Below are positions 1 through 52,725 of a DNA stretch of 52,725 nucleotides, in pieces (positions within the stretch are counted from its first letter, which is position 1; every line of letters starts with the position of its first letter). This DNA comes from Fidelibacterota bacterium (GTDB lineage Bacteria; Pseudomonadota; Alphaproteobacteria; Rhodospirillales; Rhodospirillaceae): assembly GCA_947476625.1 (NCBI GenBank), contig CANJRA010000018.1, forward strand, positions 1 to 52,725, given 5' to 3'. A program made the position numbers and the translations under genes. The notes under the pieces are model-generated. The model worked only from the letters and a program-made list of their open reading frames with translations, ran no database searches and was not told the DNA's origin.

Positions 1-93
1 ATGATGACGGTGGCCGCGCCGAAGAGTGTGCGGGAGATGAGCGACGGGGAGTTGATGGCGATGATTGAGAAAAGGACGGGTCTGGGTGGGTGA
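1..93 (+). CDS. C-terminal tail of an unidentified protein, possibly a phage small terminase
   Basis: The frame is open from the first base and ends in TGA at 91-93; an ATG lies at position 1, but the gene may begin upstream of the window. The readable tail contains REMSDGELMAMIEKRTGLGG. A short acidic 'D-x-E-L-M-x-x-I' helix at the very end is common in phage small terminase subunits, but 30 residues are too few for assignment. Its stop overlaps the next ATG in a TGATG arrangement, which suggests translational coupling. Confidence 0.3.
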   Translation: MMTVAAPKSVREMSDGELMAMIEKRTGLGG

Positions 94-206
94 TGGCCGC
101 TTTAGTGAGGGATTATTGCTCCGGCGCTTACACACGAGGACGCCAAAAACCTGTCCCTTTGGACATCTATAAATCGCCCGCCGTCCTGGCTAAAAAGACA
201 ATGTAG
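93..206 (+). CDS. Short ORF coupled to the preceding tail (37 aa, unknown)
   Basis: The ORF starts at ATG 93-95, which overlaps the TGA of the preceding frame, and stops at TAG 204-206. The product is basic and has no recognisable domain. If the upstream tail is a small terminase, this could be the truncated start of a large terminase, but nothing in the sequence proves that. A strong terminator follows 50 bases later. It may equally be a chance ORF. Confidence 0.22.
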   Translation: MAALVRDYCSGAYTRGRQKPVPLDIYKSPAVLAKKTM

Positions 207-255
207 TCGGTTTTCCCCGTCCCCTCCCCGAGAATCACCGGCTACACGAAGACTT

Positions 256-299
256 AGCCCCCTCAGCCAGTCTCCTCCCTGGCCTTGGGGGCTTTTTAT
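256..299 (+). terminator. Rho-independent terminator
   Basis: The stem AGCCCCC (256-262) pairs with GGGGGCT (287-293). An inner CCAG/CTGG pairing (267-270 with 279-282) extends it, and a TTTTTATTT tract follows. It would end transcription of the short coupled ORFs upstream. Confidence 0.7.
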
Positions 300-699
300 T
301 TGTTGGGGCAGTCGGCTAGTGAAAAAACTTGAGATGGTGTTTCCGTGCAGCGGTAAGCCGCTGCGTCAGCAGCCTTATTAGCCTTCGGCCAGAGCCGGTC
401 TACCAGCCACGATGTCGGATTGCGCATGATGCCACCATATCCCCAGGGCGCATGTTAGCACAGCCGGGTAAGGGTGCAGCCCCACACAACCCCATGGATT
501 CAATTAGGACTCTGCTGAATCATGCCTAGGCCTATCCGCTGGGTTGGGCGCGGTGCGCTAGGTGTGAGTCCCGGGGCTTCTGGACGAATCTATGGGGGGG
601 GGCTGCGATACAGGGTCTACAGTCCGGCCATAAGCTTTTTGGCATGCAACATCGCAGTGTAGTGTGAGATTTCGTATCTCCAACAACAGGGTGCTTAAT
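300..699. other. Non-coding stretch with a 7-bp long-range hairpin
   Basis: No convincing gene is seen here. The only ORFs are short and have neither a ribosome binding site nor coherent composition. Near the right end CTGCGAT (603-609) pairs with ATCGCAG (651-657) across a 41-base loop, just before the AT-rich secreted-protein gene. GATTCA/TGAATC (about 497-521) is another short inverted repeat. The stretch may be a 5' leader or a small structured RNA, but I could not match it to tmRNA, RNase P, a group II intron or a cobalamin riboswitch. Confidence 0.4.
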
Positions 700-1920
700 A
701 TGAGTTCTGGTATATTCAGATTTACAGGTGTTGCCGCGCTTGCATGGCTCCTTCTGGCATTCTCGGTTCGCCCATTATTAGCCGCCGAAAAGAATCCCAG
801 TCTGCAGCCGCAGCTTACTTCACCAGTGGAAAATAATTCGCCTGACAACAGAGCAAGCCTTGAAAAGGCTGTCACTGTCTCAAACGTGTTAAATGCAGAA
901 GACGGGAAAGCTGAAGCCGAGGGGAGGCTTCAGAAGAATAATGAAGATGCGCCGAATGATGCCACAGATTGGCCAGTGTCTTTGCCGGAAAGATTTATTG
1001 TCTCCAAGGCACCCCCGGGGCTGAGAGAGGCCCCCCCAACGCCGAAGCTAACTATAACGGAAAGAAACAGCACCATAGAAAAATCACAGGCTGTTGCTAA
1101 TGGACAATTTTATACTGTGATATCCCCGATTTATATAGGTGGGGGGTTTGATGGCGGCAATACCAGCTATGTGCGCCTATTGAATCGTGAAACGAATACC
1201 GTTGTTTTCACCATTTCAATAGTTGGATACAAAGCGGGGGACAGCAATATCGGCAATACGCAATCAGCCGTTCTTGGCACAGCGACTGCGACCGTGCCAA
1301 AGTTTGCTTCGCGGCAGTATTCCGTACCTGATATCTTGTCGGCTGCTGGTGTCAGCCTTTGCTTATCTGGAGATTGCACTAACCAATATAGCGGGCTTGC
1401 CTTATATGTAAAAACCAACAGCACAAGCACAACTCTTAAGCCCGGATTCCAGCATGTTATGTATAATTCAAATAGCTTCTTTTTTGAAAACATGACGATT
1501 TGTGGTGACCTCTCCCTTTCAGATGGGAACGGTACAAATAATTATACAGCTGACCTCATAAATGTTCACACATCGATTGTGGCATCGCTCGGCTATCCCT
1601 CTACAATTTTCCTCCACAACTATGCTTCCAGCAGTGATGTTTATAAATTCTACATAAGTGATTCGGATTCAGGACTTACTTTGGGGATCCAAAACGTAAC
1701 TTTAGAAGCCAACGCGTCCTACGCCATCCCCATGAGTTGGTTTGAGGACAAAGCGGGGGTGACCCCATACATGCAGCATGGCCACTATAATATATCGGTG
1801 TACAAATTAAATGCTGTCGGCTCACTGACCCCTCTCAATATCACGATGGGGACAGGTGTTTATAACAAGCAATTGCGGGCATATCTGAATATGTCAGCGG
1901 TGTGTCAGATTTCGCATTAG
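700..1920 (+). CDS. Secreted protein of unknown function, two related beta-type domains
   Basis: The ATG at 700 is preferred over an upstream in-frame GTG (664) because AGGG lies 8 bases before it and the product then begins with a clean signal peptide: basic start, hydrophobic core AALAWLLLAF, and an AxA-like site before residue 30. A low-complexity linker rich in E, N and P follows (to about residue 120). Two similar stretches begin near residues 154 and 300. Each has a 'LxN' strand, then a residue pattern ending in 'A-x-x-S-(R/Y)-x-(Y/A)-x-(I/V)-P' and '(A)-A-G-V'. Similar short beta-sandwich repeats occur in secreted proteins of other alphaproteobacteria (recollection, not a search). Codon use is much more AT-rich than in neighbouring genes, which suggests acquisition by transfer. 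Confidence 0.75.
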   Translation: MSSGIFRFTGVAALAWLLLAFSVRPLLAAEKNPSLQPQLTSPVENNSPDNRASLEKAVTVSNVLNAEDGKAEAEGRLQKNNEDAPNDATDWPVSLPERFIVSKAPPGLREAPPTPKLTITERNSTIEKSQAVANGQFYTVISPIYIGGGFDGGNTSYVRLLNRETNTVVFTISIVGYKAGDSNIGNTQSAVLGTATATVPKFASRQYSVPDILSAAGVSLCLSGDCTNQYSGLALYVKTNSTSTTLKPGFQHVMYNSNSFFFENMTICGDLSLSDGNGTNNYTADLINVHTSIVASLGYPSTIFLHNYASSSDVYKFYISDSDSGLTLGIQNVTLEANASYAIPMSWFEDKAGVTPYMQHGHYNISVYKLNAVGSLTPLNITMGTGVYNKQLRAYLNMSAVCQISH

Positions 1921-2010
1921 TCAGAAACCGATTGCGTTACGCGATGGACTCCTGATTTGCGCCTAATACTGGAAGCCATGTAGCACTTACGCGACGCTGA
2001 TACTGTTCAA

Positions 2011-2037
2011 GGCCCCGTCACACCGGCGGGGCCTTTT
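2011..2037 (+). terminator. Rho-independent terminator after the secreted-protein gene
   Basis: GGCCCCG (2011-2017) pairs with CGGGGCC (2027-2033) across a 9-base loop and is followed by TTTT. It lies 90 bases after the stop of the 700-1920 gene and is probably its terminator. Confidence 0.75.
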
Positions 2038-2232
2038 GCTTTCAGCCCGCCGCCATTGATATCAATGCCGCCGCCCAATGATAGCTCTGGGCGCTGATCC
2101 GGAATTTTGTAAAATTTTGCGCCCCTCGGGCGCGGGTGCGTGAAGCTGAACACCCAGGGCGGGGTCGCTGGGGCGAAGTGCCTGGGTGGGGGTCTATCGC
2201 GCACCGGAACTGGCTCAAGGCCGGACTGACAG

Positions 2233-2267
2233 AACTGACAAAAGGGGTTCTGGCGGTTTTGTCAGTT
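2233..2267. repeat. Palindromic repeat, copy 1 (perfect 11-bp arms)
   Basis: AACTGACAAAA (2233-2243) and TTTTGTCAGTT (2257-2267) are perfect inverted arms around the 13-base loop ggggttctggcgg. A near-identical copy occurs at 3053-3087. The two copies flank the DUF1993 gene and share bases just outside the arms (an AG immediately before). Confidence 0.8.
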
Positions 2268-2408
2268 GTGGGTTGGTGGGCGTGAGTACGCGCTGCAGCT
2301 TTGGATACTCGGCTGATTACGGTTGCGGCACTTAGCTATGCGCAGGAAGTGGGTTTCTTAAGTTCCTAGGGCGTCGATCTGACGATGCCCCCATATTCCC
2401 AACGTTGG

Positions 2409-2915
2409 CTAGGGATTACCCAAGAAATCGCGCTTTCCGATCTCGATGCCATTGTGACGTAGGATGTTGTAGGCGGTGGTGACATGAAAATAGAAATTAG
2501 GCACTGCATGGCCAAGCAAGAATTGCATACCTTTGTAATGGGTTTCTTTGTCGCCGCGTTTAATCACAATTTCCTTGTCTTCGGTACCATCGATCTGCGT
2601 TGGCACAACCGCCTGGATGAAGGCGATGGTTTTGGCGATGCGCGCCTTTAGATCAACCAAGGTCTTGTCGTTATCTTCGTCCACCGGGATCTCTATCCCG
2701 GCCAGGCGTGCCACCACGCCCTGAGCGGCATCGCAAGCGATGCGCACCTGCGTGGTCATGGGCAACATGTCAGGGAATAAGCGATAGGTCGTCAGCGTCG
2801 CAGGGTCGATCTTTTTGGCGTCGACGTGAGCCTGCGCCTTGTCGATGATATTCATCAGATTACTGAGAATGTTGACGAAGCGCGGCACGCTCGCTTGGTA
2901 CATGGAAATGTTCAT
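2409..2915 (-). CDS. DUF1993 domain-containing protein
   Basis: The 168-residue product matches the DUF1993 family over its whole length, from the MYQASVPRF start to the 'GKRDFLG' end near the C-terminus. The family is all-alpha, distantly like DinB, with no established function; the many conserved His and Asp residues suggest possible metal binding (inference). The start ATG has TAGGA 7 bases upstream. The gene stands alone between two copies of a palindromic repeat and is transcribed away from tRNA-Lys. Confidence 0.88.
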   Translation of the reverse strand: MNISMYQASVPRFVNILSNLMNIIDKAQAHVDAKKIDPATLTTYRLFPDMLPMTTQVRIACDAAQGVVARLAGIEIPVDEDNDKTLVDLKARIAKTIAFIQAVVPTQIDGTEDKEIVIKRGDKETHYKGMQFLLGHAVPNFYFHVTTAYNILRHNGIEIGKRDFLGNP

Positions 2916-3255
2916 GGAAAATCCTACAAGATAAAACGAGACGTCGGCAGGTGGCTCTCAATGCGTATCGTTGTCAACAATGGCGAGGTTAGGAGGCGAT
3001 CTGATTTAGCTTCCAGCCCCAGCCGAAAAACGCACCGAATTGGAACTAACAGAACTGAGAAAAGGAGTTCCGCCGGTTTTGTCAGTTGGGGCTGATGCGT
3101 CTTATCGCGATGCTGGATCAAGCATAATGGATCAGCAGTACGGGAGGCTGGCCCGTCGCGGCGAAGTTGCGCCTACTGGGTGCACAGTGGGTGCATGGCT
3201 AACTTTTCGCCCACAACCTTAAGGGCGCGATCATCACTAAGTCATTGATTTAGGT
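2916..3255. other. Intergenic stretch with palindromic repeat copy 2
   Basis: The promoter of DUF1993 should lie at the left of this stretch. It contains the second palindromic repeat (3053-3087) and a direct repeat GGGTGCA at 3178-3184 and 3189-3195, close to the 3' end of tRNA-Lys. A short ORF ending at 3222 (WLTFRPQP) might be the tail of a lost gene, but it is not convincing. Confidence 0.5.
3053..3087. repeat. Palindromic repeat, copy 2 (one mismatch in arms)
   Basis: AACTGAGAAAA (3053-3063) faces TTTTGTCAGTT (3077-3087) across the loop ggagttccgccgg. Compared with copy 1 at 2233-2267 it has one mismatch between the arms and several loop changes. The same spacing and an identical right arm show common origin. 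Confidence 0.8.
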
Positions 3256-3330
3256 TGGTGAGCCCGGGTGGGTTCGAACCACCGACCCCCTGATTAAAAG
3301 TCAGATGCTCTACCACTGAGCTACGGGCCC
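3256..3330 (-). tRNA. tRNA-Lys (anticodon TTT)
   Basis: On the minus strand the acceptor arm GGGCCCG (ending at 3330) pairs with CGGGCTC. The D arm has GCTCAGTGGTAGAGC, the anticodon loop reads CTTTTAA, and the T arm is GGTTCGAACC. The discriminator A and an encoded CCA complete the 3' end at 3256. tRNA 3' ends are common integration sites, but no duplicated tRNA end was found in the window. Confidence 0.96.
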
Positions 3331-3487
3331 GACCTAAGAGGGGCGCACCATATTCGCCGCGTCTCCCCCGGTCAAGCAAACGTATCAGCGCGATATGTGG
3401 GGTGGAATCTCTAGGATTTCCGCCGCTTTTGAGTATGGTATCGCGCCTGTGGATAAAAGTGCCGGCGCGAATTTCGGAGAGATTGAG

Positions 3488-3718
3488 ATGCCCGATCCCG
3501 TGCAGATGATTCTCGACGTTGCCAAGGACCGTCCCGATCCGCGCGTGGTGTCGACATGGCTGACAGCGTATTTGGGGACGCGACCGCTCAAGGCGAAATA
3601 CGTGGCGCTCGATACACTGGAATCTCAATTGCAGGCTTTGCCGGGGTCTGCCGATCAGCGGGCGTTGGGACTGATTTTACGGGTCATCCAAAAACTGCGT
3701 GAAACACTGACGACGTGA
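3488..3718 (+). CDS. Small conserved-looking protein (76 aa), function unknown
   Basis: The ATG at 3488 has GGAGAG 5-6 bases upstream and is preferred to an earlier in-frame ATG (3395), which would overlap the tRNA-Lys promoter region. The product is soluble and helical, begins MPDPVQMILDVAKDRPDPR, and has no motif I recognise. It ends 6 bases from the end of the convergent, broken copper-chaperone gene with no visible terminator between them. Confidence 0.65.
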   Translation: MPDPVQMILDVAKDRPDPRVVSTWLTAYLGTRPLKAKYVALDTLESQLQALPGSADQRALGLILRVIQKLRETLTT

Positions 3719-3723
3719 TGCAG

Positions 3724-4202
3724 CTATTTCCGGATTCTATTGCCCAATAATTGATTGCTGATCTTAGCTTCGATCTCGACGGTTCCGGCCTTCTCAAAAA
3801 CCAGCGTGATGGGAACGACGTCAAACACAGCCGGCGGCGTGCCGAGATCTGTCAGGCTCACCTCGAGCGCGCCCGGATGAAACGAGACGCGTTTCCCGGC
3901 TCTAATCCTGATGCCGTCGGTTTTTTATTGATGAAGTCCAGGCCGTGCCATTTCCCGCGCCGGAGATGGGACGTTTTGGCGTGGCGGCTGGTGGCCGAGA
4001 TCAGGCTGTCGTCTTTTTCGCCGCGACTGACAACCTCAAAAAATACGCTGATGGTGCCGTCTTCATTGGGAGCGATACGCGCCCATGGTTGGTCGATTTC
4101 GATGGTTCCATCCGCGGACAACGGCGCGGCCATCGCGACCGAACCCAAGGTGATGATCCATAGCAATGTAAAACCACGCCAGAGCATTCTCAGACCGTTC
4201 AT
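3724..4202 (-). pseudogene. PCu(A)C / DUF461-type periplasmic copper chaperone, frameshifted
   Basis: The N-terminal frame starts at ATG 4202 with a signal peptide (GFTLLWIITLGSVAMAAP) and runs through the start of the DUF461 fold to DFINKK. It then slips: the family's C-terminal half, including DGIRIRAGKRVSFHPG, LTDLG and ITLVFEKAGTVEIEAKI, is in the next frame and stops at TAG 3726-3724. Adding one base near the run of six T (3921-3926, plus strand) gives one 160-codon gene. Family members carry Cu(I) to cytochrome oxidase using conserved His and Met. Here the second ligand motif, normally 'HxM', reads PGALEVSL, so copper ligands were probably lost before or with the frameshift. The start overlaps the hydrolase stop by ATGA. 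Confidence 0.8.
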
Positions 4203-5008
4203 TGTAATTTGTTGCGCTTTAGCCATGCGGCGATCACTTCCGCACTGATTTTCAATGTGTCGTCGAGCATCAGGCAATGTCCGGCTTCAGGGATCGTCTG
4301 CAGCTCGGCGCCGAAAAATTCCGCAACAGCCTGGTCTTGCCCGGCAGGGTGCAGGGGGGTGTCGTCCAATGCAGCGGAAATGCAAAGTGTGGGGCCTTGA
4401 ACCCAAGACGGCTGCACGGAAATGGTGCGGCGGTAGCAATCATTGAGAAACGCCGGGCTTTCAGGGCAAAGGCGCGCGAGATAAGGATCGATATCCATGC
4501 GGTGATAGCCTTGCAAAAACCAGCGGTTCGCGCGATCCGGCGGCGGCGGCGATATCAATTTCTCGCTGGGGAAAGGCGGCATGAGGCGGACATCAACATT
4601 CGCTGGCGGGGCAGGGGCAATCATAATAATGCCCGAAGGCCTCACATGTTCCGCCGCCGCCATGGCGGCCAGCGCGCCTAGGCTGTGACCGACCAGAATA
4701 ACCGGGGTTTTGAGGGCCGCTGCGGCTTCGGTGATGTCGGCGGCCATCTCCGCCACACCGGCACGTGCAAAATCGGGCGGTGCGGGAAGCCCGCCATGTC
4801 CGCGCAAATCGATCGCGGCGGCGGGTATCGCGCGTTGTACGAAAAATTCCAGATATTGCGACCAGCACCAGGCGCCGTGAAAACCGCCGTGCACAAACAG
4901 CAGTGTTGGTCGGTTGTGCAGCTCAGTGGACGTCAGGCGTGCCTGACTGAGGCGCTGCTGCTGCATTTTATCGATAAAGGAGAAATCCACGTCGCTGTCC
5001 GCCGTCAC
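4199..5008 (-). CDS. Alpha/beta-fold hydrolase
   Basis: This 269-residue alpha/beta hydrolase has the oxyanion HGG at residues 40-42, the nucleophile elbow GHSLG at 107-111 (Ser109), an acid at Asp215/216 (LDDTPLH) and the catalytic His at 244 (GHCLML). It has no signal peptide, so it is probably cytosolic. The substrate cannot be told from sequence; salicylate-esterase-like and haloperoxidase-like enzymes share this layout. The start is probably GTG at 5008, with an in-frame ATG at 4966 as the alternative; neither has a strong ribosome site. The gene is coupled by a 4-base ATGA overlap to the broken copper-chaperone gene downstream. Confidence 0.88.
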   Translation of the reverse strand: MTADSDVDFSFIDKMQQQRLSQARLTSTELHNRPTLLFVHGGFHGAWCWSQYLEFFVQRAIPAAAIDLRGHGGLPAPPDFARAGVAEMAADITEAAAALKTPVILVGHSLGALAAMAAAEHVRPSGIIMIAPAPPANVDVRLMPPFPSEKLISPPPPDRANRWFLQGYHRMDIDPYLARLCPESPAFLNDCYRRTISVQPSWVQGPTLCISAALDDTPLHPAGQDQAVAEFFGAELQTIPEAGHCLMLDDTLKISAEVIAAWLKRNKLQ

Positions 5009-5205
5009 CGGTTGTTTGCGGTGTAGTTATAGGGCGGGTGCGGCGATTCGTCGCGGTCTATAGAAACGAGGCGGCCCGGCGGCGCAAACGACGCCGCGAT
5101 GTCGCGCCCGGCCGGTATCCCCTTTGCGCCGCAAGACTAAAAGCTGGTTTTTTGAAGCGACCGGTTCACCATTTCAGCTTCCGTTGTGGGGCTGGAGTTG
5201 GGGGT

Positions 5206-5418
5206 ATGGGCCGTTTTATGCTGCTGCAGTCGATGTACGCCGTAACCGGCGTATTATTTTTTGTACGCGATCTTTTTCATAGTGTGCCGATGAACGACGG
5301 CATCGTGAATGCCTTCATCTGGCCCTTTGCGCAGTGGCCGGTGATCAAGGCCGCCGTCTTCCAGATGCTTTATCCGGTAATCGCGGCTGTTCAGCCGGTA
5401 TTTAAAATATTCCACTAG
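5206..5418 (+). CDS. Small, partly hydrophobic protein (70 aa), unknown
   Basis: The ATG at 5206 has GGAG 8 bases upstream, which favours it over the much earlier in-frame ATG at 5038. The product MGRFMLLQSMYAVTGVLFFV... has one hydrophobic N-terminal segment and a second amphipathic stretch near the end (VFQMLYPVIAAVQPVFKI), so it may be membrane-associated. I do not recognise it. It converges with the small membrane ORF at 5428-5574. Confidence 0.6.
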   Translation: MGRFMLLQSMYAVTGVLFFVRDLFHSVPMNDGIVNAFIWPFAQWPVIKAAVFQMLYPVIAAVQPVFKIFH

Positions 5419-5427
5419 CGGGCAGCG

Positions 5428-5574
5428 TTAGGTTTTGGGGTGAGATGCGCGCCATTGCGCATAAGCTTTGCGCATGCGTTCGCGGCGTAAGCGGCACCCT
5501 TCGCACGGCAAGATCAACGCTAAGCCCGCAACGATCACAACGGTCGCGCCGGCGATAATGAGCAGGGCGATCAC
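5428..5574 (-). CDS. Small single-span membrane protein (48 aa)
   Basis: The product starts at GTG 5574-5572, which overlaps the TGA of the ferredoxin gene (GTGA), so the two were probably translated together. It has one transmembrane span (IALLIIAGATVVIVAGLALI), then a CxxC (LPCEGC) and a basic tail (RLRRERMRKAYAQWRASH). This tiny N-in membrane anchor with a CxxC could bind metal or a partner, but no function is known to me. A longer reading from 5709 crosses the broken ferredoxin and is less likely. Confidence 0.55.
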   Translation of the reverse strand: MIALLIIAGATVVIVAGLALILPCEGCRLRRERMRKAYAQWRASHPKT

Positions 5575-5931
5575 AGGACTGGTGGTCCACCGTCCGAAGG
5601 TGCGGCGTCTGCAAGGGCCGTGCGGCGCTCTGCTTCCGCTCGGATTGCTACCATGATGAGGTCGATGTTGGGTCTGAAACATCGCCTTCAAGATTAAAGT
5701 AGTCGGCACTTTGGATTTTCAGGTTGGGGCCGTGCAGACAGTTATTCATGCAAGGCCCTCGCGTGACACTGGCAGGGATGCGTTCGGCCAAAACATGCGT
5801 TCCAGAGCATCGGCCAGACCACGGCTGCCGCGTCCGCCACAGGAGGGGAGGCGGTCGGTATTGAGCCGCTTGTTGATACACACCCGCACTGTGAACAGCG
5901 GTTTTGGGGCGGGCGTCCAGTCTTCGATCAT
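5571..5931 (-). pseudogene. [2Fe-2S] thioredoxin-like ferredoxin, two frameshifts
   Basis: The ATG at 5931 begins MIEDW and the frame runs through KPLFTVRVCINKRL and LPSCGGRGSR (first two Cys of the cluster) to ALER. The second part, with VTRGPCMNNCLHGPNLKI (last two Cys) and ADYFNLEGDVSDP, is in another frame. The last part, IDLIMVAIRAEAERRTAL, is in a third and stops at TGA 5573-5571. Restoring one base near 5795 and one near 5670 gives a 121-codon gene, the usual length for this family of NuoE-like small ferredoxins. The gene follows the NUDIX gene by 2 bases and overlaps the small membrane ORF, so all three probably formed an operon. Confidence 0.8.
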
Positions 5932-5933
5932 AC

Positions 5934-6386
5934 CTAAACTCCGCCCAGCGCAACGGCGGCCTCGATAATGCGAATGGTCTCGCTCCATAGGTTATAGCGC
6001 GCCAGACCGGAAACGGGCACCCATTTGACGTCCGAGGCATCGTCCCCGGCGCGGGCGTTTCCACCCGACCATAGGCCGCGGTAGTCTATCAGGGTCATAT
6101 GCCGCTCAAGCGTGCCTTCGGGCGTATGCCACAGGGCATCGACGACGTCGACGAACCTCAAGCCGGTGACGGTGACGCCGGTTTCCTCCATGAGCTCGCG
6201 ATGCGCGGTTTCTTGTACTGCTTTGCCCCACTCCTGGCAGCCGCCGGGGATACTCCACTCGCCCTGACGCGGCGGGCGTCCGCGCTCGATCAGCAACACT
6301 TCGGGACCGGTCGGGCCGGCGCGGAGCACAACGACCCCAACGCCGATGATTGGCCGAGGGGTCATTGGTGGAGCTGTGTCGGTCAT
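5934..6386 (-). CDS. NUDIX hydrolase (ADP-ribose pyrophosphatase-like)
   Basis: The ATG at 6386 (MTDTAPPMTPRP) is chosen because earlier starts lack any similarity and run into the divergent promoter. The Nudix helix is GGCQEWGKAVQETAHRELMEETG: the metal-binding RELMEE is intact, but the conserved Glu seven residues before it (GX5E) is Lys. The protein should hydrolyse a nucleoside diphosphate linked to another group; ADP-ribose or a dinucleotide is likely from the N-terminal 'GVGVVVLR...VLLIERG' layout, but this is not certain. It is divergent from the DUF502 gene with 38 bases between them. Confidence 0.88.
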   Translation of the reverse strand: MTDTAPPMTPRPIIGVGVVVLRAGPTGPEVLLIERGRPPRQGEWSIPGGCQEWGKAVQETAHRELMEETGVTVTGLRFVDVVDALWHTPEGTLERHMTLIDYRGLWSGGNARAGDDASDVKWVPVSGLARYNLWSETIRIIEAAVALGGV

Positions 6387-6424
6387 AGTGGCAGATACCC
6401 GTGTAAATCTGCGATGATGATGGC

Positions 6425-7108
6425 ATGACTGATCACAAGGCACCACAGCTCCCCACCCATGCGCAGCAGGGCGAATTGCCATGGCGCCAATCCCTGACGG
6501 TACGGCTGCGCAATTACTTCCTGGCCGGGCTGCTCGTGACGGCGCCCATCACCATCACGCTCTTTGCGGCGTGGTGGGTGATTCGCTACATCGACGACGC
6601 GGTTACGGGCTGGCTGCCCGATAGCTACAATCCCAGCAGTTATATCCCCGGCTTTGGCATTGTCATTCTGGTGGCGGTGCTGACCTTGGTTGGATTTCTC
6701 ACCGCCAATTACCTGGGGCATATACTGGTCAGATGGGGCGAGCGCATCGTTGCGCGTTTACCCGTGATCCGCAGCGTCTATTCGGCGATCAAACAAATCT
6801 TCGAAACGGTGTTTTCCAAACAGACGGAATCCTTTCGGGAAGTGGTGCTGGTGGAATATCCACGCAAAGAGATGTGGGCGCTGGGGCTGGTGATCGCCAA
6901 GACTGCGCAGGAGATTCAAAATCAGGCTCCTGCAGAACTGTTCAGCGTATTTATTCCGACAATGTCCTTTACGTCGGGCTATTTGGTTTTCCTGCAGCGC
7001 AAGGACATGACCACGCTCGATATGACGGTTGAGGAATGCTTGAAGATGGTGATATCGGGCGGGATCGTGATGCCGTCGGCAAAGATGATAAAGCCTAACC
7101 AGATCTGA
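6425..7108 (+). CDS. DUF502 family integral membrane protein
   Basis: The ATG at 6425 opens a 227-residue protein. It has two transmembrane segments, LAGLLVTAPITITLFAAWWV near residues 35-55 and GFGIVILVAVLTLVGFLTAN near 80-100, then the family signature 'RLPVIRSVYSAIKQ' and a soluble C-terminal part with 'PTMSFTSGYLVFL'. DUF502 proteins are widespread in bacteria and plants (COV-like), with no settled biochemical role. The last 14 bases overlap the end of the convergent recG, so no terminator separates them. Confidence 0.92.
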   Translation: MTDHKAPQLPTHAQQGELPWRQSLTVRLRNYFLAGLLVTAPITITLFAAWWVIRYIDDAVTGWLPDSYNPSSYIPGFGIVILVAVLTLVGFLTANYLGHILVRWGERIVARLPVIRSVYSAIKQIFETVFSKQTESFREVVLVEYPRKEMWALGLVIAKTAQEIQNQAPAELFSVFIPTMSFTSGYLVFLQRKDMTTLDMTVEECLKMVISGGIVMPSAKMIKPNQI

Positions 7109-9188
7109 GCGTTCTTACCGCATCATCTTGCTCGAATAGATAAAGCAACGTCCGGAGGGCTTCGCCGCGCGAGCTTTCCAGGTTGGCGTCGCGGGCGATG
7201 ATTAGCTTCGCGTCGTCGCGGGCAGCGGCAAGGAGTTCGCCGTGTACCATGAGATCGGCGATCTTGAATTCAGGCAAGCCGCTCTGGCGTGTTCCCAATA
7301 CTTCGCCGCCGCCGCGCAGACGTAAATCCTCCTCGGCGATGATAAAGCCGTCTTCGGTATCGCGCAGGATGTTGAGACGGGACTTTGCGGTTTCGGTGAG
7401 TGGGCCAGCGTACAGCAGGAGGCAGGTGCCGGATTTTCCGCCGCGCCCAATGCGACCGCGCAACTGATGAAGCTGGGCAAGGCCGAAGCGTTCGGCGTGT
7501 TCGATCACCATGATCGTGGCATCGGGAACATCGACGCCGACTTCGATGACGGTTGTTGCGACGAGAACCTGCGCGCCATCGGCGGACGTGAAGGAGTCCA
7601 TGGCGGCGTCTTTTTCGGCCGGTTTCATCTTGCCGTGGATCAGCGCCACTTTGGAACCGAGTATCTGCTTGAGGTGGGCGTGGCGTTCTTCGGCCGCCGC
7701 GAGATCTATCAGTTCGGATTCTTCGACCAGGGGGCAGACCCAATAGATCTTGCCGCCTTTCGCCACGGCGCGGGTGACGGCGTCGACGATTTCATCGAGA
7801 CGTTCAAGGTTTATCAAGCGGGTGTCGACCGGCATGCGGCCGGGCGGCTTTTCGTCGAGGCGTGAGACATCCATGTCGCCGTAGGCCGTAAGGGTGAGCG
7901 TGCGCGGGATCGGCGTGGCGGTCATGACCAGGACGTCGGTGCCATCGCCCTTTGCCGCTAGTTCCAGACGCTGGTGGACACCGAACCGATGCTGCTCGTC
8001 GATGACGGCGAAGGCGAGGTCGTGGAATGCGATGTCTTTCTGAAACAGCGCGTGCGTACCGACAACGATGTTGATGTGCCCGGCGGCGATGTCTTCGAGG
8101 ATGGCGTTGCGGGCGGCACCCTTTACGCGCCCGGTGAGGACTTCGACGCGTACACCGGCGGCGGCGCAAAGCGGTTTCAAGGTTTCGAGGTGCTGTTGTG
8201 CAAGGATTTCGGTCGGGGCCATGAGGGCGGCTTGGGAGCCGGCTTCTACCGCTGCCAACATAGCCATCAACGCGACGATCGTTTTTCCGCTGCCGACATC
8301 GCCTTGCAGGAGGCGCAGCATGCGGTTTTTGCTGACCATATCGGCGAAGATTTCCTCGAGCGCGCGGGACTGGGCGCCGGTGAGGGCATAGGGCAGGGCC
8401 GCTTTCACTTTGCCGCGTAAGATGCCGTCGCCTACCAAGCTGCGGCCGCGACGCTTGCGGGCTTTGAGTCTTACAAGCATGAGTGCAAGCTGGTTGGAAA
8501 GCAGTTCGTCAAAAGCCAGGCGCGCGCGCGCCGGGTGAGAGGGCAGCAAATCTTCTTCGCCGCCCGGTGCATGCACAGCGCGGAGCGCATCGTGCCACGA
8601 CGGCCATTGTTGGCGGGCGAGGTAGGCGGGGTCGAACCACTCCGGCAGGTCGGACGTTTTGGCGAGCGCGGCGCGAATGGACTTCTCGAGGACTTTGGGC
8701 GAAAGGCCTTCGGTCATGGGATAGACCGGCTCGACCCGTTTGACGCTGTCGATCTGGGCTACGGGAACGATGTGATCGGGATGATTCATCTGACGGCGAC
8801 TGTCGAAGACTTCGACCTTACCGCTGACGACGCGTTGCTCGCCCACGGGGAGCGCTTCTTCGAGGTAATCGAGGCGGCCGTGAAAAAAGACCAGCGTAAT
8901 TTTGCCGGTCTCGTCGCCGCAGGTAATGCGGTAGGGAACTTTGCTGCGTGGCGGTGCCGGCGCATGCGCCAGGACGTCGACGATGAGCGTGGCAATTTTG
9001 CCGGCCGGAGCGTCGCCGACCTTGGGCGAGAAGCGCCGGTCCAACACGCCGCTGGGCAGATGCCAGAGCAGGTTCACGACATTCTCGCCCGCGAGTTTTT
9101 CCACTAGTTTGACCAAGCGCGGCCCAATGCCCGGCAAGGTCGTGACCTTGGCGAACAGGGGAAACAGGATGCTTGGGCGAAGGGCCAT
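7095..9188 (-). CDS. recG: ATP-dependent DNA helicase RecG
   Basis: RecG remodels stalled replication forks and Holliday junctions. The N-terminal wedge/OB part is followed by a superfamily 2 motor. Walker A GDVGSGKTIVAL lies near residue 295 and the DEQH box (VIDEQHRFGVHQR) near 395, followed by 'TATPIPRT' and the C-terminal helicase motifs ('VATTVIEVGVDVPDAT', 'QLRGRIGRGG'). The ATG at 9188 (MALRPSILFPLF) gives about 697 residues, the normal size; upstream in-frame starts add an atypical extension. It is the only gene of its transcript visible here and converges on DUF502. Confidence 0.96.
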   Translation of the reverse strand: MALRPSILFPLFAKVTTLPGIGPRLVKLVEKLAGENVVNLLWHLPSGVLDRRFSPKVGDAPAGKIATLIVDVLAHAPAPPRSKVPYRITCGDETGKITLVFFHGRLDYLEEALPVGEQRVVSGKVEVFDSRRQMNHPDHIVPVAQIDSVKRVEPVYPMTEGLSPKVLEKSIRAALAKTSDLPEWFDPAYLARQQWPSWHDALRAVHAPGGEEDLLPSHPARARLAFDELLSNQLALMLVRLKARKRRGRSLVGDGILRGKVKAALPYALTGAQSRALEEIFADMVSKNRMLRLLQGDVGSGKTIVALMAMLAAVEAGSQAALMAPTEILAQQHLETLKPLCAAAGVRVEVLTGRVKGAARNAILEDIAAGHINIVVGTHALFQKDIAFHDLAFAVIDEQHRFGVHQRLELAAKGDGTDVLVMTATPIPRTLTLTAYGDMDVSRLDEKPPGRMPVDTRLINLERLDEIVDAVTRAVAKGGKIYWVCPLVEESELIDLAAAEERHAHLKQILGSKVALIHGKMKPAEKDAAMDSFTSADGAQVLVATTVIEVGVDVPDATIMVIEHAERFGLAQLHQLRGRIGRGGKSGTCLLLYAGPLTETAKSRLNILRDTEDGFIIAEEDLRLRGGGEVLGTRQSGLPEFKIADLMVHGELLAAARDDAKLIIARDANLESSRGEALRTLLYLFEQDDAVRTLRSG

Positions 9189-9340
9189 AGGAAATCTGAA
9201 GCCTAGGAAGGATGACGGGCTGACAGGGCGGTCTAATAGCATTATATCCAAGCAACCTCACGGGAGGTCAATTTTGGGGGACCAAAATCGGCCAAGCCCG
9301 GGGGATATTTTTGTTTGGTTCCCGGAATTCACAGAGAATC

Positions 9341-9622
9341 ATGACATTGCCGCCCATCACCGACCCGCGCCGGAAGCGCATTCTGTACCGCGCCACCCAT
9401 CGCGGTACCAAGGAATCCGACGCCATTGTCGGAGGGTATTTCAGCGAGATCGCGGGGACAATTCCTGACGACAAGCTGGATGAAGCCGACGCGCTTCTGG
9501 ATGAGGCCGACCTGGACCTGGTGGATTGGATCATGGGCCGCCAACCGGTTCCCGACCGTTGGCGGAACACATTATTCGACGGCGTGTTGGCATATTACGA
9601 AAAGCTTGCGAAGCGTAGGTGA
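9341..9622 (+). CDS. sdhE: Succinate dehydrogenase assembly factor 2 (SdhE family)
   Basis: SdhE helps insert FAD covalently into the flavoprotein subunit of succinate dehydrogenase. The 93-residue product has the family signature RGTKESD (RGxxExD) near residue 20 and the acidic 'LDEADLDLVDWIMGRQPVP' region. The start is ATG 9341; the ribosome site is weak (AGAG). Its stop overlaps the ATG of mfd as TGATG, so the two are translationally coupled; the sdhE-recG/mfd neighbourhood is common in alphaproteobacteria. Confidence 0.92.
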   Translation: MTLPPITDPRRKRILYRATHRGTKESDAIVGGYFSEIAGTIPDDKLDEADALLDEADLDLVDWIMGRQPVPDRWRNTLFDGVLAYYEKLAKRR

Positions 9623-12600
9623 TGGAATCCTTTCTCGCCAAGATTAATGCCCGTGTGCTGCACGGCGTGCCGGAAGGCTACGACGCGCTGGTGCTGGCCG
9701 AGCGCGCGCGGGCGGCTTTGCGGGATTCGACGCTGCATGTGGCGCGCGATGAATTGCGGCTGACGGCGCTGGCGGAAGCCGTGGCGTTTTTTGCGCCGGA
9801 AATTGAGATCATCACGCTGCCGGCCTGGGACTGCCTGCCCTACGACCGTGTGTCGCCAAATGCCGAGGTCATGTCGCGGCGTATTGATGCGCTGACGCGA
9901 CTGACTGATCCGCCGGCACAAGGCAAATGCCGCCTTGTCATCACGACCGTCAGTGCCATTTTGCAGCGGGTGCCCAAAGTCGAGAGTCTGCGTAACGCCG
10001 CGCTGAACATCACGGCGAAGGCGCGGCTCGACCGTAAAGCCTTCGATGCTTTTCTAGCGGCTAACGGTTACACGCGCGCCGAGCAGGTGATGGAACCGGG
10101 CGAGTTCGCCGTGCGCGGTGGCTTGATCGATCTATTTCCGCCCGGCGCGGCGGAGCCGGTACGGCTGGATCTGTTCGGCGACGACATTGAAACCATCCGC
10201 ACGTTCGACCCTGTCAGTCAGCGCACGACCGGTACGCGCGATGCCGTCGCGTTGAAGCCGATGAGTGAGACTATCCTGACGCCTGAGTCCATTGCGCGTT
10301 TCCGTACTAAATACCGCGAGTTGTTCGGCGCCGTGGGCGGCGACGATGCGCTGTATGAGTCGGTTTCGCAGGGTCGCAAGTTCATCGGGCAGGAACATTG
10401 GCTGCCGTTGTTTCATGATGGCTTGGGAACGATGACGGACTATTTGCCGACCGCGAGCATCAGCCTTGATCACGATATAGAAGTGTCGGTTAAAGTCAGG
10501 CTTGAGACCATCCGCGACTATTACGAAGCCCGGCGCATGGTCGATAGCGTCAGCGGCGGCAAAAAGCAGCGTTCATTGGAAGAAACCGGCGTTATCTATC
10601 ACCCGGTGCCGCCGGGGTTGATGTATCTCGACGAAGCCGAGTGGATGCAGCTCATGCGCGGCCGAACTGTGGCTGCGTTCCGTTCCTATGCCGCGCCGGA
10701 CGTCGGCGGCGGTGAGGATGCCGGCGGCCGTCCGGGGCGTGACTTCGCGGATATCCGCGCCCGACCCAATGAAAATGTGTTTGAAGCGTTCATTGCCCAT
10801 ATCAAAGCTGAACAATCGGCGGGGCGGTGCGTGGTTCTCGCAGGCACGAGCGCGGGCTCCAAGGCACGCATGATCGGTGTGCTGCGCGATCACGGGTTCT
10901 CAGCCGTCATCGATGCGCAGACGTGGAATGAGGTCCATAAGACCGACACTCATTTGATGGCAGCGATTCCGCTGCCGCTCGAGCGCGGGTTCGTGACCAG
11001 TAATCTGGCGGTTGTCTCGGAGCAGGATCTGCTCGGCGACCGATTGGTTCGGGCCTCGAAGAAACGCCGCCGTGCGGATGCGTTCATCGCAGATGCATCT
11101 CAGATCGGCGAGGGCGACCTTGTGGTGCACGCTGAGCATGGCATCGGGCGTTATGAAGGGCTTGAGACTCTGACTGTCGGTGGGGCGGCGCATGACTGTT
11201 TGCGTATTAGCTATTCCGGCAACGACCGGCTGTATTTGCCGGTAGAAAATATCGACGTGCTGTCGCGCTTCGGATCGGAGCAGGCGGGTGTGACGCTGGA
11301 TAAGCTGGGCGGCGCGGCTTGGCAGGCACGCAAAGCCAAGCTGAAGCAGCGCATTCGCGATATGGCCGAGCAGCTGATCAAAATCGCCGCTGACCGGCAG
11401 ATCAAGGACGCGCCGGCCTTGCCGCCGCCGGAAGGCTTATACGAGGAATTCTGCGCGCGTTTCCCCTATGCCGAAACCGATGACCAGTTTCGGGCCATTG
11501 CCGAGACGCTGGACGACCTTATCAAAGGACGTCCGATGGACCGCTTGATCTGCGGCGATGTTGGTTTCGGCAAAACCGAAGTTGCGTTGCGGGCGGCTTT
11601 CGTTGCGGCCATGACCGGGATGCAAGTCGCCGTGGTGGTACCAACGACGCTGCTCGCGCGTCAGCACTATCGCAACTTTACGGCACGGTTCGCGGGATTC
11701 CCGCTGCGTATTGGTCAGTTGTCGCGGCTCGTGACGCCAAAAGACGCGCAGGCGGTGAAGGATGGGCTTGAGGCGGGAACAATCGATGTAGTCGTTGGAA
11801 CACATGCTTTGCTCGCAATGGGCATTACCTTCAAGGACCTTGGTTTGCTGATCGTTGATGAGGAGCAGCACTTCGGCGTCGCGCACAAAGAACGCCTTAA
11901 ACAAATCAAGGCGGAGGTGCACGTTTTGACGCTGACGGCCACGCCGATTCCACGCACGCTGCAAATGGCACTGACGGGCGTGCGCGAGATGAGCCTGATA
12001 GCGACCCCGCCGGTCGACCGTTTAGCAGTGCGGACGTTCGTGCTGCCGTTCGATCCGGTGGTGATCCGCGAGGCGATTCTACGCGAGCGGTTTAGAGGCG
12101 GACAGACCTTCTACGTCTGCCCGCGTGTGGCGGACATTGATGGCGTGGCCGAGCGATTGCAGAAACTCGTGCCCGAGGTAAAATACGCTGTCGCGCACGG
12201 CCAGATGCGGCCTCAGGTGCTGGAAGATGTGATGACATCGTTCGCCGATGGAAAATTCGACGTGCTGCTGTCGACCAACATCATCGAGTCCGGCATCGAT
12301 ATGCCACAGGTAAACACCATTATTATTCACCGCGCCGATATGTTCGGTCTGTCGCAGTTGTACCAGTTGCGTGGTCGTGTCGGGCGCGGCAAGTCGCGCG
12401 GTTATGCATATCTGACGCTGCCGCCGGACCGCAAACCGACGGTGAGTGCCGAGAAACGCCTGGATGTGATGCAGACGCTGGACAGCCTGGGCGCAGGGTT
12501 CACCTTGGCGAGCCACGATCTCGACATTCGCGGCGCTGGGAATCTTTTGGGCGACGAGCAGTCGGGTCATATCAAGGAAGTCGGCGTCGAGTTGTACCAG

Positions 12601-13131
12601 CATTTGTTGGAAGAAGCCGTTGCGGCCGCGCGTGCGGGGGAAACGGAAGCCAACGCTACACCGGTCGACGAATGGTCGCCGCAAATCAATACCGGCGCGC
12701 CGGTCCTTATTCCCGACACTTACGTCAAAGACCTTGGCATCAGGCTGTCACTCTATCGCCGTATCGGCGGACTGAAGGATGCTGCGGAAATCGATAGCTT
12801 CGCGGCGGAGCTGATCGACCGCTTTGGGCCTTTGCCGCCGGAAGTCGAGAACTTATTGGATGTGGTGGGCATCAAGGCGATGTGCCGGATCGCCAATGTC
12901 GAGAAGGTCGATGCGGGGCCCAAAGGCGCGGTTGTGTCTTTGCGCAACAATACGTTCCCCAATCCTGTCGGATTAATTGACTATATTGCCAAGCAGGTGG
13001 GGACACTTAAGCTAAGGCCGGACCAGAAATTGGTATTCGTGCGGCCGTGGGAAACGCCAAGTGCGCGCGTTAAAGGTTTGCAGGCTGTGCTCAGGCAGAT
13101 GTCGCAAATCGCGCAGGCGCCCGCAAAGTAA
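9622..13131 (+). CDS. mfd: Transcription-repair coupling factor Mfd
   Basis: Mfd removes RNA polymerase stalled at lesions and recruits UvrA. The protein is about 1169 residues, the usual length. The UvrB-like N-terminal module begins with 'LPAWDCLPYDRVSPN'. The RNA-polymerase-interacting CarD-like domain has 'GDLVVHAEHGIGRYEGL', and the motor has Walker A GDVGFGKTEVAL near residue 648, DEEQ near 746 and 'TATPIPRTLQ'. The TRCF domain is at the C-terminus. An ATG at 9622 overlapping the sdhE stop is preferred to GTG 9619. No frame disruption is seen over 3.5 kb. Confidence 0.97.
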   Translation: MESFLAKINARVLHGVPEGYDALVLAERARAALRDSTLHVARDELRLTALAEAVAFFAPEIEIITLPAWDCLPYDRVSPNAEVMSRRIDALTRLTDPPAQGKCRLVITTVSAILQRVPKVESLRNAALNITAKARLDRKAFDAFLAANGYTRAEQVMEPGEFAVRGGLIDLFPPGAAEPVRLDLFGDDIETIRTFDPVSQRTTGTRDAVALKPMSETILTPESIARFRTKYRELFGAVGGDDALYESVSQGRKFIGQEHWLPLFHDGLGTMTDYLPTASISLDHDIEVSVKVRLETIRDYYEARRMVDSVSGGKKQRSLEETGVIYHPVPPGLMYLDEAEWMQLMRGRTVAAFRSYAAPDVGGGEDAGGRPGRDFADIRARPNENVFEAFIAHIKAEQSAGRCVVLAGTSAGSKARMIGVLRDHGFSAVIDAQTWNEVHKTDTHLMAAIPLPLERGFVTSNLAVVSEQDLLGDRLVRASKKRRRADAFIADASQIGEGDLVVHAEHGIGRYEGLETLTVGGAAHDCLRISYSGNDRLYLPVENIDVLSRFGSEQAGVTLDKLGGAAWQARKAKLKQRIRDMAEQLIKIAADRQIKDAPALPPPEGLYEEFCARFPYAETDDQFRAIAETLDDLIKGRPMDRLICGDVGFGKTEVALRAAFVAAMTGMQVAVVVPTTLLARQHYRNFTARFAGFPLRIGQLSRLVTPKDAQAVKDGLEAGTIDVVVGTHALLAMGITFKDLGLLIVDEEQHFGVAHKERLKQIKAEVHVLTLTATPIPRTLQMALTGVREMSLIATPPVDRLAVRTFVLPFDPVVIREAILRERFRGGQTFYVCPRVADIDGVAERLQKLVPEVKYAVAHGQMRPQVLEDVMTSFADGKFDVLLSTNIIESGIDMPQVNTIIIHRADMFGLSQLYQLRGRVGRGKSRGYAYLTLPPDRKPTVSAEKRLDVMQTLDSLGAGFTLASHDLDIRGAGNLLGDEQSGHIKEVGVELYQHLLEEAVAAARAGETEANATPVDEWSPQINTGAPVLIPDTYVKDLGIRLSLYRRIGGLKDAAEIDSFAAELIDRFGPLPPEVENLLDVVGIKAMCRIANVEKVDAGPKGAVVSLRNNTFPNPVGLIDYIAKQVGTLKLRPDQKLVFVRPWETPSARVKGLQAVLRQMSQIAQAPAK

Positions 13132-13139
13132 ATTCAGGA

Positions 13140-13426
13140 TTACGCTGTAGCGAGGTGGCCTGCAGCCGCGGCAGGTACGTGCGGCATGGTCGCTGCAGCC
13201 GTAGCAGCCAATTCTTTTTCGACAAAACGCATTGCGATGCGCACGCGGTCACGGTCGTCCGGTGTCGTGAAGTCGACGTTGAACAAGCGCACAACCGGGA
13301 CAACAGTGGGATCGTGCCCAATGAGTTCGATCGCAAAGGGCGAGCGAGAAGCTTTGGTCACAAGCGCTTCAAATTTTGCGGCGCTGATGTTGGTTCTGAA
13401 AGTGGGTCGCAACAGAACTCGTTCAT
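13140..13426 (-). pseudogene. Small conserved-looking gene with probable one-base deletion near its start
   Basis: The body reads ISAAKFEALVTKASRSPF... through FVEKEL, ending at TAA 13142-13140; I do not recognise the family. In the body frame the only start is a TTG (13412) with no ribosome site. One frame away, an ATG at 13424-13426 lies exactly 9 bases after a perfect GAGGAG (13436-13441). It reads MNEF before meeting a different frame. Adding one base within GTTCTGTTG joins the two as MNEFLLRPTFRTN and gives 96 codons. Either the gene lost one base or it really uses TTG. Confidence 0.5.
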
Positions 13427-13617
13427 TGGCCCTGACTCCTCAAACGGCGGTCGAATCGATGGTCTTAGGATGCGACAGGGAGGGTAAGAAAATGGTTAAC
13501 GCCGCCGCGCGTTCATTTTGCGCTGAATCATAATAAATACATAAATATCAATGGGTTGGCCGCGCGTCTTAGCGTCGGCAATTTCTGCGGGGGAAAAGAG
13601 TTAATGCCGCCTGGGTA

Positions 13618-14277
13618 TTAGCCAAGGCTCTGCATAGCGGGGCGTTCGGCTTCCTGAGCCACGGCCATATCGAGCATCCGCACCAGGATTTCAGGCTCCT
13701 GTGCGCCGGCAATAGCGCGGCCTTCGTTGAAGATGAAGCAAGGCACGCCCGTGATTCCGAGACGGCGCATGTGCGCATTCTCGGTGTAGACGGCATTGAG
13801 GTCGTTGTCGCCGGAGAGGTGCGCGTGCGCCATGTGGCGTTCGATACCGAGTTCCTCGGCCAGGCGGATCAGGACTTCGACATTGCCCAGATCGAGGCCG
13901 CGTTCAAAAAACGCCGTAAATAAAAGCTCGACGGCCTCATGTTGACGTCCCAGCGTGTGCGCAAGGCGCACAAGGCGATGAGAATTGGCCGTGTTGGGCG
14001 TGCGCTTAATTTTGTCGAGCGCAAAATTGATGCTTTCGCCTTTGCCGGTGAATGACAAGGCTTCGGCGATCCGATCGTATTGATGGCTGCCGCCAAATTT
14101 GCGCTCGAGGTATTCGCGCCGGTCAACGCCTTGCGGCGGCAAATCGGGATTGAGCAGGAATGAGCGGTAGCGCACTTCGGGCTTTAGGTTGGGCCGCATT
14201 TTCAAGGCGCGGTCGAAACGGCGTTTCCCGACGAAACACCAGGGACAGACCGTATCGAAAACGATATCAATGCGCAT
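13618..14277 (-). CDS. DsbA family oxidoreductase (FrnE-like)
   Basis: This 219-residue DsbA-like thioredoxin-fold protein begins MRIDIVFDTVCPWCFVGKRR, with the redox CPWC at residues 11-14 and no signal peptide. It therefore belongs to the cytosolic FrnE / 2-hydroxychromene-2-carboxylate isomerase branch. The cis-Pro loop is GITGVPCFIF. Family members act in thiol redox or polyketide-type isomerisation; the substrate is not shown here. It is divergent from chrA. Confidence 0.9.
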   Translation of the reverse strand: MRIDIVFDTVCPWCFVGKRRFDRALKMRPNLKPEVRYRSFLLNPDLPPQGVDRREYLERKFGGSHQYDRIAEALSFTGKGESINFALDKIKRTPNTANSHRLVRLAHTLGRQHEAVELLFTAFFERGLDLGNVEVLIRLAEELGIERHMAHAHLSGDNDLNAVYTENAHMRRLGITGVPCFIFNEGRAIAGAQEPEILVRMLDMAVAQEAERPAMQSLG

Positions 14278-14352
14278 AGAGGTATCTCCGAATGTGAGGG
14301 GCTCATTCTAGCCCTATTTTCTAAAAGCCCAAACTGGCCTTAGAGACATATT

Positions 14353-15597
14353 TTGCCGACATTTTCCGAAGCGCTCCGGTTTTGGCTCAAGCTGGGTTTT
14401 ATCAGCTTTGGCGGCCCGTCGGGTCAGGTTGCGATTATGCAGCATGAACTGGTGGATCAGCGCCGCTGGATCGGCCAGGACGCGTTCCTGCAGGCGCTTA
14501 ACTTCTGCATGCTTCTGCCTGGCCCCGAAGCGCAGCAGCTTGCTACCTATATTGGCTGGAAGCTTCATGGTCTCAAGGGGGGACTTGCGGCGGGCATCCT
14601 GTTCGTATTGCCGGGCGCGTTTGTCCTCTATGGACTAGCTTGGATTGCGGCAAAACACGGTGACATGGCCGTCGTCAACGCGGTCTTTTCCGGTTTGAAA
14701 CCGGTTGTCGTGGCGATTGTGATACACGCTCTCTGGCGCGTTGCCCGCCGGATTCTTACGACCGCCAAAGCCACCATACTGGCGGTAGCGGCCTTTGCCG
14801 CGCTTGAAGTGTTTCATGTGCCGTTTCCGCTGATTGTGCTGGGCGCTGGCGTCATCGGCTGGCTTACGTCGCGCAAAAATATCATTGAGAACGAAACTGC
14901 GACGGCGGAAACATTCGATACCCCGCGGCGTATCAGCGCGAGAGTTCTGCGGATGATTTTAATTTACGCGGGGTTGTTAATCGTGCCCGTCGGGACCGTG
15001 ATTGCATTTACCGGACCAGAACCCTTTTTGGTGATCGCGCGGTTTTTTACACAAGCGGCGTTTGTTACTTTCGGCGGGGCCTACGCGGTTTTGCCCTACG
15101 TTGCAGAGGCCGCGGTCAATCATTTCCACTGGTTGAGCCCCGACGAAATGATCAATGGCTTGGCGCTGGCTGAAACGACACCCGGTCCCTTGATCCTAGT
15201 GCTGCAGTATGTGGGATTCTTCGCTGGGTGGAATGCAAATAGCGGGATGAGTCCGTTGACTGCCGCGACGATAGGCGCGGTAATAACAACCTACGCCACG
15301 TTTCTGCCGTCGATATTCTTCATTCTCACGGGCGCGCCGTATATCGAACGCATCGCACGCATCAAAGGCGCTGCCGGTGCGCTGGCGGCCATTACAGCGG
15401 CGGTGGTTGGGGTCATCGCGACGTTGGCTGTGTTTTTCGCGCGTGAAGTTGTGTTCAAGCAAAGCGCTGCAATCGACTACGCCGCGGTATGCGTTATCGT
15501 TGTTGCGCTCGGTGTTTTAATTCGCTTCAAGCTTAGCCTGCATTGGGTGGTGCTGGCGGGGGCGCTTTATGGTCTTGCGTGCATGGCGCTGGCCTAG
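14353..15597 (+). CDS. chrA: Chromate efflux transporter ChrA
   Basis: ChrA exports chromate across the inner membrane. The 414-residue protein is the long, two-domain (CHR-CHR) form. The first half has GFISFGGPSGQVAIM and LPGPEAQQLATYIGW; the second has AAFVTFGGAYAVLPYV and TTPGPLILVLQYVGF, with about ten hydrophobic spans in all. The start is TTG 14353, because an in-frame TAG stands shortly before it and no ATG is near. The stop overlaps the end of the convergent response-regulator gene by two bases. Confidence 0.92.
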   Translation: MPTFSEALRFWLKLGFISFGGPSGQVAIMQHELVDQRRWIGQDAFLQALNFCMLLPGPEAQQLATYIGWKLHGLKGGLAAGILFVLPGAFVLYGLAWIAAKHGDMAVVNAVFSGLKPVVVAIVIHALWRVARRILTTAKATILAVAAFAALEVFHVPFPLIVLGAGVIGWLTSRKNIIENETATAETFDTPRRISARVLRMILIYAGLLIVPVGTVIAFTGPEPFLVIARFFTQAAFVTFGGAYAVLPYVAEAAVNHFHWLSPDEMINGLALAETTPGPLILVLQYVGFFAGWNANSGMSPLTAATIGAVITTYATFLPSIFFILTGAPYIERIARIKGAAGALAAITAAVVGVIATLAVFFAREVVFKQSAAIDYAAVCVIVVALGVLIRFKLSLHWVVLAGALYGLACMALA

Positions 15598-16400
15598 GCT
15601 TTTTCCTTCCCCGCGTCTTCGCGTTCGCCAATCCATAGGTGATAGCTATCGGCATGCCCGCCAGCGACACCCAAAAGGCGATCGAGGATCGATTGCTTTA
15701 ACGGGGCGCCGGCACTGAGCAGAAGGTGACCATCTTTGTCGTGCAAATCGCGTGCGAGGACATTGCCAGGCTGGACCTTTGCCAGTCATGTCATATGCAC
15801 GTTGATGAGTTTGGCGCTGGCTGGGGCCGGCGGAGGTGGCTGCTTAGCTACTGCACGCGCAGCAGGGGCGGCGGGATCGCGGCGCGCCGGTTCCTTGCCG
15901 ACGTGTACGCGCGGTTCAGGTTGTATGGCGGTATCTACAACAGGAACCGCAGCATAATGACTCGGCTGCTGCAGCAGCCACGTGCGGGTTAAGGCGTGGG
16001 AAACGGTTTTGACAAGTTTTTCAAACGAGAGCGGTGCAACCGCGAAACCATTCACATCCAAAGCCATGGCAGCTTTCACGGCCGCAGCGTCCGCGCGTGC
16101 CGTTAAGATAACAACAGGTGTGCGCGGCGACGTCTTGGGCAGGGTACGGCAGCAAATCTTGCGTAGGAGTTCGAGGCCACCAACCGGCGTCATGTCCCAA
16201 TCGCAGACGACGCAGTTGATCTCTTGTCCGTAGCGATTGAGAGTCTCGATCGCCTTATCTACACTGGTGGCGTGCTTGACGCTTTTAGCGCCGGCGCCAA
16301 GCAAAGCCGATTGCACCATCTCGCGATACATCGCTTTTGCATCCACGACCATGAACGTCGTTTTGGATAGGTTCAGATCGCTCGGCACATTGACGTTCAT
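15594..16400 (-). pseudogene. Response regulator interrupted by in-frame TGA
   Basis: The ATG at 16400 has GGAGG 9 bases upstream. Residues 1-145 form a CheY-like receiver with the phospho-acceptor Asp in CDWDMTPVGG and Thr in ILTA; the conserved Lys before the last helix is Ala (VAPLSFEKL). A Pro/Ala linker follows, then KLINVHMT and a TGA (15788-15786). The same frame continues without break for 63 codons, LAKVQPGNVLARDLHDKDG...LLLSAG...ILDRLL, to TAG 15596-15594. This is a domain often found after receiver or before HD-type output domains ('pG.vLA.Dl.d..G.lLl..G'). A single base change in a Trp or Arg codon would create this TGA. Confidence 0.75.
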
Positions 16401-16713
16401 CTCTCCGATCCTCCACCCAACCCCAGATTTAGAAACCCACTGCCACCTCCAAGCTGGAGATACGCCGATAGGTTGATTATCCCCTATATGGAAACGCGTA
16501 TAGTTACTAATAGTTGCGGAGAAATTTCCAGGAGGACGCGAAATTCTGTGTGCGCCGGTTAGAAAACCGTCGATATGAGATAATAAGTTATTGATTCTTA
16601 GAAGTAATTTATAAAAACGCCTCTTCCAGAATTCGAAAGTAAGATCCGGAGTGCGGTTGGGGGGAGGCTAAGCTAGACAGACCACACGCACCGCGAATGA
16701 TGTGAAGGCCACC
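16401..16713. other. AT-rich divergent intergenic region
   Basis: This region separates the response regulator (minus) and ada (plus). It is clearly AT-rich around 16560-16620 and should hold both promoters. No Ada-box or other operator could be identified with confidence, and no ORF is supported. Confidence 0.5.
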
Positions 16714-17798
16714 ATGAACGCTAAACCCTTGGTTAGATTACCTGAGCGCCAATCGGCCACTCTGCAAGACCCACGCTGGGCGACAGTGGTTGGGCGCGAC
16801 CCGGCTCAGGAGGGCGGCTTTTACTATTCCGTGGCCACGACGGGGGTGTACTGCCTGCCTTCTTGTTCCGCGCGACGGCCGCGCCCTGAACATGTGCGAT
16901 TTCATGCAAACCCAGCCGCGGCGGAAAAGCCGGGTTTCGGGCGTGCAAGCGCTGCAAGCCGGATCGGGAATCATCCAGGGTGCAACAGGCAAAGATCGTC
17001 GCCGCGGCGTCCCGATTTATTGCGGACAGTGAAACTGAGCCGGACTTGGCGACCTTGGCTGCAAGGGCGGGGCTGAGCGCTTCGCATTTCCATCGTTTGT
17101 TTAAACGGGCGACCGGCTTGACACCAAAAGGCTATGCCAGCGCGCACCGCGAGAGCCGGGTACGAGGTGTCTTGAAGAATGGCGCATCTGCGACGGAAGC
17201 TATCTTTGAGGCGGGTTACAATGCCACCAGTCGCTTTTATGAGAAATCAAATGCGCTGCTTGGGATGACGCCGACAGCTTACCGGGCAGGCGGGGCGGAC
17301 ACATCGATACGGTTCGCTGTCGGCAAATGCTCATTGGGATCGGTTTTGGTGGCGCAGAGCGCGTTGGGCGTGTGCGCGATTTTGATCGGAGACAATTCGA
17401 AAGTGCTGGTGCGCGAGTTGCGAGATTATTTTCCGCACGCGGAATTGAACGCCGCACATAAGGATTTCAAGAAAGTCATCGCGCGTGTAATCGATTTTGT
17501 GGACACACCTGAAATCGGGCTCGATCTGCCGTTAGATATCCGCGGCACGGCTTTTCAGAAACGGGTTTGGCGTGCGTTGAGTAAGATTCCGACCGGCAAA
17601 ACGGTTACTTATAGCGAGGTCGCGAAACGCATAGGCGCGCCCAAATCGGTTCGCGCAGTGGCAAGCGCCTGTGCTGCCAATACGCTGGCTGTAGCCATTC
17701 CCTGCCACCGGGTATTGCGTTCTGACGGAAGTTTGTCGGGTTACCGCTGGGGCGTCGCGCGTAAACGCGCACTGCTGAAGAAAGAGTCCAGCCGCTAG
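16714..17798 (+). pseudogene. ada: Ada: bifunctional methyl-accepting regulator and O6-methylguanine methyltransferase, frameshifted
   Basis: Ada removes methyl groups from DNA and activates the adaptive response. The ATG at 16714 follows GAAGG. The first frame holds the N-terminal zinc part with Cys47 and Cys51 (VYCLPSCSARRP) and ends at AAAEK. The second frame gives GFRACKRCKPD, with the other two zinc Cys, then the AraC helix-turn-helix (ATLAARAGLSASHFHRLFKR) and the methyltransferase with active-site PCHRV. One base is missing near 16926-16930; restoring it gives 362 codons, the standard length. As written, only the downstream part could be made, from an internal start around 16980. It would lack the zinc sensor but keep DNA binding and the PCHR transferase. 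Confidence 0.88.
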
Positions 17799-18085
17799 AT
17801 ATGACGCAATGTCGAAATTGCCTTGAGTTGTTCAATGCCGCCGAGAAGACGAACAACTTGATGCGCAAGTTCGTGCAAAGCCGGCATGAATTTTTGCGGC
17901 AAAAGCGAGCATTGCACGGCGACATAAATCCGGCGCAACTCGTCTTCGCGTTCGCCCATCGACTGTAAGTCGCCAATGACTGAGGCAAGCTGCCGCGAGA
18001 TGTTGTCGCCAAAATTCGGCGTGCGGTTGTAAGCGGTCATCGCGCGCGCGATCATGGGATGAGAAATGTGTAGCGGCTCGTTCAT
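17795..18085 (-). CDS. Small protein of unknown function (96 aa)
   Basis: The product begins MNEPLHISHPMIARAMTAYN and is predicted helical, with no motif I recognise; a few Cys/His residues do not form a metal site. It ends inside the last four bases of the convergent ada frame. The ATG at 18085 has only a weak GAG ribosome site. Confidence 0.6.
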   Translation of the reverse strand: MNEPLHISHPMIARAMTAYNRTPNFGDNISRQLASVIGDLQSMGEREDELRRIYVAVQCSLLPQKFMPALHELAHQVVRLLGGIEQLKAISTLRHI

Positions 18086-18205
18086 TGTGCGCTCGATACA
18101 CTCGGGTTAAGTGCTTAAACTCACTAGTAATAATCGCTTCCGGCGTAAAAATGTTCCGTGTTGCTACAGGATAAGGTGTGAACAAGCGTTTTTGCGCGGC
18201 GCACA

Positions 18206-18235
18206 AGAAAACGAGCCAGGATTTCTCCTGGCCCG
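18206..18235 (-). terminator. Terminator after the SH3-domain gene
   Basis: On the minus strand a stem with CCAGGA/TCCTGG at its core (18216-18221 with 18226-18231), extended by three more pairs and one mismatch, is followed by TTTTCTT. It lies just after the stop of the gene at 18259. Confidence 0.7.
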
Positions 18236-18258
18236 TTTGAGCGCGTTAAACTTGTAAG

Positions 18259-18813
18259 TTAGCGACGGCTGGGATTGTTCGGGGCGTTGTCGCGGTTATT
18301 ACGCACGCCGTCTCCGTCCCGGTCGCGATCGACGCGATTTGGAACGCCATCGCCATCGCGGTCACGGTCCAAACGGTTCGGTACGCCGTCATGATCTTGA
18401 TCGCGGGTCCAATTGCGCCACCGTTCACGCCAATTATCGCGGTCGTGATAGAAAGCCGCCCGGCGATAGTGGTTATCCCAATAATTGTCGAAGCTAAAAG
18501 TCAGTACGGGCACGCGAACGCGGGGACCGTACTCGACGACGCCGACGCGGCGACCCTGATATGGAATCGCGAGCGAGCTTCCGTCGACCCAACCGCGTGT
18601 ACGGCCTTTGGAAACATCACACCAGTCATAACGGTTGAGGCAACCATGAACCGTCACTTTGGCATTGCGCCCAATCGAAACAATCGTTGGATAATCGCGT
18701 CCTGGGCCGGCTCGTAGATTGAGGCGCTCGGTTGTGTAACCGGTTGCGGCCTGTGCAACGGCTGATACGGTCATGGCCGCCGAGAGCAGCGGCAGTGCAT
18801 ATCGTATTTTCAT
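18259..18813 (-). CDS. Secreted SH3b-domain protein with calcium-binding-type repeats
   Basis: The ATG at 18813 follows GGAGAG and opens a signal peptide (KIRYALPLLSAAMTVSAVAQA). A bacterial SH3 domain follows: TERLNLRAGPGRDYPTI ... GWVDGSSL (about residues 25-85). After a Tyr/Trp-rich middle, the C-terminus carries three Asp-rich units of the type DRDGDGVPNRxDRD, like thrombospondin type 3 repeats, which bind calcium in other proteins. It is probably an envelope or extracellular protein binding cell wall or surface structures. A terminator follows the gene. Confidence 0.82.
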   Translation of the reverse strand: MKIRYALPLLSAAMTVSAVAQAATGYTTERLNLRAGPGRDYPTIVSIGRNAKVTVHGCLNRYDWCDVSKGRTRGWVDGSSLAIPYQGRRVGVVEYGPRVRVPVLTFSFDNYWDNHYRRAAFYHDRDNWRERWRNWTRDQDHDGVPNRLDRDRDGDGVPNRVDRDRDGDGVRNNRDNAPNNPSRR

Positions 18814-18911
18814 CACATCTCTCCTTGCTGAAATCTTTTCGCTGACACCTCCATTGATGGCGGCATCAGTAAGAACACAACGCGGCAAAAGACGAGATGT
18901 TTCGTGAGGCG

Positions 18912-19829
18912 CTAACGGGCGAGACGCAATGCTTCGCTATGGTGATGGGCCGATAGCTTATCGACGCGCTGCCTTAAACTAAGTGCATTGTCGGGCGCAT
19001 GAACTTTAGCCGTGTTGTCGAAGTAAACGTATACGTCGCGCGCCGCGCGGTGAGGGGCAGCCGTAGCGGACGCATGTATGCCGGGCGCTTCTTCGCCCTC
19101 CATCCAACTCACGGCCCTTTTGGCCCAATTCCCCAAAGTGCGTTCATTAAAATTATTGAAGTAAAGCTGATCGGCGCCGTGCAGACGGCAATAGACGAAG
19201 TCTGCGGTCACATCCATCAGCTTCGGCCATTGTCCGCTGTCCGCACAACACAGCGCAACGCGGTGACGCCGCAGTTGCGTGATGAAGGCCGGTGTTACAA
19301 AACTTTCGTGACGAATTTCCAGGACGTGCCGCAGTGGCCGATCTGCATCGGTTTTCGCCCAGGTCGCCTTGGTTGTGCGCCCGTGGAATGTGCGCGCGAT
19401 TTTCGCTGCGTCGCTGGTCGTATGGGGCAATGATGCAAGAAAGTTTTCAATGACATCTCTGTCGTACTTAAAACTCGGCGGCAGTTGCCACAGAATTGGG
19501 CCGAGTTTAGTGACAAGGCGAAGGACACCAGACGCGAAGAATTTCGCGAGAAGTTCTTCGGTGTGCTTCAAACGCAAGATGTGCGTGATATAGCGCGGGG
19601 CTTTAACCGAGAACTGAAAGTCGTCAGGCACACTATCGTGCCAATGCTTGAACGTATCGGCCGATTGTGTGCCGTAAAACGTACCATTGATTTCAACGGT
19701 ATCGAAGGCACGGCTGAGGTGGGCCAGTTCATCCTTATGCGGCAAGTCGGAAGGATAGAACGATCCCCGCCAGGGTGGGTAAACCCATCCGGAAACACCG
19801 ACGCGAACGTGACCGACCTTTCTATGCAC
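18912..19829 (-). CDS. DUF72 domain-containing protein (YecE-like TIM barrel)
   Basis: The 305-residue product matches DUF72: VRVGVSGWVYPPWRGSFYP at the start, EINGTFYG, FQFSVKAPRYITH, LGPILWQLPPSF, and the C-terminal DVYVYFDNTAKVHAPDNAL. The family is a TIM barrel of unsettled function, sometimes linked to base or nucleic-acid processing. The start is GTG 19829 with AGGT 8 bases upstream. An upstream hairpin (19855-19879) separates it from the 39-residue membrane-protein gene. Confidence 0.9.
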   Translation of the reverse strand: MHRKVGHVRVGVSGWVYPPWRGSFYPSDLPHKDELAHLSRAFDTVEINGTFYGTQSADTFKHWHDSVPDDFQFSVKAPRYITHILRLKHTEELLAKFFASGVLRLVTKLGPILWQLPPSFKYDRDVIENFLASLPHTTSDAAKIARTFHGRTTKATWAKTDADRPLRHVLEIRHESFVTPAFITQLRRHRVALCCADSGQWPKLMDVTADFVYCRLHGADQLYFNNFNERTLGNWAKRAVSWMEGEEAPGIHASATAAPHRAARDVYVYFDNTAKVHAPDNALSLRQRVDKLSAHHHSEALRLAR

Positions 19830-19854
19830 GGGATGTTACCTGCTGAAACATGAA

Positions 19855-19879
19855 CGGGGACCGCATGTTGCGATCCCCG
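19855..19879. other. Hairpin between DUF72 and a small membrane-protein gene
   Basis: CGGGGA (19855-19860) pairs with TCCCCG (19874-19879) and encloses a second pairing, CGCA/TGCG, across a TGT loop. There is no T tract on either strand, so it is more likely an RNA-processing or leader structure than a terminator. Confidence 0.5.
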
Positions 19880-19931
19880 CTCTAAATGGCGCGCACCAAA
19901 CTATTGTCTGCGCCGATGTGATGTCGGTTCT

Positions 19932-20051
19932 TTAAACCAGTTTTCGGTCCGTGGTCCGTGCGCGGAGTTCACGGTAAGCGGCCCACACGACGGCGGCCAG
20001 GGCGACCATCAAAGCGGTATCAATCAGCGGGGAATATTCAAGAAAGTCCAT
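19932..20051 (-). CDS. 39-residue single-span membrane protein
   Basis: This small gene has a perfect GGAGGAAAC just before ATG 20051. The product, which starts MDFLEYSPLIDTALMVALAA, has one transmembrane span and a basic tail (REL...RTTDRKLV). An AGCCCC/GGGGCT hairpin (20064-20077) sits right upstream of the ribosome site. Size and shape resemble small subunits of membrane complexes (for example CcoQ-like or PetL-like proteins), but no partner gene is adjacent, so function is open. Confidence 0.7.
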   Translation of the reverse strand: MDFLEYSPLIDTALMVALAAVVWAAYRELRARTTDRKLV

Positions 20052-20290
20052 GTTTCCTCCTGCAGCCCCTCGGGGCTAAATTGACTATTCCGTCTCGCGG
20101 CTCGGCGTGTCTACCGTGCGTGACGGGGTTATATAATCAACGCACGACCAATGCGGTGGTTGCTGACGGCTAGGCTTTTTCTTTGGGAAATGCGGCAGTT
20201 AGCCTTCGCGCCGGTTGTAGATACCGCGTGACCTCCCAGTAAAAGTGGAATTCACCTTGACCAAAACCGGCTCGTCCGCTCAATAAAAGC

Positions 20291-20974
20291 ATGTGCGGAC
20301 GTTACAAGGTCACCACGCCCACGGGCGTCATCATTGAGAATTTCCAAATTCGGCAAGGTCGGCCCAATTTGGAAGCCCGCTACAATATTGCGCCCACTCA
20401 AATCGCGCCTATCGTCCGGCAAACGCCGAACGGGCGGCAGCTGGCAATGATGCGCTGGGGTTTAATTCCGTCGTGGGCGAAGGATTCCAAAATCGCTTTC
20501 AGCACGATCAATGCGCGCGCAGAAACCGTGCATGAAAAACCAGCCTTTCGCGATGCGCTGAAACATCGCCGCTGCCTGGTCATCGCGGACGGATATTATG
20601 AATGGAAAACCGAAAAGGGCGGCAAGCAGCCGTATCTCTTCGCGTGTAAGGATGATCAGCCCATGGCCTTTGCCGGACTGTGGGAGCGGTGGGAGAGGGG
20701 GCCGGAGCCGGTCGATTCATTCACGATCGTCGTGACCGAGAGCAACGCGTTGACGCAGCAAATCCATGATCGCATGCCGGTGATCTTGGCGCCGGAGCGC
20801 TATGATGCATGGCTTAGCGCCGACGCGGCGGAGGCAACGGCACTACTCAGGCCGTGTGCCGAGGATCTTCTGAGCATGCGGCCGGTGAGCCGGGCTCTGG
20901 GAAACGTCCGAAACGAAGGCCCGGCATTGCTGGACGTGGAGGAAAGCCCGATGCCATCGTTGTTTCCGTCATAA
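20291..20974 (+). CDS. SOS response-associated peptidase (SRAP / YedK family)
   Basis: SRAP proteins form covalent links with abasic sites in single-stranded DNA and shield them. Cys2 (after Met removal) is the active residue, followed by YNIAPTQ, MRWGLIPSWAKD, NARAETVHEKPAF, the catalytic Glu in DGYYEWK and the His in QQIHDRMPVIL; all match the family. At 227 residues it has the typical length. The start is ATG 20291. It stands upstream of tRNA-Ser with no operon partner. Confidence 0.95.
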   Translation: MCGRYKVTTPTGVIIENFQIRQGRPNLEARYNIAPTQIAPIVRQTPNGRQLAMMRWGLIPSWAKDSKIAFSTINARAETVHEKPAFRDALKHRRCLVIADGYYEWKTEKGGKQPYLFACKDDQPMAFAGLWERWERGPEPVDSFTIVVTESNALTQQIHDRMPVILAPERYDAWLSADAAEATALLRPCAEDLLSMRPVSRALGNVRNEGPALLDVEESPMPSLFPS

Positions 20975-21067
20975 CATTGTGCCCACCGAAAGCCGTCTTG
21001 CGGCCACCAAAAAAAGGCCTTTCAAAGGTAGCGCTAAAGTTTGCTATAAGCTGCCTCGCGTTTCCAT

Positions 21068-21157
21068 GGAAGGGTGGCCGAGCGGTTGAAGGCACCGGTC
21101 TTGAAAACCGGCAGGCCCGAAAGGGCCTCGTGGGTTCGAATCCCACCCCTTCCGCCA
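21068..21157 (+). tRNA. tRNA-Ser (anticodon TGA)
   Basis: The acceptor arm GGAAGGG pairs with CCCTTCC. There is a long variable arm (GGCAGGCCCGAAAGGGCCTC), the anticodon stem CCGGT/ACCGG encloses the loop CTTGAAA (TGA), and the T arm is GTGGGTTCGAATCCCAC. The encoded GCCA completes the 3' end. It is a class II tRNA, as expected for Ser. Confidence 0.97.
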
Positions 21158-21286
21158 TAATCCCCCGATGTGAAACCGACATATCACCAACATGGCGCAT
21201 AAGCGCGAAGCTTCTCGGAAGGGATGTTTTTCCCCGGCGTAAGCGTGTAAAAATCATGCGGGCTTTATACGTGGGGAATTCAGGGC

Positions 21287-21550
21287 ATGACGGCGCAGTT
21301 TGGTATACCTCCGGTGATCGGAGTTATTGGCGGGTCGGGGATTTACGATTTAGACGGTCTGACGTCCAAGACATGGCGGAAGGTCAATACGCCGTTCGGT
21401 GATCCTTCGGACGAGCTTCTGCACGGGGAATTAAACGGACAGAAGATGGTCTTCCTGCCGCGCCACGGCCGCGGCCACAAGCGTTCGCCGACGGACCTTA
21501 ATTATCGCGCCAATATATGCGCCCTGAAGATGGCCCGCGCCAGACCTTGA
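21287..21550 (+). pseudogene. mtnP: S-methyl-5'-thioadenosine phosphorylase (MtnP), N-terminal third only
   Basis: ATG 21287 begins MTAQFGIPPVIGVIGGSGIY. The family blocks GDPSDELLHGELNGQKMVFLPRHGRGHKRSP and LNYRANICALKMA follow. The match stops at about 21535, where a normal protein would continue for roughly 200 residues; four unrelated codons (RARP) lead to TGA. The missing part contains most of the purine- and phosphate-binding site, so no enzyme can be made. The following DNA is the C-terminal half of an unrelated enzyme. Confidence 0.88.
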
Positions 21551-22643
21551 TGATATGGCCTCATTTAAATCGCGTGCGACGGCCGCTTTCGACAGTTTTG
21601 CCGCACGCTGCCATGCGTATTTCCGTAAGCACAATGCGCGGCAAGATCCGCCTAAGACCGAACTCGATCCGCTGCCGCGGGTCATTCTTGTTCCAGGCGT
21701 AGGCTTGTTTGGACTGGGTGCTAGTAAGTCCGCGGCCAAAATTGCCGGCGACATCGCCGAGAGTACGATCAAAACCGTCACCGATGCGGAAGCCATCGGC
21801 CGTTACAAATGTCTCGACGAAGCCGATCTGTTCGACATGGAATACTGGTCGTTGGAGCAGGCAAAGCTTGGCAAAGGCAAGGAGGCCAGTCTCGCGCGTC
21901 GGGTGGTTGTGGTGACGGGCGGCGCATCGGGTATCGGCAAGGCCGTTGCGCAAGCGTTCAAACGGGAAGGCGCTGAGGTTGCGATCCTCGATCTTCCCGG
22001 CGAAGCGCTGACCGATGCAGCGAAAGCCTTAAAGTGCGCGGCGATCGGATGTGATGTTACCAATGCCGATGCAGTGAAGACTGCTTTTGCAAAAGTCGCC
22101 GAAACCTTCGGCGGTGTCGATATTGTCGTATCCAACGCCGGTAAAGCTTGGCAGGGAAAAATCGGCACGGTCGACGAGAAGGTGCTGCGCGACAGTTTTG
22201 AATTGAATTTTTATGGCCATCAAAGAGTCGCCCAGGCGGCGGTAGACGTGATGACCAAACAGGGTTTTGGCGGTGCACTGCTGTTCAACATCTCGAAGCA
22301 AGCCGTGAACCCCGGTCCCGATTTTGGCCCATATGGCTTGCCAAAAGCGGCGGCGCTGGCGCTTATGCGCCAATATGCTGTCGATTACGGTGCTGAGGGC
22401 ATTCGTGCGAATGGTGTCAATGCCGACCGCATCCGCTCGGGCCTGCTGACTGACTCCATGATCGCGGAGAGATCGCGCGCACGTGGCCTTTCGGAGCAGA
22501 ATTACATGGGCGGCAATTTGTTGGCGCGCGAGGTAACGGCGGATGACGTGGCGCAAGCCTTTGTGACACTCGCACTCGCCGAAAAAACCACTGGAGCGAT
22601 CCTCACCGTAGACGGCGGCAATATCGCTGCGGCGTTACGTTAG
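21542..22643 (+). pseudogene. C-terminal short-chain dehydrogenase half of a bifunctional aldolase/SDR
   Basis: The frame entering at about 21542 reads PDLDDMASFKSRATAAF and then the linker LDPLPRVILVPGVGLFGLG and DMEYWSLEQAKLGK, which in other bacteria connects an N-terminal class II aldolase to a C-terminal SDR (rhamnulose-phosphate or lactaldehyde type). The SDR has VVTGGASGIG, Ser in NISKQ and the YGLPK catalytic pair, and ends normally. The whole aldolase half is absent. The in-frame ATG at 21555 has no ribosome site, so an SDR-only product is doubtful but not impossible. Confidence 0.85.
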
Positions 22644-22670
22644 CATCGCGCGGGAAGGTGTTTAGGTCCG

Positions 22671-23453
22671 TCATGATTCGGCGGTCCGCGCGCTTTCGTG
22701 CCAATGCCGTAACAGGTATCGCGATAAAGCATCCAGCAAGAGGTACAGTACAAAACCGGTTGCGCTGAGCAGCGCAAAACATGCCAGCGCGCGGGCCAGT
22801 TCCAGGCGATAGCTGGCTTCCAACAGCCGCGATGCTAGGCCCGAACTCGTACCCGACGTGCCTGCGACCATTTCCGCCACGACCGTGCCGATAAGTGCAA
22901 GTCCTCCGCTAATGCGTAAGCCGCCCAAAAAATAGGGCAAGGTGCTGGGTGCTAGTAACCGTGTCATCACCTGCCAGCGGCTTGCGCCGTAGAGAAGGAA
23001 CAGATCACGCAAATTTGTGTCAACGCTTTTGAGCCCGAGGAGCGTATTCGAAATGATCGGAAACACCGCTGCGACCCAGGCTAGGATCAACAGCACGATG
23101 AAAATATTATTCACCCAAATGATGACAAACGGAGCAATGGTGACGATGGGCGTGACTTGCAGGAAGACCGCATAGGGGAAAAATGTCCGCTCGGCGGTAG
23201 GCGACTGCGCCAATAAGAACGCAATCGCGGCGCCGGTTAGTGCGGCGAGCACGAGAGCCGCAATGGTTACTTCCAGGGTCACGGCCAGTGCACCGAGCAG
23301 TTCAGGTCCATCCGACCACAATGCGCCAGCCACGGCGCTTGGGCCGGGGAGAACATATTCGGGCACGGCATAGACGTGAACGAGAATTTCCCATGCGGCC
23401 AATAGCAGAATCCCAAACACGACGGGCAGCACCATTCGGACCGCGCGACTCAT
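22671..23453 (-). CDS. ABC transporter permease (NitT/TauT family)
   Basis: Six hydrophobic spans and the BPD-type signature (around ISNTLLGLKSVDTNLRDL and LYGASRWQVMTRLLAPSTLPYFLGGLRI, the EAA loop) identify an importer permease. Its start ATG overlaps the ATPase stop by ATGA. The gene is the third of a three-gene operon; its product forms the membrane channel for the substrate delivered by the binding protein. Confidence 0.93.
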   Translation of the reverse strand: MSRAVRMVLPVVFGILLLAAWEILVHVYAVPEYVLPGPSAVAGALWSDGPELLGALAVTLEVTIAALVLAALTGAAIAFLLAQSPTAERTFFPYAVFLQVTPIVTIAPFVIIWVNNIFIVLLILAWVAAVFPIISNTLLGLKSVDTNLRDLFLLYGASRWQVMTRLLAPSTLPYFLGGLRISGGLALIGTVVAEMVAGTSGTSSGLASRLLEASYRLELARALACFALLSATGFVLYLLLDALSRYLLRHWHESARTAES

Positions 23454-24199
23454 GAGGCGGCCCTCTGTTGGAGAGCTTCGTTAAGACGGTTGCTAATGTC
23501 GGCGCATTGATCGGCGAAGGCGTGACTTAGCCGCACACCGGCATCGCGCGAGGACGGCAGTTGGGTGGGGAGATCGGCAATGATACGGCCGGGATGTGGC
23601 GACATCACCAAAACCCGTTCGGACAGAAAGACCGCTTCGCGGACGGAGTGGGTGACAAAAACAATCGTCCAGCCGTTCTGCTGCCAGAGCGCGAGCAAAT
23701 CGTCGTTAAGCTTAAAACGCGTGAACTCATCAAGCGCGGCGAAAGGTTCGTCCATCAGAAGCAGGCAAGGACCGGTGACGATGGCGCGCGCGATAGACAC
23801 ACGCATTTTCATGCCGCCGGACAATTCGCGGGGATAAGCCAGCGCGAAACCGCTGAGGCCGACCCGCTCAAGTGCCTCGGTGATGGGTTGGTTGATTTCG
23901 CCTTCAGACATGCCCGCGAGGCGCAGGGGCAAGGCGACATTGTCGGTGACTGTCGCCCAGGGCATCAAAGTCGCATCCTGGAAAACGAAGCCCGTACTCA
24001 ATGGGCCAGGACGCGTGATCGTTCCGGTGGTGGGTTGCGTCAGGCCTGCTATCAGCCGCAGCAAAGTTGATTTGCCGCAACCCGAAGGCCCGACGATGCT
24101 GACAAAGCGGCCACTGCCAATCTCAAGAGTGACGGGCACGAGGGCGGTCGTGCCGTTCGCAAAAGTCTTGCCGACGCCGGTGACGGTAACGGCGCTCAA
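23450..24199 (-). CDS. ABC transporter ATP-binding protein (NitT/TauT family)
   Basis: Walker A is GPSGCGKST near residue 39, the Q loop lies at FQDATLMPW, and the signature LSGGMKMRVSIARA is followed by Walker B LLLMDEPFAALDE and the switch His in VTHSVREA. The closest named relatives are SsuB/TauB-type ATPases, which energise import of nitrate, taurine or alkanesulfonates, or of vitamin precursors. It overlaps both neighbours by four bases, showing a tight operon. Confidence 0.94.
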   Translation of the reverse strand: MSAVTVTGVGKTFANGTTALVPVTLEIGSGRFVSIVGPSGCGKSTLLRLIAGLTQPTTGTITRPGPLSTGFVFQDATLMPWATVTDNVALPLRLAGMSEGEINQPITEALERVGLSGFALAYPRELSGGMKMRVSIARAIVTGPCLLLMDEPFAALDEFTRFKLNDDLLALWQQNGWTIVFVTHSVREAVFLSERVLVMSPHPGRIIADLPTQLPSSRDAGVRLSHAFADQCADISNRLNEALQQRAAS

Positions 24200-25194
24200 C
24201 GCGAACCTTTGCCGATAAAATCCAGCGTATAGGCCTGACGATAATCCATGGCGGCGGGGTAAACACCGTCGGCGGCCATGACATCGAAAAAAGCTTTCCA
24301 GCGGGCGTTGGTCATCATGCCAAGACCGCCATTTTTGGAATCTCCCGAATCGACAATCCCGTAAGCGCGCAATTTTGAACGGCCATAGGCCAAGAGTTCG
24401 TCGGTCATGTCGGGGTTGTCGCGCTTGATGAGTGCATCGGCGGGGGCCGGATCGCCGTTAAGGTAACTGGTCCAGCCTTCAATGGTAGCATAGACAAAAC
24501 GCTTCACCAGTGCCGGGTTGTCCTGCACCATTTTGCGCGGCACGATGATAAGGGAGGCGTAGCTGGTATAGCCCGCATCCGACAGGAGCATCACAACGGG
24601 CTTGATGCCAACGCGTTCGAGTTGGAAGGGTTCACTGGTCGCATATCCTTGCTGGATAGATGCGCGGTCCGCCAAAAATGGCGCGAGATTGAAAGTGTAT
24701 GGCGCGATCTGATCGTCGGTGAAGCCATATTTCGATTTCAAGAAACGCCAAAATCCGATGCGGGTGTCGGGCGAGATCATGATCTTCTTGCCCTTGAGCG
24801 CGGCGATATTGTCGTTGCCTTGGCCGGGATGGGCGATCAGCACCGCGGGATCTTTTTGGAACATACTGGCGACGGCAACCACCGGCACCTTCTGCGCAAC
24901 GAAATTCAGCGGAATGAAGGAATTGGGAGCGATGCTGATGTCGAGTTTGCCGGCCGCCAATAACTGGGAGTGGTTTACCTGTGGGCCGCCTTGGCGGATC
25001 GTCACATCAAGACCGGCTTTGGCATATAGACCCATGGCAAGGGCCTGATAGTAGCCGCCATGTTCGGCCTGCGCGCGCCAGTCGGTGCCTACCGCGAGTT
25101 TATCAGCAGCCGATGCCGATGAAGCGCAAATCAATGCAAACGCGATAACAGCGTTCCGGAACCAAGCGGCGGGCAGGGCGGCGTGATGCGTCAT
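24196..25194 (-). CDS. Periplasmic substrate-binding protein (NMT1/THI5-like)
   Basis: The first gene of the operon encodes a signal peptide (NAVIAFALICASSASAAD) and an NMT1/SsuA-type fold. The stretch 'AEHGGYYQALAMGLYAKAGL' and 'IRQGGPQVNHSQLL' resembles binding proteins for pyrimidine or thiamine precursors. No TPP or FMN riboswitch is seen in the short upstream gap, so the substrate stays open. A broken adenylate cyclase lies 45 bases upstream on the same strand. No clear Shine-Dalgarno precedes the ATG. Confidence 0.9.
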   Translation of the reverse strand: MTHHAALPAAWFRNAVIAFALICASSASAADKLAVGTDWRAQAEHGGYYQALAMGLYAKAGLDVTIRQGGPQVNHSQLLAAGKLDISIAPNSFIPLNFVAQKVPVVAVASMFQKDPAVLIAHPGQGNDNIAALKGKKIMISPDTRIGFWRFLKSKYGFTDDQIAPYTFNLAPFLADRASIQQGYATSEPFQLERVGIKPVVMLLSDAGYTSYASLIIVPRKMVQDNPALVKRFVYATIEGWTSYLNGDPAPADALIKRDNPDMTDELLAYGRSKLRAYGIVDSGDSKNGGLGMMTNARWKAFFDVMAADGVYPAAMDYRQAYTLDFIGKGSR

Positions 25195-25239
25195 GGACTA
25201 ATTGTGACGCATCTTGTGGCCGCTGGGCTAGGCCGTTGT

Positions 25240-26367
25240 TTAGATCTTGAACGTGCCGCCAGGCGCGCCCGCGGCTGGTGCCGCCGCAGCAGCCGCCGCG
25301 CCGGGTTTTGCTACCTTTTGCGAAGCCTGTTCTTCGAGCGGGTAGACTTTGAACAGCTCCGGCGGATTGGCGATGTTTTTCATCGGCAAACGGCCCATGG
25401 ATTGAAAGTGAGCCGGCACCTTGTTGCGCTTGGCGTTTGCGATGACATCTGACACGGCAATGACGTCCGGATCGGCTTTCGGTTCAATACGGGCCGCGAT
25501 GTTCACGCCTTCGCCGAACACGTCGGTACCTGTGTGGATGACCTCGCCCATATGCAGACCAATGCGGATATGAAACTGATCGTTCTCCGGCTTACCCTTG
25601 TTGTAGTCGCCGATGCCCTACTGACAATCCATGGCGCACTGAACGGCATTTTCCGCCGAACGCAATCGCACCATGAAGGCATCGTCGATGGTCTTGATGA
25701 CCGTGCCGCGATTGCGCACGATCTGATTACGCATGATTTCGTTATGAATGTTGAGTTTCTTGACCATCGCGGCTTCGTTAGCACCCATCTGCTTTGAATA
25801 GCCGACGATGTCAGTAAACATGGTGGCCGTCAGCTGCCGCTTCGGGTTTTTGGCGGTGCCTTCGTCCATACCTTCCAGCTCGGCATCGCTCTTGCGGAAC
25901 TTGTTCAGCAGCCTGAGCGGGTTGATCGGCGCGAGCAATCGGCCAAGGCCCATCGTCACGAGGGCCAGGATAAAGGCTTGGACCGCGCGCGACACACCCC
26001 AAACCCCAATGCCCGTGAATAACGCCGCAAACCAAATACTCTTTGCCGTTACGAGCCAGCCCGCGGGCGTATAGTCCACGACGTAGCTGGAGGTTTTGTA
26101 AAGGGCATAGGTCTGAATCATCGTGTAGACATAAATCAACGCGCAACCGAGCGCCTTGATGGGGTTTTCGGTGTAGAGGCGGAGTATGACCAGAGCGATC
26201 AAAAGGCCGATGTAGGCGAGGGATAGCACGGGCGAATGCGCTTGAATGTCGATCGCGCCGGCGAACATATTGGAGACTCAGTCGCTCAAGAACCCATTGG
26301 TCTGTTGGACTTGAGCGAGCTCTTTGACCGCGTCGGCCGCATAGGTAAAGTTTGGATCTTCCGCCAT
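25240..26367 (-). pseudogene. Membrane-bound class III adenylate/guanylate cyclase with two in-frame stops
   Basis: ATG 26367 opens MAEDPNFTYAADAVKELA...FLSD, then TGA (26280-26278), then VSNMFAGAIDI. All are in one frame and fit a continuous N-terminus in which Trp would be natural at the TGA. Four transmembrane segments follow, then the cyclase domain: ATMFTDIVGYSKQMG (first metal Asp), IKTIDDAFM, and AMDCQ directly before a TAG (25620-25618). The same frame resumes GIGDYNKGKPE, HIRIGLHMGEV, GVNIAARIE and ends at TAA 25242-25240. Without the two stops this would be a 375-residue cyclase. Each stop needs only one base change. Downstream internal starts (26268, 25551) could give fragments, but not an active enzyme. 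Confidence 0.85.
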
Positions 26368-26506
26368 ATCGATCAACCCCCGTTGACGCCACAGGGTCTG
26401 CGCCCCGCCGGCTAACATTTCGTCTGGTTCAGCGTTCCGTTCGCGGCGAATCAAAATCCTGATGTTTCATAGGATTTTAAGCGCGGTTTTTGCGGAAGGC
26501 AGCGAC

Positions 26507-26546
26507 GCGGAGTGTAGCGTAAAGCCTTAGGCTTTGCCACTCCTGC
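26507..26546. other. Nested hairpin in a divergent intergenic region
   Basis: GGAGTG (26509-26514) pairs with CACTCC (26538-26543), and inside it AAAGCC (26521-26526) pairs with GGCTTT (26530-26535) around a TTA loop. Outside the main stem, CGC/GCG pairing continues with one bulge. No T tract follows. It lies between the cyclase pseudogene and the transglycosylase gene and may be a REP-like element or a regulatory leader. Confidence 0.45.
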
Positions 26547-26614
26547 GCGTAACTTGCCCCGGACCCAAGATACCCCTAGGAATGTTATACTAAGAACATC
26601 AATCGGATACTTTT

Positions 26615-27922
26615 ATGAACGCGCATTCCCCCTCACATTCGCACCAGACGCTGGGAATTTTACGTATGTCGGCTGGATTATTGGTAGCGATCGGCATGGC
26701 CGCGTGTTCCGGCCCCGCACCGACACAGGTAGCTGTCGCGCAGACTCCCGCGCAGATAACTCAAAGTACGTCACCGCCGGTCGATGTGTCCTTCACGTCC
26801 TGGCTAAGTCAGGTGCGCGCCGACGCCATTAAACGCGGCATATCGCCAGCCACGGCAAACGCCGCACTGACCAATATCGCGCCGATTCCACGCGTTATTG
26901 AGTTGGATAACCGCCAACCTGAATTCAGCAATACTTTCACCCGTTATCTGACCAATTCCGTCACCGAAGCGCGTGTCGAGCAGGGCCGCGCACTCATGCA
27001 AAAGCATGCCGAGCTGTTGGCTAATCTGGAGCGTGAATATGGCGTGCCCGCGCGGTTTCTGGTTGCGTTCTGGGGATTGGAAACTAATTACGGCCGCGTG
27101 ACGGGTGAGTATCCGGTGGTCAACGCGCTTGCGACTTTGGCGCATGAAGGCCGGCGTGAGGCCTTCTTCCGTGAGGAAATGTTCAACGCGCTTCTGATCT
27201 TGGACCGCGGGCATATCAGCTTGGCTAAGATGAAGGGCTCCTGGGCCGGCGCGATGGGGCAAACCCAGTTCATGCCTTCGACATTCCTCAAGCATGCTGT
27301 CGACGAAGACCGCAACGGCCATATCGATATTTGGGGCAGCGTGCCGGACGCGCTTGGTTCGGGCGCCAATTATCTGAAAAGTCTGGGTTGGGATGACGAG
27401 CGTACGTGGGGCAGGGAAGTGAGTTTGCCTCAAAAATTCGATGTAGCGTTGGCCAGTCTCGATGTCGACGCTAAGGAAAATATTATGCCGCTCAGCGAAT
27501 GGTCGGCGCTGGGGGTTCGCAAAGTCGGTGGCGATTTGCTTCCGGCACAGGACATTCAAGCCTCGCTCGTTCTGCCAGCGGACATCAAAGGTCCAGCATT
27601 CCTGGTTTATGGCAACTACCGTGCCATCCTGAAGTGGAACCGTTCAGCATTTTACGCCATTGCTGTTGGGCATCTCGCCGACAGGCTCAGCGGCGGCGTA
27701 TCGCTCGCGCAGTTGGGCCGCGAGGGTGATCCGTTGCGCAGGGAAGAGATTGTAGATCTGCAGACAGGTCTGGTTGCTCTGGGCCACATGAAGACGGCGG
27801 ACGGGGTTATGGGCAGTGCTACACGCCAGGCCGTGCGGGCCTTCCAAAAGGCCAATGGACTTACGCCCGACGGGTATACCGACCGGGCCGTCATTGCCGC
27901 TGTGAAGGCGAAGGCGGGCTAA
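26615..27922 (+). CDS. Lytic murein transglycosylase, MltB type with peptidoglycan-binding domain
   Basis: The enzyme cleaves glycan strands of peptidoglycan in the periplasm. A lipoprotein signal (SAGLLVAIGMAAC, Cys31) anchors it to the outer membrane. The SLT_2/MltB domain has the catalytic Glu156 in FWGLETNYGR, with AMGQTQFMPST and the 'DLWGS'-like IDIWGSVPDALGSGANYL. A PG_binding_1 domain occupies about residues 365-430 (LQTGLVALGHMK...AVRAFQKANG). At 435 residues it has the full length. A TATACT -10-like box lies upstream (26586-26591). The next genes also act on the wall. Confidence 0.94.
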   Translation: MNAHSPSHSHQTLGILRMSAGLLVAIGMAACSGPAPTQVAVAQTPAQITQSTSPPVDVSFTSWLSQVRADAIKRGISPATANAALTNIAPIPRVIELDNRQPEFSNTFTRYLTNSVTEARVEQGRALMQKHAELLANLEREYGVPARFLVAFWGLETNYGRVTGEYPVVNALATLAHEGRREAFFREEMFNALLILDRGHISLAKMKGSWAGAMGQTQFMPSTFLKHAVDEDRNGHIDIWGSVPDALGSGANYLKSLGWDDERTWGREVSLPQKFDVALASLDVDAKENIMPLSEWSALGVRKVGGDLLPAQDIQASLVLPADIKGPAFLVYGNYRAILKWNRSAFYAIAVGHLADRLSGGVSLAQLGREGDPLRREEIVDLQTGLVALGHMKTADGVMGSATRQAVRAFQKANGLTPDGYTDRAVIAAVKAKAG

Positions 27923-27963
27923 GCTTTCAGGCGGTTAACTTGCCAGGAAGGGCAACTTTAACT

Positions 27964-27985
27964 ACACTACCAAATCTAGTGGTGT
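27964..27985 (+). terminator. Weak hairpin after the transglycosylase gene
   Basis: ACACTAC (27964-27970) pairs with GTGGTGT (27979-27985), with one G-T pair. The T-rich run after it is poor, so termination is uncertain. Confidence 0.3.
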
Positions 27986-28019
27986 TCTTAGGTTGTTCTC
28001 ACGGGGGATATACTATCTG

Positions 28020-29021
28020 ATGTTGCCGTTTCGCCGGGTGATACGCACATTCATGATGTGCTCCCCCTTGGCTCTGGCGGCTTGCGCGTCGAGCCACCAG
28101 ACCCCTGTCGTGAATGCACCGCCAAAGGTGGCCGCCGCTGATCCCGATGACGCTCTCTATGGCGGTATTTATAAGGTCGGCAAGCCCTATCAGGTCGAAG
28201 GCGTTTGGTATTATCCGTCCGAAGACTACAACTACGTCCAGGAAGGCGTAGCTTCGTGGTACGGAACCGACTTTCACGGCAAGCGTACCGCCAACGGCGA
28301 AAAATACGACATGAACGAGATGACGGCGGCACACACAACGCTGCCGATGCCCAGCGTCGTGAAGGTCACCAATCTTGAAAACGGCCGCATGGTGAAGGTG
28401 ACGGTCAACGACCGCGGACCATTCCACAGCACACGCATCATCGATGTCTCACGCCGCGCGGCGCAGCTGTTAGGCTTTTACGAGCAAGGCACCACGCGCG
28501 TGCGGGTCGAGATCGATGCGGAGGAAAGCCTTAATCTTAAGAACCTTGCGCTGTCTAAGCGTCCGCCCGAGATGCCGCAGATTGCGGCTGCTCCGCGCGC
28601 GAGTGTGTCTTCGGTCGATGTCGCGCCGATAAGCGGGCCAACCGACACTGCCAAGGTTCCGGCCGCCGCGGTGAAAGAAGTCGCGATACAGCCGCCGGTC
28701 GTCAAAGTTCCGCCAAAGCCGAAAATCGCGAAAGGTTCACCGCCGCCGGCACAGCCGGCGCAGCCGGCAAAAGCCGCGCCGCTGCCTCCGGTCAGCGGTA
28801 TCTATATTCAGGCCGGCGCGTTTGCCGAAGAAGCCAATGCGCGTATACTCGAGCAACAGTTAGGCGAGTTCGGCACGGTCCATGTTTCACCCGCGGTCGT
28901 GAATAACAAAAAACTTTATCGTGTCCGGCTGGGGCCGCTTGCCGATGCCACAACGGCCACGGCGTTGCTGGGTAAGATAAAAGGCTTTGGATACAAAGAG
29001 GCGAAGGTGGTGCGGCAATAA
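28020..29021 (+). CDS. rlpA: Septal ring lytic transglycosylase RlpA family lipoprotein
   Basis: RlpA cleaves denuded glycan at the septum. Starting at ATG 28020, with GGGGG 12 bases before it, the product has a lipobox (LALAAC, Cys22). The double-psi beta-barrel follows, with QEGVASWYGTDFHGKRTANG and VNDRGPFHSTRIIDVSRRAAQLLGF, including the catalytic Asp in NDRGPF. After a Pro/Ala linker, a C-terminal SPOR domain (GIYIQAGAFAEEANARIL ... YRVRLGPLADATTATALL) targets division sites. An upstream in-frame TTG (27993) is possible but unlikely. The gene is followed by dacC. Confidence 0.94.
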   Translation: MLPFRRVIRTFMMCSPLALAACASSHQTPVVNAPPKVAAADPDDALYGGIYKVGKPYQVEGVWYYPSEDYNYVQEGVASWYGTDFHGKRTANGEKYDMNEMTAAHTTLPMPSVVKVTNLENGRMVKVTVNDRGPFHSTRIIDVSRRAAQLLGFYEQGTTRVRVEIDAEESLNLKNLALSKRPPEMPQIAAAPRASVSSVDVAPISGPTDTAKVPAAAVKEVAIQPPVVKVPPKPKIAKGSPPPAQPAQPAKAAPLPPVSGIYIQAGAFAEEANARILEQQLGEFGTVHVSPAVVNNKKLYRVRLGPLADATTATALLGKIKGFGYKEAKVVRQ

Positions 29022-29043
29022 GGTTTGAGAAAGCCCTCAAACC
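29022..29043 (+). other. Perfect 8-bp hairpin directly after rlpA
   Basis: GGTTTGAG (29022-29029) and CTCAAACC (29036-29043) are perfect inverted arms around AAAGCC, starting one base after the rlpA stop. There is no T tract; it may protect the 3' end or weakly attenuate readthrough into dacC. Confidence 0.5.
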
Positions 29044-29117
29044 GCCGCAATAAACGGCCTAAGTCTTCCATCATCTGATTTAAGCAACACGCCAGTAAGA
29101 ACTAGGTAGAGAGACCG

Positions 29118-30308
29118 ATGAAGACGTATTGCGCTTTCTTGCTTTGCTTTGCGCTGGCAACAGCCGCCGGCCCAGCCGCCGCCATCGACATTCGGGCGCG
29201 AGAATACATTTTGCTCGATTTCCAGACCGGCACGGTTTTGGACGCGAAAGACCCGGACCGCCGCATGCCGCCGTCGTCCATGAGCAAGCTGATGACCGCT
29301 TATATGGTTTTCACCGCGCTTAAATCCGGCAAGTTATCGCTCGAAGATCAGGTGACCGTCAGCCGCAATGCCTGGCAAACCGGCGGGGCAGCCAGCGGCG
29401 GTTCGACGATGTTCCTGGATCCCGGCGCGATGGTGAAGGTCGAAGATTTGATCCGCGGCATGATTATTGTTTCGGGTAATGACGCGTGCATTGTTCTGGC
29501 CGAAGCGCTGGCGGGCAGCGAAGAAGAATTTGCCAAGAAGATGAACGAGAAGGCCAAGGAGATCGGCCTGACGAATAGTCACTTCGTCAATTCGACCGGC
29601 TTGCCCGACGACGAGCACTACATGACGCCGCGCGACCTCTCCACTTTGGCAAAGCGCATCGTGACCGAGTTTCCGGAATTCTATTCGATCTATAGCGAGA
29701 CATCTTTCACCCATAACAACATCACGCAGGGCAACCGCAATCCGCTGTTGTACCGCGTCGGCAGCGGTGCCGATGGCTTGAAAACCGGGCATACGGCGAT
29801 TGCCGGATACGGCTTGACCGCATCAGCGGTCCGCAACGGGCGGCGACTGATTCTCGTCGCCAACGGCATGAACAGCATGAAAGAACGCGACGAGGAAACC
29901 TCGAAGCTGATCGACTGGGGTTTCCGCGAATTTACCAACCGCCAGCTTTTTAAAGCGGGTGATGTCGTGACCGACGCCGAAGTATGGCTGGGTGATGCAC
30001 CCAGCGTGCCGCTGGTGATTTCGCAGGACGTCATCATCACGGTGCCGCGTTCCAATAGTCAGTCGTTGGATGTGAAGGTGGTTTATAAAGGTCCGTTGCC
30101 CGCACCGATCGCCAAGGATACGGAGATCGCCAAGGTGATCATCAACGTCAAGGATTTGGAGCCAATCGAGGTGCCGTTGCGCGCCGGAAGCGGCGTTGGG
30201 CGCCTCGGCTTTATCGGTCGCCTGCAAGCTGCGGCTCAGTATATCTTCATGGGGCCACCAAGCCCGCCGGGCACGGGCAAAGCCGTGCCGGTGCCGGCGA
30301 CGAATTGA
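29118..30308 (+). CDS. dacC: D-alanyl-D-alanine carboxypeptidase (PBP5/6 type)
   Basis: The enzyme trims the terminal D-Ala of peptidoglycan pentapeptides. A signal peptide (AFLLCFALATAAGPAAA) precedes the S11 peptidase domain with SMSK (Ser54, Lys57), SGN (119-121) and KTG (222-224). A PBP5-type C-terminal beta domain and an amphipathic tail (LGFIGRLQAAAQYIF) for membrane attachment follow. Gene order rlpA-dac-tmk-holB is typical of alphaproteobacteria. The exact paralogue letter (dacC or dacF) is not certain. Confidence 0.94.
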   Translation: MKTYCAFLLCFALATAAGPAAAIDIRAREYILLDFQTGTVLDAKDPDRRMPPSSMSKLMTAYMVFTALKSGKLSLEDQVTVSRNAWQTGGAASGGSTMFLDPGAMVKVEDLIRGMIIVSGNDACIVLAEALAGSEEEFAKKMNEKAKEIGLTNSHFVNSTGLPDDEHYMTPRDLSTLAKRIVTEFPEFYSIYSETSFTHNNITQGNRNPLLYRVGSGADGLKTGHTAIAGYGLTASAVRNGRRLILVANGMNSMKERDEETSKLIDWGFREFTNRQLFKAGDVVTDAEVWLGDAPSVPLVISQDVIITVPRSNSQSLDVKVVYKGPLPAPIAKDTEIAKVIINVKDLEPIEVPLRAGSGVGRLGFIGRLQAAAQYIFMGPPSPPGTGKAVPVPATN

Positions 30309-30329
30309 TCTGCGGATTTTGGAGGACTA

Positions 30330-30956
30330 ATGGCTAAAGGCATGTTCATCACGCTAGAGGGCGGCGAGGGTGCCGGTAAGTCCAGCCAAGTTCGCATGCT
30401 CGGCGAAGCGTTGACGGAAAAAGGTCACGATGTCCTGCTGACGCGTGAACCCGGCGGCACGATGGGTGCAGAAGCGATTAGGAAGCTGCTCGTCGAAGGC
30501 CCCGGTGGCCGTTGGGACGGATTGACTGAAGCCCTGCTGCACACAGCTGCGCGCCGTGACCACCTCGTCAACGCCGTATGGCCGGCGATAGATGCAGGCA
30601 AGATCGTCATTTCGGATCGCTTTTCGGATTCCACTTTGGCGTATCAGGGCTATGCGTACGGCGTAGATAAAGATGCGCTGCTCGCTTTATACAAAAGCGC
30701 TATCGGCGATTTTAAGCCGAACCTCACCTTGATCTTAGACTTACCTGTGCAAGCCGGCTTAAGGCGCGCCGCGCAACGTGGCGGTAAAGAAACCCGCTAT
30801 GAGGCCATGGGGAAAGAGTTTCACGAGCGCGTGCGTGAAGGTTTTCAGGCAGTCGCCAAAGCTGATCCCGCGCGGTGCAAGGTCATCGACGGGACCAACG
30901 ATATAGACACTATTCACCGTGAAATCATGGCGGAAGTCTCGAGGATCCTGCCCTAA
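30330..30956 (+). CDS. tmk: Thymidylate kinase
   Basis: Tmk makes dTDP from dTMP. The P-loop EGGEGAGKSSQ is near residue 10, followed by the DR(F)S motif DRFSDSTLAYQGYAYG and the LID region RAAQRGGKETRYE. The 208-residue length is standard. Its GGAGGA (30321-30326) is a strong ribosome site, 21 bases after dacC, so the two form one transcript with holB. Confidence 0.97.
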   Translation: MAKGMFITLEGGEGAGKSSQVRMLGEALTEKGHDVLLTREPGGTMGAEAIRKLLVEGPGGRWDGLTEALLHTAARRDHLVNAVWPAIDAGKIVISDRFSDSTLAYQGYAYGVDKDALLALYKSAIGDFKPNLTLILDLPVQAGLRRAAQRGGKETRYEAMGKEFHERVREGFQAVAKADPARCKVIDGTNDIDTIHREIMAEVSRILP

Positions 30957-30974
30957 CCAGGCTACAAGATAGAT

Positions 30975-32090
30975 ATGCGCGACGAAGATCCCACCGACAT
31001 TCCGGAACCCCGCAACAATCCCTTTCTCGTGGGACATGACGCGGCCGAGAAAGACTACCTCAGCGCCTGGAACAGTGGACGGCTAGCGCACGCGTGGCTG
31101 ATCTGTGGCCCGCGCGGTATCGGCAAAGCGACACTGGCTTATCGCATGGCGCGCCACGCGCTGGCGCAAGGTGCCAGCGACGGTGCTTCGGATATGTTCG
31201 GTGCACCGCCGCCGCCGACATCTCTGGCAATGTCAGAAAGCGATCCGGTGTTCCGCCGGATAGCCGCGCAAGGCCATGGCGATTTCAGGATCGTCGAGCG
31301 TGAGTGGGCTGACAGCAAACAAACTAAGCGTAAGACCGTCATCGGCGTCGATGAAGTGCGCGAGATCGGAACGTTCATGTCGATGACGCCGGCCGAGGAC
31401 GGCTGGCGCACGGTGATTATCGATGCCGCCGACGAAATGAATTCCAATGCTACCAACGCGGTCCTGAAAGTGCTGGAGGAGCCGCCGCGCCGCGCGCTTT
31501 TATTCCTCGTTGCGCACAATCCCGACCGTTTGCTGCCGACAATCCGGTCCCGCTGCCGCCGTCTCGATTTGCGCCCGCTGACACAGACGCAAGTGATGAC
31601 CCTGATGGGCCGGTACCGGCCCGACCTGAAGGCCGCGGACGTCACGGCGTTGGCGGTACTTGCCGACGGCTCCATCGGCCGGGCGCTGGAATTGGCGGAC
31701 GAGGGGGGCGTGGCGCTTTTCGGTGATCTGATGGCGTTGTTGCATGACGCGCCGAAACTCAACATTGGGCGCCTTCATGCCCTGAGCGACAAAGCGCTGA
31801 AAGGCGACGCCTTCCGCACGCTCACTGGTCTGTTGTCGTGGTGGCTGGCGCGCATGACGACCGAAGGGGCCAAAGGCACGCTGGACTCGATGACTGAAAT
31901 CGCACCCGGCGAACGGGATTTGGCGCGCAAGTTGCTGAACGCGGCCGCGCCCGCCGCATGGGCAGACGTCTGGGATAAAATAGGCCACCTCGCGCGGCGC
32001 ACCGACGCCGTCAATCTCGACCGGAAACGGGCCCTGATGCTGATGCTGATGGCCGTAGAAAGCGCCGCCACCCGCGGGAAAGCCGCTTAA
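30975..32090 (+). CDS. holB: DNA polymerase III subunit delta'
   Basis: Delta' is a clamp-loader AAA+ subunit. It has a modified P-loop (GPRGIGKATLAYRMA), IGVDEVREIGTFM, the sensor region NAVLKVLEEPPRRALLFLV and the SRC-type motif TIRSRCRRLDLRPL. At 371 residues it is normal for alphaproteobacteria. It lies 18 bases after tmk and 78 bases before metG. Confidence 0.95.
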   Translation: MRDEDPTDIPEPRNNPFLVGHDAAEKDYLSAWNSGRLAHAWLICGPRGIGKATLAYRMARHALAQGASDGASDMFGAPPPPTSLAMSESDPVFRRIAAQGHGDFRIVEREWADSKQTKRKTVIGVDEVREIGTFMSMTPAEDGWRTVIIDAADEMNSNATNAVLKVLEEPPRRALLFLVAHNPDRLLPTIRSRCRRLDLRPLTQTQVMTLMGRYRPDLKAADVTALAVLADGSIGRALELADEGGVALFGDLMALLHDAPKLNIGRLHALSDKALKGDAFRTLTGLLSWWLARMTTEGAKGTLDSMTEIAPGERDLARKLLNAAAPAAWADVWDKIGHLARRTDAVNLDRKRALMLMLMAVESAATRGKAA

Positions 32091-32167
32091 CCCTGCGCCC
32101 GCTCTTTCCCGGCGGCCTTTAAACCTCTATATCAAAGCACCTTTTGATGGTTTTGGAGTGCTGGCCT

Positions 32168-33745
32168 GTGTCCAAGGCGTTCTACATCACGACGCCCATT
32201 TATTACGTTAACGACAAGCCGCATATCGGGCATGCCTACACGACCATAGCCTGCGATGTGTTGGCGCGTTTTAAGCGGCTCGACGGATATGAGGTCAAGT
32301 TCCTCACCGGCACCGACGAGCATGGACAAAAGGTCGGCAAGGCTGCTGCCGACAAGGGCATCACGCCGCTGGAACTGTGCGATGCTAACTCGCAGAACTT
32401 CCGCGACCTCGCCAAAACACTCGGCATTTCCAACAACGATTTCATCCGCACGACGGAAGAGCGTCATATCAAAGCCTGCCAAGCGCTCTGGCAGAGGTTG
32501 GAGCAGGCCGGTGAAATCACTATCGGCAAGTACGCGGGTTGGTACGCAGTGCGCGATGAGGCCTTTTACGATGAAGGCGAACTCACCAAAGGCCCGAATG
32601 GCGAGAAAATCGCGCCCACAGGCGCGCCGGTGGAATGGGTGAAGGAGGAGAGCTACTTCTTTCCGCTGTCCAAGTGGCAACAGCCGCTTCTTGATTTCTA
32701 CGATGCTAATCCCGATTTCATCGCACCCAAAAGCCGCTTCAATGAGATTTATAGTTTCGTCAAAGGCGGTTTGAACGATCTGTCGATTTCGCGCACGGCC
32801 TTCTCCTGGGGTGTGCCGGTGCCGGGCAATCCGAAGCATGTGATGTATGTCTGGATCGATGCGCTGACCAATTACATTACGTCGCTGGGATATCCGGATG
32901 AGAGCGGCGAGATGGCGACGTTCTGGCCGAAGAGCGATCCGGTAGCGATACATGTCGTCGGCAAGGACATCATCCGCTTTCATTGCGTTTATTGGCCGGC
33001 CTTCCTGATGGCTGCGAAACTGCCGCTGCCGCGACGGGTTTTCGCGCATGGCTGGTGGACGGTTGAAGGCCAGAAGATGTCGAAGTCGCTGGGTAATGCC
33101 ATCGACCCCAATATGCTGGTGGAAAAATACGGTCTCGACCAGCTGCGCTATTTCATTATGCGCGAGATTCCCTTTGGCAATGACGGCGACTTTTCTGAAG
33201 CTGCCATCGCCGGGCGTATCAACAGCGAGCTGGCGAATGCGTTTGGAAATCTGGCGCAGCGGTTCCTGTCGTTCATCGGCAAGAACCTCGAAGGCGTGCT
33301 GCCGGAACCTAACGCCTATACGGCAGACGATGAGGTGCTACTGAAGTCGTGCCACGGCTTGCTGGACCAGTGCCGCGAGGCCATGGAGCGCCAGGCGTTC
33401 CACGATGTCATTGAGGCGATCTGGGTCGTGGTGCGCGCGGCGAACGGCTATGTCGACGTGCAGGCGCCCTGGGCTTTGCGCAAGACAGATCCGGTGCGCA
33501 TGAACACCGTGCTTTATGTGCTGGCGGAGACCGTGCGGCACTTGGCGATTTTGATTCAGCCTTTCGTACCCACCTCGGCGGCAAAAATGCTCGATCAATT
33601 GGCGGTGCCTGAGACCGCGCGTAGCTTTGGCTTTTTGGGTGAAGCGCATGCGCTGAAAGGCGGCATTAAGCTGCCGACCCCAACCGGCGTTTTCCCGCGC
33701 TATGGCGATCCCAAAGCCGGGCCGAATCCCGGGAAGGGGGCGTGA
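32168..33745 (+). CDS. metG: Methionyl-tRNA synthetase
   Basis: MetRS charges tRNA-Met. HIGH appears as HIGHAYT near the start and KMSKS as KMSKSLGN; WYAVRDEAFYDE and the anticodon-binding helices are also present. There is no C-terminal EMAP-like tRNA-binding domain, as in the short alphaproteobacterial form. The start is taken as GTG 32168, 9 bases after GGAG (32155-32158); upstream ATGs (32144, 32147) precede the ribosome site. The stop overlaps the tatD start. Confidence 0.96.
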   Translation: MSKAFYITTPIYYVNDKPHIGHAYTTIACDVLARFKRLDGYEVKFLTGTDEHGQKVGKAAADKGITPLELCDANSQNFRDLAKTLGISNNDFIRTTEERHIKACQALWQRLEQAGEITIGKYAGWYAVRDEAFYDEGELTKGPNGEKIAPTGAPVEWVKEESYFFPLSKWQQPLLDFYDANPDFIAPKSRFNEIYSFVKGGLNDLSISRTAFSWGVPVPGNPKHVMYVWIDALTNYITSLGYPDESGEMATFWPKSDPVAIHVVGKDIIRFHCVYWPAFLMAAKLPLPRRVFAHGWWTVEGQKMSKSLGNAIDPNMLVEKYGLDQLRYFIMREIPFGNDGDFSEAAIAGRINSELANAFGNLAQRFLSFIGKNLEGVLPEPNAYTADDEVLLKSCHGLLDQCREAMERQAFHDVIEAIWVVVRAANGYVDVQAPWALRKTDPVRMNTVLYVLAETVRHLAILIQPFVPTSAAKMLDQLAVPETARSFGFLGEAHALKGGIKLPTPTGVFPRYGDPKAGPNPGKGA

Positions 33746-34536
33746 TGCAGCCTTACCTCGTCGATAGCCACTGCCACCTCGATTTTCCCGAACTTTCGGG
33801 CGATGCCGCCGGCGTGATCGCGCGGGCGCAGAGCGCCGGTGTGGGGCACATGCTGACGATCGGCACCAAGATCACCAAGTTCGACGGCGTTCTGGCTATG
33901 GCTGAGCGGTTCGACAACGTGTCGTGCTCGGTCGGCATTCATCCGCATGAAGCCGGGGTTGAGCCCGCCATGGATGTCGGGAAACTCACGACCTTTGCCA
34001 AGCATCCCAAGGTCGTGGCGTTTGGCGAAACCGGTTTGGACTTTTACTACGAACACAGCCCGCGCGCCGAGCAGGGGCGCAGTTTCCGCGTGCATATCGA
34101 CGCCGCGCGCGAGGCCCGGCTGCCTGTCATTGTGCATACCCGCGATGCCGACGCCGAAACCGCGGCGATCTTGGCCGAGGAAAGTGAGAGAGGCGCGTTC
34201 ACGGGTGTAATTCATTGCTTTAGCTCCGGGGCGGAACTTGCTGCAAAAGCGTTAGAATTGGGATTCTATATCTCTATTTCCGGGATCGTGACCTTCAAGA
34301 AAGCCGATGACTTGCGCGCGGTCGTTAAAACCATTCCCCTCGACCGTCTTTTGGTCGAGACCGATAGTCCGTACCTCGCGCCGATGCCTCATCGCGGCAA
34401 GACCAACGAGCCTGCGTTCGTTGCGCATACCGCCAAGCTGGTGGCCGAATTGAAGGGTGTATCGCAGGTGGAATTGGCCGTGCAGACGTCGGCCAATTTC
34501 TTCCGGCTGTTCACGAAGGCTAAAGCACCGACTTAG
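33745..34536 (+). CDS. TatD family metal-dependent hydrolase
   Basis: TatD-type DNases/hydrolases act on DNA 3' ends or related substrates. Metal ligands are visible: HxH in DSHCHLDF, Glu in GETGLDFYY, His in VIVHTRDADAE and HCFSSG, and Asp in LVETDSPYLAP. The start ATG 33745 shares a base with the metG stop (TGATG), so translation is coupled. At 264 residues it is normal. Confidence 0.94.
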   Translation: MQPYLVDSHCHLDFPELSGDAAGVIARAQSAGVGHMLTIGTKITKFDGVLAMAERFDNVSCSVGIHPHEAGVEPAMDVGKLTTFAKHPKVVAFGETGLDFYYEHSPRAEQGRSFRVHIDAAREARLPVIVHTRDADAETAAILAEESERGAFTGVIHCFSSGAELAAKALELGFYISISGIVTFKKADDLRAVVKTIPLDRLLVETDSPYLAPMPHRGKTNEPAFVAHTAKLVAELKGVSQVELAVQTSANFFRLFTKAKAPT

Positions 34537-34550
34537 ACGTTAGGGCTTAG

Positions 34551-35321
34551 ATGAAAGTCACCATCCTCGGCAGCGGTTCGGCGGCAGGCGTTCCATCCGT
34601 TTCGGGCGGCTGGGGTAAATGCGACCCCAAGAACCCCAAGAACCGGCGGCGCCGGGCGTCGATCCTGGTGGAAGAGGGGCCGACACGTATTCTGGTCGAT
34701 ACCTCGCCCGATTTGCGCCAACAGCTCCTTGATATTGAGGTCAACCGCCTGGACGGCGTGATCTTTACCCATGCCCATGCCGACCATATTCACGGCATCG
34801 ACGAGTTGCGCGAGATCAACCGGGTGCTGCAAGGACCGCTGCAAATCTATGGAGCGACGGAGACTCTCAAAGTCCTGGAGACCCGCTTTAGCTACGTATT
34901 CGAAGGCGTGCCGCCGGGCAAACCGGTTTTCCGGCCATGGCTGGTGGCAAACGACATTACGCCGTCGCTGACCTTTGCCGTCGGTAACATCAACGTCAGG
35001 CCGTTTCTGCAGGATCACGGGTTCTCATCGACCATCGGGTACAGCTTCGGCGATATCGTTTACTCGACCGATCTGATCGAACTGCCGCCGGCAGCGCGCG
35101 AGATTATCGCCGGTGCCAAAGTTTGGATCGTCGGCGCGTTGAGCGATGCGCCGTATCCGACACATGCGCATGTCGCCAAGGTGTTGGAATGGGTTTCGGA
35201 ATTGAAGCCTCACCGGGCGATCATTACCCACATGAGCAATTCGTTGGACTACGACAGCCTGATCTCGCAGCTTCCGGTGGGTGTTACACCGGGCTTCGAT
35301 GGGATGGTGATTGAGGTCTGA
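34551..35321 (+). CDS. MBL-fold metallo-hydrolase (PhnP-like phosphodiesterase)
   Basis: The metallo-beta-lactamase motif is THAHADHIHGIDELR, with further metal ligands at QDHGFSS and THMSNSLDYD. N-terminal GSGSAAGVP and the CDPKNPKNRRRRASILVEE block match the PhnP-like branch, which hydrolyses cyclic phosphodiesters. The alphaproteobacterial gene next to tatD is not part of a phn operon, so its true substrate is unknown. It starts at ATG 34551, 14 bases after tatD. Confidence 0.9.
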   Translation: MKVTILGSGSAAGVPSVSGGWGKCDPKNPKNRRRRASILVEEGPTRILVDTSPDLRQQLLDIEVNRLDGVIFTHAHADHIHGIDELREINRVLQGPLQIYGATETLKVLETRFSYVFEGVPPGKPVFRPWLVANDITPSLTFAVGNINVRPFLQDHGFSSTIGYSFGDIVYSTDLIELPPAAREIIAGAKVWIVGALSDAPYPTHAHVAKVLEWVSELKPHRAIITHMSNSLDYDSLISQLPVGVTPGFDGMVIEV

Positions 35322-35351
35322 GATGCCTCGCTGTAGGACATCTTATAAAGA

Positions 35352-35367
35352 CATAATATACATTATG
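35352..35367. other. AT-rich palindrome downstream of the MBL gene
   Basis: CATAAT (35352-35357) and ATTATG (35362-35367) are inverted around ATAC inside an AT-rich stretch that stands out from the surroundings. It could be an operator or promoter core; no gene starts close enough to assign it. Confidence 0.35.
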
Positions 35368-35447
35368 CGACAATTGTATTATAGAAAACGGCTCAAACGC
35401 GGCCTCTACAAGCCGTTACTTAACGCGAATCCCCGTTCTTACATGCA

Positions 35448-35472
35448 GCCGCTGGCGTGCGGCGGTTGTTTT
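35448..35472 (+). terminator. Probable terminator of the metG-tatD-MBL transcript
   Basis: GCCGC (35448-35452) pairs with GCGGC (35459-35463) across TGGCGT, followed by GGTTGTTTT. The stem is short but the T tract is adequate. Confidence 0.4.
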
Positions 35473-35509
35473 GCCGTGAATGGTCTGTCTGTGGTGCAGC
35501 CCGGTTTTT

Positions 35510-35737
35510 CTATGCAGCCTCGGCTGTATCCGGCATGGGCTGGCCGGTGAACCCGGCGATGAACGCAGCCCGGGCATAATGGTAAAGCGGTGCCGGTATA
35601 TCACGGCGTTGGAGCCAGATTTTTTCCAGCTTGGGTAGTTCGTCTTCGGGAATGCCGCTGCCACGCAAGGTCATGGCCAGCTGGTGGAACTTCACGAGTG
35701 TTTCCGCCGGAGATGTTGTTTCCGTGAGTTCGAGCAT
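35510..35737 (-). CDS. Small protein (75 aa), unknown function
   Basis: ATG 35737 follows GAGGAG by 9 bases, favouring it over an upstream in-frame ATG (35761). The product starts MLELTETTSPAETLVKFHQ and is helical, with no membrane span or metal motif. A 15-base tandem repeat lies in its promoter region (35763-35792). Confidence 0.6.
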   Translation of the reverse strand: MLELTETTSPAETLVKFHQLAMTLRGSGIPEDELPKLEKIWLQRRDIPAPLYHYARAAFIAGFTGQPMPDTAEAA

Positions 35738-36110
35738 GACGTGTGTCTCCTCGCCGAACATTCAAACCATAGACCGGCAAACCATAGACTGGAAAAGCGC
35801 GCGTTTGTTGTCAGGAAGTGTAGGCCGCACGGGCGCATATGCAAATGAAGATAGGCCTATTTCAACGGGACAACTTGAGTATCCCCAGGCTTGGCAGGTC
35901 CAATATGCACGATACCTTGTGTAGCTGGCGGCTCGTTCAACCTTTGCGGCGGGTTCACACGTGCAGGGATGCGCTGATGCTCGCCTCATGCGCGTGGCTG
36001 GGAATTCCGGCGCGCCGTAATCTTTGCGAATCGGGACATCTACAAAAAATGGCGGCCTAATGCCCCTGCGCGTTAAGATGGGATTCTCGGCTCATCCTCA
36101 AGCGGCGAAC
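35738..36110. other. Intergenic region before mazG
   Basis: Short ORFs on both strands (for example 35839-36060) lack ribosome sites and coherent composition, so no gene is supported. The region holds a tandem repeat at 35763-35792 and must hold the mazG promoter. Confidence 0.45.
35763..35792. repeat. Two 15-bp direct repeats in a promoter region
   Basis: CAAACCATAGACCGG (35763-35777) is followed at once by CAAACCATAGACTGG (35778-35792), one base different. They sit 26-55 bases upstream of the start of the 35510-35737 gene, where an operator or duplicated promoter element could be. Confidence 0.65.
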
Positions 36111-36971
36111 ATGGCATCAGCACAATCTCAGTCACACCCCTCACCGTCGACGCAATCCAGCACCCGTATAGACGAGCTCCTGGCGGTGATGGTCCGGCTG
36201 CGCGACCCCGACAAAGGCTGTCCCTGGGACGTGACCCAGACCTTTGCCAGTATTGCGCCTTACACCATCGAGGAAGCTTACGAAGTCGCGGACGCTATCG
36301 CGCGCGCGGATATACCCGCGCTGAAAGACGAGTTGGGCGATCTCTTGCTTCAAGTGGTGTTTCATTCCCGTATTGCTGAGGAAGCCGGGCTGTTCACATT
36401 TTCCGAGGTCGCGGCCGCGATTAGCGAAAAAATGATTCGGCGGCATCCGCACGTCTTCGGCGACGCTCAGGTTAAGGATGCCGCCGCTCAGACGGTTTCC
36501 TGGGAGAATATCAAAGCCGCGGAACGCGCGGCCGCAGCCGGTGACAAAGCCAGCCCGCCGAGCGTTTTAGACGGTATATCCGCCGGCATGCCAGCCATGA
36601 AACAGGCCGAAAAACTTCAAAAGCGCGCCGCGCGGGTAGGCTTCGATTGGACCGAGGCCAAGGACGTTCTGGACAAGATCCGCGAAGAGCTCGAGGAAGT
36701 GGCCACGGAGTTTGAGGCTCAGAAGACAGGCGACAATACCGTGCGCCTAACGGATGAGGTCGGCGATTTGCTGTTTGCGTGTGTGAATCTCGCGCGGAAG
36801 GCCAATATCGATCCCGGCATGGCCTTGCGCGGCACGAATTTAAAGTTTGATCGGCGGTTTCGCCGCGTCGAGGCTCTGTTGGCGGCGGACGGGCGCAGCC
36901 CGGCAGAAGTCAGCCTTGCAGAAATGGAAGCGTTTTGGGTTCAAGCCAAAAACGAAGAACGCAAAAGCTAA
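36111..36971 (+). CDS. mazG: Nucleoside triphosphate pyrophosphohydrolase MazG
   Basis: MazG hydrolyses (d)NTPs to monophosphates. Two MazG domains are seen: the first with KGCPWDVTQTFASIAPYTIEEAYEV and ALKDELGDLLLQVVFH, the second with DKIREELEEVATE and RLTDEVGDLLFACVNLARK. Metal-binding ExxE...D patterns are intact in both. The start is not certain: ATG 36111 (MASAQSQ) gives the usual family beginning, but in-frame ATGs at 36060 and 36078 exist and none has a strong ribosome site. Confidence 0.92.
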   Translation: MASAQSQSHPSPSTQSSTRIDELLAVMVRLRDPDKGCPWDVTQTFASIAPYTIEEAYEVADAIARADIPALKDELGDLLLQVVFHSRIAEEAGLFTFSEVAAAISEKMIRRHPHVFGDAQVKDAAAQTVSWENIKAAERAAAAGDKASPPSVLDGISAGMPAMKQAEKLQKRAARVGFDWTEAKDVLDKIREELEEVATEFEAQKTGDNTVRLTDEVGDLLFACVNLARKANIDPGMALRGTNLKFDRRFRRVEALLAADGRSPAEVSLAEMEAFWVQAKNEERKS

Positions 36972-37027
36972 AATCATTTATGAGGGAATACGTTATAAGT
37001 AACTGAGAAATAAACCAATTATCCCAA

Positions 37028-37699
37028 TTGTACGCCCTGCCCGTTCTCCGGCGCTTTCTGGCCGGACTTGTTTGCGTGGTGATGCTTGCGAGTTGCTTTA
37101 TTCCAGATCAATACGAGTGCGAGATCCGCCTGGCCAAAGACGGAAGCTATGGAATCACCTTCATCGGTATCCTCACCTACGCGCCGCTGTATGGACAAAT
37201 CGTCCGGGGCAAGATCGACGAAGAGCATGCCAAAGATAACGAGCGCATGTTCCTGGCACAGCTTAAGCGCGACGACGGCTTCAAGCAGGTAGAGTCGTTA
37301 GGCAAAGGACGCTACCGCGTCCGCTACGAGCGCGAAGGCCGCTTCGTTGAGCAGCATCAGATGGTGACCTTCGTTAGCCGCCAGGAGCCGATCTTTCGCG
37401 TGCTGACAACTGAGTCAGGGAATGTGGAAGTCAACGGCTCGGATCAGGGCAACAAGTACGCCAAGGCCTTGGATGAAGTCGGCATTACATCCGCCGGGCT
37501 GACTCGCATTGTGACCGATGCCAAAGTGATTGAGCAGAACGCGCAGTTCCAAAGGGCGTCAACCACGCCCGGCTTCACGATGTACGACTGGAAATCCCGC
37601 AGTCTGCGCGATCCGCCGCCACGCTTTGTCGCCAAACTCGCAGTCGATCCACGGACCGGCGTACCGGCATATGGCGGCAATAGCGATCCGGCCCAGTAG
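37028..37699 (+). CDS. Putative lipoprotein of unknown function
   Basis: Starting at TTG 37028, the product has a lipobox (VVMLASCFIP, Cys23) and a 200-residue beta-rich body with no named motif; the pattern 'YECEIRLAKDGSYGITFIGILTYAPLYGQI' suggests a conserved family. No ATG occurs before the signal sequence and no strong ribosome site is seen, so the real start may be weak. It converges on the DUF3300 gene, whose stop lies 17 bases away. Confidence 0.72.
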   Translation: MYALPVLRRFLAGLVCVVMLASCFIPDQYECEIRLAKDGSYGITFIGILTYAPLYGQIVRGKIDEEHAKDNERMFLAQLKRDDGFKQVESLGKGRYRVRYEREGRFVEQHQMVTFVSRQEPIFRVLTTESGNVEVNGSDQGNKYAKALDEVGITSAGLTRIVTDAKVIEQNAQFQRASTTPGFTMYDWKSRSLRDPPPRFVAKLAVDPRTGVPAYGGNSDPAQ

Positions 37700-37715
37700 A
37701 GCGCCTTAGCTCACC

Positions 37716-39407
37716 CTACCGCGACGCACACTGGCCGCGGCGATCGCACACAACGTTACCATTCGTACCCGGCGCATTTGCCGCCGGAGGCGGTGCCGGC
37801 GTAGGCGCGGTCGCTTCGGCGGGCGGGCGTCCATAGGTTGCGCGGTTTGGTATGCCTTGCGGTTGCTGTATCGCCGGTGCTGGTGGCGGGGGCGGCGCAA
37901 TTCTGACTGGCTCGGGAGCCGCCTGCACGGGCTCAGGAGCGCGCTGGAAACCGCGTGGGCTGTCATCATCGCGGTCACGACGGCGGTCGAACCGCTGCGG
38001 CGGTGGCTCCGGCGGCGGCACATTGGTCACCGGCGGCGCGCTGATGCTGTTATCGCGCCAGCGTTGTTGCTGCGTGGGCGGAACGTTGGTCAGCGGGGCG
38101 GCGCCATTAGAAAGGTCCTGGAACTGCTGCCTACCGCGGGTATCCTGGCTGCTATCACGATCCCTGCTCCGATTGCCGCGGTCCTCACCTCTGTCCCATT
38201 GGCGCCGTGGTTCTTCGGCAGCAGGCACGGGCGGAGTGGCGGCCGGCACCGGATTGACTTGCGGAAGCTCTGGGATGGCGTTGGGGAGCTGCGGGGTGGC
38301 GTTATTGGAAAAACCACGCCGACCCCCCTGGCTGCCGGCGCGATTATTGTCTTGATTGTCTCCACGGCCGCGTCCGTCACGGCGGTCGCCATAACGCTGG
38401 CGGATGTCCTGATCCGTGACCGAGATCGGCGGCTGGCCATTGTTTACGGTAGCGGGCCGGTTACCACGGAAGCGGTCACCACGATCGAAACGATTTTGAT
38501 CGATGCCACCGCGCTCGATGCCATGACGATGGCGCGGGTCGTGCCGCCACGTATCGCGGCTGATGGGTGCATGGCCGCGGTTGTAGTAGGTGTATCTGTC
38601 GACGTCGGTGATGTAGATGCGGCGTTGCCGCCAATCCCAGCGGCTCCATCCCCACAACGGCCGCACTGTCCCAAACGTGACGAAGATTCCCGGCGAATAG
38701 GTATAGCCCAGCGGCGGCGTCACATAGACCGGCGGATAATCCGGATACGGCCACACGCCGTAAGCCTCGCACGGGTCGTAGAACGGAACGTAGACGATAT
38801 CGGGATTGGCGGGTTCGATGACGATCTGATCGTCGTCATACGTCACCGAGCGGCGTGAGTCGGAGTTGAGTTTATCCGCGTCTTTGGCTTCCCGGCGCAG
38901 ACGCTGGACGGAATCCATGACCTCGGTTTCCTGAGCCAGGAAGGCGTCGCCGATCTGGCTCAACCAGTCGAGGTCGCGATCCATCATTTTCAGGATTTGC
39001 GGGAAAGCAACCAGCGCTTTGACGCTCGGATCCCAATCCAATGATTGCAGCTCCTCAGCCAACCGATCACCGGTTAATCCCTGATTCTCGGGCTTGTCTA
39101 CCCAACGGGCTGCTTCGACGATTTCCAATGGGTATGTAGCCGCCATAAGAATTTGCGACAACAACTGATCGGGATAGAGCGCAATGGGCGCGAGCAGCGC
39201 GTCCAACTGCTGCTGGGTTATGGTGGGCTTGCCGGTATCAACGTTGGCATGTTTTTCCGGAGTAGATTTTTCTGCCGGCTGGTTCCAGATAATCGTGTTG
39301 GACTTGTCGGTTGGCTGGTCGGCGGCATCCGCGCTCGTCAAGGCCGCTGCCATCACCGTGGCGCAGCCTGCGCAGAGCATGGCGGCTATCAGCGCTTTAG
39401 TGTTCAT
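37716..39407 (-). CDS. DUF3300 domain-containing secreted protein
   Basis: ATG 39407 opens a signal peptide (KALIAAMLCAGCATVMAAAL). The DUF3300 domain follows: QQLDALLAPIALYPDQLLSQ, ATYPLEIVEAARWV, and NPDIVYVPFYDPCEAYG. The C-terminal 300 residues are low complexity, rich in R, D, N and P, and likely disordered. DUF3300 proteins are envelope-associated with unknown role. Confidence 0.9.
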   Translation of the reverse strand: MNTKALIAAMLCAGCATVMAAALTSADAADQPTDKSNTIIWNQPAEKSTPEKHANVDTGKPTITQQQLDALLAPIALYPDQLLSQILMAATYPLEIVEAARWVDKPENQGLTGDRLAEELQSLDWDPSVKALVAFPQILKMMDRDLDWLSQIGDAFLAQETEVMDSVQRLRREAKDADKLNSDSRRSVTYDDDQIVIEPANPDIVYVPFYDPCEAYGVWPYPDYPPVYVTPPLGYTYSPGIFVTFGTVRPLWGWSRWDWRQRRIYITDVDRYTYYNRGHAPISRDTWRHDPRHRHGIERGGIDQNRFDRGDRFRGNRPATVNNGQPPISVTDQDIRQRYGDRRDGRGRGDNQDNNRAGSQGGRRGFSNNATPQLPNAIPELPQVNPVPAATPPVPAAEEPRRQWDRGEDRGNRSRDRDSSQDTRGRQQFQDLSNGAAPLTNVPPTQQQRWRDNSISAPPVTNVPPPEPPPQRFDRRRDRDDDSPRGFQRAPEPVQAAPEPVRIAPPPPPAPAIQQPQGIPNRATYGRPPAEATAPTPAPPPAANAPGTNGNVVCDRRGQCASR

Positions 39408-39487
39408 GGCTCTCCCGTCCGCTGTGAGACATCACTTGAGACATCAATATGGCCTTTCAGTGCGGCGAAATGGTGGCGAAAGCGTCT

Positions 39488-40291
39488 TCACGATTTAGCG
39501 TTAACGACGATTTCCCAAATATGGCGCGACGGTGCGGACACAATTCCGACTTGATCCGCCAGTGCGGGGGCATAGGGCTTGCCAGAAAGCATGCAACTGT
39601 ATCCCCCTGCCTCAGCGCAAATAAGTACGCCTGCGGCGTGATCCCAAGGGCGCATCCGACTAAAGCAAAGAACGTGCATGCGACCGTCGCTCAGCGACCA
39701 GTAATCATGTGCGGCGCTACCTATTCGTGTGACGCGATGGAACTTGCCGACGAGGCTTTTGAAGCCACGGTTATAGATACCCGCCGTCAAATCATGAAGG
39801 TTATCGCTCGGCGGTGCTGGCATTTTTACCGGGACGGTCGTTTGACCAACGGTAAGCCATGCCCCCGCACCCTTCTCAGCCCAGAGCGTGCGATTGATGA
39901 CCGGATCGTGAATCCATCCGGCGAGTGTTTCGCCAGACTGCACGAGTGCGATCATTACCGCAAAAGATGCTTCGCCTTTGACGAAATTGGCGGTGCCGTC
40001 GATAGGATCAACGATCCATACCGGATCGCTGCCTGCAAGACTATCAAGTACCTTTGCGTCGGCCGCCACGGCCTCTTCTCCAACCACGCGCGAGCCGGGC
40101 AAGAAGTCCGGGAGCATACGTGTCAGCGCATGTTCACTCTCAACATCCGCGATGGTGACCAAGTCGTTAGGGTGACTCTTCGATTTTACGTCGCCCTCGG
40201 CCAATTTCTTGTACCGCGGTAAAATATAAGTCTCGGCCACTTCGCGCATGGCCGCCTGGGTTTTAGCGCTGAGGTCTGCAGGAAACTTCAT
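39488..40291 (-). CDS. Inositol monophosphatase family protein
   Basis: Family metal sites are visible: GEEAV, DPIDGTANFV, and the C-terminal WDHAAGVLICAEAGG. Family enzymes dephosphorylate inositol phosphate, histidinol phosphate or nucleotide derivatives (CysQ type); which one applies here is not clear, though the length (267) and GTANFVKG loop fit IMPase/HisN. Its ATG overlaps the hflX stop (ATGA), so it is co-translated with hflX. Confidence 0.92.
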   Translation of the reverse strand: MKFPADLSAKTQAAMREVAETYILPRYKKLAEGDVKSKSHPNDLVTIADVESEHALTRMLPDFLPGSRVVGEEAVAADAKVLDSLAGSDPVWIVDPIDGTANFVKGEASFAVMIALVQSGETLAGWIHDPVINRTLWAEKGAGAWLTVGQTTVPVKMPAPPSDNLHDLTAGIYNRGFKSLVGKFHRVTRIGSAAHDYWSLSDGRMHVLCFSRMRPWDHAAGVLICAEAGGYSCMLSGKPYAPALADQVGIVSAPSRHIWEIVVNAKS

Positions 40292-41601
40292 TCCGCTGCG
40301 CGATCCAAAATAATGCCACGCTTTTCTAACCGTGCGGCGTCGGCGGCATCCAGTAAGACCAAAAACGCGGCGGCGGTATCACCATCTTTGCGGCCGAGAA
40401 CTTCGCCGCGCCTGTACAGCCAGGCAATGGTTTCGCCGTCTTCCAAAGGCACAGTAATGTCGAGCGGCTTGCGCCGGTTCGAGAGTTCGCGCTCGATGAC
40501 GTCCAGAAGTCGTTCGGTCCCCTTCCCGTCGATGGCAGCAATCGCGACGTCGGTGGAACTGCGGGCGGCTGTGCCTGTGACAGTGATGCATTCTTCGTCG
40601 CTCAAGAGATCGATTTTGTTGAGCGCTTCAATCATCGGACGCGTGCCATCGGCTTCGATGCCCAATTGACCTAATACCTCGGCCACATCGCGCTTTTGCG
40701 CTGGACTTTCCGGGTGAGCGATATCGCGCACATGCACGATGACGTCAGCTTCCAGCACCTCTTCCAACGTCGCGCGGAAAGCCGCTACCAATTCGTGCGG
40801 TAGATCGGAAACGAAGCCGACCGTATCGGACAGGATGACAGTGCGCCCCGAGGGCAGTTTCAATTGCCGCATGGTGGGATCGAGCGTTGCAAACAGCTGA
40901 TCCAAGGCCACGACGCTGGACTGGGTCAGGGTGTTGAACAGCGTCGACTTGCCGGCGTTGGTGTAACCAACCAGGGCGACGATCGGGCATGGGATGCGGC
41001 GGCGGGCCTCGCGGTGCAGACCGCGCGTACGGGTGACCGTTTCCAGTTCTTTCTTCAGGCGCGTGATGCGTTCACCAATCAAACGGCGGTCGATTTCGAT
41101 CTGGGTTTCGCCGGGGCCGCCCAAGAATCCGAAACCGCCGCGCTGGCGTTCAAGGTGGGTCCAACTGCGTACCAGACGGCTTTTTTGATAATACAAGTGC
41201 GCCAGTTCGACCTGTAGCTGCCCTTCGCGTGTTCTGGCCCGCTCACCGAAGATTTCGAGGATTAAGCCGGTGCGGTCGATGACTTTGGCGTTCCAGACTT
41301 TCTCGAGGTTGCGCTGCTGACCAGGCGACAAATGGCCATCGACGACCACCAATTCGACGTGGGCTTCCTTGATAAAATCGCCGAGGCGCTCAACCGTGCC
41401 CTCGCCCAAAAAGGTCGCCGGATTGGGCTTGGCGATGTTGACGATTTCAGCGTGTAGGACGTTCAGGTTGATTGCGGCGGCCAGCCCGCGGGCTTCCTCC
41501 AGCCGTGAGCGTTCACCGTAGCCGTCTTCCGCGACAGCCCGCTTTTTCAGGCGGGGGTGAACGATAACAGTGGTGGTGGCGGCCTTGGATGTTGTGTGCA
41601 A
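40288..41601 (-). CDS. hflX: Ribosome-associated GTPase HflX
   Basis: HflX splits stalled ribosomes. The N-terminal HflX domain has ATFLGEGTVERL and DGHLSPGQQRNLEKVW; then GFGFLGGPGETQIEIDRRLI, the P-loop GYTNAGKSTLFN, G3 DTVGF and G4 NKID. The start is TTG 41601, as an in-frame TAA stands three codons before it; the ribosome site is weak. It follows hfq by 36 bases, the classic hfq-hflX pair. Confidence 0.95.
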   Translation of the reverse strand: MHTTSKAATTTVIVHPRLKKRAVAEDGYGERSRLEEARGLAAAINLNVLHAEIVNIAKPNPATFLGEGTVERLGDFIKEAHVELVVVDGHLSPGQQRNLEKVWNAKVIDRTGLILEIFGERARTREGQLQVELAHLYYQKSRLVRSWTHLERQRGGFGFLGGPGETQIEIDRRLIGERITRLKKELETVTRTRGLHREARRRIPCPIVALVGYTNAGKSTLFNTLTQSSVVALDQLFATLDPTMRQLKLPSGRTVILSDTVGFVSDLPHELVAAFRATLEEVLEADVIVHVRDIAHPESPAQKRDVAEVLGQLGIEADGTRPMIEALNKIDLLSDEECITVTGTAARSSTDVAIAAIDGKGTERLLDVIERELSNRRKPLDITVPLEDGETIAWLYRRGEVLGRKDGDTAAAFLVLLDAADAARLEKRGIILDRAAE

Positions 41602-41637
41602 TTCCGTTTATGGAGCGGGAGCTTTTAAGAACGGTCC

Positions 41638-41904
41638 TTACAGGACCGCGTCTTCCTTCGCTCCGCCCGCCTCATCTTTGGGTTCAAACAACTGAACCGG
41701 CGCGGATGGCATAACCGTCGAAATGGCGTGCTTGTAAACAAGCTGGGTATGTCCGTCGCGCCGCAACAGCATGGAGAAATTGTCGAACCAGGTGACAATA
41801 CCTTGCAGTTTAACGCCGTTGACCAGGAAAACGGTCACCGGGGTTTTGTGCTTGCGGATGGCGTTGAGAAAAACGTCCTGGACGTTTTGAGCCTTCTCGG
41901 ACAT
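41638..41904 (-). CDS. hfq: RNA chaperone Hfq
   Basis: Hfq is a ring-forming Sm-like RNA chaperone. The Sm1 motif ([40 protein letters not shown]) and Sm2 motif ([10 protein letters not shown]) are complete. The 88-residue length, with a short acidic tail, is typical for alphaproteobacteria. Confidence 0.97.
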
Positions 41905-42043
41905 CGGAGCGCACCTGTTCTTTGTTATCGTTGCGGGATTGTCCCCAGGGATCCAGCGACGGCGCGTCGAATCCCAGTCCTCATTACTAGAATTTTTTAA
42001 GGAAAGGGGTCAACCGCCGTGTCCCGTCGCCAAGCAATGTATG

Positions 42044-42697
42044 TCACAGGCTGGCGCGCACAAGCCCCGCAAAAGCCTTGCAATCCGCCACCGTGGCGTC
42101 CGGAATTGGTGTTACAGGCGCAGAACCCCCGACAAAAACCGTGCTGCAGCCGGCGGCCTGCCCGCAAACTACGTCTATCGGGGCATCCCCCACATACCAG
42201 ACTTCAGGCCCCGCTATATGGCCGCTTTGCTCCAGCGCCAGATAAATGGGATCGGGCGCGGGCTTATCGCGCAGGGCGTCCTGTGCGCCGATCAACCGAC
42301 CGAATAAGCCCGTCCAACCCAAATGATTCGCTTCGGCGCGCAGATAGCGCCCCGTTTTGTTGCTGACCACACCGAGGTAAATACCGGCACCGGCAATTTC
42401 ACGCAGCATGTCCTCGGCGCCCGCGGTTGTCCGCAGCATTTCCAGATGAACATCGCCGAAGCTTTTGTAGAAGATGTCGCGTGCTTGTTCCCAACGATCG
42501 CCATAGATCTGCGGGAACGTATCGCGGAGCGAGCCCGCTACCCGTTCGCGGATTTCGGCTTCGGTCCAGGGCTGATGACCCATGGCTTCGAGAGTCATAT
42601 TGGTGGCCCGACCAATGCACGGCCAGGTATCGACCAGCGTGTTGTCCCAGTCGAACAGGATGGCACGCGGGCGCGGTAACGTTTTCACCTCAGACAT
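42044..42697 (-). CDS. HAD family hydrolase (phosphoglycolate phosphatase-like)
   Basis: Catalytic DWDNT (DxD) near residue 16, Thr/Ser in VVSNKTGRY, Lys in ALRDKPAPDP and the acidic loop VGDAPIDV show an intact haloacid dehalogenase-type phosphatase with a helical cap. The substrate is unknown; Gph-like activity is plausible. The start overlaps the transaminase stop by 8 bases, so it is the last gene of the large nitrogen-regulation cluster. Confidence 0.92.
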   Translation of the reverse strand: MSEVKTLPRPRAILFDWDNTLVDTWPCIGRATNMTLEAMGHQPWTEAEIRERVAGSLRDTFPQIYGDRWEQARDIFYKSFGDVHLEMLRTTAGAEDMLREIAGAGIYLGVVSNKTGRYLRAEANHLGWTGLFGRLIGAQDALRDKPAPDPIYLALEQSGHIAGPEVWYVGDAPIDVVCGQAAGCSTVFVGGSAPVTPIPDATVADCKAFAGLVRASL

Positions 42698-43565
42698 TCC
42701 AGGCTGTCTCGGTCAGGCCATCCATGAAGGCACGATAACGCTGCCTTAGGTCGAGTGCGATCGTGCCGGGCGCGCCGTTGGCAACCGGCCGCTCATCGAT
42801 CTGGACAACCGGCATGACGAAGGTGGTCGTTCCTGTCAGGAACACTTCTTTGGCTTTGCGCGCCTCGGCCAGCGTAAAGGGGCGTTCCTTGACCTGGTAG
42901 CCGGCCGCGCGCGCAATTTTTATTACCGTCGCGCGGGTAATGCCGCCCAGAATTGCTTGGGTCGCAGGGTGGGTCACGATGACTTTGTCAGGCGTTACCA
43001 TCCATGCATTCGAGACACTCGCCTCGGTAACGGTCCCGTCCGAGGTATGCAGCAATGCTTCGTAGGCTTTGGCTTCGGTGGCAGCCTGCTTTGCCAGAGC
43101 GTTCGCCAGAAGACCGACGCTCTTGATGTCGCACCGATCCCAGCGTTGATCGACTGCGGTGATGACTTTTACGCCAGCTTCGGCAACAGATTCAGGCGAT
43201 CCGGCTCCGTGCTTGGCTGTGACGACAACGCTCGGCTTAACACCCTCACCTGGAAACGCGTGCGCGCGGGGCGCAACGCCACGATTGACCTGAATGTAAA
43301 TCGTACCCTTGTCGATGTGGTTGCGACGGACGATCTCTTTTAAAATGAGTGTTAAGGCACCGGCACTCGCGGGCGAGCGCATGCTCAGTTCCGCAAGCGA
43401 TCGATTAAGGCGCGCGAGATGGCCGGCATAATCGACCGGCAGGCCATTCCAAATGCAGATGACCTCGTAAATCCCGTCGGCGAATTGATAACCGCGGTCC
43501 TCGATATGGACCGAGGCGTGTTTTTGCGGCAGGTAACGACCGTTGACGTAAGCGATGTGAGACAT
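42690..43565 (-). CDS. dat: D-amino-acid transaminase
   Basis: This PLP class IV aminotransferase makes D-amino acids such as D-Glu from D-Ala. It begins with a standard YVNGRYLPQKHASVHIEDRGYQFADGIYEV. The PLP Lys is in IKSVGLLANALAKQAA, and Glu and the phosphate-binding pocket are in GTVTEASVSNAWMV and TRATVIKIA. It follows ntrX closely (3 bases), a gene order typical of alphaproteobacteria. Confidence 0.94.
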   Translation of the reverse strand: MSHIAYVNGRYLPQKHASVHIEDRGYQFADGIYEVICIWNGLPVDYAGHLARLNRSLAELSMRSPASAGALTLILKEIVRRNHIDKGTIYIQVNRGVAPRAHAFPGEGVKPSVVVTAKHGAGSPESVAEAGVKVITAVDQRWDRCDIKSVGLLANALAKQAATEAKAYEALLHTSDGTVTEASVSNAWMVTPDKVIVTHPATQAILGGITRATVIKIARAAGYQVKERPFTLAEARKAKEVFLTGTTTFVMPVVQIDERPVANGAPGTIALDLRQRYRAFMDGLTETAWNV

Positions 43566-43568
43566 GAT

Positions 43569-45005
43569 CTATTGATGATTGGAGATGTCGTCGCCGTTAG
43601 GAGTGTTGCCATTATTGCGGCGCTGGTGCGCATCGGTAGAAACGCCAAGCGATTTGAGCTTGCGGTGCAACGCCGAACGTTCCATGCCGACAAAATCTGC
43701 TGTGCGCGAGATGTTGCCGCCATACCGAACGACTTGCGCCATCAGATATTCGCGCTCAAACATCTCGCGGGCTTCGCGCAGCGGCAAGGTTATGATTTCA
43801 ACTGAACGTTCCAACTTCAGGATTTGCGGCGTATCGCTGTTGATATCAGACGGCAACATGTCGACGCGGATCGGGTCGTCGACGCTGCCGGGCGCCATGA
43901 TCAACAGGCCTTCAATGACATTTCGTAGCTGACGTACGTTGCCAGGCCATGGATAAGTCAGTAAGGCCGCAATAGCATCCTCGCCCAAAATGCGGCGCGG
44001 CAATCCAGCGATGGCGGCGGCGCGTTCCATCAGATGCCGCACCAGGGACGGAATATCTTCGCGGCGCTCTTCGAGTGAGGGCACAGTCACCGGCACCACG
44101 CTCAGGCGATAAAACAATTCCTCGCGGAAGATGCCTTTTTTAATCTCGGCCTTCAGGTCGCGGTTGGTCGTGGCTATGACACGAATATCGATATCAACCG
44201 CGCCGTTGATACGTTCCACCCGCTGATCTTGCAGAATGCGGATGATGCTGCTTTGTGTGGCCAAAGGCATATCGGCCACTTCATCCAACAAGAGCGTTCC
44301 GCCATCGGCGCGCTCTAGAAGTCCCGCAGGACCGTCAGCCCCGGAACGACCAAACAGAACTTCGGTCATACGATCGGGATGGAGCGAAGCGCAGTTGGCT
44401 ACCACGAATGGGTTGTCCGCGCGCGGTGAATTCAAGTGTATTTGCCGCGCGACGACTTCTTTCCCCGATCCGGCTGGTCCGGTGATGAGAACGCGCGAAC
44501 CGGTAGGTCCGACGCGCTCGATCGTGCGCCGCAACGCCGCGATCGCTGGACAGCAACCGATCAACGTATCGGGCTCGCCGGCGCGGCTTTTCAGCTCTTC
44601 ATTTTCACGCTTCAGCCGCGCAGCTTCGAGCGCGCGCCTGAGTATCAGCAGCAGACGATCGGCCTCGAATGGTTTTTCGATAAAGTCATAGGCGCCGTGT
44701 TTGATGGCATCGACGGCGGTCGCGATCGTGCCGTGGCCTGAAATCATCACCACCGGCACGTTTGGTCGCATAGCTTTGATCGCCGCAAGCACCTGTAAAC
44801 CGTCGAGTTTACTGTTCTCGAGCCAAATATCAAGAATGACTGCCGATGGCGCACGCGTCTTGACTTGCTCCAGCGCCTGCTCGCTGGAAGCAGCGTCGCG
44901 TGTTACATAGCCTTCATCCTGCAAAATTCCGGCTACGGCCGTGCGGATGTCTGCCTCATCATCGACAATTAATATATCTGATGGTGTCGTTGTGTTTTGT
45001 ACCAT
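43569..45005 (-). CDS. ntrX: Response regulator NtrX
   Basis: NtrX is the regulator partner of NtrY. The receiver has phospho-acceptor Asp59 (VILDIWLEN) and Lys in FIEKPFE. The AAA+ domain has Walker A GPAGSGKE (176-183) and DEVADMP; the usual GAFTGA loop for sigma-54 contact is absent (FGRSGADGPAG), as expected for NtrX. A Fis-type helix-turn-helix (RTADFVGMERSALHRKLKSL) ends the protein. It starts 5 bases after ntrY ends. Confidence 0.96.
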   Translation of the reverse strand: MVQNTTTPSDILIVDDEADIRTAVAGILQDEGYVTRDAASSEQALEQVKTRAPSAVILDIWLENSKLDGLQVLAAIKAMRPNVPVVMISGHGTIATAVDAIKHGAYDFIEKPFEADRLLLILRRALEAARLKRENEELKSRAGEPDTLIGCCPAIAALRRTIERVGPTGSRVLITGPAGSGKEVVARQIHLNSPRADNPFVVANCASLHPDRMTEVLFGRSGADGPAGLLERADGGTLLLDEVADMPLATQSSIIRILQDQRVERINGAVDIDIRVIATTNRDLKAEIKKGIFREELFYRLSVVPVTVPSLEERREDIPSLVRHLMERAAAIAGLPRRILGEDAIAALLTYPWPGNVRQLRNVIEGLLIMAPGSVDDPIRVDMLPSDINSDTPQILKLERSVEIITLPLREAREMFEREYLMAQVVRYGGNISRTADFVGMERSALHRKLKSLGVSTDAHQRRNNGNTPNGDDISNHQ

Positions 45006-45010
45006 GCCTC

Positions 45011-47299
45011 TTACTCTCCGGCTCTAATCGTAAGCAGTGGCGGCGCCGCATCGTTACCGTTTTCACATGATAGGGTTGTCGGGAAGCGCAACGTGACTTG
45101 CGCGCCGCCCTCCTCACCCGGCGAATCTTCTAGCGTCACATCACCGCCATGGTCCTCGAGGATTTTCTTTACGATGGCGAGGCCCAGCCCCGTACCCTTA
45201 GCGCGCGTTGTGACATACGGTTCGGTCAGCCGCTCGCGTTCGGGCGGCAGACCTATGCCGTTATCGGTGACGCATACGGCAATTTCATGATCATTTTGCT
45301 GAAGACGGACAATGATTTTTCCGCCGCCCGCTTTCGGGCCAAACCGAGCATCAATAGCTTCAACCGCATTTTTGAGAACGTTCGTGAGCGCCTGCCCGAC
45401 CTGGCGAGCATCGCAATTTATACGGTGGCGCTCACCTTCCACTGCGAAGGCTATTTGAGGGTAGGCATGGCGCTGCAACATGACAGCCTCGCGCATGATG
45501 GTAGTAATATCCGCGGGCTTCAAAACCGCACTCGGAAGCCGCGCGAAGGCCGAAAATTCATCGACCATGTGTCCGATATCGCCGACATGTCGGATAATGG
45601 TGTCGGTGCACTGTGCAAAGAGGCCAGAATCATCGCCTAGTTTATCAAGATATTTGCGCTTGAGCCGTTCGGCCGAGAGCTGAATCGGTGTGAGGGGGTT
45701 TTTGATTTCGTGCGCGATGCGGCGCGCCACATCAGCCCAGGCGGCTTTACGCTGCGCCGATTGAAGCGCCGTGATGTCGTCAAAGGTTATGACGTACCCG
45801 ACAACCTGATCCTGAATTTGCTCGCCCGACAGACGTACCAGGAATGTTTTCTGCGTGGTGCCGCTGACAATCTGAACTTCCCGCTGGATAATCTTTTGCG
45901 GCGATAGCTGCGCTTCCGCTAGAAGCGGCGCAAATTCCGGTACCGAGAGCGAAACAGCACACCCTATGACTTTCGACAAATCAGTACCAAGCAGCATAGA
46001 TGCCGAGCGGTTAGGCAGCGTGATGTTACCGTTATGATCTAAACCGATAACGCCGGCGCTGACGCCTTCCAATACGGTCTCGGTGAATTTGCGGCGCTCG
46101 TCGAGTTGCGCGTTAGTGTCGCGCAATGCGGTTTGCTGCTCACCTATGCGTTTGGTCATGCGATTAAACGCGCGGCTGAGGTAAGCCAACTCGTCGTCTG
46201 AATCCACTTCCTTGACGCGCACAGTAAGATCGCCCCCGCGGACGCGCTCGGCGGCATTAATGAGATCGATGATAGGTCTTACGAGACGCGTGGCAAGAGA
46301 AAGGCCGAACCACATGGAAACCAACAGCAACAACAGTGCGACAACGCCGAACAGCATCGTGAAGCTGACTTCCAGCTCCGAACGCGCTCCTTCTAAGCGC
46401 TGATATTCCGAGACGGCTTCTTCTGTGCGTGCGAGGCGCGCCAGTACGGTGGCATCGACAAAGCGGCCCACCAACAAATATGCGGCCGGATATGATTCTA
46501 ATTTCACCAGTGCCCGTACGCGGTCCGAGCTTTGTCCTGGGAAAACAGACACCTGGCCTATGTTGGCGCTGGCGATGGCCTCGAATGGAATCTGCTCGCC
46601 CGATTGCAAAGCGAATGTGTATCCCGCCTTGGCAATGACTCTGAGATCAGAGGAAAAAATGACTGCTTCGGTGAGACCGCGAAAGCCAACCTGCGTCGAC
46701 AGAAATTGATCACGTATCTGTATTTCGCCGGAGCTCAATTGTCCCCATTGGCGATTGATGTCGTTAGCTACGGCAAGGGCATCGGCTTTGATGGCCTGCT
46801 GATGTTCCACCAGATAGGCGCGTGCGATGACGGCTGATTCGGTAACCGCGGTTTTAACGCGCTCGCCGAACCACGCTTGCACGCCGAAGGTAAAAAATAA
46901 TGTCGAAAAGATAGCGATAAGGACCGTCGGCGTCATGGCAATGACCCCGAATAGAAACACAAGTCGGATATGCAGCCGCGAGCCAACCGTACCAGCGCGG
47001 TGCGCACGCCACAACTTAATGAGCCTGCGCGCAACGAGAATCGTCAAACCAACGACGATGAGAAGATCGATGTTGATGAGAACAAGAGTCGAGGTTGCGT
47101 TCGGACCCTGCGGTCCCAATCCGGTCATGGAAACATAAGTCGCAATGCCGGAGAAAAGCGCCGCGATCGTAAGAGCAATCGCCAACATATCGGCGGCCTT
47201 CATTGTTTGCAGCCAATGCAGGAAGCGCACGCGCCGGCTTTGCCGTCCGGTAATCGGCATATCGTCAGATATCATGATGCCGGCGGCATCAGAATTCAT
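45011..47299 (-). CDS. ntrY: Sensor histidine kinase NtrY
   Basis: NtrY is a membrane sensor for nitrogen or redox state. Several N-terminal transmembrane spans flank an extracytoplasmic sensor, then come HAMP (VRPIIDLINAAERVRGGD), PAS, the HisKA box with His near 529 (RIAHEIKNPLTP) and HATPase N/G boxes (NVLKNAVEA, VTDNGIGL, GTGLGLAI). An AAGGA overlapping the ntrC stop fits ATG 47299 better than ATG 47305, which would be only 2 bases away. Confidence 0.95.
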   Translation of the reverse strand: MNSDAAGIMISDDMPITGRQSRRVRFLHWLQTMKAADMLAIALTIAALFSGIATYVSMTGLGPQGPNATSTLVLINIDLLIVVGLTILVARRLIKLWRAHRAGTVGSRLHIRLVFLFGVIAMTPTVLIAIFSTLFFTFGVQAWFGERVKTAVTESAVIARAYLVEHQQAIKADALAVANDINRQWGQLSSGEIQIRDQFLSTQVGFRGLTEAVIFSSDLRVIAKAGYTFALQSGEQIPFEAIASANIGQVSVFPGQSSDRVRALVKLESYPAAYLLVGRFVDATVLARLARTEEAVSEYQRLEGARSELEVSFTMLFGVVALLLLLVSMWFGLSLATRLVRPIIDLINAAERVRGGDLTVRVKEVDSDDELAYLSRAFNRMTKRIGEQQTALRDTNAQLDERRKFTETVLEGVSAGVIGLDHNGNITLPNRSASMLLGTDLSKVIGCAVSLSVPEFAPLLAEAQLSPQKIIQREVQIVSGTTQKTFLVRLSGEQIQDQVVGYVITFDDITALQSAQRKAAWADVARRIAHEIKNPLTPIQLSAERLKRKYLDKLGDDSGLFAQCTDTIIRHVGDIGHMVDEFSAFARLPSAVLKPADITTIMREAVMLQRHAYPQIAFAVEGERHRINCDARQVGQALTNVLKNAVEAIDARFGPKAGGGKIIVRLQQNDHEIAVCVTDNGIGLPPERERLTEPYVTTRAKGTGLGLAIVKKILEDHGGDVTLEDSPGEEGGAQVTLRFPTTLSCENGNDAAPPLLTIRAGE

Positions 47300-47311
47300 C
47301 AGCATGTTCCT

Positions 47312-48757
47312 TTATTTGGGTCCACGCATAACACCGATCTCCAGCTCTTTAATCTTCTTGCGCAATGTATTGCGGTTTAGTCCCAGCACTTCGGCCGCCT
47401 TGACCTGATTGCCGCGTGTGGCGACCAACGTCAGCGAAATCAGAGGGCGTTCTAACTCACGCAGCACGCGGTCATATAATCCTCGCGGCGGCAGCAAGCC
47501 GTTGTGGCCGTCGAAATATTCACGCAGATGACGCTCGATAGCGCCGCTCAAAGTGGCTGGCTCGTCGTTGTCGCCGCGGCTTTGTACAGAAGCCGCGTTT
47601 GCTCCGGCCAATTCCATTTCTACGACATCAACGCCAATCACGGGTTCGTTATAGAGCGCCACCATGCGCTTCATCATATTTTCGAGTTCGCGGACGTTGC
47701 CCGGCCAGCGATAGCTTTTCAGGCGATCGATTGCCGCTGACTCGAATGATTTTGAAGGAAGCCCTTCCGCGGCACCCTGCGCCAAGAAATGGCTGATGAG
47801 TTCCGGAATGTCTTCCAGGCGTTGGCGCAGCGGCGGAATCCGGATAGGTACGACGTTCAAGCGGTAATACAAATCCTCGCGGAACAAGCCCAGCTTGATG
47901 AGTTGCGTAAGATCGCGGTGCGTCGCCGCGACGATACGCACGTTGGCTTTGACCGGCGTGCGTCCGCCAACGCTGGTGTAACGACCATCCTGAAGTACAC
48001 GCAGCAGACGGGTCTGTGCTTCCGGCGGCATATCACCAATTTCATCGAGGAATAGCGTGCCACCCTCGGCTTGTTCGAAGCGGCCCGACACGCGCGTCAT
48101 GGCGCCGGTGAATGAGCCCTTCTCGTGGCCGAACAATTCGCTCTCGATCAACTCGCGTGGAATGGCCGCCATGTTGACGGCAACAAAAGGCCCGCTACGC
48201 CGGCGGCCGAAATCGTGCAGCGCGCGCGCGACGAGTTCCTTGCCCGTACCGGACTCGCCGGTGATCATCACGGTCAGGTCCGTGTTCATCAATCGCGCCA
48301 CGGAACGATAGATATCCTGCATGGCGGCGGAACGACCGACGATGGGCAATCGTTCGGAGGTAACGTCATTGGCCGGCGCTTGCTCGCTGGTTTTCATAGA
48401 CAGCGCGCGATTGACGACGTTGACCAGTTCACCCAGGTCGAATGGCTTTGGCAGATATTCGAAGGCCCCGCGCTCGGCAGCCTTGATGGCTGTAAGGAGT
48501 GTATTCTGCGCGCTCATGACAATAACGCGCAGGTCGGGACGCATTTTCTTGATCCGCGGCAACAGATCGAGCCCGTTTTCATCAGGCATGACGACGTCGG
48601 TAATGACGAGGTCGCCTTCGCCGTCGGACACCCACCTCCAAAGAGTGGCAGCGTTGCCGGTTGTTCGCACATCGTAGCCGGCGCGGCCTAAAGCCTGCGT
48701 CAACACCGTGCGGATACCGTGATCGTCATCCGCGACAAGAACCGTTGCGCCGTTCAT
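47312..48757 (-). CDS. ntrC: Nitrogen regulation response regulator NtrC
   Basis: NtrC activates sigma-54 promoters under nitrogen limitation. The receiver has Asp54 ([10 protein letters not shown]). The AAA+ domain has [15 protein letters not shown], the sigma-54-contact loop GSFTGA near residue 213, and [13 protein letters not shown]. The C-terminal Fis helix-turn-helix is [21 protein letters not shown]. The start is ATG 48757, one base after the ntrB stop; a longer reading to 48853 overlaps ntrB and is unlikely. Confidence 0.97.
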
Positions 48758-48758
48758 T

Positions 48759-49871
48759 TCAGCTTTCTCCAAGCACGATAGGCAGCATGATCTTAAAGAT
48801 CGTGCGTGCACGTGCGCTTTCAAACTCAATGATCCCGCCGTGGTCGCTGACAATCTTGGCGACTAGCGCGAGACCGAGACCACTGCCTTTTGGCTTTGTG
48901 GTGAAGAATGGATCAAACAAATAGGGCCGCAGGTCTTCGGGGATACCGGGTCCGTTGTCCTGCACGGTCACAACCAGCGGCAATTGGATGCGCCCGGTGC
49001 TGCCCGACACCGCCACACGCACGCCCGGCTTAAAAGAGGTTGTGAGCACAATTTCGCCGCCCTTTGACGGTACTGCCTCGGCGGCATTCTTCACCAGATT
49101 CAAAAACACCTGCACCAGTTGATCGTGGTTGCCGCTGACCGGCGGCAATGAAGGATCGTAGCGCTCGATGAATTTCACATCTGTCGCGAAACCGTTTTCG
49201 GCGATGCGACGCACACGTTCCAGCACGGCATGGATGTTGACCGGTGTGCGCTCAAAGGGACGGTCATCGGAGAACACTTCCATGCGGTTGACGAGCACCA
49301 CGATGCGGTCGGCTTCGTCGCAAATAAGTTGCGTTAGTTGACGGTCTTCCTCGGCCGCGCTTTGGCCTAAAAGCTGGGCAGCGCCGCGAATTCCCGACAA
49401 TGGATTTTTGACCTCGTGGGCAAGTAGAGCCGCCATTGCGGTCATGGAGCGCGCAGAATTACGGTGTTCAAGCTGTTGCCCGATCTTAATGGCGCGCGTC
49501 TGTTCCTGCAGCGAGATCACAATCCAGCCCGGCGTATCGACCAGGGGCGCGACTTGCACCGACATCGTGCGCACGCCGGTTTTAGGCGTATCGAGCACGA
49601 CGCCGTAGGCCGACATCGGCGCATCGGCTGCGGCTGCTTGTTCGACGAGGTTCAGCACCGGGCCATTGGGGGGCATGATATCGGCGAGCGACTGCCCCGT
49701 CATAATCGGGGCGCTGCTTTGAAAAAGCTGCTCGGCGGCGCTGTTGGCATATCGGATAACGTTGGCGGTATCTACGACCAGTGTTGCCGCCGGCAATGCG
49801 CCTAATACACTTTCGGCGCTAGGACCGTTTTTGGACGGATCGGGGCGAAAGAACGGGATCGTGACGGCCAT
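48759..49871 (-). CDS. ntrB: Nitrogen regulation histidine kinase NtrB
   Basis: NtrB is a soluble kinase controlled by PII. An N-terminal PAS domain precedes the HisKA box with His near 151 ([18 protein letters not shown]) and HATPase motifs [19 protein letters not shown] and GSGLGLALV. No transmembrane span is seen. The ATG shares one base with the dusB stop (TAATG). Confidence 0.96.
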
Positions 49872-50878
49872 TAAGCAGCCTCTTTCAAATTGTCACCCTC
49901 AAAGCCCTCGGCAAAAAGCCGGACGATGTAGGCTTTGACTTTTTCGCAATCGCTTTCGGTATTTACGGCAACCCGAAACGCATTGGCACCACGAATGCCT
50001 GCTGCCGACCATGCGAGATGCTTACGTGCGATCCGCACGCCGTTGTCGCGGCCGTAATGCTCAAGCAACGTCTCATAGTGCTCCAGCAAGACCGCACAGC
50101 GCTCGGTTAAGGACGGCGGGGCGACTTCGGCATCGCTCTCTAGGAACTGCTGTACTTGTGCCGGGAACCAGGGCTTGCCGAAAGCGCCGCGGCCGATCAT
50201 GACGCCGTCGGCGCCCGACAGCCGCAAAAGCTCGCGCGCGTTGGCGAAACTGGTGACGTCGCCGTTACCAATAACCGGTACGCTAACGGACTCTTTCACT
50301 TTGCGGATAAAAGCCCAATCAGCATTGCCGTTGTACAACATTTGACGGGTGCGGCCGTGAACGGTGATCAACTGAGCCCCTGCACTTTCCGCGCGTTTGG
50401 CTAAGGACGGCGCGTTGAGGCTCGTGTGATCCCAGCCCATGCGCATTTTCAGCGTCACCGGTATGCTCACAGCCTTTGCCACAGCTTCGACAATGCGTGC
50501 GGCGTTGTCTTCGTCGCGCATCAAGGCCGAACCGGCTTGTCCACTGACAACCTTTTTCACGGGGCAGCCCATGTTGATATCGATCAGGGCCGCGCCGCGG
50601 TCTTGATTCATGCGAGCAGCCTCAGCCATGACCTCGGGTTCGCAGCCGGCAAGCTGCACAGCCATAGGCCCTTCGTCGGCACAGTTGGTGCTCATCCGCA
50701 GGGTCTCGCGATGGGCGCGGATCATCTGCTGGCTCGCTATCATTTCGGAGTAGACCAGCGCGCAGCCGTAGCGTTTCGCCAAGCGGCGGAAAGGCCGGTC
50801 GGTGACACCGGACATGGGTGCCAGGAAAACATTCCCAGCGACCTGCAAAGACCCGATACGGATGGTGGCTGAAGCCAT
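49871..50878 (-). CDS. dusB: tRNA-dihydrouridine synthase DusB
   Basis: DusB reduces uridine to dihydrouridine in tRNA using FMN. The N-terminal [15 protein letters not shown] and the active-site Cys in [11 protein letters not shown] mark the family, with FMN/substrate residues in KMRMGWD, TVHGRTR and VIGNGDV. The start is ATG 50878 with AAGG 6 bases upstream; a TTG at 50902 is possible. It is the first gene of the dusB-ntrB-ntrC-ntrY-ntrX run, as in many alphaproteobacteria, and divergent from ispDF. Confidence 0.96.
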
Positions 50879-51079
50879 TGTTGCCTTAAGGTCACTGCGC
50901 AAAAGTTAGGCATTTGCCCAAGAACTGACGCGAAAATCAAGGACTTTCGGGGGTTGTGGCACAATTGCACTACACCTTGGCAACACTCTGGATTAAAACA
51001 CAAATTGCATGGTGCGCTGGAGCTTCCTAGTGTGTGCTCCCCTATCGCTGCTTCCTTTTTCGCCAGAGGACCTCTTTCA

Positions 51080-52219
51080 GTGCCTGTTTGTGCTGCCTTA
51101 ATCGTCGCCGCCGGCCGTGGACAGCGGTTCGGCGGAAACCTGCCCAAGCAATACGCCCCTTTAAAGGGCGAGCGCCTGCTACGCCGGACCTTGCGCGCAT
51201 TTCTGCGTCACCCGGGCATCGACCGGGTCGTGGTTGCCATCCATCCGGATGACGCCGCGATCTTTGCTGAGACCATTGAGGGCATGAAGGACGTCACGGC
51301 CGTCCATGGCGGCGCCACCCGTCAGGAATCAGTGCAACTGGGTCTAGAGGCCCTCGCAGTATCCAACCCGGACCTCGTGCTAATCCACGACGGTGCGCGG
51401 CCTAGGGTAAGCCTCGCGTTGATCACACGCGTACTCGATGGCCTTAAAACCGCCGAAGGTGTGCTGCCGGTCGTGCCGGTGATCGACACCTTGAAGCGTA
51501 TCGACGGCACGGGTCGCGTCGGCGAGACCGTGCCGCGCGACAATCTTGTACGCGCACAAACGCCGCAGGGTTTCCGTTTTCCGCAGATCCTCGCCGCGCA
51601 CCGGGCGTTTAAAGGCGAAGCCCTTACCGACGATGCCGCCGTGCTGGAGCGCGCCGGCCAAAGCGTCATGACGGTTGCCGGCGACGAGGCCAATATTAAG
51701 GTGACGACTATGGAAGATCTCGCAACTCTGACCGCAACGCTTGTCGAAACGCGCGTTGGCCAAGGCTATGACGTACATAGCTTCGGACCGGGCGATTCCA
51801 TCATGCTCTGCGGCATCAAGGTCGCGCATACCCATGGCATGGTCGGACATTCCGACGCTGATGTCGCGCTACACGCCGGGACTGATGCCCTGCTCGGCGC
51901 TTTCGGTGCCGGCGATATCGGCCAACATTTTCCGCCCAGCGATATGAAGTGGAAGGGTGCGTCGTCGGACCGGTTTTTACGCCACGCCTATGACCTGCTA
52001 TTGGAGCGCGGCGGATCGCTGGTACATCTCGATTTCACCATCATTTGCGAACGCCCCAAAATTGGACCACATCGCGGCGCCATGGTGGAGTCGGTCGCCC
52101 GCATCCTCGGCGTCGAAGAAAGCCGCATCAGCGTCAAGGCTACAACGACTGAAGGTTTGGGGTTCACCGGGCGCCAAGAAGGCCTTGCGGCACAGGCGGT
52201 AGCAACGATCAGGCTTTGA
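51080..52219 (+). CDS. ispDF: Bifunctional IspD/IspF (MEP pathway)
   Basis: The fusion catalyses two MEP-pathway steps of isoprenoid synthesis. The IspD half starts at GTG 51080, 9-10 bases after AGAGGA, with [15 protein letters not shown] and HDGARPRVS. The IspF half starts near [15 protein letters not shown] and has the Zn ligands DxH (DVH), [20 protein letters not shown] and the C-terminal [13 protein letters not shown]. Fused IspDF is typical of alphaproteobacteria. Its end overlaps a convergent partial frame. Confidence 0.97.
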
Positions 52220-52260
52220 TGTCTGGGTCCAGAATATCTGCGACCTTGTTCTTTTCGCGG
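52209..52260 (-). CDS. C-terminal tail of an unidentified convergent gene
   Basis: On the minus strand, [16 protein letters not shown] ends in TGA (52211-52209), overlapping the end of ispDF. To the right of about 52260 the frame becomes repetitive Pro/Ser unlike a normal protein, exactly where foreign AT-rich sequence begins. It looks like the stub of a chromosomal gene cut by a junction, but 16 residues do not allow naming. Confidence 0.3.
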
Positions 52261-52350
52261 CGTGGCGGTGGTGGAGGAAGTGATCAAGACTCTGGTAATT
52301 ATAGGAACGGTGGTAGTGGAAAAGTTATCGTCAGGTATTTGTCGTCTTAG
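52261..52350 (+). CDS. C-terminal end of a glycine-rich virus-type tail protein (fragment)
   Basis: From about 52261 the plus frame reads a Gly-rich run (GGGGGSDQDSGN), then NGGSGKVIVRYLSS and TAG 52348-52350. Ending in 'GGSGxVIVRY' is typical of glycine-rich tail-fibre or adhesin proteins of tailed phages, especially marine ones (established pattern from memory, not a search). The start of the protein is missing; coding composition changes sharply here. Confidence 0.5.
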   Translation, partial: RGGGGGSDQDSGNYRNGGSGKVIVRYLSS

Positions 52351-52380
52351 TGTTTGAACTAAATTTTTAGGACTAAGAAC

Positions 52381-52578
52381 ATGGCTCACTTTGTTGAATT
52401 AGACGCTAACAACGTAGTTTTACGAGGTATCGTTGTTAACAACCCAGACACCGCTGACGAAAATGGCGTGGAAAAAGAGTACATTGGTGCAGCTTTCTGC
52501 GAACGCCTGTTAGGTGGAACTTGGAAGCAGACCAGTTATAATAACAATATCCGCAAGCGTTACGCTGGCATTGGCTAG
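52381..52578 (+). CDS. Small virus-like protein, truncated at an IS junction
   Basis: ATG 52381 follows AGGA by 8-9 bases. The sequence MAHFVELDANNVVLRGIVVN...GVEKEYIGAAFCERLLGGTW..QTSYNNNIRKRYAGIG strongly resembles a small protein family encoded in tail regions of marine T4-like phages, which continues '...YAGIGYTYD...'. Here it stops with TAG where Tyr would be expected; the last base of this TAG probably belongs to the insertion sequence. A glycine-rich tail-type fragment lies just upstream, as in phage tail modules. Confidence 0.65.
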   Translation: MAHFVELDANNVVLRGIVVNNPDTADENGVEKEYIGAAFCERLLGGTWKQTSYNNNIRKRYAGIG

Positions 52579-52725
52579 GTAATCCCCCCATTTTTAGGGG
52601 ATCTTGATTGTAGAATTCACGCGGCTGTTTTCTGTTTCAATTTCTGGACGGGAGTGATCCCGCCAAGCCCCATGTTGGGGCGGTCGTTATTGTAAGTCCA
52701 GAGCCAGCTTGTTGCGTAATCTTGC
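52579..52725 (-). mobile_element. End of an IS3-family insertion sequence
   Basis: The sequence from about 52579 (GGTAATCCCCCCATTTTTAG) has the look of a terminal inverted repeat. The minus strand then carries the last part of an IS3-type transposase from 52617 to the window edge. The other end lies outside the window. The insertion seems to have cut the small virus-like gene. Confidence 0.7.
52617..52725 (-). CDS. IS3-family transposase, C-terminal part of integrase core
   Basis: Minus-strand reading DYATSWLWTYNNDRPNMGLG, then GITPVQKLKQKTAA and TGA (52619-52617) is the standard end of an IS3-family OrfB/rve integrase ('...WLWTYNxERPNMALGGITPxQKL...'). The N-terminal part with the DDE residues is beyond the window's right edge. 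No sign of disruption is seen in this portion. Confidence 0.85.
   Translation of the reverse strand, partial: QDYATSWLWTYNNDRPNMGLGGITPVQKLKQKTAA

Follow-up and report, generated by a model that had tools for sequence, protein, structure and literature searches.

Probable young pseudogenes among accessory and signalling genes of an uncultured alphaproteobacterial lineage

Introduction

Young bacterial pseudogenes are described by Kuo and Ochman (2010; PMC2916853) as arising mostly from single small inactivating changes, and their numbers vary widely among close relatives. The lesions considered here resemble that set, since most are single small changes and the flanks are still conserved. They differ in coming from an uncultured lineage, known from a draft genome that has no same-species counterpart, so that resequencing cannot separate error from decay. 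A second precedent is given by the spurious pseudogenes of low-coverage assemblies, which are described (PMC11017572) as single frameshifts or stops in otherwise conserved genes. Our lesions share this appearance, but they are accompanied by a deletion, by genes with several lesions and by a functional bias.

For one of the loci, the closest described system is the DHAP shunt for methylthioadenosine, in which mtnA is combined with an aldolase; the source also refers to a variant that involves a phosphorylase (PMC10986504). The corresponding congener locus likewise combines mtnA and an aldolase; unlike in the shunt as outlined there, the aldolase of the congeners is fused to a short-chain dehydrogenase (SDR) domain, and the present genome has lost the locus by deletion.

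Genomes and lesion search

The window, i.e. the whole analysed stretch of 52,725 nucleotides, is contig C18 of a draft genome of 2.62 Mb, which comprises 50 contigs and has a completeness rating of 100% and a contamination of 0.48%; the genes of the window are alphaproteobacterial. The comparison set comprised 18 congeners, among which G009, G016, G011, G015, G001 and G003 were used most. Lesions were located by a purpose-written protein-to-DNA alignment of congener open reading frames (ORFs) to the window, which crosses shifts and stops. An automatic filter based on 40-codon flanks and third-position bias was applied inside the window and to the congener-covered part of the approximately 945 kb outside it. 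The outside count is a lower bound, because the filter misses short lesions and those near gene ends and catches three of the seven broken window loci. For the age of the lesions, we counted changes unique to one genome at positions where at least three others agree; the Ada and PCuAC genes gave no counts. A search of the window against Rfam returned two tRNAs only; a short stretch at 2021-2313 resembles congener DNA in several frames, with stops present, and has no Rfam match.

Results

Broken genes of the window

An earlier sequence-only reading had listed five one-base losses in four genes, three in-frame stops in two genes and one gene-gene junction, and every one of these lesions in the left half was found against the congeners (Table 1). 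The codon counts that it gave (160, 121, 96 and 362) agree with the coordinates, 121 without the stop codon and the others with it. Each broken gene carries an inactivating change relative to intact congener orthologues, as judged for the PCuAC gene by its profile match and by intact congener copies. All five frameshifts are one-base losses within or adjoining runs of three or four identical bases.

Table 1. Broken genes in the window and elsewhere in the genome; window positions unless a contig is named.
Feature	Position	Strand	Lesion or evidence
PCuAC copper chaperone gene	3724-4202	-	one-base loss near 3898; profile match and intact congener copies
Ferredoxin-like gene	5571-5934	-	two one-base losses, near 5793 and near 5670; congener alignments
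96-codon gene of no assigned family	13140-13426	-	one-base loss near 13403
Response-regulator gene, C-terminal part conserved	15594-16400	-	in-frame TGA at 15788
Ada-type DNA alkylation repair/regulator gene	16714-17798	+	one-base loss near 16927
mtnP 5' stub, about 87 codons	21287-21550	+	matches residues 3-96 of the G009 protein
SDR-domain 3' remnant of bifunctional aldolase/dehydrogenase gene	21531-22643	+	open; out-of-frame fusion to mtnP stub
Class III nucleotide cyclase gene	25240-26367	-	in-frame TGA at 26280 and TAG at 25620
Outside: three GGDEF genes and one weak EAL-like gene	C1:326545-327918, C2:3387-4995, C3:45034-45806, C3:20292-21549		broken; single genes below
Outside: PAS/GAF-GGDEF gene			stop, two shifts, in-frame losses
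Outside: GGDEF-EAL gene			stop and loss at start of GGDEF domain
Outside: GGDEF gene			one shift
Outside: gene with weak EAL match			match of 23.3 bits, below the 31.3 cut-off
Outside: glutamine amidotransferase; glycosyltransferase; gene without Pfam match			broken

In the PCuAC gene, two pieces in different frames match positions 1-46 and 73-109 of the PF04314 profile, each singly below the curated cut-off; in a second profile search the later piece matched positions 59-109, above the cut-off. A second PCuAC gene, apparently intact, is found on contig C24 of this genome, and intact copies occur in congeners too. The ferredoxin-like gene, which has no Pfam match, is presumably of this type by its cysteine pattern. 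Its shift near 5793 is present in six of six alignments and that near 5670 in five of six, among the congener ORFs listed. The gene is near full length and stop-free in 14 of the 18 congeners and partial in G013, and no copy was found in three incomplete genomes. For the 96-codon gene, among the 11 congener ORFs listed, seven place a -1 shift at 13405-13408 and one at 13378, and the rest consist of one other shift at 13432, one downstream-only alignment and one shadow hit.

Orthologues of the response regulator occur in 13 of the 18 congeners (one with an inner stop), near-full-length orthologues of Ada in nine, and the cyclase in 15, of which two contain an inner stop somewhere along the gene. 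The G009 cyclase (G009:C9:62037-62684) lies inside a long contig and aligns with no more than the second half of its G015 counterpart, which indicates an independent truncation. In the cyclase of this genome, a glycine beside the second conserved aspartate of the catalytic domain is replaced by aspartate. Selenocysteine was considered for the TGA codons; at 26280 the G015 protein has tryptophan, which speaks against it. Window flags upstream of probable starts (e.g. 5154, 9253, 23483, 34521, 35764, 42715 and 47351) were discounted, and 35510-35761 was scored as intact with less certainty.

The mtnP-mtnA-aldolase junction

The 362 codons that follow the stub of mtnP, presumably the gene for methylthioadenosine (MTA) phosphorylase, gave matches in 12 congeners. 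In 10 of these, the match is to the second half of an open frame of 679-716 amino acids; the remaining two matches fall in shorter open frames of 380 and 225 amino acids. The gene order on G010:C122 is mtnP, mtnA, aldolase/SDR and ABC permease, compared with mtnP stub, SDR remnant and ABC permease in the window, and colinearity to the right of the junction continues to 24300. G011:C113 has the same genes as G010:C122 plus one intervening ORF. The alignment of these orders fits one deletion of about 2.8 kb, which would have taken out mtnA. No mtnA was found anywhere in this assembly (E <= 1e-10; rated 100% complete), and the gene is present in 15 of the 18 congeners, while mtnP, of which this genome has the stub only, is found in 13. 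Because the mtnA removed by it is not found elsewhere in the assembly, the deletion is probably real.

In congeners, the neighbour of mtnP and mtnA is an aldolase gene that carries a fused short-chain dehydrogenase domain. Judged from this gene order, the congener locus may encode a fused form of the DHAP shunt.

A gene for tRNA-Ser(TGA) at 21068-21157 adjoins mtnP, and its orientation relative to mtnP is opposite in G009 and G010; its use as a marker of an identical left flank was therefore dropped. In G009, tRNA-Ser and the SRAP gene are about 19 kb apart, with other DNA between them. Because of the reversed tRNA gene, the left flank of mtnP appears to be rearranged, and a local misassembly there keeps a small residual probability.

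The left half compared with the rest of the genome

By eye, seven of 24 loci are broken in the left half of the window and none of 23 in the right half (one-sided Fisher P 0.0055); the automatic filter flagged 3/19 and 0/22, respectively (P 0.09). Elsewhere in the genome, 10 of 293 genes were flagged (10 of 279 at first, in a smaller sample), and seven of these are convincing by eye. The left half modestly exceeds this background (3/19 against 10/293, P 0.04; against the seven convincing genes, P 0.02) as a region that had been picked post hoc for its richness in lesions. Among the flags, C1:286914 was dropped as an event upstream of the probable start that is absent against G009, and C2:25990 and C8:9549 were dropped because they look like shadow frames. 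C1:338122 was kept with less confidence, as under the strict filter it is flagged solely in the comparison with G016, whose own copy is irregular.

The sequence-only reading had placed all lesions in an accessory left half. The right half indeed contains none by the criteria used, but broken genes are scattered elsewhere in the genome, and the strong form of a special decay zone is therefore rejected. The left half is accessory only in part, since recG and mfd lie inside it and are both intact. That reading had also proposed looking for further pseudogenes genome-wide, which the seven convincing cases supply, and for insertion sequences, the load of which is low in the one transposase family searched (PF01609; two matches here and 0 to 5 in the 18 congeners).

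When the filter was turned round on congener stretches, it flagged 3/357 genes in G009 and 5/175 in G016, which were not vetted by eye. The 10/293 of this genome is higher than the value for G009 (P 0.02) and similar to that for G016 (P 0.49).

Signalling genes among the outside breaks

Of the seven convincing outside breaks, three concern GGDEF genes. Two outside genes have lost 19 to 45 codons in frame, besides having stops or shifts. Six GGDEF loci were identified when 998 kb of this genome were searched with the profile: the three broken ones, two whole and one open but without the motif. The last three lie outside the lesion scan, with no congener stretches covering them. GGDEF genes are broken in 3/3 of the cases tested compared with 4/290 other genes (P 8e-6, post hoc), and in 3/6 if the three unscanned ORFs are taken as intact (P 1.6e-4, post hoc). 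The G009 sample (551 kb) contains three GGDEF ORFs with full domains and the G016 sample (592 kb) two; the G016 copy of the PAS/GAF-GGDEF gene has a flagged stop upstream. Together with the weak EAL-like gene outside and the nucleotide cyclase and response regulator in the window, the three GGDEF genes form a set of broken signalling genes for which the sampled congeners keep matching genes. FlhA was not found in a search of this genome alone. A limited search revealed no literature that by title concerns GGDEF decay in reduced or freshwater genomes.

Age of the lesions

Unique changes on the branch of this genome are few in the ferredoxin-like gene (one amino-acid and five silent changes in 127 codons; congeners 1-2 and 0-4) and in the 96-codon gene (three and one in 106 codons; congeners 1-3 and 1-2). 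The response regulator has 10 amino-acid and 16 silent changes in 241 codons (congeners with data 9-16 and 8-17 in 209), the SDR remnant nine and 21 in 369 codons (G009: 23 and 38 in 681) and the cyclase 13, two stops included, and 16 in 388 codons (four congeners 2-10 and 5-17 in 220-386). For the mtnP stub, one amino-acid and 10 silent changes in 82 codons were counted in the window genome alone. Thus, unique amino-acid change is slightly raised in the cyclase only, and not in the ferredoxin-like gene, the response regulator or the SDR remnant. Because five testable loci show little or no surplus amino-acid change on this branch, the counts fit lesions that are young, as had been proposed from the sequence, or else are errors.

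Discussion

We consider it rather probable that most of the lesions mark genuine, recent pseudogenes, formed from genes that are often lost in the genus. Selection on several accessory and signalling functions would have weakened in this lineage, and the genes would have been broken by commonplace small indels and nonsense changes, and in one case by a deletion of about 2.8 kb, with their remains still un-erased. The left half may be richer in lesions because it holds more dispensable genes, rather than as a special zone. Ada, the response regulator, the cyclase and mtnP are missing or broken in congeners too and therefore fit ordinary recurrent loss, and the lesion types are mixed (losses, stops and a deletion). 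Relaxed selection would be the cause.

The main competitor, to which we assign a lesser but appreciable chance, is consensus error. In this case, low coverage or noisy reads would have produced the majority of the one-base losses, along with some stops, and the true pseudogene load would be small. The five window shifts are all of one sign, and each is located within or next to a short run. Low coverage is reported to create spurious frameshifts and stops (PMC11017572), and in some Salmonella genomes false pseudogenes are reported to have arisen to a large extent from run-length errors (PMC2916853). The ferredoxin-like gene looks like the best candidate for a sequence error, or else for a very recent event, because it carries two losses and yet is unbroken in 14 congeners and otherwise conserved, with one unique amino-acid change. 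However, errors are blind to function and would be expected to spread evenly, which was not observed, and the concentration of GGDEF genes among the outside breaks argues against random error. The long in-frame losses in two outside genes and the mtnP-mtnA-aldolase deletion are also hard to square with it, and the surplus of amino-acid change that a noisy consensus would give near lesions is absent, except perhaps in the cyclase. Assembly error, already named as a competitor in the sequence-only reading, thus retains its force for the one-base losses but sits poorly with the deletion and the bias towards c-di-GMP genes.

It is possible, although less likely than not, that the lineage is now dismantling second-messenger signalling and that most young lesions reflect one coordinated change of life style, e.g. 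from attached to free-floating, instead of random decay.

Early reductive evolution following a move into a host or a stable niche, which the sequence-only reading had proposed, is improbable. Young lesions at several loci and a lesion rate above that of G009 would agree with it. Against it stand the scattered breaks genome-wide, the similar rate in G016, a genome size (2.6 Mb) like that of G009 and G016 (2.7 Mb), the conserved recG and mfd and the untouched right half. Neither a high pseudogene fraction, in the congener-covered part of the genome, nor expanded insertion sequences, for PF01609, were seen, and the low transposase load leaves a host shift unsupported. Recoding, in which programmed frameshifts or stop read-through bridge the frames of genes that still work, would account for the protein conserved on either side of the lesions, but is very improbable, as none of the alignments made revealed a congener with a shift or stop at a matching position, the pair of losses in the small ferredoxin-like gene leaves the frame unrestored, and no signal common to the sites was noticed.

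If some of the lesions are errors, they illustrate that early decay can be mimicked by a draft genome, and either way the window alone shows no host shift. If the lesions are real, they represent gene losses of recent date in a wild lineage of freshwater type, biased towards c-di-GMP and cyclic-nucleotide signalling and including the loss of methylthioadenosine salvage, in which the order of function loss could be watched.
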